Part shown: positions 1 to 64,000 of the stretch, piece after piece
Numbering within the stretch: the stretch's first letter is position 1
Layout of the letters: every line of letters starts with the position of its first letter
The notes under the pieces: generated by a model
What the model was told of the DNA's origin: nothing
Seen by the model: only the letters and a program-made list of their open reading frames with translations
Databases searched by the model: none
DNA from: Candidozyma auris
Taxonomy: Eukaryota; Ascomycota; Pichiomycetes; Serinales; Metschnikowiaceae
Reading direction: 5' to 3'
Assembly: GCF_003013715.1 (NCBI RefSeq)
Contig: NC_072814.1
Location: 1,736,001-1,800,000 of the forward strand
DNA: 64,000 nucleotides
Made by a program: the position numbers and the translations under genes

Positions 1-119
1 GAACCGATCATCCCGCCGCCCCAGGCTCAGGCAACACAGGCGACTCATATATCAAGTGGGCTGAACTCGAGGCCCAGAACTCCTCTTCTTCCGAAATTCC
101 AGCCACTTTTATAGCATAA
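1..119 (+). CDS. 3' end of an unidentified gene, cut by the window edge
   Basis: Frame 3 stays open for 38 codons from the left edge to a TAA at 117-119. The translated tail is Ser/Ala/Pro/Gly-rich but looks like protein (it includes GDSYIKWAELEAQ) and ends in PATFIA. The start lies outside the window. Nothing in these residues identifies a family. The stop is 143 bp before the next gene on the same strand. It is a probable C-terminus only; a chance open frame of this length is possible. Confidence 0.55.
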   Translation, partial: TDHPAAPGSGNTGDSYIKWAELEAQNSSSSEIPATFIA

Positions 120-151
120 TACCCTTCACGAAAATAGTCAGATAAACATAT

Positions 152-163
152 TTTGCAACCATT
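152..163 (+). promoter_or_regulatory. variant of the 12-bp element (TTTGCAACCATT)
   Basis: One mismatch (G to A at position 7) from the TTYGCAGCCAWT element. It lies about 100 bp before the ATG of the OCA2-like gene. The same variant is the core of the tandem repeat at 15051-15106. Confidence 0.4.
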
Positions 164-262
164 TCAACAGTACTGTGTATAGGTATAGCCTCTGAGGTGG
201 ACCCAGTAGACTATCCATGAGTAATTACCATCAAGCTGGATACTAAGACTGCAATTCTTGGT

Positions 263-979
263 ATGGCCACCTCTCAAGTAGCTAGCAATAGCTTTGATCC
301 TGAACCTAAAGTCTCCGATCTGGGGAACGGACAGTTTGAACATTCCCTGAGTCACCAAGAACAGGGATCACCTTTGAAGACAACCATAATACCTCGGCCT
401 AACTACGTTCCACCGTTAAACTTTTCGCTTGTTGAAGATGGAATATATAGATCAGGGTTCCCTATGCCTATTAACTATCCGTTCATGAAACAGCTCAAGC
501 TCAAGACAATCATATACGTTGGGGATTTGTGCCATGAGAAGGCGAAAAAAAAAGGCAGGGACGAAAAGCCAAAGAAAGATAAGAACGGAACAGCGGAGAT
601 ATATGAAAAGTACAAGGCGTGGATAGAATCCACCGATATCAACTTTCACCCTCTTTTGGTGCATTCCTCACAAGAACCGTTTACCCTGATAGAGACTCAG
701 GCTCAAACACAGGAGTCATTAAGAGCTGCCCTACATCTCATACTAGATAAGCGAAATTTCCCAATACTTATACACTCCAATAAAGGCAAGCACAGAATCG
801 GTGTGTTGGTGGGGCTACTAAGAAAGCTTCTCCAGGGATGGTGTATGAGTGGGATATTTGAGGAGTATGAGAAGTTCGCCATGGGCAAATCCGAATTTGA
901 TTTGGAGTTTATAGAGATGTGGCAGCCTGAGCTCACTTATGAGCAAGAATGGCTTCCTGACTTTGTACGAACTACATGA
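263..979 (+). CDS. OCA2: OCA2-type atypical dual-specificity phosphatase family protein, probably catalytically dead
   Basis: This 238-aa protein belongs to the Siw14/Oca fungal tyrosine-phosphatase-like family (inositol-pyrophosphate and stress signalling). The family core begins near residue 48 (NYVPPLNFSLVEDGIYRSG). The signature loop is at 171-180 and reads HSNKGKHRIG. The nucleophilic cysteine of Oca1/Siw14 is replaced by Ser172, while Arg178 is kept. S. cerevisiae Oca2 has, as I recall it, the same HSNKGKHR sequence, which is why I prefer OCA2 over OCA1 or OCA6. In S. cerevisiae Oca proteins form a complex linked to oxidant-induced cell-cycle arrest and TORC1 outputs; the dead members are thought to act as scaffolds. 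It is convergent with the glyoxalase gene, with 108 bp between the stops. Confidence 0.82.
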   Translation: MATSQVASNSFDPEPKVSDLGNGQFEHSLSHQEQGSPLKTTIIPRPNYVPPLNFSLVEDGIYRSGFPMPINYPFMKQLKLKTIIYVGDLCHEKAKKKGRDEKPKKDKNGTAEIYEKYKAWIESTDINFHPLLVHSSQEPFTLIETQAQTQESLRAALHLILDKRNFPILIHSNKGKHRIGVLVGLLRKLLQGWCMSGIFEEYEKFAMGKSEFDLEFIEMWQPELTYEQEWLPDFVRTT

Positions 980-1087
980 CTCGATGACTGAGCTAGAGAG
1001 AAAACATTACCTGTCATCACTTATTAATCAAAGCACCCTGTCTTCGCTGGAGTTACCTCGGCAGATATCTGTCGATTGCATTTCGGC

Positions 1088-1930
1088 TCAGGCGTTATTC
1101 TTCATTTCACGTAATTTAGCCATGACGCTGACAGGGTCCGAGGCAGAAGTGGCTTTCAACACTTGAGGATCCAGAAGACGCATGAACGGATTGAACTCGA
1201 GCTCATCACCGATTGTGAACTTTCCGGCGGTGATGCTGCTCAGCTTCACGAAATTTGCAAGCGAGTCGATGGCTTCGTTCTGCAACACTGTCTTACTGAA
1301 ATTGAGATTGCCTTTAGTGTATTCATGACCTGGATACGTGACAGTATCCTTTGGCAACTTGCCCAAGATATCGTTGAGAGCTTTTTTCATCTGTGTTGCC
1401 GTTCCCTCAAAGAAACGACCGCAGCCCGAAATGAATAGCGTGTCACCAGTGAAGACGGCCTTCTGCCCAGTCTTTGAGTCTTTCACATAGTAACAGATGG
1501 AATCCTGGGTGTGACACGGGGTATGCAAAGCCGTGATAGATAATTGGTCACCCAAATCTATCACCTCTTGGTGTGAAGGGGTGTAAGTCACCAATTCAGA
1601 GTCCTTGCCAGCGATAACGGGCAAATCCGGATATTTCTTGTGAAAATGGCCGTTGCCGCCAGCGTGATCCCAATGATGGTGAGTATTCACTATGGCCTTC
1701 AATTCAAAGTGGGGCTTTTTATTGGCAATGTACGCCTCAACGTCTTGTGGGAAAGCCGAATCAATTAACCAGGCGTGCCTCGAAGGCTCATCTATCAAGA
1801 GATAAGCGTAGTTGTTGCCCTTGCCCCAGGACAGCGGAATGATTTCAACGTGCATCTTGCGGGAGAAAATAGAAAATTTGTTGCTTCGAAATACAGAGGA
1901 GCTGAGTGTAGGAAACTTCAAAAAAACCAT
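1088..1930 (-). CDS. GLO2: Hydroxyacylglutathione hydrolase (glyoxalase II), with a likely mitochondrial presequence
   Basis: Metallo-beta-lactamase fold enzyme that hydrolyses S-D-lactoylglutathione to D-lactate and glutathione, the second step of methylglyoxal detoxification. The zinc-binding THHHWDH motif is at residues 83-89 of the long form, and a GDTLF segment lies further on. The long frame (280 aa) starts at 1930. A second in-frame ATG at 1855 (residue 26) begins MHVEIIPL, where cytosolic Glo2 proteins usually start. The 25 residues between the two ATGs are rich in Ser, Phe, Arg and Lys and lack acidic residues, like a mitochondrial targeting peptide. S. cerevisiae has separate cytosolic (GLO2) and mitochondrial (GLO4) enzymes, so this one gene may make both forms. 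A copy of the 12-bp element lies 104 bp upstream. Confidence 0.9.
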   Translation of the reverse strand: MVFLKFPTLSSSVFRSNKFSIFSRKMHVEIIPLSWGKGNNYAYLLIDEPSRHAWLIDSAFPQDVEAYIANKKPHFELKAIVNTHHHWDHAGGNGHFHKKYPDLPVIAGKDSELVTYTPSHQEVIDLGDQLSITALHTPCHTQDSICYYVKDSKTGQKAVFTGDTLFISGCGRFFEGTATQMKKALNDILGKLPKDTVTYPGHEYTKGNLNFSKTVLQNEAIDSLANFVKLSSITAGKFTIGDELEFNPFMRLLDPQVLKATSASDPVSVMAKLREMKNNA

Positions 1931-2033
1931 CCAAGTGGTTGTCCCTTGAAGATCGTGTGCTTTATGGGGTATATGGCGCCTCAGCGCACTGTGTATAGCG
2001 TGTGGTGAGATTGCTCAGTAAGCGAACTTCGTG

Positions 2034-2045
2034 AATGGCTGCGAA
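2034..2045 (-). promoter_or_regulatory. 12-bp element TTYGCAGCCAWT
   Basis: Exact match on the minus strand, 104 bp upstream of the long GLO2 start and in the same orientation as that gene. Confidence 0.6.
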
Positions 2046-3207
2046 ACTCGCTCCGGATGAAGAGTGTAGAGAATTATGCGAAGCTGAATACGAATATTGG
2101 GCATGAGGAAGGTATGCTGATTTGAGAATTGATGTCTTCAATAAGCTGAATGCTATAATGGGAAGTTTTTGATTTGACTGCCTTTTGAGGCAAGTGCAGG
2201 GAACCATTGGAGATTTTGGAAAGGTTTGGAAGATACATCTGGTAAGTGTTGCCTTCTAAAGACTCGCTGGCCTTTAGCTGATTCTTGCACTCAGATATTC
2301 AAGGGCGCTTTTGTCTTCAAACTTTCTAGATTGTGAGTTATGGATTAAGTACGATGATTGCTCGTGTACGCCCATGAAGCAGCGTAACAAAAAAATCGTT
2401 CCGTGAGCTCATTCGAGTACCTAAAATGAAGGTGTCGCACGCTCGATTGCTGACATGAAATAGATGTGAATTGATTATTTGTGTGTGTGTTCAATGTGAG
2501 ACAGCCTACTTTGGTCGGGTATTGGAAAATAGCTGCGAAAACTACAAAAAGTGCTGAGAATCGGAAGGCCACTTGAACGTAGCAGAACCAAGACCGCCCT
2601 TGAAAATCGAATTTAATCCTAAATCTTCAAAGAGCAAGCTGTTCATGTTCAAGAAAGACAAGTAAGCCTTATACCCATGTATTGGCCCATTCTGACTATT
2701 GTCCAAAGCGCAGTCCCGCATGAACCACTTTCGCTACAACCAACGCTACCACGAACTCGATTTTCAACCTGTGAGTGTATAGACAAGTAGAACATTTCCA
2801 CCATGAGATTATCACGACCCAAATTACCTATGATAAACTCTCTACTTTTAATTCATCCTTTTCCGTGCCCATGAATCAGCGTTATATCGATGCATGCTCC
2901 TTTCGTTGTGTTATCATTATGCGAGTAACGAAACGAAGATGACCAGATCCATTATTTGATTGCAATCGCATTGTGTGACTCGAGTAGAGATTATTTACTT
3001 AAGCGTTGCTACGAACAATTCTCAAGAGACGCTGACATGAATGTCTCAGATGGAAACGAATTGCAGAATGGTGGAGGGAAGAAACTTGAGAATTTGAAAC
3101 GAATTGCACGTCTTCTGTGGCTGGACTGAAAACCAGCGAAATAATTCGAGAACCAGTAATCAATACGTTTCTTCATCACATGGCTCACATGATGACTCCA
3201 TTGGAGA

Positions 3208-3219
3208 AATGGCTGCAAA
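3208..3219 (-). promoter_or_regulatory. 12-bp element TTYGCAGCCAWT
   Basis: Exact match on the minus strand, about 500 bp upstream of PMT1 and opposite to it. Confidence 0.55.
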
Positions 3220-3430
3220 TGAGCACAAGCTACAAATACTCAAAAGTTGCACCACTCATAAAAGTCAAATTCAGCTCACTGATTACGCATCAGCGCCTTT
3301 CCAGCATAGAGCTGAACTATCCACGTTTGATGAATTTTTTTGTTTCCCAATATTAACCTTCTCCCCAACGCCTACCTCGCTTAGCGCCTTACCTATAATC
3401 TCTTCCAGACACTCCTCTCCGGACTCGCTT

Positions 3431-3442
3431 TTCGCAGCCATT
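3431..3442 (+). promoter_or_regulatory. 12-bp element TTYGCAGCCAWT
   Basis: Exact match, 280 bp upstream of the PMT1 ATG and 18 bp before an ATG at 3461 that could open a small spliced ORF. Confidence 0.6.
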
Positions 3443-3721
3443 TCGCACCCAGAAACCCAAATGCCCGAGCAAACATTGGAGCAGTTGAAGATCAAGGAAG
3501 AAAAGCTAAATGTAAAAGGTTTTGAAATGCACTCACTTAAATTCGAATATACCTCTTTTTCTAACCCATCCTGAATAGTTCCTTCTCCCGTCTGGGGCCA
3601 TACATCCACGGCGCGCTGTGCAGGTCAACCTTACACGTAGATAGTTTCTCACACTTTTTCCAAACTCTCCAATCCACGCTCTACAGCTCAATTCCTAGCC
3701 AAATCTGCACATTCCCTGGCA

Positions 3722-6334
3722 ATGGCCAAAAACTCAAAGTCAGAAGCCCGCAAGAGCTCCCTGGGCTCGGCTGTATCTACTGACACCTTGTTTGACTTGG
3801 ACACGGTGCCGCAGCCCCAATATGGAAAGGGCCAGTACCGTGAGTACTTGTTGACCGAAACCCCAGAGTACATCACCAACTCTCGCAGAGTGCTGGGCAA
3901 GGAATACGCGTTGCTTGCCGTCTTGTTTGGTGCTGGCTTGTACGTGCGTTTGCAGAACTTGCACCACCCCAACTCGGTGGTTTTCGATGAGGTCCACTTT
4001 GGAGGATTTGCCAAAAAGTACATCAAGGGCACATTTTTCATGGACGTTCACCCTCCCTTGGCCAAGATGCTTTATGCAGCAGTGGGCCTGCTTGCTGGCT
4101 TCACAGGGGACTTTGACTTCGCTAAGATTGGCGATATTTTCCCCCAGTCTGTCCCATATGTGGTCATGAGAGCTTTCCCTGCTGTGTTGGGGTTGGCCAC
4201 TGTTTTCCTTTGCTACTTAACGTTGCGTTCCTCTGGCGTGCGTCCAATTGTCGCTTTTGTCACTGCTGGTTCTCTTTTGGTGGAGAATTCGTACGTCACA
4301 ATCTCCAGATACATTTTGCTTGACGCGCCACTTTTGTTCTTCATTGCTGCCGCCATATATGCGTTTAAGAAGTTCGAAGTGCAGAAACCCTTCTCGTTGA
4401 ACTTCTTCCGTTCCCTTTTGCTGTGTTCCCTTGCCTTGGGCATGGCCTTCAGCTCGAAGTGGGTCGGTTTGTTCACCATCGCATGGGTCGGCGTGTGCTG
4501 TGTCATTCACATGTGGTTCCTCATTGGTGACTTGTCTGTGTCTCCCAAGGCCATTTGGAAGCACGCATTTGCTCGCGCATCGTTCCTTTTGGGCGTACCA
4601 ATTATCTTATACTTATTCATTTTCAGCATCCACTTCAATGTGTTGCCAAATGATGGTGACGGCTCTGCCTTCATGACCTCCCACTTCCGTGCGGGATTAG
4701 CTGGATCTCTTGTTCCTAGACAGACTACTGCTCAGGTAGGCTACGGTTCTCTTGTCACAATTCGTCATGTCAACACCAGAGGCGGTTACTTGCATTCTCA
4801 CAACCACATGTACCCAACTGGATCCAAGCAGCAGCAAATTACCTTATACCCACACTTGGACACCAACAACGAATGGATGATTGAGCCTTACAACAGATCT
4901 ATCCCTGACGAATTTGAGCAGATCAAGGACGGTGACAAGGTCAGACTTGTCCACGTGAACACCAAGAGAAGATTGCATTCTCACGACGAGAAGCCTCCTG
5001 TGAGTGAGCGTGACTGGCAGAAGGAAGCCTCCTGTTACGGTTATGATGGCTTTGGCGGTGACGCCAACGATGACTGGATCTTTGAGATTGTCAAGCACAA
5101 GACCAAAGGAAGAGCCCAGGAAGAAGTGAGAGCCATTGAGACTATCTTCAGATTGAGACATGCCATGACTGGCCACTACTTGTTCTCGAGTGAGGTGAAG
5201 TTGCCAAGCTGGGGTTTCGAGCAGCAGGAAGTCACTGCCGCCTCTCAAGGAAAGAGGCCTTTGACTCATTGGTACATTGAGACGAACAATGCTGACCAAA
5301 GATTGCCAGCTGAGAAAAGAGAGATTGTGAGATACGAGAAGTTGAGCTTCTGGCAGAAATTCGTTGAGTCTCACAAGACCATGTGGAAGATCAATCAAGG
5401 TTTGACCTCCCACCACAACTGGCAATCTAATCCTCATGATTGGCCCTTGTTGGTTCGCGGTATCAACTATTGGGGCAAGGACCACACCCAGGTTTACTTC
5501 CTTGGTAACCCATTTGTGTGGTGGACGGTCTCTGCAACGTTGGTTGCTTTCTTAATCCACATGGGCATCTCCGTTTTGAAGTGGCAGACAGGCCTGAAGA
5601 TTGCAACTTCCAAGCATGTCTTCAACTTCAATCTTCAGATGTTCACATACTTTATCGGATGGCTCATCCACTACTTCCCATTCTTCATCATGGGAAGACA
5701 GCTTTTCTTGCACCACTACTTGCCATCTCAATACTTTGCAATCTTGGGTCTTGGCCACTTGTTTGAGTTGTTTGTTGCCAATTCTTATGTGGGCAGAAAA
5801 GGTGCTCATGCGTTGGTGGTATATTTGGCTGTTGCTGCTACAGTGTACTTCTACTTCTCTCCTATCATTTACGGATATCCATGGACAAAGAACCAATGCA
5901 AATCCACCAAATGGGTGTCCTCTTGGGATTATGACTGCAACACATTCCTCGATAATATTCTGGAGTACCGTTCATTGAAGCTGTCTATTGCTGAGAGCAC
6001 CATCTCTAACCCCCTGACGGTGGTTGTCAATGAAGCCAAAGAAACTCCTCGTGCTGTAAAGCAAGAGATCAAGCAAGAAAAGCACGGTTTGCTGGAAAGT
6101 GAATACTTTGAACCACCACCGGCTGCCGAGACCCACAAGGGCCCCTTGCCAGACTTTTTGAGAGATGAGGAGGAGGCACCTGTTGGCGAGTTGGTTGACG
6201 AGGCCACTGAGAACAAGGACAAGCCTCATGCCGTTCCCGAGAAGGTTGCACCTTCTGAGGGAGAGGAGCAAGGCATTGTTGCTGACGAGGTTGTCGTGGA
6301 GGGAGTTGTTCACGAAGAGGCTGAGATGCAGTAG
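3722..6334 (+). CDS. PMT1: Dolichyl-phosphate-mannose protein O-mannosyltransferase, Pmt1 subfamily
   Basis: ER-membrane GT39 enzyme that moves mannose from dolichyl-phosphate mannose to Ser/Thr of secretory proteins, normally as a heterodimer with a Pmt2-type partner. The 870-aa protein has the catalytic Asp-Glu pair (D89/E90) in FDEVHFG, the HPPLAKML loop at about 110-117, a hydrophobic N-terminal multispan block, a luminal MIR region at about 325-520 (repeated HSH/LHSH motifs) and a C-terminal multispan block. Segments such as HAMTGHYLFS and SPIIYGYPWT follow S. cerevisiae Pmt1 closely as I recall it, hence PMT1 rather than PMT2/4. The acidic Glu/Pro-rich cytosolic tail (about 755-870) is somewhat longer than in S. 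cerevisiae (817 aa total). CTG codon 123 falls at a serine of ScPmt1. Confidence 0.95.
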   Translation: MAKNSKSEARKSSLGSAVSTDTLFDLDTVPQPQYGKGQYREYLLTETPEYITNSRRVLGKEYALLAVLFGAGLYVRLQNLHHPNSVVFDEVHFGGFAKKYIKGTFFMDVHPPLAKMLYAAVGLLAGFTGDFDFAKIGDIFPQSVPYVVMRAFPAVLGLATVFLCYLTLRSSGVRPIVAFVTAGSLLVENSYVTISRYILLDAPLLFFIAAAIYAFKKFEVQKPFSLNFFRSLLLCSLALGMAFSSKWVGLFTIAWVGVCCVIHMWFLIGDLSVSPKAIWKHAFARASFLLGVPIILYLFIFSIHFNVLPNDGDGSAFMTSHFRAGLAGSLVPRQTTAQVGYGSLVTIRHVNTRGGYLHSHNHMYPTGSKQQQITLYPHLDTNNEWMIEPYNRSIPDEFEQIKDGDKVRLVHVNTKRRLHSHDEKPPVSERDWQKEASCYGYDGFGGDANDDWIFEIVKHKTKGRAQEEVRAIETIFRLRHAMTGHYLFSSEVKLPSWGFEQQEVTAASQGKRPLTHWYIETNNADQRLPAEKREIVRYEKLSFWQKFVESHKTMWKINQGLTSHHNWQSNPHDWPLLVRGINYWGKDHTQVYFLGNPFVWWTVSATLVAFLIHMGISVLKWQTGLKIATSKHVFNFNLQMFTYFIGWLIHYFPFFIMGRQLFLHHYLPSQYFAILGLGHLFELFVANSYVGRKGAHALVVYLAVAATVYFYFSPIIYGYPWTKNQCKSTKWVSSWDYDCNTFLDNILEYRSLKLSIAESTISNPLTVVVNEAKETPRAVKQEIKQEKHGLLESEYFEPPPAAETHKGPLPDFLRDEEEAPVGELVDEATENKDKPHAVPEKVAPSEGEEQGIVADEVVVEGVVHEEAEMQ

Positions 6335-6676
6335 TTATATAGGACTTTATAATATTGCAAACGTTCGTTTTACAGATAATGGAAGAGACTGAGGTTGAAG
6401 TCACCGTTATTCAACAGATTCTACTAACAGGTCACATGGGGCAAGTCATATCTGGGGAAGACTCCAAAATGTGTATAAAACATCCTGCACAAAACCCCAC
6501 CTTCGCTGTACTAGAGTGTCTACGTGATTATGAACAGAAGGTTGAAGATCACGATATATTAATAATAATCCATATAAGTTCTCACGCAGCCATTATACCC
6601 AATACCTGGTCACCATAAAGGCTCTCGCCACGCATATCAACCACAACCTTTTTAATCTTCCACACATTCACGCATA
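6335..6676. other. 342-bp intergenic region PMT1 to DOA10
   Basis: PMT1 terminator plus DOA10 promoter. An 87-codon open frame lies inside but has no family features and no separate promoter space. No 12-bp element was seen. Confidence 0.5.
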
Positions 6677-9600
6677 ATGATCGACTCCGAACACACATGT
6701 CGAATTTGCAGAGGTGAAGCGACCCAAAAACAGCCGCTAATCCATCCATGTAGATGCAGAGGGTCCATTAGGTATATACATGAGGACTGTCTTATGGAGT
6801 GGCTCAAACACTCGAGCAAGCTGACAAAACAATGTGATATCTGTAACACCCCATACCAGTTCAAGACCATTTATGACCCGAACATGCCTAAGAGGGTGCC
6901 TCTTCTGCTAATCGTCGAAAAGGTCGTGAGCACAGTTACCAAGGCTATCACTAAGTACTTGCTGATTGTGCTTTACTTGGCATTCATCTTACAGCTTCCG
7001 ATCTTCTGGAAGCTCATCGGCAGAGTGTACACTTTTGTCGTGGACGGAACGCTACCTCCGTCTTCTCATAGTGTGGCCATGTCTCTTCTATATGGCACAT
7101 CCATTGCATTTCAAGAAGACGTGCCTTCGGAAGCGAATGCTACCATGTTCGAGAAGGCATGGTTCATTTTCATCAACACATTCCAAAGTGGCTTATTTCA
7201 TGTGGCCATGTTCGTTGTAATGCTCGTTTCTATCTTTGTCGAGCACGAATGGGTCGTCAGAGATGAAGGATACATGAAAATACTACTTAACGAGATTGGC
7301 GTTGAGCCGAGATCCAAATTGTTGGAGCTACTAGAGGGTTTGCAACGCAGAGACCGTGGCGAAGATGACGACAACAATGCGGCTGACAGACCCGGACGTA
7401 ATCGTGCTGTGGATGTTGAACTACTTGGAGAGGCTATCAGGGACCTCCAAAACTTCCCAGGAGGATTCCCTGCTGAAGCAGATCTTCGTCGAGCCTTGCA
7501 GAATGGGCAACTCAACGATGTTATGCGCAGAGATTTGTTACCTGGACAGCGGAATGAGAGGCAGAATGAGGAGCAGGAAGAAGCTCCCCTAGTGCTCCCA
7601 GACATGCCAGCAAACCACTTTGAGATGATGGCCAATGCTGGCGACAACGTGGATATCGAGGCAGCACACCAGAATGTGGGCAATGCCGCTAATGAGAATA
7701 TTAATGCTTCGGACGATGATCCACAAGATGAGGATTATGTTTATGATGGCGATGATAATAACGACTCTAATCTGGAAACCGACGATGAACATATCGACTT
7801 GCATGAGGATCACGAAGATGACAACCAAGATGCGATGGCTGCTCTCGATCCACAACCTGTCGAGGATCTTGATGAAGGCATTTTGGAGATTATTGGTCTA
7901 AAACTCAACGTATCGACTCCTCTTTTGCTCATGGTTTTGGTGGACCTCATCGTTATGATCTTCTTATTTGTGGCCTACTTGATTCCTCACATGGTTGGTA
8001 ACTTCGTACTTTACATTATTGCATTAACGTACCAATACGTCGTTCAGAAGCTCATTACTTTCAATTTTCTGAACGTTGTACCAGGGTATGTCTGCACAGC
8101 TGCTTACGTGATAATGCATTACTATTCAAAGGCCGGTCTCCTTTTGGGGCCACTGAACTTTCTCAAACACGTATTTTTCCAACCTGTATTGGATGTTGTT
8201 ACACGCTGTCTCTCTTTGGAAAAGGTCTTCCCTGTTTCTTTGACGGAACGGGTGATTGCATTATTAATCGGATACTTGTTGGGCTGCTACGCAGTATACT
8301 CAGCCATGAGGGCCATGACCGCAGGAAAAAAGCCAATCGTCGGGACCACACGCAGAGTTTACAAAGTTCTATTCGAGATCACTGCCACGCTCAAGGTTTT
8401 CGTCGTTTTTGCTGTTGAAATCGTCGTTTTCCCAGTATATTGCGGCTGGCTCATCGATATGTGCTTGACACCGCTCTTCAAGTCCGAATTGACGACCACA
8501 AACGCTGACGGTTCCATCGTTTACCAATACTTATTCATAGCATCGACGGAACCTTACAACTCACCATCAGCACGAATCATTATTTATTGGGGCTTTGGAA
8601 CCATTTACATGCTTTGCTTTGCCTTATACGTTGGAATGTTGAGAAACAAGATTTTGCGTCCTGGCGTGCTCTTCTTCATTAGAAGTCCAGAGGATCCAAA
8701 TGCAAGGCTCATTCATGATGCCTTAGTGAAATCGCTTCGTTTCCAATTGCTGCGTATCTGGCTTAGTGCCAAGTTCTACACTGGCAACATTTTATTAGGG
8801 ATAGGAATCATTACATGGGGTCTCAGATGGTTTACCACAACACTCCACTCAGAGAAGAATGTGCTTCTTCCAATACCAATATCAGTTGAGGGCATTCTAC
8901 ACGTTGCAGCAGTTGCAAGGATAGCAAGAGAAAATCATACGCTACTCGCCAGCTGGTGTGCCTCATTCTGGCAGCGCGTCTTCGATGTCGTGTGTTACAA
9001 GTTGAGGCTTTCAGATTTTATTTTATGTAAGTCTGTTGCAGAGGAGCGTGGATACGTTGTGTACAAGAGTTGGTTCCATGAGATTCGTGGCGACCAACCC
9101 GATTGGGAGCATCCATTATCACTCGCAGAGGCTCGTTTGAAGCTCAAGGAACCAGGAGTCACCGCTTGCTTTGTTCCTAATGGGTATTACGTGAGAGCAC
9201 CTTCAAGTGACACGTCCAGAAAGTTCATTGATCAGCTCTTTATCCCCGTGACAAGCACTGATCAACCACTCAAGGAGCCAGAAAACAAGCCTACACGTAA
9301 TGAGGATGGGTACGAGTCAGACTATTCCGACGTTGATTTGAACTATGAAAACAGCTACGATATTGTTTACCGTCCGCCTGACTTCAAAACAAGATGCATG
9401 CTCTTGGTCATTCTCTTGGGAGTCTTTGCCCAGTTACTATTCGTGCTTTTAGGTACTACAGCTGCACTTACCGGCAGACTTCTTGTGAATATTTTCGCAG
9501 TGTGTCTTGACTTCACTGGACTTAAATGGCACCCTTATCAGATAGATCACTCAAAAGCTGACCTTCAATCGATATCATTTGGGCTCAGTATACTTATGGA

Positions 9601-10168
9601 GCTTTTCGCAGTATGGAACAACGAGGAATTAGTGCAACCAAGAGAGGCAGTCAGAAACGCTATACCAGCACAGATTAACGTAAACGTTGACGTGAGAAAC
9701 TGGATTTCACCATGGCACATGATACCATTGGTATCACGCCTCGTTTTACTAATTCATATCGGAGGACAAGCTGAGTACATTGAAAGAAGACTATTTGGCA
9801 CCACCCTTCTTGAAAGCCAGGCTGCAGCGTCCTACATGAATTTGATATTCAACTTGGTCATTGTCGTGATCGCTGGTGCCCCATGGGCCGTACCTGGGCT
9901 TGAAGAGATGATGGACCTATCACTTTTCCACAGAATTTGGAAATGGGGAGTCATTGACGACCTCGTCATTCATGGGTTCGTCTTCTGGATAAAAAGCCGT
10001 GGCGCCGCCGACATAGTTGTGGCCTACTGGTCTTTAACAGCCTTTGCAATTATCAAGGCATGCCTTGGAGGACTTCGCTGGCTCGAGCTTGTGAACGACC
10101 AAGTCAAAAAAGAAAAGTACGTGAGAGGAACTGCCGTTCAGAGCCTTGACGAAGAGGCAACCGGCTAG
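6677..10168 (+). CDS. SSM4: Doa10/Ssm4 RING-CH E3 ubiquitin ligase of the ER and inner nuclear membrane
   Basis: Polytopic ERAD ubiquitin ligase that marks substrates with cytosolic or membrane degrons, working with Ubc6/Ubc7 and Cdc48. The N-terminal RING-CH finger is complete: C8, C11, C25, C27, H35, C38, C53, C56. It is followed by QFKTIY, as in yeast Doa10. Multiple hydrophobic spans follow, with an acidic cytosolic loop at about 345-390 full of Asp. The strongly conserved block PGVLFFIRSPEDPN is at about 660-675, and further spans run to the C-terminus. At 1163 aa it is shorter than the S. cerevisiae protein (about 1319 aa), mainly in low-complexity loops. The start is the first ATG, seven residues before the first zinc ligand. 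Confidence 0.95.
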   Translation: MIDSEHTCRICRGEATQKQPLIHPCRCRGSIRYIHEDCLMEWLKHSSKLTKQCDICNTPYQFKTIYDPNMPKRVPLLLIVEKVVSTVTKAITKYLLIVLYLAFILQLPIFWKLIGRVYTFVVDGTLPPSSHSVAMSLLYGTSIAFQEDVPSEANATMFEKAWFIFINTFQSGLFHVAMFVVMLVSIFVEHEWVVRDEGYMKILLNEIGVEPRSKLLELLEGLQRRDRGEDDDNNAADRPGRNRAVDVELLGEAIRDLQNFPGGFPAEADLRRALQNGQLNDVMRRDLLPGQRNERQNEEQEEAPLVLPDMPANHFEMMANAGDNVDIEAAHQNVGNAANENINASDDDPQDEDYVYDGDDNNDSNLETDDEHIDLHEDHEDDNQDAMAALDPQPVEDLDEGILEIIGLKLNVSTPLLLMVLVDLIVMIFLFVAYLIPHMVGNFVLYIIALTYQYVVQKLITFNFLNVVPGYVCTAAYVIMHYYSKAGLLLGPLNFLKHVFFQPVLDVVTRCLSLEKVFPVSLTERVIALLIGYLLGCYAVYSAMRAMTAGKKPIVGTTRRVYKVLFEITATLKVFVVFAVEIVVFPVYCGWLIDMCLTPLFKSELTTTNADGSIVYQYLFIASTEPYNSPSARIIIYWGFGTIYMLCFALYVGMLRNKILRPGVLFFIRSPEDPNARLIHDALVKSLRFQLLRIWLSAKFYTGNILLGIGIITWGLRWFTTTLHSEKNVLLPIPISVEGILHVAAVARIARENHTLLASWCASFWQRVFDVVCYKLRLSDFILCKSVAEERGYVVYKSWFHEIRGDQPDWEHPLSLAEARLKLKEPGVTACFVPNGYYVRAPSSDTSRKFIDQLFIPVTSTDQPLKEPENKPTRNEDGYESDYSDVDLNYENSYDIVYRPPDFKTRCMLLVILLGVFAQLLFVLLGTTAALTGRLLVNIFAVCLDFTGLKWHPYQIDHSKADLQSISFGLSILMELFAVWNNEELVQPREAVRNAIPAQINVNVDVRNWISPWHMIPLVSRLVLLIHIGGQAEYIERRLFGTTLLESQAAASYMNLIFNLVIVVIAGAPWAVPGLEEMMDLSLFHRIWKWGVIDDLVIHGFVFWIKSRGAADIVVAYWSLTAFAIIKACLGGLRWLELVNDQVKKEKYVRGTAVQSLDEEATG

Positions 10169-10234
10169 CAACATATTCACTCACAGTAAATAGAATAAGT
10201 TGCACGAGTTTCACATCATTAATCATTGGCTTCC

Positions 10235-10705
10235 CTATTCACTCTCGTTGGAGTCGTTCTGTTCAATAACCGGTTGATTTTTCTTCTTTCTCCCTCTCTT
10301 CTTCCCCTTTCTTGGTTTCTTCTCACCGTCTTCCTCCTCGTCATCTTCTAAATACTCCTTGGTCGCCATTGCCGAGTCTTCCAACATGTTTCTTGCTCTC
10401 TGGATCTTGTTGATGAGCTCCTTGATATCGTGAAGTCTACCCAACTTCATGGGGTCGTTTCGAAGAGCAAAGGGCAAATCATCTTGCTTGATTCTGGACC
10501 TTCCCTGTGATCTGGCAAACTGCTGTGCCTCGTGCAACATGTCTGTGAGGTACTCCACTAGACAGTCTTCTAGACAATTCACAGTGGAATCGAGCGATAC
10601 CGGGCCATCGCCCAAAGCGTATAGGAGCGTTTCGATATCTTTTGTAAAAAGCCGAGGTCTTCTGCGACGCCTAGGCGGAGGCATAGCCTGTCTGTATGTA
10701 TACAT
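10235..10705 (-). CDS. TAF13: TFIID subunit TAF13 (histone-fold protein)
   Basis: TFIID subunit that pairs with TAF11 through a histone fold and contacts TBP. The 156-aa protein has a basic N-terminus (poly-Arg, residues 11-17) and then RLFTKDIETLLYALGDG, the start of the TAF13 histone fold. The fold runs to about residue 105 and includes FALRNDPMKLGRL, matching the family's FALRKDPIKLGR. The tail is acidic and then Lys-rich. The first ATG is used here. An ATG at codon 8 (MPPPRRRRR) is an equally plausible start, since the first seven residues show no conservation that I recognise. The 3' end is 66 bp from the convergent DOA10 stop. Confidence 0.92.
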   Translation of the reverse strand: MYTYRQAMPPPRRRRRPRLFTKDIETLLYALGDGPVSLDSTVNCLEDCLVEYLTDMLHEAQQFARSQGRSRIKQDDLPFALRNDPMKLGRLHDIKELINKIQRARNMLEDSAMATKEYLEDDEEEDGEKKPRKGKKRGRKKKNQPVIEQNDSNESE

Positions 10706-11092
10706 GTTGCCTAGAAGAACCTACTTCGTTGTGGGTTGCCAGTATGATTAATGGTGTATTATATTATGTACAGGCCAGCTGGCTGACAAGGATGTAAGCA
10801 ATAGAAAAGGTCAGGCCATGATGGACTCCCGAAAGCCAAAAAAAAAATCGACAAAAAAAAAGTGGTGACGAGACAGATACTTGGACATTATTAAACGTGT
10901 ATGCGGCATGGAAGAGTTGTGTTATGCGGCAGGGACGGCTTCTATGACGCGGGAAGTTTCATGCCAACCAGGCATGGCAACTATTGTCTAGGAGAAATGC
11001 TGAAAGTTTTCACCGAAAAACCAAAGCAGAGGCCGGAATTGAGGTTTCTGAAGTGCTAAGCTTGAGCGAGGATGCGGTCAGCTGGTGCTGAG
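10706..11092. other. 387-bp intergenic region upstream of TAF13
   Basis: It contains the TAF13 promoter and the ALG13 3' end, with two A-runs near 10840-10861. No gene or 12-bp element was seen. Confidence 0.5.
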
Positions 11093-11716
11093 TCACCTAC
11101 GTGCACGATCTAGCTCTTCGGAAAGAACCCTCTCAATGACGCCGTCAGGAGGCGCCAGCATATGAGAAAAACGTAGCAGGCCCTTTTTAAAGCGTGTGAT
11201 GAGCTCAAGGAGTCTTCCATGTAACATCTCTTGCGTGTTGACGCGGTAAAGATAGCCCAACTTCTCAAACTGGGCCGCCACTTCCTCCTGATGGTCGTTC
11301 ATCAAGTCCTGGTTAGTCACCACGATCAAGGGCTTGCCCAACCTTAGCACGTCCAAAATGGAGCCCGTTCCCGCGTGGGACACCACGATGTCGGCGGCGG
11401 CAATGTAGTCGTTGATGGAGGGGGCAAACGGGAACACGGTGATTTGCAACGACGACAGGCCCAACTTGGTCACCAGTTTGTCGTTGAACTCGTTCAAGAT
11501 GGACAAGTCGAGTTTCTCCATCAATTGTTTTTGCTCGATGGCATCGGAAAAATATTTTTTGCTGACGTGATGCGTGGGCGACACCTCGTTGCCAAACTGA
11601 ATGGCAAACTTGTCGAAGCCAAGGTTGTGCAACTGGGTGAGAAAATGAGGATCCACCACGTAGTCCACGAGCTTGTGGAAGGTGACGGTGGCGCCCGTGG
11701 TGAAGAGGATGGACAT
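11093..11716 (-). CDS. ALG13: Alg13, catalytic subunit of the UDP-GlcNAc transferase for dolichol-linked glycan
   Basis: Cytosolic catalytic half of the Alg13-Alg14 enzyme, which adds the second GlcNAc to dolichyl-PP-GlcNAc on the ER surface. From the ATG at 11716 the protein is 207 aa and starts MSILFTTGATVTF, the canonical Alg13 N-terminus (compare VTCGATVPF in S. cerevisiae). The sugar-nucleotide motif SHAGTGSILDVLRLGKP is at about 113-129, and LMNDHQEEVA follows. The frame is open a further 22 codons to 11782, but that part is Phe-rich and comes from a long A-run in the plus strand, so I treat it as leader. It runs in tandem with ACR3 on the minus strand. Confidence 0.88.
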   Translation of the reverse strand: MSILFTTGATVTFHKLVDYVVDPHFLTQLHNLGFDKFAIQFGNEVSPTHHVSKKYFSDAIEQKQLMEKLDLSILNEFNDKLVTKLGLSSLQITVFPFAPSINDYIAAADIVVSHAGTGSILDVLRLGKPLIVVTNQDLMNDHQEEVAAQFEKLGYLYRVNTQEMLHGRLLELITRFKKGLLRFSHMLAPPDGVIERVLSEELDRARR

Positions 11717-12865
11717 GAAAAAATGCTTGCAAAGAAAGGAAAAAGCAAAAAAAAAAAAAAAAAAAATAAAACAAGATAACAAACAGGGATCAAAAAAAGT
11801 AGTACCTTGTGCTCGGAGTCGTGGACGGAATGGGGGGAGTTGAGAAAGCGCACATTACCCATAGTGCACACTCTTGAGCACCGTAGATTGGACTGGACCT
11901 CGCTCCCACAACCGCGCTCTATGCAGGGGTTTGTCCAGAACATCAGTCGAGCGAAAGCCAGATCACGCTGATGGTGAGAAACTGGATTTCTTGTGGATTT
12001 GACGCTTGTGGTGATTGTACCAAGAAGGTCTTTTCATTTTTTCTTTCCCTTCCTTCTATGAATTTTTGTTGTGCTTGTATCAAAGAGCTAGGTTCCGCTT
12101 TATGTTCGGTGTCGGTTGCGCTCAGTGTCTGGACCCTGAATGGCCTCGCGTCGAAGAGGTCCTGCTGCTAGATGGAGACAGATGAGATCAGTTTTCTAGG
12201 GTGCGACAAGCGCTGGCCCTGAGAGGAAAGCGTTAAACAGCTGGAGATGCCGCTGCCTCTGACCCTAGCAATGTCAGTTCCTGGACGGGGTAAGAGAAAA
12301 AAAATAGGCAACTTCAAATTGGCCAACTTTAGCCGAAGATTGCTAAAATTCGGGGAAACTGTAGGGGCGCCTTCGGGGCTTAGGGCCAACGAATTTTATA
12401 CCTTTGGCTGATTGGATTTTTTCGGTGATCTGCTCCTGGGGTTACGCTTTTTCGCTCACTTGTTCTCCCTCTGTAGGCCTTGTTCGTAGAACTCACCCTG
12501 CCTGTGGAGCGCGTTCTCACCTGGCAGCTACCGGGACTATTTTTTTTTTAGGGCCGCCTGCGGCGCCTCTCATTTGGGCAACAATCTGACTCTGTTTGGG
12601 AATGGCATTTAGCCAAGTTCAATCCCACGGATCAGGGCTGCTGCCGGGGCCGACGCCGAAACAGACCCTACGTCACGCTGGAACTGGGCCTGGCTGCAAA
12701 TGGTAAAAAGCAAGAAGGAAAGCTTTGGAGCTTAATTCCGATCTACCGCTCAAAAAAGAGTTACCGACTGATCCGGTAATTAGGGATAGCCGGAAAGCAC
12801 TGTAGGTAACCAGGACCCGGTCGATCAAGGGATGGCAAAGCCGGAGACAGACAGACAGATTGAGT
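11717..12865. other. 1.15-kb intergenic region ALG13 to ACR3
   Basis: It includes a nearly unbroken run of about 17 A (11749-11766) just upstream of ALG13. The short frames present lack family features. No 12-bp element was seen. Confidence 0.5.
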
Positions 12866-14098
12866 TTAGAACAGTGACGCCATGACCTCGTAGGGCGTAA
12901 TGGTCACATCTGTCCATACAAACTTCACTCTGAGGTACCTGGCGACAAACACTAACAACAACAAAACGGGCACCTCGATAAGCGGGCCAAACGTAGCGGC
13001 TATGGCCTGCTTGCTACCGGATCCGTAGATCGAAATGGCAATGGCAAGACTCAATTCGAAGTTGTTGGAGGCGGCAGTGAACGTCTGAGCAATGGTGACA
13101 CCGTACGGAGCTGCACACCCATAGGCAAATTTCTCTGGGAACAACTCCTTGGTTTCTTCACACCCGCACAACTTGGTCATCTCATCGTCAGACACGGACG
13201 ACTTCGAGCCTCTGCTTTCAAACACTCCCCAAGCGTACATCAGACGGAGCAAGAAGAGAGTGCCAAAAAATGTACAAATGAAGTAGGCAACCAACGGAAC
13301 AAAACACCTGAACGCTGAACCGATATCCTTGATGAAGTCGTTGCCCTTCTCCATGAATATCACTACGATGGTGTAGAGGAGCCCAATGAGACCCCAAGGG
13401 CTAACGAAAGGCACAAACTTCTTATCGTAGGCGTGAGCACCAAGAAGTCTTCTACCAACAAGTCTAATGAGAGCACCTAGCCCAAACGGGATGCCCATGA
13501 AGAAAGCAACGCTCTTGGCAACCATTGAGTACGTCACCGTGCTGGACACCGTCTGGTAGTGGCCGGTAATCACGTAGCAGAATAATATCTGATACGGAGC
13601 ATAGAGCACCATCTGAAGCACGCTGTTGACGATGACAATCACCGCACATAGAGTCGGGTCGCCCAAAGCGATATCATTCCACAAGAGCACCATGGCTATG
13701 CACCTGGCCAACCCAATCATGATGATCCCAGTCCTATACTCGGGCTCATCGAATAGCGTCAACCACGCCAAACCAAACATGAAAAAGGGGCATATGATCC
13801 AGTTGAGCACGAGCGAAAACACCACCGGTTTGATGTAGGTGGACCTGGAAAAGAAATTGTGGAGGTTCTCCCACTCAACCTTGCAAAGAGGCGGCAAGAG
13901 CATAACAATGAGACCCACAGCTAAGGGAACAGAAACACCGACGACTTTAGAGCTGTCTAAAGCGGTTCGGCTGCTGGGCACGTATACGGAAAGCAACACC
14001 CCGAGCACTATGGCACAGATGATGAGAAGCGGGAGAAGCTTATCGGTGAGCGAGAGGCCTCTGAAAACCTCACGTAAGTCGTTTCTAGCAGTAGACAT
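12866..14098 (-). CDS. ARR3: Arsenite efflux permease Acr3/Arr3
   Basis: Plasma-membrane arsenite (and antimonite) exporter of the BART/BASS superfamily. The 410-aa length is the family norm (404 in S. cerevisiae). About ten hydrophobic spans are visible. The conserved functional cysteine is in GLARCIAM (Cys133, fourth span). A glutamate sits in the FTAASNNFELSLAIA segment near residue 360, in the ninth span. N-terminal KLLPLLIICAIVLGVLL and the VGLIVMLLPPLCKV region match Acr3. In S. cerevisiae ARR3 lies in a cluster with ARR1 and ARR2. No such neighbours are seen here, and I find no TTAATAA-type Yap8 site upstream. Confidence 0.93.
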   Translation of the reverse strand: MSTARNDLREVFRGLSLTDKLLPLLIICAIVLGVLLSVYVPSSRTALDSSKVVGVSVPLAVGLIVMLLPPLCKVEWENLHNFFSRSTYIKPVVFSLVLNWIICPFFMFGLAWLTLFDEPEYRTGIIMIGLARCIAMVLLWNDIALGDPTLCAVIVIVNSVLQMVLYAPYQILFCYVITGHYQTVSSTVTYSMVAKSVAFFMGIPFGLGALIRLVGRRLLGAHAYDKKFVPFVSPWGLIGLLYTIVVIFMEKGNDFIKDIGSAFRCFVPLVAYFICTFFGTLFLLRLMYAWGVFESRGSKSSVSDDEMTKLCGCEETKELFPEKFAYGCAAPYGVTIAQTFTAASNNFELSLAIAISIYGSGSKQAIAATFGPLIEVPVLLLLVFVARYLRVKFVWTDVTITPYEVMASLF

Positions 14099-14500
14099 GC
14101 CTCAAGTAGTATGTGGATATGAAACTTTTGTATAGAGCCTTTGTTATGTAGAGATAGTGAGCTAGTGCAAAAGGTACTCTGAAAAGTTGCAGATGGTGAC
14201 CCATCTATATGCGCGAGCACCTAAGCGTGGTCTTGGCCAAGACACAGAACCCACGGTCCAGAAGCTTGTAGTCATTTTGTTGAATTTGCACATGTTGAAT
14301 CTACAAATTCTTGAGCGTATACATCTTACCATTAAATGGCTGCTTATCTAAACTAGGAATTGTAAAAGTTGATGGTATCAAACGTAGCGTAGTGGCCTCG
14401 TCCACCAGGCCATGACCTCACACAATCTTCTCAGTTCTTAGGACACCAACAGCCATGCAACTTAGGATTTCCAAGCTACCCAAGCTGGGGTTCCTCTGAG
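14099..14500. other. 402-bp intergenic region upstream of ACR3
   Basis: ACR3 promoter. It holds a weak variant of the 12-bp element (AAGCAGCCATTT, minus strand, near 14334-14345) and no gene. Confidence 0.4.
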
Positions 14501-14995
14501 CTATTCCATGTCGGCAGCCTGATCAGGCACCTCGTCAGACTCGGCAAGTGCTTCGTCGTAGCCTGGCACTGCTGTTACGCCGTGCTCGGCGTCCCAGTCC
14601 AGCATATCTGCTAGCGGCATCTTTCTGCGTGGCTCGGGCCACACAAAGTTCTCATCTCTCTCCCAGATGGGTTTGATCTTCAGCGCTCTCTTAGCCCATT
14701 CGGCAAATGATTTGTCTCGCTCCTCCTGGGTCAAGTTGGGGTTTGTGTTGTACGACGTCGATAACCACAAGTCGTCGGTGTGATACCTGTTGTCGTAGAA
14801 CTCCTGGAGCCCGTCGTAAGGCACGAGGGCAAGCACGTTCTTGTGTTTGGCAAGAAGGCCTCCGGCGGGAATGGTTACAGTGGAGTACGAGGACAAAGTA
14901 AGCGACTTTCGGAAGAAGTCGGGGTGATTTGTTGGGGCTGGGTCAGGCGACTTGGTGGAGTTGCTTCTGGAGATAAAAGGGGCGTCTTTGGTCAT
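14501..14995 (-). CDS. Unknown protein, 164 aa
   Basis: I do not recognise this protein. From the ATG at 14995 (MTKDAPFIS) it is soluble, with a Ser/Pro-rich N-terminus, a middle with a hydrophobic GGLLAKHKNVLALVPYDGLQEFYDNRY stretch, a Trp-containing basic segment (WAKRALKIKPIWERDENFVWPEPRRK, about 110-135) and an acidic end. No signal peptide or membrane span is seen. The frame is open 36 codons further upstream, but that part encodes a 10-residue periodic peptide made by a 10-bp tandem repeat, so I take 14995 as the start. The Trp/Pro-rich pattern and its coherence suggest a real fungal gene. Confidence 0.65.
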   Translation of the reverse strand: MTKDAPFISRSNSTKSPDPAPTNHPDFFRKSLTLSSYSTVTIPAGGLLAKHKNVLALVPYDGLQEFYDNRYHTDDLWLSTSYNTNPNLTQEERDKSFAEWAKRALKIKPIWERDENFVWPEPRRKMPLADMLDWDAEHGVTAVPGYDEALAESDEVPDQAADME

Positions 14996-15050
14996 TTGGG
15001 GGAACAAGGTGGTTGTGGGTTGGTGGTGGAAGTAGTGACAGTAATGGGTG

Positions 15051-15106
15051 CAAATGGTTGCAAATGGTTGCAAATGGTTGCAAATGGTTGCAAATGGTTG
15101 CAAATG
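15051..15106 (-). repeat. 10-bp tandem repeat that strings together a variant of the 12-bp element
   Basis: Five perfect copies of CAAATGGTTG plus a partial sixth. On the minus strand it reads (CAACCATTTG)n, so every period contains TTTGCAACCATT, the one-mismatch variant of the dispersed 12-bp element. It lies 56-111 bp upstream of the ATG of the unknown gene at 14995 and reads in that gene's direction. Confidence 0.85.
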
Positions 15107-16076
15107 TACATCGCGTGCGGCACCATACCAGAAGGACCATGGCTCCTAATCTCGTTCTGAACAACGACAATGAAGTGAAATGAAAAATGATAATTGATTT
15201 GTGGTTTATTTACGGCTGGCATACCAATCTTTTGATTGCATTTGTTGGTATCGTGGGTGTTTGTATCGTGTCTCGTGGGTGATAAATGGCAGCAATATTG
15301 TGCTCCCTGATGACCCACAATAACCGAGAACAGAATCATCTGGCGGATACGATTATTCTCACAAAGACATTCAGCTCGAAGCCGTTGCTCTGAGTCTTAA
15401 AAGTAAGTACAAATTCGCCTACACAGCATCTGCTCAAGCATCGGGGTGCCGTTACACTCCAATCGCGTGATGTCAAGGTAAGCACCACGAATCACGATTT
15501 TCCCAACCGTAGACGAGAAATACTGAACTCTTTATGGATTCACAATAAGCGAGACGGCAGCAGAAAAGATTTTGGCATCTATTTCGTTAGTCCTACCGCA
15601 TAGAACGAATGTCCTGAGACACCATGATTGGAGCCACAAAAGAGTTCATCTGAAACCCAAGGAATATTTGGCGATGCCTTCCACCAATAATGTACCAGAT
15701 ATCAACTTAATTCTTTATTGGTTGGCTTCAAAAATTGTACAGAGTTTCGCTTCGGCGATCATCCAATGCTTTCCGCGGCAAATACCTATAATCACCGTGA
15801 ATTCACGCAAAGAACCCAAAGGCAAAAATATCGCAAGTACGGTTTCCTAAAAAATAAACTTATGAAATAGCTATGACCCCACATTCCAAAGCTTCTTTGT
15901 AGTGGGCCCACGCCTAGATGGAAAACGGGCGTCGTTACAAAATCGAAGCATTCTCGCCTTCACCACAGTAGCTTACAAGAACAGTAAAAAGAGCCTGCTT
16001 TCTTGCTTGATTCTTGAATTTCACATAAACCCCACTAGAATACCTCGTCGGACTCTGAAAATCTGGCCATGTTCAA

Positions 16077-16088
16077 TTTGCAGCCAAT
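16077..16088 (+). promoter_or_regulatory. 12-bp element TTYGCAGCCAWT
   Basis: Exact match, about 845 bp upstream of the adhesin ATG. Confidence 0.5.
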
Positions 16089-16879
16089 TTCAAAATACCT
16101 GCGTCTTTCTTTATGTACGGCCTAAAGACTAACATGCCGCATGTAATGCCGCACACACAAACCAACGCTTCAGAAATCGACACCTTCTTGGACTCGCCTG
16201 ATCACCAAAAAAAAGCCCGTTTGACGCCTTGTAAATCTATTATTTTCCCGTGGCTCAATTTTTGCAGATACCGTTTGTTGACGCCCATAGCGTCATGTCA
16301 TCGCCAACTCGCAGATGGCTCGATACGATTTCGTATTTGTGCATGAGTGAAGCTGTAAGAGCGCGAGCTCCAAAACCGTAGTTCGTTAGCGTCTCTTTAA
16401 GTCAGAGGCGGCACGAATGTGGAAGGTACCAGAATGTGGGCTTTCTTGCGCATAAGCATGGACTTTCACTGGATTGCACCAGAAAGCAGTGGAAATTTTG
16501 TATCTCAGCGCCAACACACCTGACGATGCATTGAGTGGAACATACAGAAATTTTGAAACTGATGCAAGGGATAGGTGAAAGAGAGTGCGCCCTTGTTAGA
16601 AACTTGGTCACAGGCGTTTCGTCGCTTTCTTTTGGAGTTATGATGTCTTCTTTCATAAGGCCAAAGATGTCTGAAATTATGGTTGCACACGTAAACAAGA
16701 GATACTTGGTTCTGAAGAAAGTGATGCTTTCGTTCCTACTGCAATATTATTTTATAAAAATATTATTTTATTCACGCTGCAAGCTGATCATCAGGACATG
16801 TCGGGTGGTGCAGGGTAACATAGCTATATTGGACCATCAAATGATGAGTAACTTGGTTGGTTGCACTTTGTAAATTGTC

Positions 16880-16886
16880 TATATAG
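16880..16886 (+). promoter_or_regulatory. TATA-like box of the adhesin gene
   Basis: TATATAG, 48 bp before the ATG. Short-leader TATA promoters are common for regulated surface genes. Confidence 0.4.
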
Positions 16887-16933
16887 TAGCACGATGCCGG
16901 GATAAAGTTGTTCAAGATCTGCCTCGCCTCACG

Positions 16934-19846
16934 ATGAACACGATACTCATTTTATTTTTATTCTTCTTGGGCATTTCTTATGGAGGACCTCTCGAAGGAT
17001 GCAAATTCGACAGATCCTACGTAAATGGCTTTGGAACGACCATTTACAACTACACCCTAGGATCTTTGGATGGCTGGCAACCGGGATTTTTTGAAGGCGG
17101 CTACGCCAAAGGTGGTGCTTTCGCATACATAGCGAACCTCGACATCACAACTTTTTCATTTACCCCGGACGATCTTGAAATCGTAAATACCTTCGGGATC
17201 CGGATGCATCGTTCGAATTTCACCTTTGTATTTGACGGTTACTTCTTGGCGCCAGAGTCTGGTGAATACACCTTTCGGGCAAGAACCATGAACTCGTTGC
17301 AATTTCAAATTGGATCCAATGGAAGCTGTTGCGATAATCCCAAAGAACACATGGGCGAGAAGACTATAATGACAATTATGAACAAGCCCGGTGAACATGT
17401 TAAATTGGCTGATACAATTAAGTTGAACTTGAAGGCGGGGATGTACTATCCCATCAAATTAGTTTGGTTTAACCAACGAGGAGAGTTTCTTATAGAAACC
17501 AAGGTGACGTTTCCTTCGGGCAGACATATCGATATTGCAAAACGCTCCTTCAAAGTCAACAACCATTTTGAGGCGAACCCATCATGTCCGGTTCCGCCTA
17601 CGTCTTCAAAAACGGTGACTGCGGACGTGCAAACTCCCATCACAACAACAACAACTTGGGATTTTACTCCGGTGGAAATTGTCACGGTTCCCACCGATTA
17701 TACAGCGGTACACTTGACCAGATCCACATTCACAACAACTTATACCGATGATAAAGGCGCCTTACAAACCGACTCCGGTGTTCTAATCGTTACCACCACT
17801 GGTAAATCTATAGTAACCACGACAACCATGTTCCCACATTTGACGAGATCCACATTTACAACATCTTCGATGAATTCTGATGGTTCATGGCAAACTGATT
17901 CTGGAGTTGTCATCGTCACTGGATCCGAGGATACATTTGAGACAACGACAACCATGTTCCCACATTTGACGAGATCCACATTTACAACATCTTCGATGAA
18001 TTCTGATGGTTCATGGCAAACTAATTCTGGAGTTGTCATCGTCACTGGATCCGAGGATACATTTGAGACAACGACAACCATGTTCCCACATTTGACGAGA
18101 TCAACTTTCACAACCACTGGTACCAACTCCGATGGCGAAGTTGTCACTGATTCTGGTGTGGTCATCGTTACTGGATCCGAGGATTCGTTTGTGACAACGA
18201 CTACCACGTTCCCCCATTGGACAAGATCCACATTTACAACATCTTCGATGAATTCTGATGGTTCATGGCAAACTGATTCTGGTGTGGTGATTGTTACTGG
18301 GTCTGAAGATTCGTTTGAAACAACGACAACCATGTTCCCACATTTGACAAGATCAACCTTCACGACTTCATCAATGAATTCTGACGGCTCATGGCAAACT
18401 GATTCTGGTGTGGTCATCGTCACAGGCTCTGAAGACGTCTTCGAAACTACGACAACCATGTTCCCTCACTTGACGAGATCCACATTTACAACATCTTCGA
18501 TGAATTCTGATGGTTCATGGCAAACTGATTCTGGAGTTGTCATCGTTACTGGATCCGAGGATACATTTGAAACAACGACAACCATGTTCCCACATTTGAC
18601 GAGATCCACATTTACAACATCTTCGATGAATTCTGATGGTTCATGGCAAACTGATTCTGGAGTTGTCATCGTCACTGGATCCGAGGATACATTTGAGACA
18701 ACGACAACGATGTTCCCTCACTTGACGAGATCAACTTTCACAACCACTGGTACCAACTCCGATGGCGACGTTGTCACTGATTCTGGTGTGGTGATTGTTA
18801 CCGGTTCTGATGATTCATTTAAAACAACGACAACCATGTTCCCACATTTGACAAGCTTTTCTTCGTCTTCGACAAAAAGCACAAGAACCCCATGGCATTT
18901 TACAAATTCGAGTTCCAAGGTTCCAAGTTCGCAGCCAACGCTAAGCGACACCAGTCTTGTATCTAGCGATAATGACTCCAGAGACCAGGTTACAATGGAT
19001 TCCACGTCATCAAGCTTCCTGGTGACCAATACCGTGAAAGAAAGTACAGGTATTTCGAGCATTTTTAAGCAATCCTCGTCTATGATTGCATCGCCAGGTT
19101 CGACATCAGGAATACTTTCACAGCCCACGTCTGATGGAAATACTCAAACACATCAACCATCGATAACGTCAGCTGAAGCAGAATTTCCCTCCCCACACAG
19201 CTCGAAGACGTTGATAGTCACTACTCATGTGAGCGTAAAATCGTCGATGGACATTTTGACAACTGCGGGCCAAAGCTCGAGTACTGGTGATAAGACCACT
19301 ATAATATCTTCCCTGGTTGATGCCAGCATCGAGACGCAGATGCTGGAGCCGGCAGAACCAACTAATTTGAGGTCCTCAACACAACAGAAAGCTACAGCCA
19401 GTGAATCATCGCATGCTGATACTCCAAAAGAGAACACGTTCTCATGGACCCCTTCGACCCTTGATACCACCTACACCACCAGAGACAACCATCTAGGAAC
19501 TGACACCACACATTCAGCCAAGGCCACCATACCTGCAGCTGACCAGCCCAACGCAACCATGCCAGAAAGTGTAAGTGTTGATAATGTCTATTCTTCACAA
19601 GCAGAAGATCAACCTGCTCCAACAACCGAGTCCCTCCAATTGACAGATATTCAGGGCTCAATCACCACAGAGGCGCCTGAAGGCAACGAGAATAACGCCG
19701 GCCAAGTGCAAGAGAGCATCAAATCCAGTTCCGTAACGGCTGTTTCCACACCCCTTATCACCACCTACGAGGATGGCGGTAGAAAGGGTTCAGTGAACGC
19801 GTTTGCAGGAATATGTGGATTACTTGTGCTGCTCATCTTTTTGTAA
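16934..19846 (+). CDS. GLEYA-domain cell-wall adhesin with nine tandem repeats and a GPI-type C-terminus
   Basis: Predicted surface adhesin of 970 aa. Residues 1-17 are a signal peptide. A GLEYA/PA14-like lectin domain follows (about 22-210), with LGSLDGWQPGFFEGGYAKGG, a DGYFLAPESGEYTFRAR strand pair and Cys pairs (including SCCDNP). Nine 42-aa Thr/Ser-rich repeats (LTRSTFTT...TDSGVVIVTGSED...TTTTMF) follow. A Ser/Thr stalk comes next, and a hydrophobic tail ends VLLIFL, typical of a GPI-anchor signal. GLEYA domains in Flo/Epa-like adhesins bind glycans with calcium help. The Thr-rich repeats should be O-mannosylated, for which PMT1 lies nearby. The name GLEYA adhesin is secure at family level; I give no gene symbol. 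A TATA-like box is 48 bp upstream. Confidence 0.9.
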   Translation: MNTILILFLFFLGISYGGPLEGCKFDRSYVNGFGTTIYNYTLGSLDGWQPGFFEGGYAKGGAFAYIANLDITTFSFTPDDLEIVNTFGIRMHRSNFTFVFDGYFLAPESGEYTFRARTMNSLQFQIGSNGSCCDNPKEHMGEKTIMTIMNKPGEHVKLADTIKLNLKAGMYYPIKLVWFNQRGEFLIETKVTFPSGRHIDIAKRSFKVNNHFEANPSCPVPPTSSKTVTADVQTPITTTTTWDFTPVEIVTVPTDYTAVHLTRSTFTTTYTDDKGALQTDSGVLIVTTTGKSIVTTTTMFPHLTRSTFTTSSMNSDGSWQTDSGVVIVTGSEDTFETTTTMFPHLTRSTFTTSSMNSDGSWQTNSGVVIVTGSEDTFETTTTMFPHLTRSTFTTTGTNSDGEVVTDSGVVIVTGSEDSFVTTTTTFPHWTRSTFTTSSMNSDGSWQTDSGVVIVTGSEDSFETTTTMFPHLTRSTFTTSSMNSDGSWQTDSGVVIVTGSEDVFETTTTMFPHLTRSTFTTSSMNSDGSWQTDSGVVIVTGSEDTFETTTTMFPHLTRSTFTTSSMNSDGSWQTDSGVVIVTGSEDTFETTTTMFPHLTRSTFTTTGTNSDGDVVTDSGVVIVTGSDDSFKTTTTMFPHLTSFSSSSTKSTRTPWHFTNSSSKVPSSQPTLSDTSLVSSDNDSRDQVTMDSTSSSFLVTNTVKESTGISSIFKQSSSMIASPGSTSGILSQPTSDGNTQTHQPSITSAEAEFPSPHSSKTLIVTTHVSVKSSMDILTTAGQSSSTGDKTTIISSLVDASIETQMLEPAEPTNLRSSTQQKATASESSHADTPKENTFSWTPSTLDTTYTTRDNHLGTDTTHSAKATIPAADQPNATMPESVSVDNVYSSQAEDQPAPTTESLQLTDIQGSITTEAPEGNENNAGQVQESIKSSSVTAVSTPLITTYEDGGRKGSVNAFAGICGLLVLLIFL
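17710..18843 (+). repeat. 126-bp tandem repeats (9 units) within the adhesin gene
   Basis: The period is 126 bp (42 codons), shown by the recurrence of the TTCCCACATTTGAC block at 17831, 17957 and onward. Unit 1 is divergent. Units 4 and 9 form a second class (TTGTNSDG). Units 2, 3, 5, 6, 7 and 8 are nearly identical at the DNA level, as expected from recent duplication or gene conversion. Confidence 0.93.
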
Positions 19847-21400
19847 ATGCAGCCACGGTCCCTTTGTACATCTTATTCAGCTTTAAATATTGTAATATCT
19901 CAGCTGTTAGTATAGAGAGAGTAGGCTACAACGGACCCGCGTACGGGAAGAGAGATGAAGAGTTTTGCGCAGGAAACTTTTTGCAGCCATTTCTCGAGGC
20001 CTACAAAAGTGGATATTTAAAGAAATTTAGTAAATATGAAGATCAGCACAAGGAGACAGGTAGTAATTGTTTTTTAAAAAAAAAAAATGGTCTGTTCGCC
20101 AAACTTTCACTTTCAGAGACCTATGCGTCACTCACAAGCAGTGTCTGGGCATCACTTTGTTGAAAGTAGTTCTCTCTATTGTCGTACTGCCCTCTGTTGC
20201 AGATAAATATGAAGATCTTAAAGAGCTTTGTTCATCCACATAATTTATCCTCTCTCAATCTTCTGTTCATTTTTTGCTTTCATAATTTGCACATCAATTT
20301 CTGTTATTGCTCTAATTCTGCAGTAAAATTACAGAATAGTGTGGCAACGTAAACCACAATCAAGAGTAAACCAATATAGTAAACTGACAATTTAAGTCAA
20401 AGTTCTGGAACACAATACAGATAGTGAGTAAAGCATACCTTCTTCTTTACTTTGATGTTTGCTCCCGGTAGAGAAGCACTACCAGTCACTCAGCAGACAG
20501 TTATACACAGTAAGGTGGATAAAAGCTGCCACTTGAAACCCTGGACCCAGCATTGCAAAAGCCTCAAAAGCCACTAAGGTCTACTGTGACAAGTCAATAT
20601 TTTCAAGTACGCCTCAAAAATTTTCATATCTGCCATGGGTGTTCAGATTGCAAAGCAATCTCCAGCCGTTCTTCAAGTCTTTTCCCGATACAATCTTCTA
20701 CACACGAAATCACTACATAACCAATCAATGATCGAACAATCTATCCATTCATAAATGTCAGATTTTCACTTGCAACCAAACAGCATCTAGAATTTGTCAT
20801 AACTCACTTTATTGTCGCCAACGGGGGGAGGTTTTGGCTAAGACCTCAAGCCTCTGTCGTAAATCGCGGTCCAACGCGGCTTCTCTGCGAGCCAAATGGC
20901 TGGCGCCAGGCCCACAAAAAATAAATACCATTCAATTACATCGAAACGAGATAGCCTCAGAATCTGAATCAGTGAGATTTTCAGCCTTCACTGGCAAAAT
21001 TGTTCAAGCCCAACTCTACTCCAAGAAAACCATTTCCTTTGTCACTTTGGCGATTTCTTCGTCGTCCTACCTATTTCCTGTCTTGGCCAGGGCGACTCGT
21101 TTTGTCCTGGTGCTCGCGCCGGATTCGTCGCTGGAGCCATTCTTTTGGGCGCGATTCGGTGCCAATTGCCTGTGTCTTGGTGCTTTTTTGGCGCCTGCTG
21201 GACAATCTCGCTTTTTTCTTCGCACCCCGATCGCCTATATGTCTGCCGAACGTGAGAGCCTTGGCCCCGGTTTCTCGGACTGGAGGGGCTAGTGCGAAAA
21301 CACAATCAAAAGTGAAGCCTTTTCATTTCATCGGCCCCCTATAGGTGATTTTCTACACGTCCTGCTGGAACTCAAAATTTAAGCTACACCCCTGTTTTCC
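19847..21400. other. 1.55-kb intergenic region adhesin to DCR2
   Basis: It holds one exact 12-bp element (19980) shortly after the adhesin stop and a run of nine or more A near 20078. Frames at 20834-21344 overlap on several phases and look random. No gene is seen. Confidence 0.5.
19980..19991 (+). promoter_or_regulatory. 12-bp element TTYGCAGCCAWT
   Basis: Exact match 134 bp after the adhesin stop and 1.4 kb before DCR2. It is the one copy not clearly in a promoter. Confidence 0.5.
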
Positions 21401-23089
21401 ATGTCCATCAAGTCGACGTTGGGCTCGCTAGTGCGCAACCGCAAGGTGCTTTTCCTTTTGTTTGTGGGGCTCTTCTTCACTGTCTCTGTCCACACATTAC
21501 ACGGCCAGGGCATCACCGTCCAGTACAAGGAGATTCTGCCTCACAACCAGGTACTCACGTACGCTCCCATTTCCCAGACGATCGCTGATAACTACTTAGT
21601 CACCGATGTCCAGATCCGCAAGTGCATGAAGGGCTTTTCGTGTCTGGCGCCCAAGCCGTCCTCATCTAAGAGTACGTGGCACAAGATCGACACCAAGTTG
21701 AACTTACACGAGATTTCCTTTTCTTCTTACAATTACTATATGTATGTGGAGAAGACCCACGGGCCAGACGCGTCTGTTTTCGTCACCGACGTGCAATTCA
21801 ACCCGAGTGACAAGGCTCCCAACGACAAAAACAAGTGGAAAAAGCACAAGGTCACCAGCAACCTTTACGTATGGATCAACTACATGGAGCAACCAGACTT
21901 TGAGACTCCTTATATTCGTGATGTCAACTTGCTTTTTGGAACTCACGACATGAAGGACACCAGAGAACACTGGAAGTTCAACCCGGCACCCATTGCATTG
22001 CCCATGAAACAGTCTGTACAACCTCATGCTTCGCTCTTGGCAATCTCTGTGAATGACGAGATGCCAATCATCAATTCGGCAACGGAATTTGAGAGCATTC
22101 TCAAAAAGAATAGCTTGATAACCACGAGGGAGCCAAAATTCAAGATTGCCCAACTCAGTGATTTGCATATTGGTCTGGACCAAGGTAGGTGTTTTGGCGA
22201 GGAATGTAAGTTTGATAGCGGAACATTGGACTTCATCAGCCTGGCGCTTGAAAGCGAAGGCGATATCAAGTTGGTGGTCATTACTGGCGACTTGATTGAC
22301 ATTGAGCGCGTGAAGCATATTGATTCTGCAGTGTTGAAGGCGTTGTCGCCAATCTTGGCTCTCAAGATCCCCTTTGTCTTCACATTTGGTGACTCTGACT
22401 GGGATTGGAACAACTATCACACCAAAATCAACATCTTGAACTTTGTGTCCAGCTTGCCAAATTGCTACAACAAGGATGTCTCTCAGGCGGATCACCGCAT
22501 GCACGGGTTGACCAACTACAACATCAAGGTGTACCGTGAACCGCCAGCTTCAGATGACAACAAGTATGACTACAACAAACTCGATCTCGGAAATCCAGAT
22601 GCCATCGTGACAGTGTTGGACTCTGAATTCGCCGAGGTTGACGCTACTCAGAGCAACTTCATGTACAGAGTTACACTGCACTTATCACCTGACATGAACC
22701 ACAGGCTATTGTTCTTTCACTACCCGCTCCCCAACTTCCGCCCAGACAAGCAGTTCAAGCTCATCGGCTCATACAACGAGAAACATAAACTCGAGACTCC
22801 TACAGACAGGAAGTTCCTCATAGATGCTATTGACTGTGGCTACAAGGCGATTTCCGTCGGCCATGAGCATGAGAACGACGCATGTATATGGAAGACGGAG
22901 CTGAACAAGGACGTGTTGCTCTGCTACAGTGGTATTGCCGGCGAGTCCGGTATCACGAAACTCGAAAAAGATTTTTCTAGAAGATTCAGAATCTTCCAGA
23001 TCGACTTCGACAACAACAACATCTTAAGTTGGAAGAGAACCGCAAAGGAACCCTTTGACCCACAAGCTATCTGGCCCCTTGGGCAGTAA
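21401..23089 (+). CDS. DCR2: Dcr2/Sia1-type calcineurin-like phosphoesterase
   Basis: This 562-aa protein has one N-terminal hydrophobic segment (about 16-34, a signal anchor), a family-specific N-terminal half and a metallophosphatase domain from about 245. Metal motifs are DLH at 254-256, GD at 296-297 and a late GHEHEND. The third motif, usually GNHD, reads GDSD at 330-333. Dcr2 in S. cerevisiae is a phosphatase that promotes START of the cell cycle and acts on Sic1 and Ire1. The paralogue Sia1 is related, so DCR2 versus SIA1 is not settled here. The substitution in the third metal motif may weaken catalysis or be tolerated. Confidence 0.8.
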   Translation: MSIKSTLGSLVRNRKVLFLLFVGLFFTVSVHTLHGQGITVQYKEILPHNQVLTYAPISQTIADNYLVTDVQIRKCMKGFSCLAPKPSSSKSTWHKIDTKLNLHEISFSSYNYYMYVEKTHGPDASVFVTDVQFNPSDKAPNDKNKWKKHKVTSNLYVWINYMEQPDFETPYIRDVNLLFGTHDMKDTREHWKFNPAPIALPMKQSVQPHASLLAISVNDEMPIINSATEFESILKKNSLITTREPKFKIAQLSDLHIGLDQGRCFGEECKFDSGTLDFISLALESEGDIKLVVITGDLIDIERVKHIDSAVLKALSPILALKIPFVFTFGDSDWDWNNYHTKINILNFVSSLPNCYNKDVSQADHRMHGLTNYNIKVYREPPASDDNKYDYNKLDLGNPDAIVTVLDSEFAEVDATQSNFMYRVTLHLSPDMNHRLLFFHYPLPNFRPDKQFKLIGSYNEKHKLETPTDRKFLIDAIDCGYKAISVGHEHENDACIWKTELNKDVLLCYSGIAGESGITKLEKDFSRRFRIFQIDFDNNNILSWKRTAKEPFDPQAIWPLGQ

Positions 23090-23254
23090 GGAGGCTGTGA
23101 CTTGGTGTTGTAATTTCTGATTATGATGTACTCTGTGATGTACTATATGTGCAGCTTATGTATAATATATTCGTGCTGTCAGCAAACATTAAAAAAGGCA
23201 TATTCAGGCTGATCTATTTTCTTTCTCACTGCCATGTCTGTATCGCAGTGAGCT

Positions 23255-23266
23255 TTTGCAGCCATA
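23255..23266 (+). promoter_or_regulatory. near-match of the 12-bp element
   Basis: TTTGCAGCCATA, one mismatch at the last base, 80 bp upstream of FCF1. Confidence 0.4.
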
Positions 23267-23299
23267 GTGTGTGGTACACTACCGTAGATCAGATATCGA

Positions 23300-23307
23300 G
23301 CGATGAG
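23300..23307 (+). promoter_or_regulatory. PAC motif (GCGATGAG) of FCF1
   Basis: Exact GCGATGAG, 39 bp before the FCF1 ATG. PAC is the known promoter element of ribosome-biogenesis genes in yeasts, and FCF1 belongs to that regulon, so site and gene agree. Confidence 0.7.
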
Positions 23308-23345
23308 ATGACTTGGGAAACTAAAACTACCAAAACCGCCAAAAC

Positions 23346-23909
23346 ATGGGAAAGGCAAAGAAAACAAGAAAAGTGTCGCTCATGAAGCGGGCTTTAAAAG
23401 CAAATGATCCTAAATTACAAAAAGAAAAGCCAAAGCAGAAAAAAGACGACCCTGAACTCACAAAGCAAGTGCCTCAAGTTAGCAGTGCCCTCTTCTTCCA
23501 GTACAACGAAGCCATAAAACCCCCATACCAAATTCTTTTAGATACAAACTTTTTCAATTTTTCTATCCAAAAGAAAATCGACATTGTGCGTGGTCTCATG
23601 GATTGTTTGTACGCAAAGTGCATACCTATAGTCACAGACTGTGTGATGGCAGAGTTGGAGAAGTTGGGGCCAAAGTATCGTATTGCGTTGAAGCTTGCAA
23701 AAGACCCTAGAATCAAAAGATTGAGCTGCTCACACGGAGGTACTTATGCCGATGACTGTTTGGTCAACAGAGTGATGCAGCACAAATGTTATATTGTGGC
23801 TACGAATGATGCGGATTTGAAAAGAAGAATAAGAAAGATCCCCGGTATTCCAATCATGGGTGTTGGTGCACATTCGTATGTCATTGAGAGATTACCCGAT
23901 GTCTTCTAG
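23346..23909 (+). CDS. FCF1: Fcf1, PIN-domain SSU processome protein
   Basis: Essential nucleolar protein needed for early pre-rRNA cleavages (A0, A1, A2) in 18S rRNA maturation. The 187-aa length matches S. cerevisiae (189). It begins MGKAKKTRK and has a Lys-rich N-terminus. A PIN domain runs from about 60, with LLDTNFF (Asp66), [12 protein letters not shown], a DDCLVNRV block and [11 protein letters not shown], ending in [16 protein letters not shown]. These are near-invariant in the family. I saw no in-frame CTG codons, in keeping with avoidance in a highly expressed gene of a CTG-Ser yeast. A PAC element lies 39 bp upstream. Confidence 0.97.
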
Positions 23910-24953
23910 TGGAGTAGTATCTGTTCACTTTTTGGGAGACTAATAGAATGGTAATTTGGAGTCGATTGCCTCACCTATACACACTTCAGAGCCGGAGGCG
24001 ACTGAATGATGTATGAACTTTGCATTGTAACGAAGAATATTAGCTACATATGGTTTTGAGGTGCAAGGACTTGCAACCGTCTTGGAAAGGTTACCTTTTA
24101 ATTGGGCTGGAACCCAGAACCGGTCATCTTCCACATCTGTTTTATCTGAATAGGCACTGTCCTTCACTTTTAGGTGGCCCATCTGCTCTTCATGTGCGAT
24201 GTGGCGAGAAAATGGGTATTCAGAGAATAGATGTTGATTTGGCTCTTTGCCATCTGCCTTGCTGTCTTTCCGGACTACGATAAACCGCCAGGCCACACAT
24301 ATCTCATGTGCTTCCTACTAAAGAACGATAGCACCTAGGTTCAACTGTCAGAATTTAGGCTCTCATCACTCAACATATACATAGAATGGGACTATAAATA
24401 CTTCAGGCCCTCTGGATTCTAATATTGCATGCTTCCATAACGGTATCTAAATTGACCACAAAAAGTGTCCAGTTCCTCTATACGTTCCTAAGGTTCACTT
24501 GTTGACACTATGCTTTCTCTAATCCCCGATTCGTGGAGCATTTTGAGTCTACGAGATAGAGAATTCTTCACTGAAAGCTAAGTGAATCATGGAGAAAAGG
24601 CAACTATTTTACAAAAGAGACATTCAAGTATCCTCACACAAAATTACCCGAAAAATCGATATCCTTAGAAAACATTGAGATTGAAAGGTCTGTAGCAGTA
24701 GCAAATAGGATTGCAACCTCATCAAAAGATGGCATCCAAGTCGCTAGTCTCATACTTCTTTAATTGAAATTTAAAGTTATCCCCGATATTCCTTTCACAA
24801 AAACTTTGAAAAACTTGTAAACTGATGATAGCATGTTGCTGCACCTGAGTGTCTACAGAACATTGTTGGACAGCATCGATTTAAGAATACAAAGGCAGAA
24901 GCCCATTAACTAGACAAGCGATCCACTTATTATAACAAGGTATTAGCCGATGC
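23910..24953. other. 1.04-kb intergenic region FCF1 to the GPI microprotein
   Basis: A 118-codon minus-strand frame (23940-24296) is the longest open stretch. It has mixed composition and no recognised family, so I do not call it. The rest is AT-rich with no feature. Confidence 0.4.
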
Positions 24954-25118
24954 TTACAACAACAAAGCAGCAGCACCAACAGCGGCCAAACCGGCACCGA
25001 CAGCGCCAGCACCAAGTGGAGCGGCAGCGGCACCAGAGCCGGAGGAGGAGGAGGAGTCGTTAGCAGCCTGGACGGAAACGGCAACAACAGCGGCAGCGGC
25101 GATTTTGGAGAATTGCAT
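24954..25118 (-). CDS. 54-aa secreted, Ala/Ser-rich microprotein with GPI-anchor-like tail
   Basis: A complete small ORF: ATG at 25118-25116, TAA at 24956-24954. The product starts MQFSKIAAAAVVAVSVQA, a textbook signal peptide with likely cleavage near residues 18-19. A mature core NDSSSSSGSG follows, then an Ala/Gly/Leu-rich hydrophobic tail ending ALLL, as in GPI attachment signals. Only about 15-20 residues would remain after both cleavages. Codons are almost all the preferred kind (GCC, GCT, TCC, GGT, TTG), which suggests high expression. TATAAG lies 62 bp upstream. Similar short MQFS... cell-wall proteins exist in yeasts. I cannot assign a gene name. Confidence 0.82.
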   Translation of the reverse strand: MQFSKIAAAAVVAVSVQAANDSSSSSGSGAAAAPLGAGAVGAGLAAVGAAALLL

Positions 25119-25179
25119 TATTAATTGGTTTTGGGATGTAGAGAAATATAACTACATGAAGCAAGGGGTACAGGGGGTT

Positions 25180-25185
25180 CTTATA
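25180..25185 (-). promoter_or_regulatory. TATA-like box of the GPI microprotein gene
   Basis: TATAAG on the minus strand, 62 bp before the ATG at 25118. Confidence 0.4.
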
Positions 25186-27247
25186 CTTCTGCGGTAGGGC
25201 TGAGCAAACGATGAATTAGCTCAAGTGCACCAAATGGGAAGGTGAAGAAGTCCCAAACAGGGCAACACACACAGGGCCCTGAGCAAGTAGAACCCCGTGC
25301 TTACCTCGGGCCACGCCAGGCGACCTATACCGGTTTAGCACTTGTCGCATGGACGTTTTCTACAACCAGAGCAGCAATTGAGATTCATGAGAAGAAGCAC
25401 AACAGTTCTATAGATATATTTCTGAGGTCTTGTCAATAACCTCTTAGCGAGGAAAATACTAACATTTCCAGTGCTAGTGAATCTGTGCTCGTCGCTTCGT
25501 TGAGCCGCTCGTAGCGATTGGGGCTTGCGCTCGTTATTGCTGTCACCGCCAGGGCACAAATCACACAAAACCCCAACGACTCAACTGTTGCTACATTGGA
25601 GCCGGCAGTGCTAATGATGACTCTGGGCAGCATGAAGGGCATGTGAAAACCAAAAAAAAATCAAGACAGATAGCGGGTATTCACATCGGAGGAGAGATTT
25701 GCGCCTTAGACAAGTAGCTTGTCATGAACCTCGCTTGTGTCGATTGCACATGCATTGCTATGTCATCAAGTTTTAAAGTATCATCAGCTGTCTCTTTTTG
25801 GTAAAGCATTCTCATGGAGAGCAAATGCCGCCCATTTGGGCCACAGCAACACTGCGTAGGTGCAGTTGCTCGGGCCTCACGAATAATCCGTCTTTGTCAT
25901 GAAGGACTGAAATTCAATGCAACGTGTGACAAGTTGCTTGCTGAAGGTGAAACCCTGCTCTAATTCTTATGTGCCTCGTGCCTGGTGCCTGCCGAGCGTT
26001 GTCCTGTAATATTTGCTGTGTATTGCTTGTTTGCTAGTGGCTGTATTGACTGCAATAGTGGCTTCGCCTGAAGAGCTTCTTCCCTCGCATCATCAATTGT
26101 TCTTATGCGTTTGATGTGGCGTAGACAAGAGATCTCAAAAAGCGTTTTGTGAAAATATAAGATTGTGATCGGCAAACAGGTTACGTTTATCAAAGAAGGC
26201 TGTGAGTAGAACTCTTAAAGTGCTCTAGTCAATAATAAAGCAAAGAATCTTGTGTCTGTTGCTACAAACTAGCTTTCTTAGCTCATAGTGCTGTACTAGC
26301 TGGGAATTTTGCACCCGAATTGAACATCTGCGATAGCCCATGATACTGTGTTCGACACTGTACTTGCTGTAGCCACCGGCTGCCCTTCGGTTGCTCTAAT
26401 TTGATGGCCCGATAGATTATGAAGTTTAGCCTTGCCACGGCGATATTCAAGTTGCTTGTGAGTGTACCTTGGTGTAGAGCGGATGGCATGCTGCTGCCAT
26501 CAACAGGTAAGGAAAAAATTTGTTACAGAGCTCTTGGATACAATCTACATTCTGTTGAGATTCATTATGTTTGTCAATGGTTATTGTCCGCATGCTTATT
26601 TGATTGCGAAGTATTAAACAACTTCTTAGCTATAGGCCATGGCTGATTTGACCTCGATTATAAACGGGTCAGAAGCTATAATTGTCAATTTTCTAGTTGA
26701 TTTCTTCCTTGAATTGCAAACAGCCCAAGCACCATAATCAACTTGATTTTCTCCGGCTGCTTCTGTGTGGGTTCTTGACCTCTCAAGGCCCTCAGAAACC
26801 ATTTTGGTAAATAAGAGAGCTTATATCATCAACTATAGCGCATTGGAAACTTCATCCAATAATATATCCTGGTGTATTTGCAATGTAGGAGTATTATCAA
26901 ATCCGTTTCAGCCATGTCGCAGCTCCACTTTGGCTGGGCAGAGGACCATCCGCAAAGCAAAATATCAGCACAATTTAAGTGAAAGAGGACTTCAGAAAAA
27001 AACAGCTCTTATCTTCCCTAAAGGATTTTATGAGTGTTTTATTCTTTGTCCCGTGGGATTCTCACGATTTCGCAGCCAAAAGGACTATCCCCAGCTCAAG
27101 ACCATCAAAGTTGGAACGCCATAACCAAGCAGTCTACATATTGGAGCATCAGAAGCGTTTCAATAAACTACACTTAAAACATGAATTTTCATCTGCTATC
27201 TTTTAATGCCCATGCTGTATCTGCGCCCCTCCTCGAGGAGGTTTTGG

Positions 27248-27259
27248 ATTGGCTGCAAA
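27248..27259 (-). promoter_or_regulatory. 12-bp element TTYGCAGCCAWT
   Basis: Exact match on the minus strand, 62 bp before the ATG at 27322. Confidence 0.6.
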
Positions 27260-27321
27260 ATTGAGAGTCCTCTTTAAAGTCGGCCTGCGCCCACCGAAAT
27301 TGCATTCACACAATTTCACAC

Positions 27322-28101
27322 ATGACTTTGAAGAATATCAAAAGAAGCGTTTCTGGATGGAGTCTAAATAAAGACTTGGAAGGTCAAGACCTTACACCTA
27401 TGGATGTGCATTTCCCACGAGCTAATTGTCCGGATGATGGGAGCTTCGTGGAATATCACCTGGTCTTATCGGCTCCACATACACCTCGAATTCCAAAAAC
27501 ACCAAAGAGTTGTTCAGATAAATTTTCATTAAACAGTCCAGATTCACCTACCATCACCTTACTCGAAGAGCACCAATCGCCGGTGGACATCAACAGAAAT
27601 CTGGCGTATATTCCTAAGAAGAGAGCACCTGTTCCACCCAAAGACTTGGTGCCGTCGATGAATAATCAGGAAGTGAAGGGAAACAAATCTGCAAAGAATC
27701 TTCTCGATAAAAAGAGACAAAAGATGAAGAACTTATTTAGAAGCCTCACTATTTCACCAGGCAAGACACTCTTCACTCAAAAGGCAATGGATGCCATCAA
27801 GTCGTCACACAGGCGTGCTTCATTTGCAAAGGCTTGTAAAACCAAAGCAGTGGAAGGAGGTAAAAGATTCAAAAAGTTTGGGCACCGTTTGATCTCAGAG
27901 GGTGAGGAATGTGAGATAGAAGAACAGGAAGGGGGAGCTTTTGAATCCAAGTTACGTGAGGAACTAAAAATATCTTCCGACTTTGAGATGACACAGTGTC
28001 TTCCATCTTGTGAAGCAAGGGTCTCAAGTAAGCATCGTCAATCTGAAGGCACACTTCCTACCTCTGATAGTGCCCACTCCTTCAACAAGCACACTCTGTA
28101 A
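27322..28101 (+). CDS. Unknown basic, largely disordered protein; frame continues past the stop
   Basis: I do not recognise this 259-aa protein. It is rich in Ser, Pro, Lys and Thr. It has Pro-directed sites (TPRIPKTPKS, SPDSPT), a proline segment KKRAPVPPKDLVP (about 108-120) that could bind an SH3 domain, and a basic middle (about 125-195). It then has an acidic patch EGEECEIEEQEGG (about 194-206). Pattern and charge suggest a cytoskeletal or polarity adaptor, but that is a guess. The TAA at 28099-28101 is followed in the same frame by 67 more sense codons of similar character (see the next entry). A 12-bp element is 62 bp upstream. Confidence 0.65.
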   Translation: MTLKNIKRSVSGWSLNKDLEGQDLTPMDVHFPRANCPDDGSFVEYHLVLSAPHTPRIPKTPKSCSDKFSLNSPDSPTITLLEEHQSPVDINRNLAYIPKKRAPVPPKDLVPSMNNQEVKGNKSAKNLLDKKRQKMKNLFRSLTISPGKTLFTQKAMDAIKSSHRRASFAKACKTKAVEGGKRFKKFGHRLISEGEECEIEEQEGGAFESKLREELKISSDFEMTQCLPSCEARVSSKHRQSEGTLPTSDSAHSFNKHTL

Positions 28102-28305
28102 GTGTCAGACAGTCGGAAAGGCCGTGAATCTCTCCATTTGACCAAATCACATTTTGGAGCCCCTATTTTCCTACCTTCCGTGGGGAAGAAGCAGAGGAGT
28201 ATTTCAAAATCTGATGGTTACGACGCCGACGAACTGGATGAGAGCACCAACTTCTCCGATGCTCTCTCTTGGACAGAGGAAAATGATTTGGGAATCGAAG
28301 TTTAA
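28102..28305 (+). other. In-frame continuation after the stop of the 27322 gene (67 codons)
   Basis: Directly after TAA the same frame runs on to a TAA at 28303-28305. It encodes a Ser/Asp-rich segment (KKQRSISKSDGYDADELDE, then SWTEENDLGIEV) with the same style as the gene before it. It has no ATG of its own. The stop lies inside CTGTAAGTG, which contains a perfect GTAAGT 5' splice site beginning at 28098. I find no convincing branch site. Choices are an intron (a 99-nt one ending at 28196 would restore frame), stop-codon readthrough, or a disabled last exon. Confidence 0.5.
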
Positions 28306-29140
28306 GCAAAAGGCAGGTTTGAAATAACAGCTCAAAGAAATGTTGAGATGGTAACGCAAACATCTCAGAGCCGGTATTTTAGAATGAACTGCAACCACTG
28401 AAGAAAGCTATCAACGATATGAGCGTGTAGTAGGGTGAATTGAAGGATTGGAATCTTCTTATATCCAAGTTTGTAGAGTGTCGGTGGCAAGTATCGTGGG
28501 ACAATTGATGACTGCTCGTATGGTGAAAATGATGAATGCTCGTATGGCGAAAATTGCGTTCATCACTGAAGTTCTCGTACTACCGGTTTATACGGCAGGT
28601 GTTAAGTGGGCCTGCCTTCACTTCTCTTATTTGCAACCAGCAAAAAAGGCCCACAAAAACTCAAAAAAAATCAAAATTTCAACATTGGTATCGTTTCAAA
28701 CCTTCTGTTAGAAAGCCAGCTTCGCGTTTCACTCAAGATGGCGTTTGTGTTGGCAGGTGGCTAAGTTTGATGTATCTATAGATAAGAACCACCTTTATCG
28801 AGGATTTCGCAGCCATTGGTGACGATATCGAGCAAATGATCGATAGACGATAGTGCGTGCAGGTCGGGGCCAAACTTGGCAAAACCACAAGGTGAAGCTT
28901 GACATTTTATTTCTTTTGCTAAGGAAGTCAAACACTTAGGTTCGTCAGATCGATTTTTTAAGTCAAGCTGGTAGTAGGTCTTTCACAATACTTACTCTGA
29001 TAGCTACACCTGAGAGTCACGTGCAATCCCTGGACGCCTCAGCGGTTTTTTGATAGTGTGGAGAAACAATACCGACTTCCACGCATACAGTAAAACCCCA
29101 CCAACACATCTTCAAAATCACCGAGTATCCCAATTTTCTC
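28306..29140. other. 835-bp intergenic region upstream of PAR32
   Basis: It holds one exact 12-bp element (28806) and a 24-bp-spaced imperfect direct repeat (TGCTCGTATGG at 28513 and 28537). No gene is seen. Confidence 0.5.
28806..28817 (+). promoter_or_regulatory. 12-bp element TTYGCAGCCAWT
   Basis: Exact match 324 bp upstream of PAR32, same direction. Confidence 0.6.
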
Positions 29141-29710
29141 ATGGTTTCTACAGGCAGAGGCGGCGCAGGTAATATCATGTCGGACAAGGAGTCCGAACTA
29201 GCCCAGGTTCAGAGTCATCAGAAGCACTTGGAACATCAGAGAGAAGCCAAAGATCACCAGCACGAACACGAAAGAGAGGGTCGCTCAGGAGAAAAACAGG
29301 TTTACTACTCGACAGGACGTGGAGGTGCAGGTAACATGAAGAGATCTTCGTCGATCCCATCTCCTAAGCTTGTGCCCCAGGGCAGCAACACCCCAGCAAT
29401 TACACAGAATAAATTCACTACTGGCAGAGGCGGCTACGGAAACATGGTGGAAAACGAGGACCCAGAGCTCACGCGGAAGCTTCAGGACGTGGACGGTAAA
29501 AAGACCAAAGATGAAGACTTGCATGCTGTGTCGTCGACAAAGTCCTTTTCCGTTGGCCGTGGAGGGTTTGGCAATGTTGTTTCTGCTGACAACAGCTCGG
29601 GGCTGGGCAGCAACTCGAATAACTTATACACGGTGGTGAGCCAAGGGTCCAAACACCACGAGAAGAAGAAGGGGTTGATGCAGAAGGTAAAGGGCCTCTT
29701 TGGGGCATAA
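29141..29710 (+). CDS. PAR32: Par32-like protein (GRGGxGN repeats)
   Basis: This 189-aa hydrophilic protein has four copies of the family signature GRGG(A/Y/F)GN, at residues 5-11, 59-65, 95-101 and 139-145, and a basic C-terminus (KKKGLMQKVKGLFGA). This is the fungal DUF3602 family. S. cerevisiae Par32 is phosphorylated on rapamycin treatment and, as a downstream effector of Npr1 and TORC1, inhibits the ammonium transporters Mep1 and Mep3. The protein is otherwise disordered and charged, with a His/Glu-rich stretch at about 27-47. The start is the first ATG, with the first repeat directly after it. Confidence 0.88.
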   Translation: MVSTGRGGAGNIMSDKESELAQVQSHQKHLEHQREAKDHQHEHEREGRSGEKQVYYSTGRGGAGNMKRSSSIPSPKLVPQGSNTPAITQNKFTTGRGGYGNMVENEDPELTRKLQDVDGKKTKDEDLHAVSSTKSFSVGRGGFGNVVSADNSSGLGSNSNNLYTVVSQGSKHHEKKKGLMQKVKGLFGA

Positions 29711-29913
29711 GCTGGTCTGGCATGCTGGTGTTAAGACATTGAGTGAGAGTTCTTGATAGATGCGCTTGGGCTAGCACATTGCACCGAGTATACAGAACGT
29801 GCTAGTGTAAAGTGCATTGCTCAGACTAGTACAACTAGGACACTACATAGATAATGTATAATGACGATGGTATTTGGTGATACTGCTCTATGCAAACTAG
29901 TAACTCTATATCT

Positions 29914-30501
29914 TTACTCTTGACTTTTGAGAAACTCTCTCAACTTGTCCAACGCCCTAAACCTATGGGAAATTGTATTCTTCAAGCTCTTATCCATTTC
30001 AGCATACGTCTCGTTGAATCCCTCTGGCTCAAACACTGAGTCCCAACCAAAATCCGTAGGTCCCCTGCTGTCGACGATCTTACCCTTAGTGATGCCCTGA
30101 AACAACTTGACTTCACTCTCCGGACCTTCACAGTAGCCAAATGTGCACACTGCCTTTGCTCCCTTATCTTCAAACTTGTAAAGCATGTCTACAAGTCCTT
30201 GAAGTCCTATGGCTTTCAAAAACCACTTAATGTACGGCCCAGGCAAGTCATTCATGGCATTGAATGCAAGACACGTGTCTTCCACCAAAACAGCGCCATT
30301 GACCTGCCTGGCTGCCTCTTTGGCTTTGTGAATGGTGACAGTTTCAATGGTGCCTTGAACTTCATCGAGATCAAGAGACTTATTGACAACGGTGAAATTA
30401 CCTACTTTGGATCCTTCAGGTTTAGGCTGGCCGCCCAAAATGGCAATCACTTCTTTAAGCTTGTTGCTGTTGCCGGTGACGAAAGTGATCGTTTTGCTCA
30501 T
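29914..30501 (-). CDS. HAM1: Ham1, inosine/xanthosine triphosphate pyrophosphatase
   Basis: Hydrolyses ITP, dITP and XTP to monophosphates, keeping non-canonical purines out of nucleic acids. From the ATG at 30501 it is 195 aa (197 in S. cerevisiae). Family motifs are [12 protein letters not shown] (7-18), the VEDT metal/base site (73-76), RGPTDFGWD (146-154) and SHRFRAL (178-184). The frame runs 34 codons further upstream and includes a hydrophobic stretch, but Ham1 proteins begin at this Met, so the upstream part is taken as leader. Confidence 0.95.
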
Positions 30502-30736
30502 GGTGATGATATCTTCTGGCAGTAGTAAAAATTCGCACCCAATAGACATGTGTAGTAATAGAAGAAAACAAAGTACGTAATTCCAAGAGGAGCGAAAATT
30601 CAATGATTTGAGTGATTAAGCTGTTCTGTCTACATCATCGGCTGTTCTCTGCTTTTCTTTTTCAAGGTTCATTCTGAACATCGTATGTTATATGTACATG
30701 GTGTATGCTGACTGGTGGGAAGCTGTATCTCTATGC

Positions 30737-31111
30737 TTAGTCCTTTACTTTGCCCAACCTCTTCAACAAAGATCTGGCCGCTCTCCGTCTCTTCCTCAAC
30801 TTATGCTTCTTCATCTTGAGCTTTCTCTTTCTCTTTGTTGAGTCCAAAAACACGGTATTGTCCGTGACAGAGCTATCCTCCTGTGCTTGCTGCTCCCAGG
30901 CGTCCTGGGGCAACTCGTGTGTAACAGTTTGTAGGAGACCATACGGAACTCGATTATGCGGAAGCTGAACAACGTCTATGCTGCCAAAGATTGTAGCTCT
31001 GGTAAATGGTGGTGGAACAAGTGTTTGCGTTCTAGAAACCGAGGCAAGCGTTCTGACGCCAATGCCACGCAAAAGCGTGGAAACCAGCCTGAACTGCTTT
31101 ATTCTGAACAT
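30737..31111 (-). CDS. COX24: Mitochondrial small-subunit ribosomal protein mS38 (Cox24)
   Basis: This 124-aa protein has a mitochondrial-type N-terminus (basic, Ser/Leu-rich, no acidic residues up to about 40). The C-terminus is the hallmark of mS38/AURKAIP1: KRKRKLKMKKHKLRKRRRAA at about 92-111. In S. cerevisiae Cox24 is part of the mitoribosomal small subunit and is needed for translation of COX1, COX2 and COX3. The middle segment is poorly conserved. An exact copy of the 12-bp element lies 292 bp upstream in the gene's orientation. Confidence 0.87.
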   Translation of the reverse strand: MFRIKQFRLVSTLLRGIGVRTLASVSRTQTLVPPPFTRATIFGSIDVVQLPHNRVPYGLLQTVTHELPQDAWEQQAQEDSSVTDNTVFLDSTKRKRKLKMKKHKLRKRRRAARSLLKRLGKVKD

Positions 31112-31598
31112 GATGAAATGGCTAAAGATATCCTTTTCTTTATTATTGTGGTTGCAAGCACCAAGTCAAGATGTTGAGGTTCTATTGGTTTTTTCCTAAT
31201 TTTTTTAAGACTCTAGCGCACATCTGTACACCACCGTAGAGTTGTAGTATACTTACACCAGAAGGGAAGTAAACTGGGAGATGGAATTTTTGAAGAAGCG
31301 GAAGTGCTATTTTCAATTGAATAGTCTCAGTGACTCTAGTTTCATCAGAGGTTTCTTTAGCGGCTTGTGGCACCGCCCTTTAAATGCTCTCTCGATGGAG
31401 AAAATGGCTGCAAAATGCAATGTTCAATATCTATAGTCGCAGGTGAGATCAGGGTGGATAGCAAAAAGGAGGAGTAAGCGTTGAAGAACCTGTCGTCATC
31501 AAGGCTAAGATTGTCAGAGTTCAGATTCGTGCCTCAGATGACGAAAGAAACACCTAAAGCAAGACCGAAAGCAGCTTCTATCACCACCTCACCACGAC
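31112..31598. other. 487-bp intergenic region COX24 to THI80
   Basis: COX24 promoter and THI80 3' end; both genes are on the minus strand. It holds one exact 12-bp element (31403) and no gene. Confidence 0.5.
31403..31414 (-). promoter_or_regulatory. 12-bp element TTYGCAGCCAWT
   Basis: Exact match on the minus strand, 292 bp upstream of COX24, same orientation. Confidence 0.6.
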
Positions 31599-32495
31599 TC
31601 AAGTACCTTTAGCTTTCGACGAGATCTCAACGTTAATGACTATGTTGTCAGAAGTGTTCACAATAAAGCCAGTGGTGCCTGCAACACCATTACTGGTGGA
31701 AACGTTACCTCCTACCTGACTTACCCAATTCTCCACATCGTACTTTAATCCCTTGGTGTTCAAGACTACCCTATTACCAAATGGCAAGAGTCCTAATTTT
31801 GGGACGGGCTCTATATTGTTGAACAATTTTTTACTCTCGTACTTCACATACGTAGTACCAGCAGGGACAAGGAAGACGAGGTCCGACTCGGAAACGAAGA
31901 AAAGTCGTATATGCGAATGGTCGGAGGCCAATGCATAAAGCTGACTTATTGAGTGAAAAGTCTGGTCAAACCTTCCGCCAATGCCTCCTGCCACGTACGC
32001 AGTGAACGGCACACCTTCATCGTAATTTCCTACCAACTGAGAAATGCCATCATCCTCGTTGATAGGCTTATAGAGCTTCTCCTTTCCCCCTGAGTGCACC
32101 AAAATAGCCACTTCTATAGCCTTCATGAAATCAGTGGAATACTGTGTGTATTGTGGCAAGATAATAGTGCCGTTCCGCTGGTAGTACTGTTTCACTTCTT
32201 CCCTGAGGGAGTCGAGATCACCCACTATAAATTCTGGAATGTACCTGTCTCTTTCAGCGTCATTCAAAAAGCTATAGTATAATCTGTTGGCACCGCCGTC
32301 TGCACAAATGTGCACCGATGTGCAATTCCACAATTTATGTATTGGTAGCGAGCCGATGGGAGTGTTGAGAATGATAAGTACGGTGTTGCCCTCAATGGAG
32401 CCAGAATAAAAGCGAAAGGGCTCCAATGTTAAATGCACATTCTGCGGCTCCGCCACTTCATAGTCGTCGGGCCTTTCAACCACCACTTCTTCCAT
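31599..32495 (-). CDS. THI80: Thiamine pyrophosphokinase
   Basis: Transfers pyrophosphate from ATP to thiamine to make the cofactor thiamine pyrophosphate. From the ATG at 32495 the protein is 298 aa (319 in S. cerevisiae). Family motifs are CADGGANR (64-71), VGDLDSLR (91-98) and STDFMKA (120-126) in the catalytic domain. The C-terminal thiamine-binding domain ends with NGVAGTTGFIVNTSDNIV. The frame is open 29 codons further to 32582, but that part is not conserved and I take it as leader. It is divergent from TAF9 across 348 bp. I saw no riboswitch-like structure, and none is expected for THI80. Confidence 0.95.
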   Translation of the reverse strand: MEEVVVERPDDYEVAEPQNVHLTLEPFRFYSGSIEGNTVLIILNTPIGSLPIHKLWNCTSVHICADGGANRLYYSFLNDAERDRYIPEFIVGDLDSLREEVKQYYQRNGTIILPQYTQYSTDFMKAIEVAILVHSGGKEKLYKPINEDDGISQLVGNYDEGVPFTAYVAGGIGGRFDQTFHSISQLYALASDHSHIRLFFVSESDLVFLVPAGTTYVKYESKKLFNNIEPVPKLGLLPFGNRVVLNTKGLKYDVENWVSQVGGNVSTSNGVAGTTGFIVNTSDNIVINVEISSKAKGT

Positions 32496-32843
32496 AGTTG
32501 TAGTCGTCAAGAGATAACAGGTGATTGCGAATTCTATGTGGCTACCGCAAGTGGGTTTATGGCTTAACCCTGCAGGTACCACTTACTTACTGTGTCCACA
32601 CACACCTGCTTACATGAGGCAGAGTAGAGAAGAAAGCATCAAATTGTTGCACAGAGGCACATATTTGTGTGAAAAAGAATTAAGCTGTATCCAACTTGGA
32701 GAATTCGTCGTTGTTTCTACGCCAAACTCTACAGCGATATTACTTACCAGTTCATCAGACGTCACATGACCTGCGGCACGAGCGAGAAAACCTCCTAACA
32801 TTGCAAACTACAACAACTAGCACTAGCCTCTCCACATATCACC
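32496..32843. other. 348-bp divergent promoter THI80 / TAF9
   Basis: Shared promoter. Open frames inside it are short and overlap on both strands. No 12-bp element was seen. Confidence 0.4.
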
Positions 32844-33314
32844 ATGTCTGCCTCAGGAACGACAGATTCTTCGGAGACCCCAGTAATCCCCAGAGACGTG
32901 AGGCTTCTTCATCTCATTTTTGCCACTCAAGGTATCCAAAATTACCAAGATCATGTGCCCCTACAGTTGATGGACTTTGCCCACAGATACACAACGTCAG
33001 TTCTCAAAGACGCTGTTATGTACAATGACCACGCAAAGAATGCCATGAATACGACAAGCTCAACGAGCACAGTTAATACTGACGACATCAGATTGGCGAT
33101 TGCAGCAAGAACAAACTATCAATTTAAGCCAACGCCTCCAAAGGAGCTCTTGTTAGAGTTGGCCCACGAAAGAAATGCAAAACCTCTTCCGCCGGTTATT
33201 CCCAAATGGGGGCTCAATTTGCCGCCAGAGAAGTACTGTCTCACTGCTAGAGACTGGGAGAGCCTTGAGGAAGAAGCCGCCGACAGCGAGAGTCTGAAAA
33301 GGAGAAAGCAATAA
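32844..33314 (+). CDS. TAF9: TAF9, histone-fold subunit of TFIID and SAGA
   Basis: Histone-fold protein that pairs with TAF6 in TFIID and SAGA. The length is 156 aa (157 in S. cerevisiae). The fold starts at about residue 15 with IPRDVRLLHLIFATQGIQNYQ and continues through LMDFAHRYTTSVLKDA to DDIRLAIAARTNYQF, as in TAF9/TAFII31. The conserved tail includes PPVIPKWGLNLPPEKYCLT. Together with TAF13 at 10235 the window encodes two TFIID histone-fold subunits, which looks coincidental. Confidence 0.96.
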   Translation: MSASGTTDSSETPVIPRDVRLLHLIFATQGIQNYQDHVPLQLMDFAHRYTTSVLKDAVMYNDHAKNAMNTTSSTSTVNTDDIRLAIAARTNYQFKPTPPKELLLELAHERNAKPLPPVIPKWGLNLPPEKYCLTARDWESLEEEAADSESLKRRKQ

Positions 33315-34014
33315 GGGCAATGTGAATAGACTGAGTACGAGCATTTTCGATCAAACGGCAAGAAAATAGGCGTGATTGATCAAGCGAACTGTTCTCTCTG
33401 CCACGCACCGAGATCCCATTGTACCACATGAGACTGCTAGTGCTAAACTGGAATGGTCCATTCAACGGACAAAGTAAACAAGGGCGACACTGAACCTGAG
33501 GCTTTGGAGAATCGATGAAATATAGCGCTATTTGGTAGCCTGCGAGACTAGTTCAGGTTTGCAGTATGAAAGAAGTAATAACCTAAAAGAAGAAGAAGGA
33601 AGAGGAGAAGAAGAAGAAGAAGAATCTGATGTGAAGTGAATGGTGTCATGGTAATGTATCAATTGATAATGGCTTTCGAGAACAATTGTTTAATTCTCTT
33701 CAGAACACTTATTCAATCTGCCGGTCACAACGACCGAAATTGGTGAGTGTGTACGAACTAAAGACTTCGTATGTGCCACCCAGGCTCACACACCAATTCC
33801 ACCTCATATGAATAGTTTCAGTAGACCCTTTCCAGATCAAAAATATATAACAGAAGTCATTTACCCTAGATGGCTCCCAAGTATTTTGCAGCTCTCTGAT
33901 ATCACCTGCACACAACACCCAGCCCCAGCCTTTTGCTTGGTCCCTCCAGACCAGTGCTATTTCTCAACACCTGTTTATAACTTACCATCTTCAACTTAAG
34001 TGCCCCATTGCAAC
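33315..34014. other. 700-bp intergenic region upstream of the ChAP gene
   Basis: It contains a GAA/GGA-rich purine tract at about 33587-33624. A 63-codon frame ends at 33999, just before the next gene, but shows no family features. No 12-bp element was seen. Confidence 0.5.
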
Positions 34015-36229
34015 ATGCTCCAAAAGTCGTTGGCCTCCATCCCTGAGTATGTGACATGCAATTGAATTCATCCCTTTCAATTTACTTTTATACTAACATT
34101 GCAGAGCCAAGGAGGAGTACTTGGGCTCCTCGGTGATTGAAAGAACCAGCCGTTTAATTGGACTTTCTGACCTTGGTCCAGCTGATCTCTGCAATATACA
34201 CAAACAAGGGGTCAATCTGAAAAAGCCTGAGTTCGGCACGTTTTTGTATTTCACGGGAGTTGACACTTCAAATTCAGCGTCGATCGCTGCCCATTTGCAG
34301 GGACTAGCCACGTTGATGTCTTCCAAAGCCCAATACTGGTTTGGCGAGAAAAAACACTTCAAGGTGCCAGAATTGACATACTGTACTTACAATGCGTTTT
34401 CGAGAGTTGACATGAGAGTGACTGTGCATATTCCAGGCAAATTCCAAAGCTCAGTGGTGAACCATGAAGGCAAGCTTATCCATGAGAATTTATCGGAGGA
34501 GGCCTTGGACAGATTGTGGCTCGAAACGTTTGTGTGCTCTATTGTCAGATGTATGCTTGACAGTGAAGAAGATGATACGAACAAGTTTGGAAGTTTGGTG
34601 GAAATCCGTAGGGAAAACCCATTTGATCTTGGTGTTGTGTCTCAGGAACTTTTGGCCAACTTCGTGGCTGGTTTCGAGAAACTCTTCTGGGAGGGTCCTA
34701 AGTTGGGATGTGGCGTAGACTTGCCTTCGCCGACGTTGATTTCTAACTACCTCGTTGACGGTTTCCTCAAATGTATTGAATTGACCCAGAGCTTCGACAT
34801 GGCATTAGACGTGTTGAAAAGACTAGAGGAGAAGGAACCTTCTGTCGCAACTTTGATTGCTAAGTTGTTGCTTTTGAAAGATGAGGAGGTCAAGGCCATT
34901 CAAATCATGAATGATGCTATTCAGAGAGACGAAAGAGACTCCGAGTTGTTACTCTTGCAGGCGCAGTTCCTTATGGACAAACGCAGATACGACTTGGCGC
35001 TTCACTTGGCCAGACAGGCTGTCAAGTCGTCTCCTTCTGATTTCAAAACGTGGGCTTTGTTGGTGAAGGTATACACAAAGCTCAACGACTTTGAAAATGC
35101 TCTTTTAACGTTAAATTCGTGTCCAATGAACTCTCATAAAGATGTTTTCACTTTAAAAAGAATTGTCGCTTTGAAAGGTGCTGGTGAAGAATTGCACTTG
35201 CCTCTGCCGGTGGACGTTTTTTTGGATGAGGTTTCCAACTTACAAAGTACCTCTGTTGCTGCGGAGCAAAGGAATCTCGATAGCCTGCTTGCACATTTGC
35301 CTGCAGCAAACTTGAAGTCCACCTTCGCCAAAGCCTATGATCTTCTTACAGAGATTGTCATCAAGACTGGCTGGGAAGCGTTGTTGAAACATCGTGCTAA
35401 AGTATTTGTCATGGAGGAAGAGTATCGAAAAGATAGAAGTAGCAATAGTGCTGCTCACACAAGAACAACGTCTCAAGTAAATGTTCCAGAGCAAGACGAT
35501 GAAAATGCATCTACTGAAGAAAACGACGGCTCCTCAACTATGGCTGTAAAGCTGCCTAAGAAGGAGATAAACGGATCGACTGACAATGATAGCGTGCTAG
35601 AAAATGAATTCAGAAAGAAGAGACTTTGTGAGAGATGGCTAGATAATTTATTCATGCTATTATATGAGGACTTGAGAGTTTACACGATGTGGCAAGCCGA
35701 ATATGTGCACTTTCAGGCCCAGCAAATGGAGTACAAGAAAACAACTTTAGAGTGGGAAATTTTAGGCCTGATTGCGTTCAGGCTCAAGCATTACAAAGAA
35801 GGCTCTATTGCATTTTCTAATGCCCTATCCGGTCGGTTTTCGTCGAAGGCGCAGAGACAGATGTTGAAGTACTATGAAATGGAGAGGAGCAAGATCATAT
35901 CCAAAAACTCCAACCCAGAGGCCCCATCATCTGGAGCACACAATTACGCGAAGACGATAAACCAATTGAACGAGAAGATTCTAGAGTGTTGCATTAAGCT
36001 TTTGGTTTGGAACCACAGATGGTATAACGACTTTTCGCCCGATTTAATATCTACTATCTGCGACTTGATCGCTAAAGAAGGCTTGATCAAAATCCAGTCG
36101 CTAGTTCAAGCTGTGTATTCCAACAATATCAACCACAGCGAGGGATTGGCAAACCATGGTGTTACAGACATGATGGATGATATTTTTAAATTCTGCAAAG
36201 AGTATAATGTCAGTGGTGCTGACAATTAG
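34015..36229 (+). CDS. BUD7: Exomer cargo adaptor of the ChAPs family (Bch1/Bud7 type), one intron
   Basis: Spliced gene with exons 34015-34046 and 34105-36229, encoding 718 aa. Exon 1 reads MLQKSLASIPE and joins in frame to AKEEYLGSSVIERTSR. The protein is a ChAP (Chs5-Arf1 binding protein): the N-terminal conserved domain has FLYFTGVDTSNSASIAAHLQGLA, tetratricopeptide-like repeats fill the middle (about 240-420), and the conserved end is FSPDLISTICDLIAKEGLIKIQS. With Chs5 these proteins form exomer, which carries chitin synthase Chs3 and Fus1 from the trans-Golgi to the plasma membrane. S. cerevisiae has four (BCH1, BUD7, BCH2, CHS6). The match is closest to BCH1/BUD7 but the exact symbol is uncertain. 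Without the intron no ATG opens the conserved N-terminus. Confidence 0.9.
34047..34104 (+). other. 58-nt spliceosomal intron of the ChAP gene
   Basis: GTATGT at 34047, perfect TACTAAC branch site at 34091-34097, GCAG at 34101-34104. Splicing links an ATG exon to the conserved frame. Confidence 0.95.
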
Positions 36230-36373
36230 CGAGAGAATCTCGGAGTTCAGTGAGACTCTCCTGAGAGGACATGTCAAATTAGCGCATTGATTTCACGTGA
36301 CATTGGTCAATTTGCATCCTGAATAATTTGCAATTCATATCAATAGAAAATCTTCAATTTGTTCATATTCGTC

Positions 36374-36541
36374 ATGTCGTCACCAATGGACAGGTTGAGG
36401 ATGTTGCAAAGCCACATTAGGTATAAAGAATTGCGGGAGTACCAACCAGAGTTTCCGATGATGCATAGAGTGGAAAGAGAGAAGTATCACGGAGTATACC
36501 TGGCGATGATGCAGCCACACCAAGCTGCTATCCGAAAATAG
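36374..36541 (+). CDS. Unknown 55-aa protein
   Basis: A small complete ORF starting MSSPMDRLRMLQSHIRYKEL, with the sense ATG in a Kozak-like context (GTCATGTCG). The product is Met/Arg/Tyr/His-rich, with motifs such as MDRLRMLQSH and EREKYHGVYLAMMQPHQAA. Low Ser/Thr content and an even mix of charged and aromatic residues make it look like a folded small protein and not chance translation. A further in-frame ATG lies five codons upstream (36359). I do not recognise the family. It lies between the ChAP and RCF1 stops, with 132 bp upstream for a promoter. Confidence 0.55.
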   Translation: MSSPMDRLRMLQSHIRYKELREYQPEFPMMHRVEREKYHGVYLAMMQPHQAAIRK

Positions 36542-36661
36542 TAGATCTGTCTACGAGTTTAATGAAAGAGAAAATGAAAATCAGAAAAATGTATCGTCAG
36601 TCGTGTTCGTATGTACAAAAGGAAGGACAGCCATTATTGTTGCCAGAGAAGTCCAATGAGC

Positions 36662-37281
36662 CTACTTGTTCTGGTTCAGAGAAGATCCCGAGGTGGTTCC
36701 AGCAGGAACAGGAGCCACAGAGTTACCATCAGGAAAAGAGTCACTGCCAACGGTCACGCCAGCGGGATCAGAACTCTGGGATCTTTCTCTCTCCTGGCGA
36801 AACCCTTCACTAGCAACCTGCAACAACTCTTTACGAGATTCCTCTAGGCGCTTCTTTCTCTCCTGGATCTCCTTGTCTCTTCTCTCCAACTCCTCGATCC
36901 ACAACTTTTCCCTCAACTTGGCCTTCTCGTGGAGCTTCTCCTCACGCGACTTCTTCTGCGCCTTGCTCTCTGTCTGGTAGTACCACCCACCAAGCACCAA
37001 AGCGACCAAGGTGAAGCCCTGGAACCCGACTCTGTACCTAAAATATTTCTGCGTGTCAGCTTTTCTCCCCTGTCTGATGGACTTGGTGGCGAGAATGATC
37101 GCTCCCGTAGTGAGCAAGGTGCCTAAGGGCACCAAAGGCTGCTGCTTGCACCTGAACATCATCTTCTGGATGATATCCATTTCACTAGGGTTAGAATGTG
37201 TTGGTAGAGCTAATTTCCTTATACATACTCTTCGTCGTTGGCATCTGCCTTGTCGAAGGAGGAGGGCACTCTGTGGGACAT
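36662..37281 (-). CDS. RCF1: Rcf1, HIG1-domain respiratory supercomplex factor, one intron
   Basis: Spliced minus-strand gene with exons 37281-37229 and 37184-36662, encoding 191 aa. Exon 1 reads [17 protein letters not shown], like the S. cerevisiae start MSRMPSSFDVTERD. Exon 2 carries the HIG1 domain: [21 protein letters not shown], then [24 protein letters not shown] (second span). A long basic/acidic coiled coil follows ([23 protein letters not shown]). Rcf1 sits in the mitochondrial inner membrane and helps join complexes III and IV. The tail (about 145-191) is Pro/Ser/Gly-rich and unconserved. The ATG in exon 2 (37180) alone would lose the conserved N-terminus. Confidence 0.93.
37185..37228 (-). 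other. 44-nt spliceosomal intron of RCF1
   Basis: On the minus strand: GTATGT at its 5' end, TTCTAAC branch site six bases before the final AG (CCCTAG). At 44 nt it is near the lower size limit for yeast introns. Removing it restores the Rcf1 N-terminus in frame. Confidence 0.9.
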
Positions 37282-38084
37282 GGGAAAAGGTGCTAGTAGT
37301 TAGTGACAGGCGAGTTGAGAAGTGCAGGAGATGTACTCATTGGTCAGAGCAAGCCGAAGAGAAGATGGGTAAGATAAGGAGAAAGAGGATGGGAAGGGTG
37401 CTTTGCTTGAATGTTGTGTGAACAGCTTACAGTTTCAATTTATTGTCCTTTGTCAAGTGGATGTCTGTCGGATTGAAGAGTGTAGAATTGGTTTCGCAGC
37501 AAATAGAGTGCCATGGGCAAGGTAGTAGGGAGTTAACGAAGGACAATAGTCAGACAAGCATGAATTCTGTCAAGTGAGCACCTTTACCAAGCTGAGAATT
37601 CCAGATGAATAGTATTGTTGCATTTGGAGTTTCCTTTGTGTCTTACCTTGCCAGTTCCCACGGAAGGTCTCTCCATACTCGACTAATAACCGCTAATAAA
37701 CAAATCAGAGCAATAATCTTGAGAGACTAGAGAGCACTTATTCACAAAAAGCTAGAACAATCACTCGTAGCTGCCTTAGCTCGTCCCATCTTTCCTTTAC
37801 TCTTCGGTGCTACGCTTCGGATTCTGAGCACTTTGCACTTGCTAGTACAGCGCCCATGAGCACCATTTCCACCACCCCAATACCAAATAGCCATTTTCAG
37901 TGTCTTGTGTACTTTTCTTCTGAACCACACCTCTCAACTTTCCCAACGTTTGTCTCAAGACCTCGTTCAACTCTTCACGGCTCAGTCAAATGCTCTATTT
38001 CGCAGCCAATGCGGATCCATCAGCCTCCCCACACATCTACACCCTCGCATTTATGCACATGCCTGACAATTTCTACACCTCCCC
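37282..38084. other. 803-bp divergent intergenic region RCF1 / unknown membrane gene
   Basis: It holds one exact 12-bp element (37999) and a variant (TTTCGCAGCAAAT near 37492). No gene is seen. Confidence 0.5.
37999..38010 (+). promoter_or_regulatory. 12-bp element TTYGCAGCCAWT
   Basis: Exact match 74 bp upstream of the ATG at 38085, same direction. Confidence 0.6.
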
Positions 38085-39260
38085 ATGAACCCAGCAGTAC
38101 AACAGTGGGCGTGGACCGCAGGCCAAGTGGCCCTCAAAACGGCTCTTTTCCCCTTCACCCACGTTCTCTTCTACATTGTGCTTTCGCTATGGCTAGTCCT
38201 AAAACACACTGTGATTGTGCCGCTCCTTCTCATTCTTCGAATCGCCCTCTTTGGCCTCGTCTACCTCCCGCTCACGCCTGTTCTCACCGTTGCCGACGTG
38301 GAATACGACGAAACCACGTCTGTGGAGAGCCTGATCTGGCAATTGGCCGTCCACTTGGCGCCCCGCGTGGCGTTCTTCCTTATCCACTTGCTCCACTACC
38401 TCATCATCGCCATGGTCACGGGAGTCGTTGTGGGCTGGTTCACGGGGCTCAACATGAGCGTGGTGCTGAAGGTGTTCACGCCGCCTCCCGTGGAAGAGAA
38501 GATCCAGGAGGAGATTGATCGCAGCAGGGCTCGCATGGAGGAGTTGAAGAGACAGCTTCCGCCAAAAGTAGAGTCCACGTTACGAGAGGCAATGAAGCCA
38601 AAGAGAGAAAGCAAAGACGAAGAAGTCAAAGAAGAAGCCAGGGAGTCACCGAAGATTAAGACAGAGCAGCCCGAGTCAGCGTTGGCGTCTCCACCAGAGG
38701 GGCCTGCTCAGTTGACCGTGGCTGATATAGTGCAAAACATACCCAAGGTGCTGCTACAAAAAGGTAAAGTCGACTTCAGTGGGAACGGCACAGAGCTCGC
38801 GTACGAGGACGACGATGGGTACAACTACATGAGCTACCGCGGGAACGGCAACGGCAACGGGAATGGCGACGAGGGCAGCTCGTGGAGCGAGGAGATCGAG
38901 GCCGAGCGTGCGCTCCAGGTACCCACAATCGAGGAAGAGTCCGAGGGGTCGAGCGAAGAAATGGCCGCGGGCGAGTCTGGGGCCAAGGCAATAAGTTTCT
39001 CGAAGCAGGCGCTGGAGCAGGCGCTGGAGCAGGCGCTGGAGCAGGCGCTGGAGCAGGCGCTGGAGCAGGCGCTGGAGCAGTCTGAATCGGTAACCGCAGG
39101 GTCCAAAGGAGACTCCCCGGGGGACTCCAGGCAGGATTCTGGGGAGACTGGGCCTGGGGTCGGTGGTGAAACACTTAGCCCGGTGTCGCAGTTCGCTGCG
39201 CTGAGCGAGAGGGGCGAGGCATCGACCCCTGCGACCGAGGTCGACGAGAGAAAAGCTTGA
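38085..39260 (+). CDS. Unknown membrane protein with a CTG-coded tandem repeat
   Basis: I do not recognise this 391-aa protein. Residues about 10-130 hold three or four hydrophobic segments (TALFPFTHVLFYIVLSLWLVL, VPLLLILRIALFGLVYLPLTP, FFLIHLLHYLIIAMVTGVVVGW). The next part (about 130-200) is charged, perhaps coiled coil (EEKIQEEIDRSRARMEELKRQLPP). The remaining C-terminal half is acidic, Gly/Asn- and Ser/Glu-rich and probably disordered and cytosolic. Residues 309-332 are six perfect 4-residue units GCG-CTG-GAG-CAG. With CTG as serine the unit is ASEQ, not ALEQ. The membrane-hairpin plus disordered tail recalls ER or lipid-droplet proteins, but I have no specific match. The gene is GC-rich and uses CTG more than its neighbours. 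Confidence 0.7.
   Translation: MNPAVQQWAWTAGQVALKTALFPFTHVLFYIVLSLWLVLKHTVIVPLLLILRIALFGLVYLPLTPVLTVADVEYDETTSVESLIWQLAVHLAPRVAFFLIHLLHYLIIAMVTGVVVGWFTGLNMSVVLKVFTPPPVEEKIQEEIDRSRARMEELKRQLPPKVESTLREAMKPKRESKDEEVKEEARESPKIKTEQPESALASPPEGPAQLTVADIVQNIPKVLLQKGKVDFSGNGTELAYEDDDGYNYMSYRGNGNGNGNGDEGSSWSEEIEAERALQVPTIEEESEGSSEEMAAGESGAKAISFSKQALEQALEQALEQALEQALEQALEQSESVTAGSKGDSPGDSRQDSGETGPGVGGETLSPVSQFAALSERGEASTPATEVDERKA
39009..39080 (+). repeat. 12-bp tandem repeat, six perfect copies, in coding sequence
   Basis: GCGCTGGAGCAG x6, in frame. Each unit contains one CTG codon. The DNA identity of the copies points to recent slippage. Confidence 0.95.
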
Positions 39261-39605
39261 GGTCCCTGGCAATTGATCTCGACGCAACAATCGACCTCGA
39301 CAATACGATTTCTTTCAAAATGGTACTTTCCAATCAATTCTAGAAACAATTTATTTGTTTTCTAGAACGATTGCCAGCAGAGATGGTTTCAATGGGGAAT
39401 CAGCAACGCCCGTCATATTCCCTAAATGGTGTCCAGGCAACATCCACACGCTTGCCTATTTCATCGTTTCCTGTGGGCTCGGGCAGAGCGTATCCCTCAG
39501 TGTCTCAACACACCTGTTTCAGCCCCCTGCGGCGAGCGGCTATATTTTGCCAGGCCACCGTCGCATTTCGCAGCCATTGTACACCCTATTTTTCACCTTA
39601 TCTTG
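39261..39605. other. 345-bp intergenic region
   Basis: Holds one exact 12-bp element (39567) directly before the next gene and nothing else recognised. Confidence 0.5.
39567..39578 (+). promoter_or_regulatory. 12-bp element TTYGCAGCCAWT, closest to a start codon
   Basis: Exact match ending 27 bp before the ATG at 39606. At that distance it would probably fall in or next to the transcript leader. Confidence 0.6.
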
Positions 39606-40106
39606 ATGGAAGAGAAACTACTTACGGCTCCAGGGTACTGCTGCAAAACTGTCAAGTACACGAGAAATGAGCAGCGCTTGCCTTGGCTCACCGACGTGCA
39701 ATACGTCACCGTGCAAGATCAGGTGGCCAAAGTGGCTCCTGTGAGTGACCCAATGGTGACTATCGGGAGGGCCTTCACTCGACACATGTGGGACTGTGGC
39801 CTTTTGGACGACTACTTCCCGGTCAACTTCGTTGATCTACCTATAGCGTTCAATTGCGTGCTTAATTTGCTGTTTGAGTCAAGCCATCATTACTACGACG
39901 TATGCGTTTCGTTCAAGTTCGTTGAGCGATACCCAGACAAGAAACACCATATCGGAGTCACAGAAAAAGAAATCACGGAGTTTCTCTTACAACGGCTTGT
40001 GGAGGGAAATTCCCATCATCTGTCTGTGGAGGCAAAATTACGCTATTTGTATAAGCTACAGCAAGTGACGTGTAGCATGAACGGCCTCGATTTAGTTGTT
40101 GGCTAG
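39606..40106 (+). CDS. Unknown protein, 166 aa
   Basis: I do not recognise this protein. From the ATG at 39606 it begins MEEKLLTAPGYCCKTVKY. It has balanced charge and many aromatic, Cys and His residues (HMWDCGLLDDYFPVNF, SSHHYYDVCVSFKFVE), as expected of a folded globular protein, and no signal peptide or membrane span. The frame is open 60 codons upstream to 39426, but that part is Pro/His-rich random-looking sequence and covers the 12-bp element, so 39606 is preferred. The dense aromatic content supports a real gene. Confidence 0.65.
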   Translation: MEEKLLTAPGYCCKTVKYTRNEQRLPWLTDVQYVTVQDQVAKVAPVSDPMVTIGRAFTRHMWDCGLLDDYFPVNFVDLPIAFNCVLNLLFESSHHYYDVCVSFKFVERYPDKKHHIGVTEKEITEFLLQRLVEGNSHHLSVEAKLRYLYKLQQVTCSMNGLDLVVG

Positions 40107-40433
40107 TGAACATCAGCTGACTAAACACACATGAACATTGCTCACGGCACACTATTTCTTGCTACTTGACTAGGTTTATGAAATAGTTTTCTATTCTCGT
40201 GTTACTCTTAATTTTTTTCCTATATGCAATTGAAAATCGTCCCTCAGAAAGTTAAAGCAAATCAAGTTTCTTGACACTATTGTATTGAAGAAAGAAAAAA
40301 CAAAATAATGGCCTGGTGGCCCTCTCGGGTCTCGTCATAAATCTTATAATGAATGGGGGGACCATGCGAGCGAACGCATGGCATGCAAATTAGTCGTTAA
40401 TGTAATTGAATGAATATGGGTGTCGCAAAAAGT
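40107..40433. other. 327-bp convergent gap before the SOK1 stop
   Basis: AT-rich terminator sequence for both convergent genes. No further feature is seen. Confidence 0.4.
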
Positions 40434-42929
40434 TCACAGACTGATCTTGCCCTTTTTCACGTAGTTCGTGTAGTAGTCACCAAACACGCTCCAGTGAAAT
40501 TTGACCAAAGTCGAGATTCTTGATGCAATGCTTCCCATCTCCAGGTCAGACTTCTTGATCTTGCCTGAAGAGCTCAGCTTGAGGTCGTTGCTCAAGGTGG
40601 TTGCAGTGATAGAAGTGTCGAAGTTGAGGTTCACCACTATTTCAGTGAGAAGCTCTTTGAAGATTCTGTCTTCCATCAAGCCATAAACATCGGAGTTGGG
40701 CTGAATCTGCTTGATCAACCAGTTGTACCCGAAGTCGACCATCGACTGAGGCAAGTTATTTGTCACCTTGGTGCCCGTAGAAGGATCAGTGACAACATTC
40801 TTAACTAGTTGCAATGCGATAGCCTGGACGTTTCTAGTCCACTTGACACTGCCATTGTCATCTGTAACAATAGCCAATACTTCTTCCTGAACCTTGGTAA
40901 TGTATTCAGGCTTTGAGCTGATCGATCTGTAGGAAGCTGCGGGCTTGTAGTTATGAAGAAGCTGCTTGAAAAGCACAACGCACAACTGAACGCAAACTTG
41001 CTGTCTGACATCAGCTCTCAACAAAACCAACCTCGTGTGATCAAATGCCAAAGTCAGTGGGAACTCAGTAGCCATGTTACGGCACGAGAGCAAGTCGATA
41101 ATGGCGGAAACCATGATGGCTTTGTTAGTGTCAGCATCCAGCATGTTCTCCTTGTTCAAAACCTTGCCGAGATCGGCCTTCTTGTGATAGTTGCGGTAGT
41201 ACCACTTTAAGGAGTCGGTGATATCGATCTTACAGTGGGTGATCAATTGGTCAAAATAGTCCTTTTCGAACTCATTGGCAGTTTCAATCAACACTGGTCT
41301 TAAGATTCTGATCTGATGATTAGCAACATCCAACTTCATAGCCTCTAAAATGAAGAATATCGTTCGTAAACCTTGAACAAGCTTCTCCACAGAGTTCTCC
41401 TCGTAAGATTGCTGGAACTTGCTGATCATGTAAGAAACCCACTGGTCTCTCATTGGGGCACAATGCGACTTGAACACTTCCCCGAGCCACTTTGCCATAG
41501 CAACAAAGTCAAATGAGCCATGAGACAACTGCTGCACAAGCAAGTCGATATCCATAATCTCATTCACGGGGGCACGATCTTTCACTGGCAAAAGTGACAA
41601 CAAGATATCTCTCAAAGTGGTGAATAAGACGGGCAAGCGAGGAAGCTTCACAGTGTTGGGCTTCACGGGGCCATCAAAGAATTGCCTACACTCAGCCTCG
41701 ATCTCAGACCAGTAATTCTCTATTATGGTCTTCTTCCGTCTACCGCGCTCACCATCTAAGTTGGGGCGAAACTGCAACTGGGGGTCAAAGAGGATGTCGT
41801 GTCTCAACTGGGGGTTCTTCAAAATCTCATGCAAGTCGATCTCCTTCAAAGACTGTAAATTAATGGGAGGGAGCGAAGGAGTGGCGGGGGAATGATGGTG
41901 GTGGTGGTGGTGGTGGTGGTGATGGTGGTGGTAATGCAGCGCCGAGGAGGAGGAGGAGGAGGAGGACTGAGAAGGTTGCAGAAAAAACGACAGACTCTGA
42001 GCCGACGACGGATTAGTGGACGAGGAGGCAGAAAAGTTGGGAGCTTGCAGGTTGGTGGCGTTCAAGAGCATTAACTGCTGGTGTGGCACACGCTGCTGGA
42101 ACATGTGATGTTGGAACAACTGGGAGCGCGAAGTGTAGTTGATGATAGGAAGGGAGCGGGAGCGGAACCTTCTGACAAACTTGGGGGCCTTCAGCGTGGT
42201 GGAAGAAGAGCCTGTGGCCACCGGCAAAGCCCTCGTAGACTTTTTCGAGATGGAGTTTTTGTGGGTATTGGATCTGGTGGACACTTGCGAAGTCTTATTC
42301 AGTGACGAGGGCAATTTGGAAGCAACCAGCAGCTTGTGGGGCTGAGGAGTCGACATGTGAGCAACCGCCGCCGCCGCTGCTGCTGAAGAAGTGCCATTCG
42401 TTTTGCTGGCGCCTGTAGTCTTGGAGCTCGAAGGGGTCTGTCTAGATCTATCATGCCCAGGTCCATTTCCGGCAGGCTCGTCCATATCGACATCGACATC
42501 GACATCGACACCAACACCAACACCAACGCCAGTCAGAGCAGAAGCCAGCAGCAGGTCAGGCGTAGGCAGCAGAGGCTGGGAAATTAGGTGGTGCTGGAGA
42601 AGAAGGTGGCGGTGGTGAATCTGTCTATGCTGATTGATGAGGGCAGGCGCCGGGTTGGCAGGTTTGCCCGGGGACGCGTTGGCCAGCGGCAGCAGTGGGT
42701 TCCTGTCCATGACATCGTCGTCGTCGACATCTGCGGTAACAACTTCGTGGTCCTGTCTATCCTTGGGGGCAATCACGGAGGCGTCTAGCCTTGCTCTTTT
42801 GGAGGAGTCCTTCAGCAGAGCCGAAGAGTTGCGCTTAGCGCCCGAGTCAAAGAAGACCGGTCTGAAGGTGTCCGTTTCCTGAAACACCAGGTCCTGGTTT
42901 TCGTTTGAGTTGTTGAGTTGGGAGTTCAT
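40434..42929 (-). CDS. SOK1: Sok1-type protein of the Tcp11 family
   Basis: This 831-aa protein has a long disordered N-terminal half and a conserved TCP11 domain from about residue 395 (IENYWSEIEAECRQFFDGPVK) to the end. SOK1 in S. cerevisiae suppresses loss of cAMP-dependent protein kinase when overexpressed. Its biochemical role is unknown. The N-terminal half has low-complexity tracts: repeated Gly-Val then Asp-Val dipeptides (DNA 42484-42531), poly-Ala, poly-Ser and a run of 14 His near residue 340 (DNA about 41896-41937). The conserved part contains FDFVAMAKWLGEVFKSHCAPMRD and GLRTIFFILEAMKLDVANHQIR. The upstream region is shared with SFL1. Confidence 0.87.
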   Translation of the reverse strand: MNSQLNNSNENQDLVFQETDTFRPVFFDSGAKRNSSALLKDSSKRARLDASVIAPKDRQDHEVVTADVDDDDVMDRNPLLPLANASPGKPANPAPALINQHRQIHHRHLLLQHHLISQPLLPTPDLLLASALTGVGVGVGVDVDVDVDMDEPAGNGPGHDRSRQTPSSSKTTGASKTNGTSSAAAAAAVAHMSTPQPHKLLVASKLPSSLNKTSQVSTRSNTHKNSISKKSTRALPVATGSSSTTLKAPKFVRRFRSRSLPIINYTSRSQLFQHHMFQQRVPHQQLMLLNATNLQAPNFSASSSTNPSSAQSLSFFLQPSQSSSSSSSSALHYHHHHHHHHHHHHHSPATPSLPPINLQSLKEIDLHEILKNPQLRHDILFDPQLQFRPNLDGERGRRKKTIIENYWSEIEAECRQFFDGPVKPNTVKLPRLPVLFTTLRDILLSLLPVKDRAPVNEIMDIDLLVQQLSHGSFDFVAMAKWLGEVFKSHCAPMRDQWVSYMISKFQQSYEENSVEKLVQGLRTIFFILEAMKLDVANHQIRILRPVLIETANEFEKDYFDQLITHCKIDITDSLKWYYRNYHKKADLGKVLNKENMLDADTNKAIMVSAIIDLLSCRNMATEFPLTLAFDHTRLVLLRADVRQQVCVQLCVVLFKQLLHNYKPAASYRSISSKPEYITKVQEEVLAIVTDDNGSVKWTRNVQAIALQLVKNVVTDPSTGTKVTNNLPQSMVDFGYNWLIKQIQPNSDVYGLMEDRIFKELLTEIVVNLNFDTSITATTLSNDLKLSSSGKIKKSDLEMGSIASRISTLVKFHWSVFGDYYTNYVKKGKISL

Positions 42930-45900
42930 CGACAGGCCTTTATGGGGTGATGTGGAAGGTGATGGATGGGCTTCTAGGCGGGATGGATGATAAAGGAGGG
43001 TGACAACAAGGGATTGGACGGCAAATGAAAAAAAGGTGGAAGGGAGACTAAGGAAACGAAAATAGCAAGATTGGGGGTAAAAAGGGGGAAAGTGGGTGGA
43101 TGAGTGGGTGGTTTATTTAAAAATGTGAAGAAGAAATGGAATGGGTGGAGGAATGAGGGAGAGAAAAAGGGAAGTGGGAAACTGGGCGAGGGCCAGGGCG
43201 AGTGAGGCACAGGGGGAGGAAATGAGAGAAGGATGGACGGTGACTAAGGCAGGAAAAAGGTCGCACGAAAAAGAAATCGACACAAAAAAAAACGTGAGTA
43301 AGAGCCACTGGAGACTAAGTGAAATGCACAGAAAACAAGGAAAAACTGCGACCGGGGCACATGTTCCCCGTGCAAACAAGAAAAGGTGGGCGGTACTAGA
43401 GGAGGAAAAAAGAACCCGTCAACTGGCAACGAAGCACAAAAAAAAAACCTAGTGCGAGAACGCCGTGGAGGGCAGCAACAAGCTGCAAAGAACAAAAGAA
43501 AAGAAAATAATACAAAGAAAAAAAAAGACAACAATAGTAAATCAAAAATCATATGGTGAAGGAGGCCGAAACAGATGATGAAGGTGATACAACGTTGAAG
43601 AGACGAAGGCGGTTGAAGTGACCTGGAGGTGGTGGTGCTGGTGGTGGAAGGTGCTGCGTTGTGCTCACACCTGAGTGCGCTGAAACTCGAGTGCTCCATT
43701 TATCGCTCGGGCCGAGAAAATGGTCTGGCGGCGGTTGGTGCGATAGTGCTGGCGCGGGCCGCCGCCTGTTGGGCAAAATAGACTTCCCTGAAACAAGGTT
43801 GCGACCTCGGCCAGGGGCCCTGCTAGAAACTCAAACAGACACTGCTCAAGGTAAAAATGGAAGTCTAACGGAGGAAGGCAGGCAGGCATCTGGGAAGGGG
43901 GGGGAAAAAGACGAAGCAGAGACGTAGTAGAGGAGGTAGAAACTCAAATAGTCAAAACTGAATTTCATGAGTAAGTCAAGGGAAGGTGAAAAAGATAAGT
44001 CTAAGACGAAGACTAAAACGAAAATTTGGACCGTGTGGTGGAAGTTTAAAAGCCGTGGAAGGGTGAGTGAGTAGAGTGGATGAGTGGGTGCCAGGGGAGC
44101 GCACTTTGGGAGCACACGGCAACTGGGTTAGGCGCTCTCGCTCATGGCCGCATTCCCAAGCTGCCTGCCCCAAAACGTTAGCCCAACTGAGACAAGATCG
44201 ACAAAAGGAACCTCGAAACTAATTAGGCAGTTATAACGCGAGGCTGATGGAAAGCCTACATTTGGTACTTTTTTTTGTTTCTTCTGTATGGAGGGAGCAG
44301 CGAGGAGCGTGGAACACAACCGGGGTGGGTGGACAGCAACCAATGGCCTATTGTTTCAGGCGTGAGTGGATGGAATGTAGTGCCACCCGAGGTCCTAGTG
44401 GCGCGAACTCGGCCCGGGAACCACCCAGTGAGCTGCCCACCGTTAGTAATGGCCCAGTGCTGGAAACGTCAACGAGACGTCGAAAAGCTGCAAATCCACG
44501 AGATCAAAACAAGATTGGCAGCGCAATATCGGCAACACTCGGTCGCAACATCAAGACCCTTGGGGCAAATTCAAGCACTTCATGTGATGGGAGGTGTCTG
44601 TGCCGGTGCCGATCCAGAGGCGGCCCCTTGCCGTAATATGTTGATACACAAAGTCGCTGATCCCGCTGCAAGTGCAGTGACCAACGGTAGCTGGTGGGTG
44701 GGAGGTGACGAAAGCAAGGTTTCTTTTCTTTTTTTTTCTTCCGTAGAATTATGGCTTCTCAGCGCAGCTCTATGGTCTCCCCAAGCTGAATACCCGCCTC
44801 GCTTTCCCGCTGCCCGCTGAAGAGCCCACATGAAGTGGGCCGACTCGTTATCACCAGCTGGTTTCAGTGGACACCCATCCAGCAAACACCGTTGACAATG
44901 GTTTCTTTGTCGTCCGTTACCCCCAGCCGGTGGTCAGCCTATCTCACTCTCCTTCTCCCTTTGCATTTTGCAACCACCTCTTCCGAGGACGTCACCTGCG
45001 CACCTTTTGCATCGCACAGACTTTTAGCGCCAACCGCATTTTGCCCTTCTCGCGCCGAATACGCACCTGCCTTTTTCCTCGGACTCCATAGCCTCTCTCG
45101 TATCGGTCCACCCATCCCGCCTGCTGCCTGCTCTGGCTGCGCTTTACCCGCCAGAGCCTCCACCAGAGCCCCTGCAAATCTTGACTTTGTCCCTTTTCGG
45201 TACACCGCGGGCGCTGGTAGCCTGCCTCGCTTCCTGCCTCCCTGCCTCTCTTGTGCCTTGCTGCCTTTCTCCTTCCTGCTTCTTGCCTGCTTCTTCCCTC
45301 CCCAAACCTTCACCTTCTCTGCCTGTCCCCCCACCTTCCAAGCTCCTGTCCTCGGCGTTGTTGTCGTTTTTTCCTTCCTCCCTGTATTCCCCCTCTCTCT
45401 ACCTCTCCTCTGCTTAGGCTATTCACCGCCCAAACTTCCCACTCCCTGGAATGGGGGTAATGGGGGGTGACCCATTGTGTGTTTCGCACCGGCACCGGCT
45501 CGCCACCCGCCGGGCCCAGAGCTTGCTGCCTCTCACCCCCACGCTTTGCCTTCCATCTTTCTCTCGCTCTTTTCGTTCAACGATCCCCTGCTTTCGTCGC
45601 ATTGTGCTCGCCCTGCCAAATCTTCGATGCGTTCTGTGTTGGCGGCAGCTCTTCTCTGCAAGGGAGCTTCGAAACCAGTCATCTCTCTCTTTTTTTTTTT
45701 TGTTTTTTTTTTTCCTCGCTGGCCTCAGTCCAACTGTCCTCTATTCCTGGGCCCATCATTCTCACTTCCTCTACCTCGCCTCTGCCTCGCCTCTGCCTCG
45801 CCTCTGCCTCGACTCTGCCTCCCTCGACATTTACGACCATGTCCATCGCCAAAATTGAAAAAGCCTTCGAAAGCGTAGTTACAACTTCGACATAACGTCT

Positions 45901-46113
45901 TTATCAAAACCCTTATCAAGATATTCACGATTTCTTGCCTTCGACGACTTTGGTTTTGCTCCGTTCCTCTCTTCCTCCCTCTTCCTCCTTGTCTCTTCGT
46001 GTTCGCGACTCCGTCTTTTTTTCTCCACAACGAAAGAGCTCTTCTCGCTGAAAAGCTCCATCTCACGGCTTCAAGCTCCAACAAAAAAAGATATAACAAA
46101 AATAAATCTAAAA
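42930..46113. other. 3.2-kb divergent regulatory region SOK1 / SFL1
   Basis: The longest gap in the window. From about 44900 to 46080 the plus strand is strongly pyrimidine-rich (C/T tracts, a T-run at about 45690-45714), as in long leaders. It holds an 11-bp tandem repeat TCTGCCTCGCC x4 (45781-45824). Open frames up to 211 codons exist (for example 44835-45470) but are Ser/Pro/Leu low-complexity products of the pyrimidine tracts. Master regulators in Candida often have such long promoters and leaders; that reading is inference. Confidence 0.55.
45781..45824 (+). repeat. 11-bp tandem repeat (TCTGCCTCGCC x4)
   Basis: Two perfect and two imperfect copies in the pyrimidine-rich stretch before SFL1. 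Confidence 0.85.
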
Positions 46114-48351
46114 ATGGCCTTGTCCTCTACTCTGGAACGGCCTCTCGCAGACGACAACTTACGCCCGAGGCTTCCTCAGATGTCGAGCGACGCTCCACCT
46201 TTCCAGGGGCCTCAGGCTGAAGTCGGTGAAAATCGCCTACCAGAACACAGCCAGCACCACAACAGCTTCCACCAGCAAAACTTCAACCAGCTGTCTTACC
46301 AACATCAGGCACCCCAAAACCAGAATTCTCAGAGCCAGTTTCCTCCGGCGCAGGACGAGTCCAAAGGTGCCAATAATGCCTCGACGGCCTCTCTAGGGAA
46401 AACACAAACGGTGTTCATCCACAAGCTCTACGATATGCTTGAAGACTCCTCGCTCTCCCACCTTATCTGGTGGTCACCGACAAACGACTCCTTCTGCCTT
46501 TATCCTGGCGAAGAGTTCTCCAACGTGTTGGCACAGTACTTCAAGCACACCAATATCGCCTCGTTCATTCGCCAGTTGAACATGTACGGATTCCACAAGG
46601 TCAACGACAGCTTCCACTCGGATGAGAAAAACGCCCAGGGAAATAACTCGAGCTCAGGCTCGGGCCAGACTCGCTGGGAGTTCCGCCACGCCGCAAACCA
46701 GTTCAGAAAGGGCGACACTCAGTCGTTGCGCTTGATCAAGCGCAAGTCCTCAAAAGTCATGAGCACGCCCAAGGAAATCGTCAGCTTGAAACTGCTTCCG
46801 CCAACGTCGAACCCTTCCACGGCTGCGGTCGCTGCTCCCAACTCATCTACTCAGCTGAAGGCCAATCTTGACTCGGAGTCATCTGAATCCCCAGAGTCAG
46901 CGTCAAAGCAGCAGTACCACAGGTCACTCTACCAACAACTGTGGAAACAGCAGCTGGCCCCAAAACCTCAGACGCCCTCGTCGCCAAATGGCCCTCCCGT
47001 CGCTGGCCAGCCCCCTCTGTCAAATACTGTCCTTTACCAGAGCTACCCAGGCGTGCACCCCTATCCTGGTTTCCCTCACTTGACGATGCCCGTCCCAGTG
47101 AGCCCAAGCTCTCCTGCGTACCCAGAACATCCCATTCCTACGCCGACGTCGTACGTTTCTCAACAACAGCTGCGGCAGCCGCTGAACCAAACAGCGCTTG
47201 CGGTGGATCAGTCAATTAATCTCAAGTTGATTGAGTTGTCGACTTCGATTGCCTCTCTTAGGGCCAGTTATCTGGATCTCCAACGGAAATACGACCTGCT
47301 AAAGTCCGAACAGCACCAGCACAACAAGGATATGGTGACGCTTATAGAGCTTTTGGAGAATCAAGAAGAACCGGCTTTGCACGATATTGTGAATCGTCTG
47401 TCTTCCAAGACCCCTGTTACCAGTAGCTCCACGCCAGGTCCTGAAGCTCCAATACCGTCAATCTCAAGGACTCTGACTCTTGGGGAACTTCAAACGTTCA
47501 AGAAGCACCTTTTACAGAGAATAAGCGAGGTGAGTGAGGACCACATGAGCGAAGAAGTGAAACTGACTCGACTGTCGTATGCTCAGGCGCATACCCAGGG
47601 CAACTCTCAGGGTCCAGAAGCCTCTTCACAGGGTGCCCCCAATGCAAAATTCGTTCCCCAGCATTATCCGCTCAACCCAAACTACCTACTAAACAATAAC
47701 AACTCTATTAACGAGTCAGGGTTCCGCCACTACAGGTTAAGCAAAGAAGACGGCTCTTCCTCGACCACTAACAGCCGCCATTTTTCTGTTCTTATGGATC
47801 CTTTGCAGACAAAAGCCATCAAGAGCGGTGACGAGCTGAGGCCCTCAATCTCGGCTTCTTCCAAAGACACAAGGCTGATGCCAATCGTACAACAGTACCA
47901 GCCCAAGGTGACACATCTGGCTGCTCCCTCGCTCTACCAGCCGTTTATTCGTGGTGATGGAGCTCACCAACATCGTACGGCGTCGCTTCCCATCCTTGAC
48001 AAAGTGATGCCACAAGCATTCACGTCCCAGCAAAGACATTCAACAACCAGCAGTTTACCAGGTACCGAGGAAAGACGTCCAATTTCACCTGGTCATATTG
48101 TGCAGCCAAATAAGACTTACACGCTGAACCCATTGGGTTCTTCTGGACACGGTCAAAGCCCACAGGCCCACTCTCCAGCGCCCACAAGCCAGCTGCCCCA
48201 GCCGCCACTGCAATTGGGAGAGGGCAAAAAGGTGCTTCTCTCGGTGAAGGAATTGGACCAACTGATCAAGAGAAGTGCCTCGAGTCGTCTCTCAGACCTC
48301 CTCTCAGACGACGAGCATCTAACGAAGAAACCTAAGTCTGAGATGCAATGA
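46114..48351 (+). CDS. SFL1: Sfl1/Sfl2-type HSF-domain transcription regulator
   Basis: This 745-aa protein has an HSF-type DNA-binding domain at about 98-212: TQTVFIHKLYDMLED, SNVLAQYFKHTNIASFIRQLNMYGFHKV (helix 3 at 150-163) and TRWEFRHAANQFRKGD. N-terminal to it is a Gln/His/Asn-rich stretch. A coiled coil lies near 365-415 (LKLIELSTSIASLRASYLDLQRKYDLLKSE), and the C-terminus is Pro/Gln/Ser-rich. Sfl1 represses flocculation and hyphal/adhesin genes through Ssn6-Tup1; C. albicans also has the activator SFL2. The sequence does not tell me which of the two this is. It could regulate the adhesin at 16934, which is speculation. Confidence 0.88.
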   Translation: MALSSTLERPLADDNLRPRLPQMSSDAPPFQGPQAEVGENRLPEHSQHHNSFHQQNFNQLSYQHQAPQNQNSQSQFPPAQDESKGANNASTASLGKTQTVFIHKLYDMLEDSSLSHLIWWSPTNDSFCLYPGEEFSNVLAQYFKHTNIASFIRQLNMYGFHKVNDSFHSDEKNAQGNNSSSGSGQTRWEFRHAANQFRKGDTQSLRLIKRKSSKVMSTPKEIVSLKLLPPTSNPSTAAVAAPNSSTQLKANLDSESSESPESASKQQYHRSLYQQLWKQQLAPKPQTPSSPNGPPVAGQPPLSNTVLYQSYPGVHPYPGFPHLTMPVPVSPSSPAYPEHPIPTPTSYVSQQQLRQPLNQTALAVDQSINLKLIELSTSIASLRASYLDLQRKYDLLKSEQHQHNKDMVTLIELLENQEEPALHDIVNRLSSKTPVTSSSTPGPEAPIPSISRTLTLGELQTFKKHLLQRISEVSEDHMSEEVKLTRLSYAQAHTQGNSQGPEASSQGAPNAKFVPQHYPLNPNYLLNNNNSINESGFRHYRLSKEDGSSSTTNSRHFSVLMDPLQTKAIKSGDELRPSISASSKDTRLMPIVQQYQPKVTHLAAPSLYQPFIRGDGAHQHRTASLPILDKVMPQAFTSQQRHSTTSSLPGTEERRPISPGHIVQPNKTYTLNPLGSSGHGQSPQAHSPAPTSQLPQPPLQLGEGKKVLLSVKELDQLIKRSASSRLSDLLSDDEHLTKKPKSEMQ

Positions 48352-48549
48352 AGCTAGCAGGTTTCGCTTTCCCACCGCCTTTCATTTTCATTTTCGGTTT
48401 TCATTTTATATTTTTTATTTTTATTTTTCTTCTGGCATTGAGGTCCTGTTCTGGTTTGTTAAACTGCCTTGAGTTTGGCTACGGCATATACTGCGCATAT
48501 CGGTACTACATCAAGGTCTCCATCGTTAACTCAAGCTTCACAAACAACC

Positions 48550-48771
48550 ATGGCCAGGTCTGGGTCTACGCTGTACCCACAGAGCCGATTCAAAAGGGTT
48601 CTCAAAAGCAAAACCAGCATGCCTATTGCAAATGATAACACTGATACATTGGTGTATTTGTTGTACATGGACTACTTGAGTAGGCTTCTCAATGAAGCTG
48701 GACAAGACGGTATGACCGAACGTGCTCTCGAAGAGAGGCACGAGGAGTTGATAAAACAATACCGAGGATGA
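48550..48771 (+). CDS. CENP-W-like histone-fold microprotein, 73 aa
   Basis: Complete small ORF starting in a strong context (CAACCATGGCC). The product opens MARSGSTLYPQSRFKRVLKSK and has a central TLVYLLYMDYLSRLLNEA helix and a second helix GMTERALEERHEELIKQYRG. Short basic N-terminus, FKRVLK, then DTLVYLL...L and a final K/R-rich helix follow the pattern of vertebrate CENP-W (RGFLKRVFKRKKP...DLLVHLNCLLFVHRLAEE), a partner of CENP-T in the inner kinetochore. That the pattern matches is what I see; the kinetochore role is inference. CENP-S/X-type folds are alternatives. It lies convergent to BCS1, about 200 bp after the SFL1 stop. Confidence 0.6.
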   Translation: MARSGSTLYPQSRFKRVLKSKTSMPIANDNTDTLVYLLYMDYLSRLLNEAGQDGMTERALEERHEELIKQYRG

Positions 48772-48886
48772 TTTGCTGCTCTATTGCTTTTTGCTGTTGC
48801 TACTGTTGCCGCTACTGCTGTCCGTTCGTTTCTTTCTTATGTGTTAATATAGTGGGATGCAATTATTTGTTTATATACAAGGGATA

Positions 48887-50230
48887 TCAAAATACACTAT
48901 TAGGGTTCTTCAATGTCTCTATCATGTTATACGCAGCGTTGGCGTCTTTTTTGTTGAACACGAATAAGCCTTGAAGCTGTGCTGTGCTGACTTTGCCAAG
49001 AAGATCAAGGTCTTTGAATTTCTGGACAAACTTTTCGCAGAGGTCCTTTTCGTCTTCGTAGAAACGCAAGAACATTCTTCTCACCTGGTGTTCTGTGGCA
49101 TTGTTCACCATCACCTTGAAATCAACTCTGCCGGGGCGAAGAAGAGCAGGATCGAGTCTTTCCGGGTGGTTTGTTGTCATGAAAGTAATGCACTCTTCGG
49201 CGGAAACAACACCATCAAGAGCGTTCAAGAGACCAGAAAAGGTCACTCCAGATTGGTAGCCCTGATCGCTGGTCTGTTCTCTCTTGTTGAATGCAGCGTC
49301 AATGTCCTCCAAAAGCAAGATGGACCTGCGAGGTATGTGATTCATCAAGTGGTTGAGTCTGTCGTCGGTTAAGTTGCTTTCAGAAAGATTCAAAACGCAA
49401 ATATTGTAGTCTAGCTCACCAGCAAGTGCCTGGATGTAAGAGGTCTTCCCGCTTCCTGGAGGTCCATAGAGGAGGTACCCTCTGCGGTAGGGGATACCAC
49501 GCTTATGATACCACTCACCTGAATCCAAGAAATCCTTGACGTCATTAACGATCAACTCGCTGACTCCTTCATCAAGTATGACAGACCCAAGCATTCTTTT
49601 CTTGCGAGGCTGACCAAAAGGTCTCCATTCGGGACCCCACGAAGTGTACAAGACGGTCTTTCCCTCTTGAGACTTCAACGCCAACCTCTTTGCCTCGGCT
49701 AGCAAGTCCAGAAACACGTGTCTGTCACTGTACAAGGTGGTCAAAGTGACGGTTTCGAACGGGGTGCCAGAAGTCATATCCAAAAGCTTTCCCGATCTCT
49801 CTCTATTCACAAGCATGTAAGCGCCCTTATATTTTATCAAGTGCTTTCCAGGCCCAGGAACAAGCGAGAACTTTGTAGAAACGGCTCCATTGTCGTGCTG
49901 GATGTAGTTCGTTTCTACCGACAAGTGTCTCAGGGTCCGATGCTTGTACTGGGCCATCCACTCCAAAAACCACAAGTACAGCTTATCCTTTGACGGAATC
50001 TCCAAATCTACGAGAAGCTGTCTGTACAAAAACCCGCTCGACTTAACAATGCCCAGCCTGGCCAAAGCTAGCCCTGTTCCGAGAAGCATAAGTCCACCAC
50101 CAGCAGCAAAGTACGGGTTGTTCACGACCACCTGGTCGAACATAGCCCGAGCAGTGCCCGTGAAGGATCCATCTGACTCGGCCTTGATTTTTTCCAAGTC
50201 GATTTGCGGCGTAGGCCCTGAGGCAGACAT
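48887..50230 (-). CDS. BCS1: Bcs1, mitochondrial AAA translocase for the Rieske protein
   Basis: Inner-membrane AAA ATPase that moves folded Rieske Fe-S protein across the membrane for complex III assembly. Length is 447 aa (456 in S. cerevisiae). One membrane span at about 42-62 ([19 protein letters not shown]) comes first, followed by the Bcs1-specific domain. The AAA module has GPPGSGKT (Walker A, 256-263), [11 protein letters not shown] (Walker B, 304-314) and [19 protein letters not shown] (sensor and arginine-finger region). CTG codons at 59 and 84 fall at serines of S. cerevisiae Bcs1, which supports CTG-Ser decoding. An exact 12-bp element is 233 bp upstream. Confidence 0.97.
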
Positions 50231-50462
50231 GAGGCTGGAGACGAGAACCTAATCCAAGATGGATATGTACATGTGTGGAGGGGACATGTGCAGGAACGGT
50301 GAAGGGTATAGGTAACAAGAATAGCACAGAAGTTGATGAATGGCGATTTGAAATGTTCGTGTTTGTGTCAATGGATGAGGTAATTATTGGTATTTTTGAT
50401 GATATTTAGTTTTGGTTGGGGGTGTTGTGGAGAGATGCCATTGTACTGTTCGCAGGAGGCAT

Positions 50463-50474
50463 TTTGCAGCCATT
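50463..50474 (+). promoter_or_regulatory. 12-bp element TTYGCAGCCAWT
   Basis: Exact match, 233 bp upstream of BCS1, opposite orientation to that gene. Confidence 0.6.
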
Positions 50475-50945
50475 ACTGGAGACCGACTGAACTCTACGAA
50501 AGAATCATAGTGAGAGCCGGGAGGACAAAAATGGCTGAATTTAGTATCCCTTGAATCTTTAAGCCTCTACCATCGCTGTATGGAGACGATAATCTTTGTT
50601 CATGAGTAAATTCACCCCAGAGATAACTTTAGTCGAGCGATGTAGCGAATTTGGAAAACTTTTCTCCACTAGATGGTCTTCAATGGCTAAAAGAAGTTTT
50701 TGGGCTCAAGAACTACCTGATCGTTTGTAACAGCAAAGATTTCGATGCTTCTTTCAGCATTTAGTATGGTTGTATAAGTACTGAGTTTATACCCCCTCTA
50801 GTTGAGATTGCTACGAAGGTAGAAGGCAAAGAATGTTTTGATAAGCTTGTATAAATGACAGGTTTCACTGAAAATGGATTAACTAGCAATTTAATGTGCA
50901 CATTTTGTTTAATTTGTTTCCACTGCTAGAAAAAGATCTTTCTTT

Positions 50946-50957
50946 TTCGCAGCTATT
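50946..50957 (+). promoter_or_regulatory. variant of the 12-bp element (C to T)
   Basis: TTCGCAGCTATT, one mismatch. The same variant occurs on the minus strand at 2528-2539. Confidence 0.4.
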
Positions 50958-51686
50958 GCCCACATTGTGACCTTGAGAACTGCCACCACGATCCAAGCAT
51001 GACCACGGTTAGACAGATTTCCTTGCGAGAGAGAACCGAATTTTAAGAACGTTACATTGCTGCTTTTGATACCTGAGCTACTTGAATCGTGCTTTAGGAT
51101 CTTCGGTTTCTTCTTTCGTGGCCATTGAAGACAAATAGCACAATCCCTGAGCCGTGATTTGGATTTATATCATCTCATTAGCAATAAGACTATCTTCAAT
51201 AGATCACTTCAATACAGTACTTTCCAATTCTTTGTGGTTTAGGTCTGTGATTGTATCCATCTCTCCCAGCATCGGCGCGATGGCTCTCTAACAGCTTTAA
51301 TGAGAGAAATTGTAGCTAGATACTGGCTATCCATGCTTCATTGTAGTCTGGTTTTCAAACATTGCACTGTCTTGGGGCACCCTTCCCTATGGAAACCTCT
51401 AAAACTACTCCATTGATATTGTAAATGGCTGGAAAACGGCTGGGAGCAATGGCCACTAAACATCTAGTTCTCATCATCAAAAAATCATCCAAAACAAATT
51501 TCCTCAATTTTAAGAGCTCTCAGAGTCAAGATCTATCTCAATTCTTCTCATCCCGAGCCAACTTACATCATGAAACTTGGTGGTTTCCGTCCTTCTGGAT
51601 ACTGCTCCTGCACCCCAAGTAGTCAGATCACCGCTACTAGAACCCTCGCAAGAACCACTTAGATACACCTCCACGCTTCCAGGCTA

Positions 51687-54600
51687 ATGGTACAAGAAAC
51701 ACCTAAAGTCGGCACCAATTCACAGGACACCGCCCTCAATGAGCTTGAGTCTGCGTTCTCGGCGCCGCCCAACCCCTCCTCGGCCCATACTTCATCCATG
51801 TCCCCGGATTTCCACAAGTCAAGCAATCCGTTTGCCAATGGCCAGTTCTCCACCACTTCGTCAACACGAGCTCAAACTCAGGACGGCTCTTTTTTTGAGA
51901 ACAACGATAACATCCGCCATATTGCCACGCTGATAACACGAGACCAATTGCGCAAGTACCCATTCAAAACATCAAATCGAATATTCAGTGATCTCAAGTA
52001 TACTCCCGAGTTTTTTCATCTTCGGGACCTGCCCCAGCTAAGGCAATGCCGTGTGCCTTCTTTGCTTTCTGCAAGACCTATAGATTATGCTACCTACGTC
52101 TCTCATGTATTGGTGCACGATAAATACCAGTACGAGCCGTTAATCTTGAACAACTCTGTGGATTACGTGCCAGCTTTTCAGAAATACACTTTCCCAGAGA
52201 AGAACTTGAGCGTGAGCATTGTAAGGGGGCTTCTTGTTTCTAAAGCAAACCGAGAAGTGTGTCACTTCAGATTGACAATTTTGGAACACGACAAGCCAAA
52301 GGTGTTTTTAATAGACAAACACGAGTTCCATGTTCTCCCGAGAGACGCTGTTTCTCCTGACGATTTAGAAGCGCTTGGCGAAGATAATCTCTCTACCAGC
52401 CGTCTGCACATTCTAGATGATGTCTTCTTTAAGTCTCTTAATGCTCCTTACAATATGGTCATGAGGGTTACGGTTTTCAAATCGGAATTCACTCCTGACG
52501 AGACCTCAGGATTCACAGATAGTGAGATAGTAAATGATCGTTTTACGAAGGCTATCAAAAATCTCCCCGATTCGCCAGCTTCTCAAATGACCAAGTTTGA
52601 CCCTATCCATTGTATCCAAACACTTATTAAAGTCTTGAAGGGTCCCATTCTTCATCCCGAAGGTCAACCACTTCAAACAATTCCTAAGGTCAAGTCCGCC
52701 TTGGAGGCTAAAGTCGATGTCTCGCTACTTTTTGACAAAATGGGCTTCTCCTTGAACGAACAAGAACAGCTTTTTGTACCACCAGACCTTTCCAAAAATC
52801 CAGCACTTCGTGAAAGCTTCATTAGAAAAGCATACGAGCTTATGTTTCTTGGAAAGACTCTCACAACTGTCCACGTCAATGACTTCGATCGTTTGTATTC
52901 CTACAACACCACGATGTCTCGCAGCTTTTCAGCTCTCAGTGAGACGGACAAGTACAATTCTGTCACGTCGTTTCAGCAGGATAATTCGGATAGATTTGCA
53001 TTTTTCGTTGCGCTCAGCTGTTGCTCGTTCTTCAAGGACGACATCATCATCAAGTGCTTCGAAAACACAGTCAAAAGTGATCCCAAAAACAAGCTTTTCT
53101 ACGTTGATCACCTCAAGAACATAATGTCATATCGCTCAACTATACCTGACAGTAATTTGCAGAGCTATTACCAAAATCAGTATAGAAAGGGACTCATGCA
53201 CGGTTTCACGGAGTACAAAGATGCCTTGAAGAGTATAGGTGTAGACGGCGTATCTCCTGGTGATGAGGTTGACAACGATGTTGTGATTGGCATGTATAAA
53301 CAGTCATGTCAAAGTGATCCTAGAAACTACACCTATTTCAATAAGCAACTCAGAGTGATTGCTGCTATTAAGCATAATGAGGCTTTACTCAGCTTCATCG
53401 ACACCGAGCTCATACCTGCTCAAATTGCTCTTAACGAATTGCAAATCGAGGAAATCACAGAGGACGATGTGGTGGTAACTGCTTATGAGTTCCGACTTGA
53501 TGAGGTCTTGCAATCTGTGAACTTCAATGCTGAGTCTCAAGAAATACAGTTCTTGAATAGATGTTTGCTCTCTATAGCTGTGAGTCGAAAAAGCTATATT
53601 CTCATGACTTACATCGAAAACAAAGTTCCTAATATCTTTCAGAATACCCCATCCTTTAGTGTGGAGGAGGCTTTCAGGTATTTGGGTGCTGATGCTCAGA
53701 CTAGTGATTTCGAAATGGCGGCAAAATTTCAAGAAAGAATTTCGACCTCCGAAGTCGGTGATGTCAACGACTTCGTCACCCTCAGAAGTAGTTTGCACAC
53801 GATCGCGGAAGCTAGAAAGCTGGACATATTGTTCAGCTTCCTAAGGGATGGTAAGATCGACTCCTCATTGTTACCACCGGAGAATTGGCCAGCAGGCTTA
53901 GACAACATTGGTAATACTTGCTACTTGAACTCTTTGCTCCAATACTACTTCTGTATCAAGCCCTTGCGTGAGACAATTTTGGCATTCGATGACTCCAATC
54001 TTGATTCATTAAAAAGCAAGAAGAGAAAGATTGGTGGCCGAGATGTTGAGGTATCAGAGTTGCAACGCTCAGGCCAGTTTGTATTGAGGCTACAACATCT
54101 TTTTCAGGAGATGATTACAACAAAAAAAAGATGCGTTCAACCAAGCAAGCAGTTGGCGTATCTTTCGTTTTTGCCGTTGTCTCAGCACGTAAATTTTAAA
54201 GTCGAGGAACCACGTCTACCTGATAGTCAATCTGTTGAGGAGATTGATAAGTCCGCAATGCCGGTAGATATTCCGTCTGTCCAGCCTCTGTGTGAAGATA
54301 TACTTATGTCAGACAAGGAGAACGATGTCCGTGAATACTCCCCGCCACCACTTTTGGAAATGAATTCCCCAGAAGAAGGTCCGCAGCAACCCGAGGAGTT
54401 TTCCGATAAGAGGTCCAAAACTCCTGAAAATGATTCCAAGAGCCCTGATAAGGAGGTGGAGAGGAATAAGATTATGAGCATTAGTACCGATCAGATTGAG
54501 AGTACCATCGAAATTGGAAGACAGCAAGATGTCACTGAATGCATTGAAAATGTGACGTTTCAAATTGAAACTGCCCTTGAACCTACAAAAGTTGATGAGG

Positions 54601-55529
54601 ATGGTGAGCAGCACGATTTGGTGAAGCGATTATTTTGTGGTAAAACTAAACAAACGTTGACACCAATTGACGAAAGTGACAGCAAAAAAGCCCGAAGCTC
54701 GTTTGAGCGATTCTTCAGTTTAATCATCAATGTCAGTGATCATCCGAAGGACATTTACGACGCTCTTGACAACTACTTTAGCGAAGATATAATGCATCTA
54801 GAAGAAGGAGCTGTGAAGAAATCGACTACTATCACTGAGCTTCCAGAGATCCTTCAATTCCACATTCAGAGGGTACTATTTGACAGAGAGAGACTCATGG
54901 CGTACAAGTCTTTGGAAGCCATCCCTTTTAGTGAAACCATTTACCTCGATAGGTATCTCGATACTGACGATGAAGAGATCAAAAAAAGGAGGCTGCAAGT
55001 TTATGAATGGAAAGCACAGGTGGCCAAGTTGCAAGAGGAGAAGGAAGCACTCTTGCGGAAGGACCCAGAAACAAACCTCTCTGTCATTGATGCCTTGCAG
55101 GCCACAAAGAAGTTTTTGGAGACAAAACTTGCCACATTCCCAGAGCTCTCAGTCAAGCCCAGTACCATCGAAGCCATCAGCAAGCAAATTGATCACTTCA
55201 AATCCAAGTTACAATCGATTCATGACAATATTAATGCCCTTCAGCAGAAATCCGCCAATCTTTTCGATGAGTACAAAAAGATTGGATATACTCTCTTTGC
55301 AATATTCATCCATCGTGGTGAAGCATCTTATGGCCACTATTGGGTGTATATCAAGGATCTCCAGAGAAACATATACAGAAAGTACAACGACGATGTTGTG
55401 ACCGAAGTGCCGGCGCTGGAGGTACTTAATTTTGCCGAAGGCAATACGGCCACCCCTTATTACATGGTATTTGTGAAGGAGGAGCTCAAAGAGGCATACA
55501 TTGAGCCGCTTAAACGAGAGCCAGCCTAA
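51687..55529 (+). CDS. UBP2: Ubp2, large ubiquitin-specific protease
   Basis: Deubiquitinase (USP/C19 family) that edits K63-linked chains and in S. cerevisiae works with Rsp5 and Rup1 in sorting of membrane proteins. Length 1280 aa (1272 in S. cerevisiae). The catalytic Cys box GLDNIGNTCYLNSLLQYYF has its nucleophile at Cys745. The His box EASYGHYWVYIKDL has its catalytic His at about 1217, and YKKIGYTLFAIFIHRG lies just before it. The USP domain is interrupted by a long acidic, Ser/Pro-rich insert (about 830-960) and a coiled-coil insert (about 1090-1195). The N-terminal 700 residues carry the conserved Ubp2-specific region. Confidence 0.96.
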   Translation: MVQETPKVGTNSQDTALNELESAFSAPPNPSSAHTSSMSPDFHKSSNPFANGQFSTTSSTRAQTQDGSFFENNDNIRHIATLITRDQLRKYPFKTSNRIFSDLKYTPEFFHLRDLPQLRQCRVPSLLSARPIDYATYVSHVLVHDKYQYEPLILNNSVDYVPAFQKYTFPEKNLSVSIVRGLLVSKANREVCHFRLTILEHDKPKVFLIDKHEFHVLPRDAVSPDDLEALGEDNLSTSRLHILDDVFFKSLNAPYNMVMRVTVFKSEFTPDETSGFTDSEIVNDRFTKAIKNLPDSPASQMTKFDPIHCIQTLIKVLKGPILHPEGQPLQTIPKVKSALEAKVDVSLLFDKMGFSLNEQEQLFVPPDLSKNPALRESFIRKAYELMFLGKTLTTVHVNDFDRLYSYNTTMSRSFSALSETDKYNSVTSFQQDNSDRFAFFVALSCCSFFKDDIIIKCFENTVKSDPKNKLFYVDHLKNIMSYRSTIPDSNLQSYYQNQYRKGLMHGFTEYKDALKSIGVDGVSPGDEVDNDVVIGMYKQSCQSDPRNYTYFNKQLRVIAAIKHNEALLSFIDTELIPAQIALNELQIEEITEDDVVVTAYEFRLDEVLQSVNFNAESQEIQFLNRCLLSIAVSRKSYILMTYIENKVPNIFQNTPSFSVEEAFRYLGADAQTSDFEMAAKFQERISTSEVGDVNDFVTLRSSLHTIAEARKLDILFSFLRDGKIDSSLLPPENWPAGLDNIGNTCYLNSLLQYYFCIKPLRETILAFDDSNLDSLKSKKRKIGGRDVEVSELQRSGQFVLRLQHLFQEMITTKKRCVQPSKQLAYLSFLPLSQHVNFKVEEPRLPDSQSVEEIDKSAMPVDIPSVQPLCEDILMSDKENDVREYSPPPLLEMNSPEEGPQQPEEFSDKRSKTPENDSKSPDKEVERNKIMSISTDQIESTIEIGRQQDVTECIENVTFQIETALEPTKVDEDGEQHDLVKRLFCGKTKQTLTPIDESDSKKARSSFERFFSLIINVSDHPKDIYDALDNYFSEDIMHLEEGAVKKSTTITELPEILQFHIQRVLFDRERLMAYKSLEAIPFSETIYLDRYLDTDDEEIKKRRLQVYEWKAQVAKLQEEKEALLRKDPETNLSVIDALQATKKFLETKLATFPELSVKPSTIEAISKQIDHFKSKLQSIHDNINALQQKSANLFDEYKKIGYTLFAIFIHRGEASYGHYWVYIKDLQRNIYRKYNDDVVTEVPALEVLNFAEGNTATPYYMVFVKEELKEAYIEPLKREPA

Positions 55530-55760
55530 ATCCGGAGCCGTTTGAGCAGATGGGTGCGAAAAAGCCAAGAGTGTGTATTTTGGGAATCCAAAGGATGATA
55601 GACACGGTTTCCTGCAGGGACGCCTTCCGCATAGAAGTAAGCTAGTGGCTCACTTGCTCCGAGTGCACTATCTCTATTGCATTAAGCATTTCCCCTATTC
55701 AATTTTCCCGCTTGAACGATAATACTCTGCTAACCTGAGTCACAAGCCCTCCCGTCGCTA

Positions 55761-58700
55761 ATGAAGTTTGTGACTCTTCTTCCGGCGTTTTTGTATTTAT
55801 CGCCAGCACTTTCTGGTTCTCCAGACCGTCCCCACTTTGAGTCGCTAGACCAGTCCTTCGATAAGTTTCAGCAAAATGCTATTGTGAATAGGATCTTCGA
55901 AGTGAAGGGCTTCGATGATGAGAAAGGTGACGACAAAGATTGCCCTCCCTGCTTCAATTGCAACTTGCCCAACCACAAATGTGCCCAATTCTCAAAGTGT
56001 AACACCTTCACTGGCATGTGTGAGTGTCGCGATGGATTTGGCGGTCTGGACTGCTCAGAGCCGTTGTGTGGATCATTGGCAAGAGATAACAATAAAAGAC
56101 CACCTAGAGGCAACGAAACCACGTGTGGCTGCGATAGTGGCTGGGATGGTATCAACTGTAACTTGTGCACCGAGGACTCAGTATGTGATGCGTTTATGCC
56201 TGATGGACTCAAGGGGACCTGTTATCAGCGAGGCGTTGTGGTGAACAAAATTCATCAGATGTGCAATGTGACGAATCCTAAGATCATTCAGATTCTCGAA
56301 GGTGAGATCCCACAGGCCACATTTAGTTGCGATAGAAAGAACAATACGTGTGACTTTCAGTTCTGGATCGATGAAGTGGAGTCCTTTTACTGTGACTTGG
56401 ATCAATGCACCTTTGACTACGATGTAGAGTCAAACACCACTCGCTACAAATGTGAGAATGTCGCTTGCGAGTGCTTGTCTGGAAGAATGCTTTGTGGTAA
56501 AGCAGGCTCTATCGACATTTCTGAGTTTCTCACCAAGAGTATCAAGGGACCTGGCGACTTTACCTGTGACATCACCAAAGGTGATTGCCGCTTCTCAGAG
56601 CCAAGCATGAATGGCTTGATTTCCTCGGTTTTTGGAGACCCCTACATTACCATCCATTGTAAGGCTGGTGAGTGCGTGCACAAAAGTGAAATCCCAGGTT
56701 ACGATTTGCCAGACCACAACAAATTCACGTGGTATAATCTCTTCACTATCGCCGCTGTGGTGCTGGTTGTGGGCGTTGCTATCATCACGTCGATTTATCA
56801 TATCAAAAACAGCCCATTCTTCAAGACTGGACTGCTACTGGAGTACGAGGACGGTAATGACTTCAATCCATTGAATGAAAACTTCACGCCAACCACATTG
56901 TCGTTCAAGGACGTGTCGTACTTTATTCCAAGCGGCACCCAAGTCTTGAATAATGTCTACGGTATGGTAAAACCTGGAGAGTGTCTCGCAATCATGGGCG
57001 GATCTGGTGCCGGTAAGACCACACTTCTCGACATTTTGGCCGGAAAGCGCAAGAGTGGTAAAATTGATGGTGAATTTTACGTAAACGGCCAAAGCCTTGA
57101 TCGACATGATTATAGGAAAATAGTTGGTTTCGTTGACCAGGAAGATCATTTGATCCCTACTTTGACTGTGTATGAAACTGTGCTCAATAGTGCTTTGTTG
57201 AGACTTCCAAGAATGATGCCTTCACACGCGAAGGTTGCACGTGTGATCGAAGTCTTGAATGAATTGAGAATCTTAAACATAAAAGACAGGGTGATTGGCT
57301 CTGATTTCAACAGAGGAATTTCTGGCGGTGAAAAGAGAAGAGTATCGATTGCTTGCGAGCTCGTGACATCCCCTTCTATTTTGTTCTTGGACGAACCAAC
57401 ATCGGGTCTTGACGCCTTCAATGCTAGAAATGTCGTTGAATGCTTGGTGAGACTCGCAAGGAACTATGAAAGAACCATTGTTTTCACAATTCACCAGCCT
57501 AGAAGTAACATCGTGTCATTGTTTCACAAACTTCTTTTATTGAGTGAGGGTGACTTGATTTATTCCGGTGATGCCATCAAGGCTAATGATTTCTTTGGTA
57601 GACATGGATACAGATGTCCCCCAGGGTACAACATTGCAGACTACCTTATTGATATCACTATGGATCATAAGAAGGTTGTCAAAGTCCCAGGAACGGGTGA
57701 AGATATTCACAGTGCATTCCAGAATCCTGAAAATACTGAGTTTAGTGAAACTATGGAATGGGAACACTATGCCACGCATCGTGACGAGTACAACTTCCAG
57801 CCTCTTGCACAGACTGACAGTGGTGATAAAATGGTTCAGCTTAACAAAAAGTTGCCTGAAACTTTTGATGAGTCTGTTTTCGCAATCGAGCTCAAGCAAG
57901 AGATTGAGGAGCTGAAGAATAACACTGCTTCTTTGGATGTTCTGCATCATCTCTTAAAGAAAGCATCTTTATTCACTCAGTTCACTGTCTTGAGCTCAAG
58001 AACCTTCAAAAACCTTTATCGTAATCCGAAGTTACTACTCACCAACTATGTGTTGTCTTTGCTTGTCGGCCTTTTTTGTGGATCCCTTTACTACAAGGTT
58101 GCAAATGACATTAGTAGCTTTCAAAATAGATTGGGTTTGTTCTTCTTCATTTTAGCATTGTTTGGATTTTCATCCTTGACAGGATTGCATTCCTTCGCCG
58201 AGGAGAGAATTATCTTCATTCGCGAGAGAGCTAACAACTACTACCATCCAGTCAGCTACTATGTCAGTAAGGTTTTGTGTGACATCATACCGTTACGTGT
58301 ACTCCCACCGATCATTTTGCTCAGTATATTGTATCCCCTTGTTGGTTTGACAATGGAGCACAATGGTTATCTCAAGGCCCTCTTAGTGCTCGTGATGTTC
58401 AATGTGGCCATTGCCTCGGAGGTGTTGATTGTTGGTATCTTGATCAAAGATCCAGGGACCTCGACGATTTTAGCTGTGTTGATTTTACTCTTCTCGATGT
58501 TGTTCGCAGGCTTGTTCATCAACAGCGAGGACCTCAAGGTCGAAACTAAATGGTTGCAGTGGATTTCCCTTTTCCATTATGCCTACGAAGCACTTGCCAT
58601 CAACGAGGTCAAGGACTTGATTTTAAAAGAGAAGAAATACGGACTTTCGATAGAGGTGCCTGGAGCGGTCATTTTGAGTACTTTTGGATTCGATGTTGGC

Positions 58701-58799
58701 GCATACTGGAAGGACGTCTCCTATTTGATTGGGTGGGCTGCGACCTTCCTTGTGCTAGGTTACGTCTTCTTGCACTACTTGACCTACGAAAGAAGGTGA
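55761..58799 (+). CDS. ADP1: Adp1-type ABCG half-transporter with EGF-like luminal domain
   Basis: ATP-binding cassette protein of the Adp1/ABCG (Eye pigment) family, 1012 aa (1049 in S. cerevisiae). Signal peptide at 1-19. A Cys-rich extracellular/luminal segment with EGF-like repeats (about 53-145; CNTFTGMCECRDGFGGLDC) follows, then a span near 325-345. The nucleotide-binding domain has GGSGAGKT (Walker A, 413-420), ISGGEKRRVSI (signature, about 520) and ILFLDEPTSGLDA (Walker B). Six C-terminal spans include NLYRNPKLLLTNYVLSLLVGLF and LLFSMLFAGLF. Substrate unknown. It begins 231 bp after the UBP2 stop in tandem. Confidence 0.95.
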   Translation: MKFVTLLPAFLYLSPALSGSPDRPHFESLDQSFDKFQQNAIVNRIFEVKGFDDEKGDDKDCPPCFNCNLPNHKCAQFSKCNTFTGMCECRDGFGGLDCSEPLCGSLARDNNKRPPRGNETTCGCDSGWDGINCNLCTEDSVCDAFMPDGLKGTCYQRGVVVNKIHQMCNVTNPKIIQILEGEIPQATFSCDRKNNTCDFQFWIDEVESFYCDLDQCTFDYDVESNTTRYKCENVACECLSGRMLCGKAGSIDISEFLTKSIKGPGDFTCDITKGDCRFSEPSMNGLISSVFGDPYITIHCKAGECVHKSEIPGYDLPDHNKFTWYNLFTIAAVVLVVGVAIITSIYHIKNSPFFKTGLLLEYEDGNDFNPLNENFTPTTLSFKDVSYFIPSGTQVLNNVYGMVKPGECLAIMGGSGAGKTTLLDILAGKRKSGKIDGEFYVNGQSLDRHDYRKIVGFVDQEDHLIPTLTVYETVLNSALLRLPRMMPSHAKVARVIEVLNELRILNIKDRVIGSDFNRGISGGEKRRVSIACELVTSPSILFLDEPTSGLDAFNARNVVECLVRLARNYERTIVFTIHQPRSNIVSLFHKLLLLSEGDLIYSGDAIKANDFFGRHGYRCPPGYNIADYLIDITMDHKKVVKVPGTGEDIHSAFQNPENTEFSETMEWEHYATHRDEYNFQPLAQTDSGDKMVQLNKKLPETFDESVFAIELKQEIEELKNNTASLDVLHHLLKKASLFTQFTVLSSRTFKNLYRNPKLLLTNYVLSLLVGLFCGSLYYKVANDISSFQNRLGLFFFILALFGFSSLTGLHSFAEERIIFIRERANNYYHPVSYYVSKVLCDIIPLRVLPPIILLSILYPLVGLTMEHNGYLKALLVLVMFNVAIASEVLIVGILIKDPGTSTILAVLILLFSMLFAGLFINSEDLKVETKWLQWISLFHYAYEALAINEVKDLILKEKKYGLSIEVPGAVILSTFGFDVGAYWKDVSYLIGWAATFLVLGYVFLHYLTYERR

Positions 58800-58932
58800 T
58801 ACACACCCACAATCTTAGAGTCGAATTGTTTCATACACTCGCTTAGTCGACGAAAATTGATACAAATACAGGTAGGCTGTAGAGTTAGACAAGCTGAGGG
58901 AGTAAGCGTTTTCGCCACGAGTGGCGTATGAA

Positions 58933-58940
58933 TGACGTCA
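58933..58940. promoter_or_regulatory. CRE/ATF-type palindrome TGACGTCA
   Basis: Perfect palindrome 300 bp upstream of the GRE2-type ATG. In S. cerevisiae, GRE2 is controlled by Sko1 through CRE sites under osmotic stress, so the site fits the gene. Confidence 0.55.
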
Positions 58941-59182
58941 AATCTCTGTTACTGACATTTATAAGCAAACAAACCCACATGCTTGGTTATTTGGTGGCGA
59001 GGCGGATAGAAAAGGGTGGATTTTTCCGAGGAGACAGCTTCTTACGAATATGGCTATTTCCGTGCACGGAGTATTACCCAAAATGGCTAACATCCGCTCA
59101 CGCGTCAACGGTTGTCGAAGAACAATATCTCCGGTGCCACACACGGGCAAATTGGCAGAACCCATGTTGCTCAACCAAAGGG

Positions 59183-59190
59183 TATAAATA
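59183..59190 (+). promoter_or_regulatory. TATA box of the GRE2-type gene
   Basis: TATAAATA, 50 bp before the ATG at 59240, which supports that start. Confidence 0.6.
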
Positions 59191-59239
59191 TCGGGCTTTT
59201 TTGCCTCTTCGAACGTATCAATCAACAACTCACTTCACC

Positions 59240-60262
59240 ATGACTACCGTTTTAGTTTCAGGCGCCTCTGGCTTCATCGCCTTACACACTGTGCAGCAGC
59301 TCATCAAGAAAGGCTATACCGTCGTCGGTTCCGTCAGATCACAGGAAAAAGGTGAATACGTCAAAAGTGCCTCAGGAAACCCAGAAAAGTTCTCTTACGA
59401 GATCGTTGAGGACATAGAGAAGGAAGGTGCCTTCGATGAATTCGTGAAGAAGCACCAAGAAGCCAATGTCTTCTTGCACACTGCATCTCCATTCCACTTC
59501 AATGTCACGAACGTTGAAAAAGATCTTCTTTTGCCTGCTATCAATGGTACTAAGGGCGCCTTGCAGTCGATCAAACTGTACGGACCCAACATCAAAAGGG
59601 TCGTTGTCACCTCTTCGTACGCAGCCATTGCTTCCCCTGAAATGGATTTGATTCCAGGAAGCCAATGGGACGAGAGCTCATGGAACGATATAACCTGGGA
59701 GAAGGCGTTGGAAAACCCATTTTTTGGTTACTATGGCTCCAAGACATTTGCTGAGAAGGCCGCGTGGGAATTTGTCAAGGAAGAGAAGCCTCAGTTTGTG
59801 CTTTCCACGGTAAACCCAGTCTACGTGTTCGGTCCTCAGCCCACTGACGACTTCAACACTGCCAAATTGAACACATCCTCGGAGATTATCAATGCAATCT
59901 TGAAGACAAGTGGTCCTGAGGGGGATGTCCATTCTGTGAATGCTTCTGCTGTGGACGTTCGTGATGTCGCAAAGGCCCATCTCGTTGCCTTTGAGAAAGA
60001 TGAGGCCAAGAACGAGAGGTTGTTTTTAACCACTGGCTCGTTCACCCAACAGACTATCATCGATGTGTTGCACGCAGAATTCCCCGAGCAGACGAAGAAT
60101 GTTCCAATTGGCAATCCTGGTTCGGACAAAGAGGACGTCAAGAAGAGAGCATCCCCCAAGAACGACAAAACAAGAAAGATCTTGGGCTTTGAGTTGATCC
60201 CACTTCATCAAAGTATTGCTGATAGCGCCAGACAAATTCTTCAAGTAGAGAAGAAGCTTTAG
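59240..60262 (+). CDS. GRE2: GRE2-type NADPH-dependent methylglyoxal/aldehyde reductase
   Basis: Extended short-chain dehydrogenase that reduces methylglyoxal, isovaleraldehyde and other carbonyls with NADPH. Length 340 aa (342 in S. cerevisiae). The N-terminal cofactor loop is VSGASGFIALH (6-16). VGSVRSQEK (29-37) gives the NADP(H)-type basic residues. The catalytic Ser is in TSSYAA (124-129), and YYGSK (164-168) supplies Tyr164 and Lys168. VNPVYVFGPQ is diagnostic of Gre2. Several paralogues are common in Candida, so orthology to S. cerevisiae GRE2 is not certain. The frame is open to 58928, but the TATA box lies 50 bp before 59240. The likely substrate, methylglyoxal, is the one whose glutathione adduct GLO2 (this window) processes. 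Confidence 0.9.
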   Translation: MTTVLVSGASGFIALHTVQQLIKKGYTVVGSVRSQEKGEYVKSASGNPEKFSYEIVEDIEKEGAFDEFVKKHQEANVFLHTASPFHFNVTNVEKDLLLPAINGTKGALQSIKLYGPNIKRVVVTSSYAAIASPEMDLIPGSQWDESSWNDITWEKALENPFFGYYGSKTFAEKAAWEFVKEEKPQFVLSTVNPVYVFGPQPTDDFNTAKLNTSSEIINAILKTSGPEGDVHSVNASAVDVRDVAKAHLVAFEKDEAKNERLFLTTGSFTQQTIIDVLHAEFPEQTKNVPIGNPGSDKEDVKKRASPKNDKTRKILGFELIPLHQSIADSARQILQVEKKL

Positions 60263-61071
60263 ATGTGATTGTAACGTGGAGAGCGAGCTAATAGTGTTTA
60301 AAGTTGTTAATTTGATTTATAACGTTCGAATTTGATTTATTTTTGTATATTAAACTTCGCTCTGTTTGAATCAATGGAAACAAAAGAAAAGTAAAATTTA
60401 TTCAGCTTGACGTGAGATACTCACCTTTAGAGGGGTTTATTATTTTTTTTTTTTTTCATACATATTCCGATTGGAGTAAATAAAACTAGATCGCTAAGAA
60501 TATGTTGATTATTACACTTCAAATAGACAAATCTAGGCCATCTATCGATGTTATCTTTACGTTGCCTCCTTGCAATCGGCCATGCTGCTTTGTCTATCAT
60601 CATCCTATTGAGTGGTAAGACTAAATAGCAAGCGCAGTCTATACAAAGTTCAAAAATAACGCTAGATGTAGTTAAAGTGATAGTTCGTTCACCAGGACTT
60701 TGGCTGGAAGTCTATTATTACTCTTCTCGTATCATTTTTTTCTTTCTTTCGAGCTCCGTTTGGGGACAAAGAGCAGTCTTTTGGTGACGTTTTGGGAGAA
60801 TATATATAAGCAGTTTGATGGAAAGAATGAAATATCTCCTTTACTGCCTGTATGGAAGTTCTGCCGTCTTATCGTTGTCGTTATACTTTAAAGCCTCCCA
60901 TGTCTCATATCTCAGCTGATTAAATATGCCATTATAATGAGCGCTTTAGAATGTTTAGTATGAGCTGAAGATTTTTTGCTTTTAGATCATATAAATAGCA
61001 CAAGTCGTGATTGAGAAAGTACAAAATGACTGATATATACTTTCCTGCACTATCTGCAATCATCGTCGTCT
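60263..61071. other. 809-bp intergenic region before the tRNA gene
   Basis: AT-rich, with a T-run near 60443-60455. No LTR ends or retrotransposon coding remnants are recognised, though such elements often lie near tRNA genes. No 12-bp element was seen. Confidence 0.5.
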
Positions 61072-61153
61072 GGCAACTTGTCCGAGTGGTTAAGGAGAAA
61101 GATTAGAAATCTTTTGGGCTTTGCCCGCGCAGGTTCGAGTCCTGCAGTTGTCG
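61072..61153 (+). tRNA. tRNA-Ser (anticodon AGA), no intron
   Basis: An 82-nt cloverleaf. The acceptor arm GGCAACT pairs with AGTTGTC (one G-U). The anticodon stem AAAGA/TCTTT has loop TTAGAAA with anticodon AGA at 61105-61107. The long variable arm (GGGCTTTGCCC) is typical of tRNA-Ser, and the T-arm has GGTTCGAGTCC. It differs from S. cerevisiae tRNA-Ser(AGA), as I recall it, in only two positions. This decodes UCU/UCC. It is not the CTG-decoding tRNA-Ser(CAG), which is not in this window. Confidence 0.97.
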
Positions 61154-61157
61154 TTAC

Positions 61158-61172
61158 TTTTTGCACTTTTTT
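61158..61172 (+). terminator. RNA polymerase III terminator of the tRNA gene
   Basis: Five T followed by a second run of six T, starting four bases after the tRNA 3' end. Confidence 0.8.
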
Positions 61173-61383
61173 CGGCTAAAAAAGTCGACTTACGAAACTG
61201 ATGTACCTATTTTTGGTGAAGATTATCTTTTCCTAAATCATTAACGTATTAAATCAACTATGAACGGGGGATCCGGCGGAGAGATGGAAAATTAATGCCA
61301 GCAACCCATTGTAACAAGACGGGATGGAAGCCACCCCAGGTCATGTATAAATCTTATCCTTATCTATCACCTAAAATGCATCT

Positions 61384-62517
61384 TTACTCGGAGATAAAAG
61401 TAGCCTCATTGAAACCAATACCTTCTTCGGTATCAGCCCCGTGCGTAATGCTCAATTTGTTGCAGAACTGGTAGATGTAAGGCTTGGCTCCAGAGACACC
61501 AGAAACGATGTTCTTGACGAATTGAGGAATCTCGGCCATGACGTCAACACGCTCAACTAGCTGCTTCAACTTGCCAGATACAACAGCAACAGTCTCTGAA
61601 CCGGCACCGTTCTTGGCAAAGTTGAAAGTGATGCCCTTAGGAACATTCCAGCCAACTTCGTCAACCTCAGCATCCTCGTGGGTGACCTCATTATCGATGG
61701 AGGTGAGAATTATCTTGTCATCCTTGGCGAGCATGGCAATGTTGACCTTCGTGGTTGCGTAGGATCTAGGCGTGGTAAATTCCATCTGAACAGCAGAGTA
61801 GTGAGGGCTCTGGAAATTGAGGAAGTTCCACGACTTGGCGGCGTGGTGGGGCTTCATACCTTGCAATGCCATGACGAACATGGTGAATCCATCCACATCG
61901 ATTTTGACGCTATTCTTCAACTTGAGAGTTCCAGAAACGCTGCATCTAGGCCAGAAGGCGTGTCTCATGGAACCCCATGGGTTTTCCACGTCTTCACCGT
62001 AAAGAGTCATGCCGTCTTTGCCGAAAATGACACCAGGAGCCAATCTTTTCACGGTTAAGTCGACCATGGAGTCCTCACAAACGTGGGATTTCAAGTGGTA
62101 AGTTGTGCCGTCCTCAGAAATCTCAAACGACAAGTTATCAGCGTAGAAGTTAGATCCTTCGGCACGGAAGTTCTCTAAAGCAGTGGAAGTCCAAATGCAG
62201 TTTGAATCCTCAGCGCCCTTCTCGTTGTTGTACAACCTGAAGGTAAACTGAGCCGTGGTCTTGACTCCCATGATGTTAGAATGAATGATCTGAGCAAAAC
62301 CAGTGTATCCCGTCTTCAAGTCGGTGAAGTAGAAAGTTTGGGTTTCCACGTTGGTGTAGTTGGGCTTTCTCCACGCAAAGTCTTCAACCGTTGTTTCTCT
62401 GGAAACAGGGTCTCCCTTCTTGATAAAGTCGGTCACTGGGTGGATAGCCTCGCGCCCGTACTCTGGCTCGGCGGTGCCAGCAACAACAGAAAGACCTGAT
62501 TGGACCCACTTCAACAT
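61384..62517 (-). CDS. SVF1: Svf1, lipocalin-like survival factor
   Basis: This 377-aa protein is the two-domain lipocalin-like Svf1 (Svf1/YDR222W family). Characteristic segments are WVQSGLSVVAGTAEPEYGREAIHPVTDF (start), the DFAWRKPNYTNVETQTFYF block and the MALQGMKPHHAAKSWNFLNFQSPHYSAVQMEFTTPRSY segment in the second domain. In S. cerevisiae Svf1 protects against oxidative and cold stress and supports survival in the diauxic shift; it has been tied to ceramide transport between ER and Golgi. It is shorter than the S. cerevisiae protein (481 aa) but similar to Candida versions. Two exact 12-bp elements lie in the long upstream region (63173, 63733). Confidence 0.93.
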   Translation of the reverse strand: MLKWVQSGLSVVAGTAEPEYGREAIHPVTDFIKKGDPVSRETTVEDFAWRKPNYTNVETQTFYFTDLKTGYTGFAQIIHSNIMGVKTTAQFTFRLYNNEKGAEDSNCIWTSTALENFRAEGSNFYADNLSFEISEDGTTYHLKSHVCEDSMVDLTVKRLAPGVIFGKDGMTLYGEDVENPWGSMRHAFWPRCSVSGTLKLKNSVKIDVDGFTMFVMALQGMKPHHAAKSWNFLNFQSPHYSAVQMEFTTPRSYATTKVNIAMLAKDDKIILTSIDNEVTHEDAEVDEVGWNVPKGITFNFAKNGAGSETVAVVSGKLKQLVERVDVMAEIPQFVKNIVSGVSGAKPYIYQFCNKLSITHGADTEEGIGFNEATFISE

Positions 62518-63172
62518 AACTGGTAGAATTTGAGTTTAGAAATGCTTGATACTCAGTTGCCTTGAAAAAGAAGACTGCAACTGAAGAGTACTGCTTGTTT
62601 GCGGTGAGACGGGTAAAGTGCGATGGTAGCTATGAGCCGGGCACGACTGGAGGCAGAGAAGAGGCGGGTGGGCAAGAGGCTAATACAGGGCCCAAAGAAT
62701 AAATTGGAGCTGAGAAGTGAGTGAGACATCAAATCATTGGAGAAAAGTTGTTTGTGTGGACGTGTGAGTCTGTTTCGTGGATTTGACTGGGTTACACTCT
62801 CATCGCATGTGAAGAGAAAAGGGGACAGGACTAAAGAAGAGTGACTGAGGGCAAAACAGCAATTATATGTGATCTAAGGCAAGAACGAGTTGTCGGCGCT
62901 GGTTGAGCACCAGAAATTGGTACATTTTAGAAAAATTGTGTTTTTGAGGGCAATTGAGTGGTTGCTGGGAGGCTTTGGTAGACACGCAACCGACGTATTG
63001 CGACAAAGTAGGGTGATCGATGAAATCAGCTGGTTTTATTGAGAGTTTTATTTTTTTTTTTTAGGCAACTAGCTCGCAAGCGTATTCTAACTTGTCAGTA
63101 GCGTGCAGATATACTGTTTTGTGGTGTGTTGTCTAGTGTTATGCACAATGGTGACTACCGTTGCAACCATTT

Positions 63173-63184
63173 TTCGCAGCCAAT
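63173..63184 (+). promoter_or_regulatory. 12-bp element TTYGCAGCCAWT
   Basis: Exact match 656 bp upstream of SVF1, opposite orientation. A TTGCAACCATT variant ends just before it. Confidence 0.6.
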
Positions 63185-63732
63185 AGTAAGCTTAGTGAGA
63201 GGTTTTTATGGGAAGCTTTGGCTTGAGGATAAATTCAGCTGAACAATCGGTTTTCACTTGACAAACTTCAATCTGGCTTGAGCAATACAATAAAGATGAA
63301 GGCGGCAAGTCACTCACAAACAGAATCGCCACTACTTTCTCTCAGCCAATTGCATATAGCTTATCATAAGGCTGAAAACTGTGCAGCCATAAGTATCTAG
63401 TAAAGCTGATCACTTTTGCCAAGTCAAAGCAACGCTTTCATGTCAATGAAAGCCCATACATGATAGGTTGTAAAAGATCCATGGTCATTTTCTTACTTTG
63501 ATATCCTCCTGATAGTAGGGTGTTTCCACAAGCTGAGCTGCTTTAGCAGGATCTGAGAGCCTTCATCACTTGACCATGCGATGGTCCCCCGCTTGATTCC
63601 ACAGCGAGAAGGAAAATAAAATAAACGGGGTCTTCATGTCCCATTGCGGGCTTACTAGTAAACAAGACGATGAAGACTCCCCTAGTATGGGCGCTTGCCA
63701 TAAGCGATTCTAGCCACCAGCTCCAATTGCGC

Positions 63733-63744
63733 TTCGCAGCCATT
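63733..63744 (+). promoter_or_regulatory. 12-bp element TTYGCAGCCAWT
   Basis: Exact match in the terminal non-coding region, 1.2 kb from SVF1. It may serve a gene beyond the right edge. Confidence 0.5.
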
Positions 63745-64000
63745 TCTCCAAAAGGTCCCCAAAAGGATCCAGATAGAAAAAAATGCTTGAGATTCTTGTC
63801 CAAAAAAGACAATACAACTCCATACAATTCTCCAAATCCGTGTTCACGCTCAGTAGTGGAATCACCGACAGAGGTCCGAGAAAAAGAGCACGATCCACAA
63901 TCAACGCTCCACAACTCACGATCCTCAACCTAACACAGAAATGACCCCCAAATAAGGATTTCTTACAATCAACGAAAATAATTTTCGGAATCCTCAACCT

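Follow-up and report, generated by a model that had tools for sequence, protein, structure and literature searches.

The window analysed here, a 64-kb stretch of DNA from Candidozyma auris, contains a dispersed 12-bp element with a consensus of approximately WTTTYGCAGCCAWTT, in which a GCAACCA variant is tolerated. All 13 exact copies reported in the first-pass annotation were recovered at the same coordinates and on the same strands, and each of the five near copies listed there (152, 2528, 23255, 27069, and 50946) differs from the pattern by exactly one mismatch. A head-to-tail array of a 10-bp variant is also present, which that annotation did not contain.

Exact copies
2034..2045 (-), TTCGCAGCCATT, 103 bp upstream of and in the same orientation as the glyoxalase II-like gene 1088-1930(-)
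3208..3219 (-), TTTGCAGCCATT, pattern match
3431..3442 (+), TTCGCAGCCATT, upstream of the PMT-family gene 3722-6334(+), with a degenerate second copy (start TTCGCACCC) 11 bp beyond
16077..16088 (+), TTTGCAGCCAAT, upstream of the GLEYA/PA14 gene 16934-19846(+)
19980..19991 (+), TTTGCAGCCATT, between genes 16934-19846(+) and 21401-23089(+)
27248..27259 (-), TTTGCAGCCAAT, 62 bp ahead of ORF 27322-28101(+), itself weakly supported
28806..28817 (+), TTCGCAGCCATT, 323 bp upstream of the DUF3602 (PAR32-like) gene 29141-29710(+)
31403..31414 (-), TTTGCAGCCATT, 291 bp upstream of and in the same orientation as the COX24-like gene 30737-31111(-)
37999..38010 (+), TTCGCAGCCAAT, 74 bp upstream of ORF 38085-39260(+)
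39567..39578 (+), TTCGCAGCCATT, with a possible ATG 27 bases further on, at 39606(+)
50463..50474 (+), TTTGCAGCCATT, 232 bp ahead of the BCS1-like gene 48887-50230(-), which is oriented the opposite way
63173..63184 (+), TTCGCAGCCAAT, upstream of the SVF1-like gene 61384-62517(-), with a two-mismatch copy at 63160, 13 bp ahead
63733..63744 (+), TTCGCAGCCATT, pattern match

One-mismatch copies and array
152..163 (+), TTTGCAACCATT, mismatch scan
2528..2539 (-), TTCGCAGCTATT, mismatch scan
23255..23266 (+), TTTGCAGCCATA, upstream of the Fcf1 gene 23346-23909(+)
27069..27080 (+), TTCGCAGCCAAA, mismatch scan
50946..50957 (+), TTCGCAGCTATT, mismatch scan
15043..15106 (-), array of 10-bp units arranged head to tail (variant TTTGCAACCA, 6.4 copies), located some 48 bp ahead of the start codon of ORF 14501-14995(-), which has the same orientation

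Abundance and intergenic restriction

Genome-wide (12.25 Mb, seven contigs), the element occurs in 986 exact copies compared to two matches for the reversed control pattern, a comparison of density with a control that had been called for in the first-pass annotation and that leaves its claim standing. When up to one mismatch is allowed, there are 2,745 matches against 91 for the reversed control, and TTYGCAACCAWT, the form at the one-mismatch copy 152..163, has 270 matches against five, a count on which the array has no influence. The window is rich in copies, with 13 in 64 kb versus a genome average of about five, and 100 dinucleotide shuffles of its sequence yielded a mean of 0.07 and a maximum of two exact matches. 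Collectively, the over-representation of the element is confirmed.

The copies are strongly biased towards intergenic DNA, based on ORF-based gene calls with codon scores in which introns are ignored. In a 234-kb sample that includes the copy-rich window, 23 copies were intergenic and one was coding, and in the 170 kb outside of the window, chosen without regard to the motif, the counts were 10 and one (coding fraction, 0.636; P = 3e-4). Equal frequency in coding DNA, another outcome that had been named as contrary to the proposal, was thus not what was found, the copies being rarer in coding DNA. The assertion that all exact copies in the window are intergenic holds with one caveat, as the copy at 39567 lies inside a 226-aa ORF (39426-40106). 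This ORF matches no Pfam family and its codon score is weak, at 0.048 per codon; together with an in-frame ATG at 39606, this indicates that its 5' part is probably noncoding, in which case the copy would sit just ahead of a shorter gene. The copies at 3431 and 19980 fall in short ORFs that were dropped by the codon-scored gene calls.

In 52.9 kb of intergenic DNA, no 7-9-mers were more over-represented than words from the element; the array inflates the counts of GCAACCA words in this set (it also supplies five of the eight copies with A at position 6). The same held for 7- and 8-mers in 29.7 kb of internal intergenic DNA taken from outside of the window. Low-complexity words were excluded from both analyses, as were contig starts, where telomere repeats dominate the word counts. 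Telomere-type repeats are present at six of the seven contig starts, and the assembly has one exact match to a C. auris ITS2 primer.

Flanks, position, and pairing

Sequence context was explored in sets of 74-75 sites, comprising 24 from unpicked blocks and others picked out of search listings; the logo was built from exact copies only, such that its fixed positions are fixed by the search. Among 74 exact sites, T occupies position -1 in 82% and A or T occupies position -2 in 79%, with little preference further out, and flank information does not exceed about 0.3 bit per position, except for the T at -1 (1.0 bit). The T-runs described on the 5' side of the copies were only partly borne out. 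The same 74 sites share no homology past the word itself, and the lack of a common flanking sequence means that the element is not a repeat family; an origin as a dispersed repeat or transposon remnant was rejected. At a greater distance, DNA located 30-120 bp from 69 intergenic sites (six of 75 sites fell inside called ORFs and were removed from the context counts) has a higher AT content than random positions drawn from the same intergenic regions (0.596 versus 0.572 ± 0.005), a value matched by none of 500 random draws, and A5/T5 tracts are slightly more common there (P = 0.044).

The bias towards promoters is weaker than the bias towards intergenic DNA. In the unpicked blocks, two of 21 copies were located in convergent intergenics, which account for 19% of the length (P = 0.40), and two of 35 when the picked loci were added. 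Copies in tandem intergenics had no strong position and were spread evenly (mean relative position, 0.51; n = 22). For 55 sites, the nearest ATG lay at a median distance of 296 bp, and 13 TATA matches were found around these sites, with five in a single 50-bp bin, though the numbers are small.

Copies frequently occur in pairs of the same orientation. There are 70 head-to-tail pairs within 30 bp, compared to none for the reversed control and nine inward-facing pairs, and 23 of the 70 have a spacing of 11 bp, or one helical turn, while eight have a spacing of 12 bp; some of the 11-bp pairs may result from repeat slippage. Likewise, further matches to a hand-set matrix around the 74 sites were direct in 21 instances versus inverted in four.

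A putative general regulatory factor and its alternatives

The element is probably bound by a single nuclear protein that is abundant and sequence-specific, a putative general regulatory factor. We infer protein binding, a single protein, and the opening of chromatin from the number of copies, the intergenic restriction, the lack of homology in the flanks, the asymmetry of the site, the 11-bp tandems, the AT-rich shoulders, and the variety of neighbouring genes. The protein would bind as an asymmetric unit to DNA between genes and in promoters, with several units sometimes arranged head to tail along one face of the helix, and would hold promoters open or bounded at many genes that have no relation to one another, perhaps in the role held elsewhere by Abf1 or Reb1. 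The earlier suggestion of an abundant general factor or chromatin element is favoured by the 986 copies, the intergenic restriction, the unrelated neighbours, and the lack of a match to known general-factor sites.

A conventional activator or repressor, such as one for growth, stress, or cell-cycle control, would leave a similar picture if its regulon were very large, even without a general role in chromatin; it would also be expected to have a clean 12-bp site and, as observed at some promoters, several copies per promoter. It would suit the mild tendency of copies to face the nearest gene (31 in the same orientation versus 16 opposite, P = 0.04; 12 versus six in tandem intergenics alone, P = 0.24). 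Such a regulator is considered unlikely, as the genes near copies look unrelated: based on Pfam, the neighbours in the window include glyoxalase II, PMT, COX24, BCS1, SVF1, DUF3602, and GLEYA/PA14, and other neighbours, judged from their N-termini, are HIS5-, ARG4-, HSP90-, and secreted aspartyl protease-like.

A replication origin (ORC) element, an option raised in the first-pass annotation, could account for the intergenic placement and the AT-rich shoulders, but at least 986 copies are many for a 12-Mb genome. The gaps between copies of a 14-base form are irregular, clustered on contig C1 (CV, 1.63 for 32 sites) and random on C2 (CV, 0.90 for 46 sites), though this form represents a fifth of exact copies and would mask some regularity in spacing. 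With neither the copy number nor the spacing of this subset in its favour, an origin function is very improbable. Similarly small is the probability of an architectural or boundary element resembling the site of animal YY1 (GCNGCCATNTT), a broadly used promoter factor. Copies are also found between convergent genes and the element shares the core GCAGCCAT with the YY1 site, but CCAAT replaces CCATT at 11% of the 74 sites, a tolerance not expected of YY1, and we know of no fungal YY1 orthologue.

It is hardly credible that the element acts at the RNA level in untranslated regions; some sense copies do lie 28-100 bp ahead of an ATG, but both orientations are used and the typical copy is further from the nearest ATG (see above). 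A drifted site for the proteasome regulator Rpn4 has been largely refuted and is equally implausible, as, despite TTTGCCACC and TTTGCAACC being one base apart, a resemblance to the Rpn4 site (PACE; GGTGGCAAA), and a TTTGC..CC arrangement in common with it, the approximately 1,000 copies of the element are not concentrated at proteasome genes (one exact and two one-mismatch copies in 14 upstream windows of 501 bp, about the estimated background) and TTTGCCACC is at control level (116 versus 123).

The putative general factor can be compared with those of other yeasts. The sites of Reb1, Abf1, Rap1, Tbf1, and Cbf1 are, like the element, long and specific, with hundreds to thousands of mostly intergenic copies next to unrelated genes, but they differ from it in sequence and in lacking the head-to-tail 11-bp preference. 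In this genome, none of the words for these five factors had an excess comparable to that of the element. A search for the ABF1 family (PF04684) gave no match in a run whose controls were silent as well, and a member of this family may still be encoded. The Reb1 site is CGGGTAA and the Reb1/Nsi1 core is TTACCCGG; a Reb1/Nsi1 site was rejected since this core is missing from the element, and CGGGTAA itself has 548 matches genome-wide versus 1,422 for its control. The view that the element matches no named yeast site agrees with this comparison, in that the general-factor sites known to us do not match it, and we know of no name for the word. Among the matches listed for open-access titles and the beginnings of abstracts, in which motif logos are not text-searchable, the element was not reported.

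Yeasts swap general promoter-opening factors in the course of evolution, and the element, if the proposed reading is true, would be a new case of such turnover. Tsankov et al. 2010 (PMC2897762) report that C. albicans, D. hansenii, and Y. lipolytica lack Abf1 and that Reb1 is weak in them, and hypothesise that other general factors operate in these species. The element would fit the class predicted in that study, which describes species-specific nucleosome-depleted motifs in Candida and Yarrowia, in being a clade-specific general-factor site distinct from those of S. cerevisiae, and it differs from CACGAC, the C. albicans-specific site named in the text consulted. More tentatively, and with somewhat less confidence than an even chance would warrant, the main promoter organiser of this Candida lineage may now be a general factor that is specific to the lineage, has no relation to Abf1, Reb1, or Cbf1, and binds cooperatively head to tail at one-turn spacing, with perhaps 2,600 sites in all, of which about 1,000 are strong.

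The element tops the over-represented words between genes in a yeast of medical importance, at a copy number that makes its binder directly findable, and a factor of the proposed kind would provide a concrete handle for promoter annotation and chromatin studies in the clade. A site of 12 bp would suit a protein with four C2H2 fingers, and the genome contains two four-finger C2H2 arrays, at C7:163700-164026 and C4:692659-692979.

Abundance and intergenic restriction

The dispersed 12-bp word TTYGCAGCCAWT is a real element and ranks first among over-represented intergenic words of the DNA examined. All 13 exact copies reported in the first-pass annotation were confirmed in place, compared with a mean of 0.07 and a maximum of 2 in 100 dinucleotide shuffles of the window, and each of the five near copies carries one mismatch. 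The annotation had proposed comparing genome-wide density with a control; across 12.25 Mb (7 contigs), exact copies numbered 490 on the forward and 496 on the reverse strand, versus 0 and 2 matches to the pattern read backwards, which leaves base composition unchanged. Allowing up to one mismatch returned 1,362 forward and 1,383 reverse copies (38 and 53 in the control), while the 14-base form TTTCGCAGCCATTT occurred 184 times (control, 0) and the variant TTYGCAACCAWT 270 times (control, 5). Because the counts exceed the reversed control by these amounts, the genome holds about 1,000 strong sites and about 2,650 sites in all (control subtracted). Gaps between TTTCGCAGCCATTT copies showed clustering along contig 1 (32 sites) and a random distribution along contig 2 (46 sites), and were regular on neither.

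Frequency in coding DNA, the second proposed comparison, was assessed in a 234-kb sample (the window, an adjoining 50 kb, 50 kb of contig 2, and seven contig starts of 10 kb each). Based on codon-scored gene calls, 23 of 24 copies were intergenic in DNA with a coding share of 62%, and with plain ORFs of ≥150 aa two of the 24 fell inside ORFs (P = 5e-8). Because the motif had been discovered in the window, the test was repeated on the 170 kb outside it, with 10 intergenic copies and 1 coding copy (coding fraction 0.636; P = 3e-4). The claim that all exact window copies are intergenic held, with a caveat for copy 39567, which falls within an ORF of 226 aa that matches no Pfam family and scores weakly in codon usage; an alternative in-frame start (ATG 39606) would shorten the gene and place this copy 27 bases upstream of it.

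With low-complexity words excluded, pieces of the element headed the over-represented 7-, 8-, and 9-mers of a 52.9-kb intergenic set, and likewise the 7- and 8-mers of a 29.7-kb set of internal intergenic DNA from beyond the window. At the contig starts, the telomere repeat dominated word counts instead; a telomere-type repeat of ~20 bp, AAGAAACCCAGACACCACCT, is present at six of the seven. Together with a single exact match in the assembly to a 20-base ITS2 primer specific for Candida auris, this repeat suggests that the organism is probably Candida (Candidozyma) auris. Within the window, 23909-29141 (5.2 kb) has a single, weakly coding ORF (27322-28101) without a Pfam match and contains the element three times, near copies included, 42929-46114 (3.2 kb) has several short tandem repeats and no codon-supported ORF, and a tRNA gene at 61072-61153(+) is the only Rfam match at the gathering threshold.

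Anatomy of the site and its arrays

Spanning about 13 to 15 bp, the site is asymmetric. In a logo of 74 exact sites, T occupies position -1 in 82%, A or T position -2 in 79%, and T the position 3' of the word in 54%, with remaining flank positions at ~0.2 bit or less each. The flanks are not shared among these sites and therefore the element has not spread as a repeat.

Head-to-tail pairs of the GCAGCCA core within 30 bp occurred 70 times genome-wide (reversed control, 0) compared to ~26 by chance, about one per spacing, as estimated from core density (88 in 234 kb). Exactly 11 bp separates 23 of the 70 pairs and 12 bp another 8; some pairs overlap in one array (e.g., four at C7:589213-589263), and four 9-bp pairs derive from one array at C1:2478708. 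Inward-facing pairs occurred at 9 places versus ~13 estimated by chance, and a hand-set matrix found 21 direct and 4 inverted further matches within 110 bp of the 74 sites. Two arrangements in the window are:

15043-15106 (-): 10-bp array of the variant TTTGCAACCA, head to tail, 6.4 copies
11 bp after 3431: degenerate second copy

The TTTGCAACCA array sits ~48 bp before the ATG of ORF 14501-14995(-). Spacing of one helical turn suggests that neighbouring units lie on one face of the DNA, and part of the 11-bp spacing could reflect slippage at short tandem units.

Promoter position and neighbouring genes

Copies per kb fell from 0.365 in divergent intergenics to 0.263 in tandem ones and 0.138 in convergent ones (only 21 copies; convergent deficit, P = 0.40), and of the 35 sites for which both neighbouring genes could be seen, picked loci included, two were convergent. 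The nearest ATG was a median of 296 bp away (55 sites), and the nearest copy lay within 600 bp in 41 of 47 promoters. Copies mildly preferred to point towards the nearest gene (31 versus 16 away; P = 0.04); in tandem intergenics alone this preference was not significant (12 versus 6; P = 0.24), and position there was evenly spread (mean, 0.51; n = 22). Compared with random positions in the same intergenics (500 draws), DNA 30-120 bp from 69 intergenic sites was more AT-rich (0.596 versus 0.572 ± 0.005; 0/500 draws as high), A5/T5 tracts were slightly commoner (P = 0.044), and DNA within 30 bp was less AT-rich (0.533 versus 0.573 ± 0.009), a composition of shoulders and centre that fits a promoter centre.

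Pfam backed the gene names originally assigned to the neighbours (glyoxalase II, PMT, the PAR32-like DUF3602, COX24, BCS1, and SVF1) and added a GLEYA/PA14 gene; genes at other loci, with N-termini read by eye, looked equally mixed in kind. The added gene is an adhesin-like 970-aa ORF at 16934-19846(+) with a 126-bp tandem repeat (8.2 copies; 17815-18852). The 501-bp windows upstream of 14 proteasome genes, ending at the domain start, held one exact and two one-mismatch copies, about the estimated background.

Named yeast sites and candidate binders

For consensus words of known factors, intergenic counts in the 234-kb sample were compared to Markov expectation. Words for Rap1, Tbf1, Abf1, Rsc3, RRPE, MBF, SBF, Hsf1, STRE, CCAAT, and Rpn4, as well as CACGTG, were near or below expectation, while those above it were Reb1 (7 versus 4.8), PAC (1 versus 0.2), Mcm1 (38 versus 30.5), RTCACRTG (15 versus 10.8), Gcn4 (19 versus 11.7), and TATA (73 versus 33.6). 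Genome-wide, neither CGGGTAA, the Reb1 word (548 versus 1,422 in the reversed control), nor TTTGCCACC, the Rpn4 word (116 versus 123), was in excess. Among the first 100 of the 116 places, at least one of the 11 proteasome genes located on contigs 1-5 has TTTGCCACC no more than ~500 bp upstream of its domain start, and proteasome control may act via another site. In the 234-kb sample, the intergenic to genic density ratio was 25-fold for the element, 16 for TATA, 7 for RTCACRTG, and 5 for Rsc3; the Cbf1-like site is therefore also mainly intergenic, but its excess is far smaller than that of the element.

Among the chromatin factors of C. albicans, D. hansenii, and Y. lipolytica, Tsankov et al. 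(2010, PMC2897762) found Abf1 to be absent and Reb1 to be weak, and they hypothesised other general factors there. Cbf1 is named in that study as a major ancestral general factor, although nucleosomes are not depleted over its site in C. albicans. An excerpt of PMC7565893 gives TTACCCGG as the ChEC-seq site of the Reb1-like Nsi1 of C. albicans, and the portions available of a C. auris plasmid paper (PMC11278357) contained no origin consensus. No name or report of the element was found among the open-access literature matches listed.

The element is best read as a putative general regulatory factor site, a reading supported by the 170-kb test (10 versus 1). Four consecutive C2H2 fingers, the longest runs among 38 zf-C2H2 matches in the genome, are encoded at C7:163700-164026 and C4:692659-692979; these four-finger proteins are candidate binders and would suit a 12-bp site.
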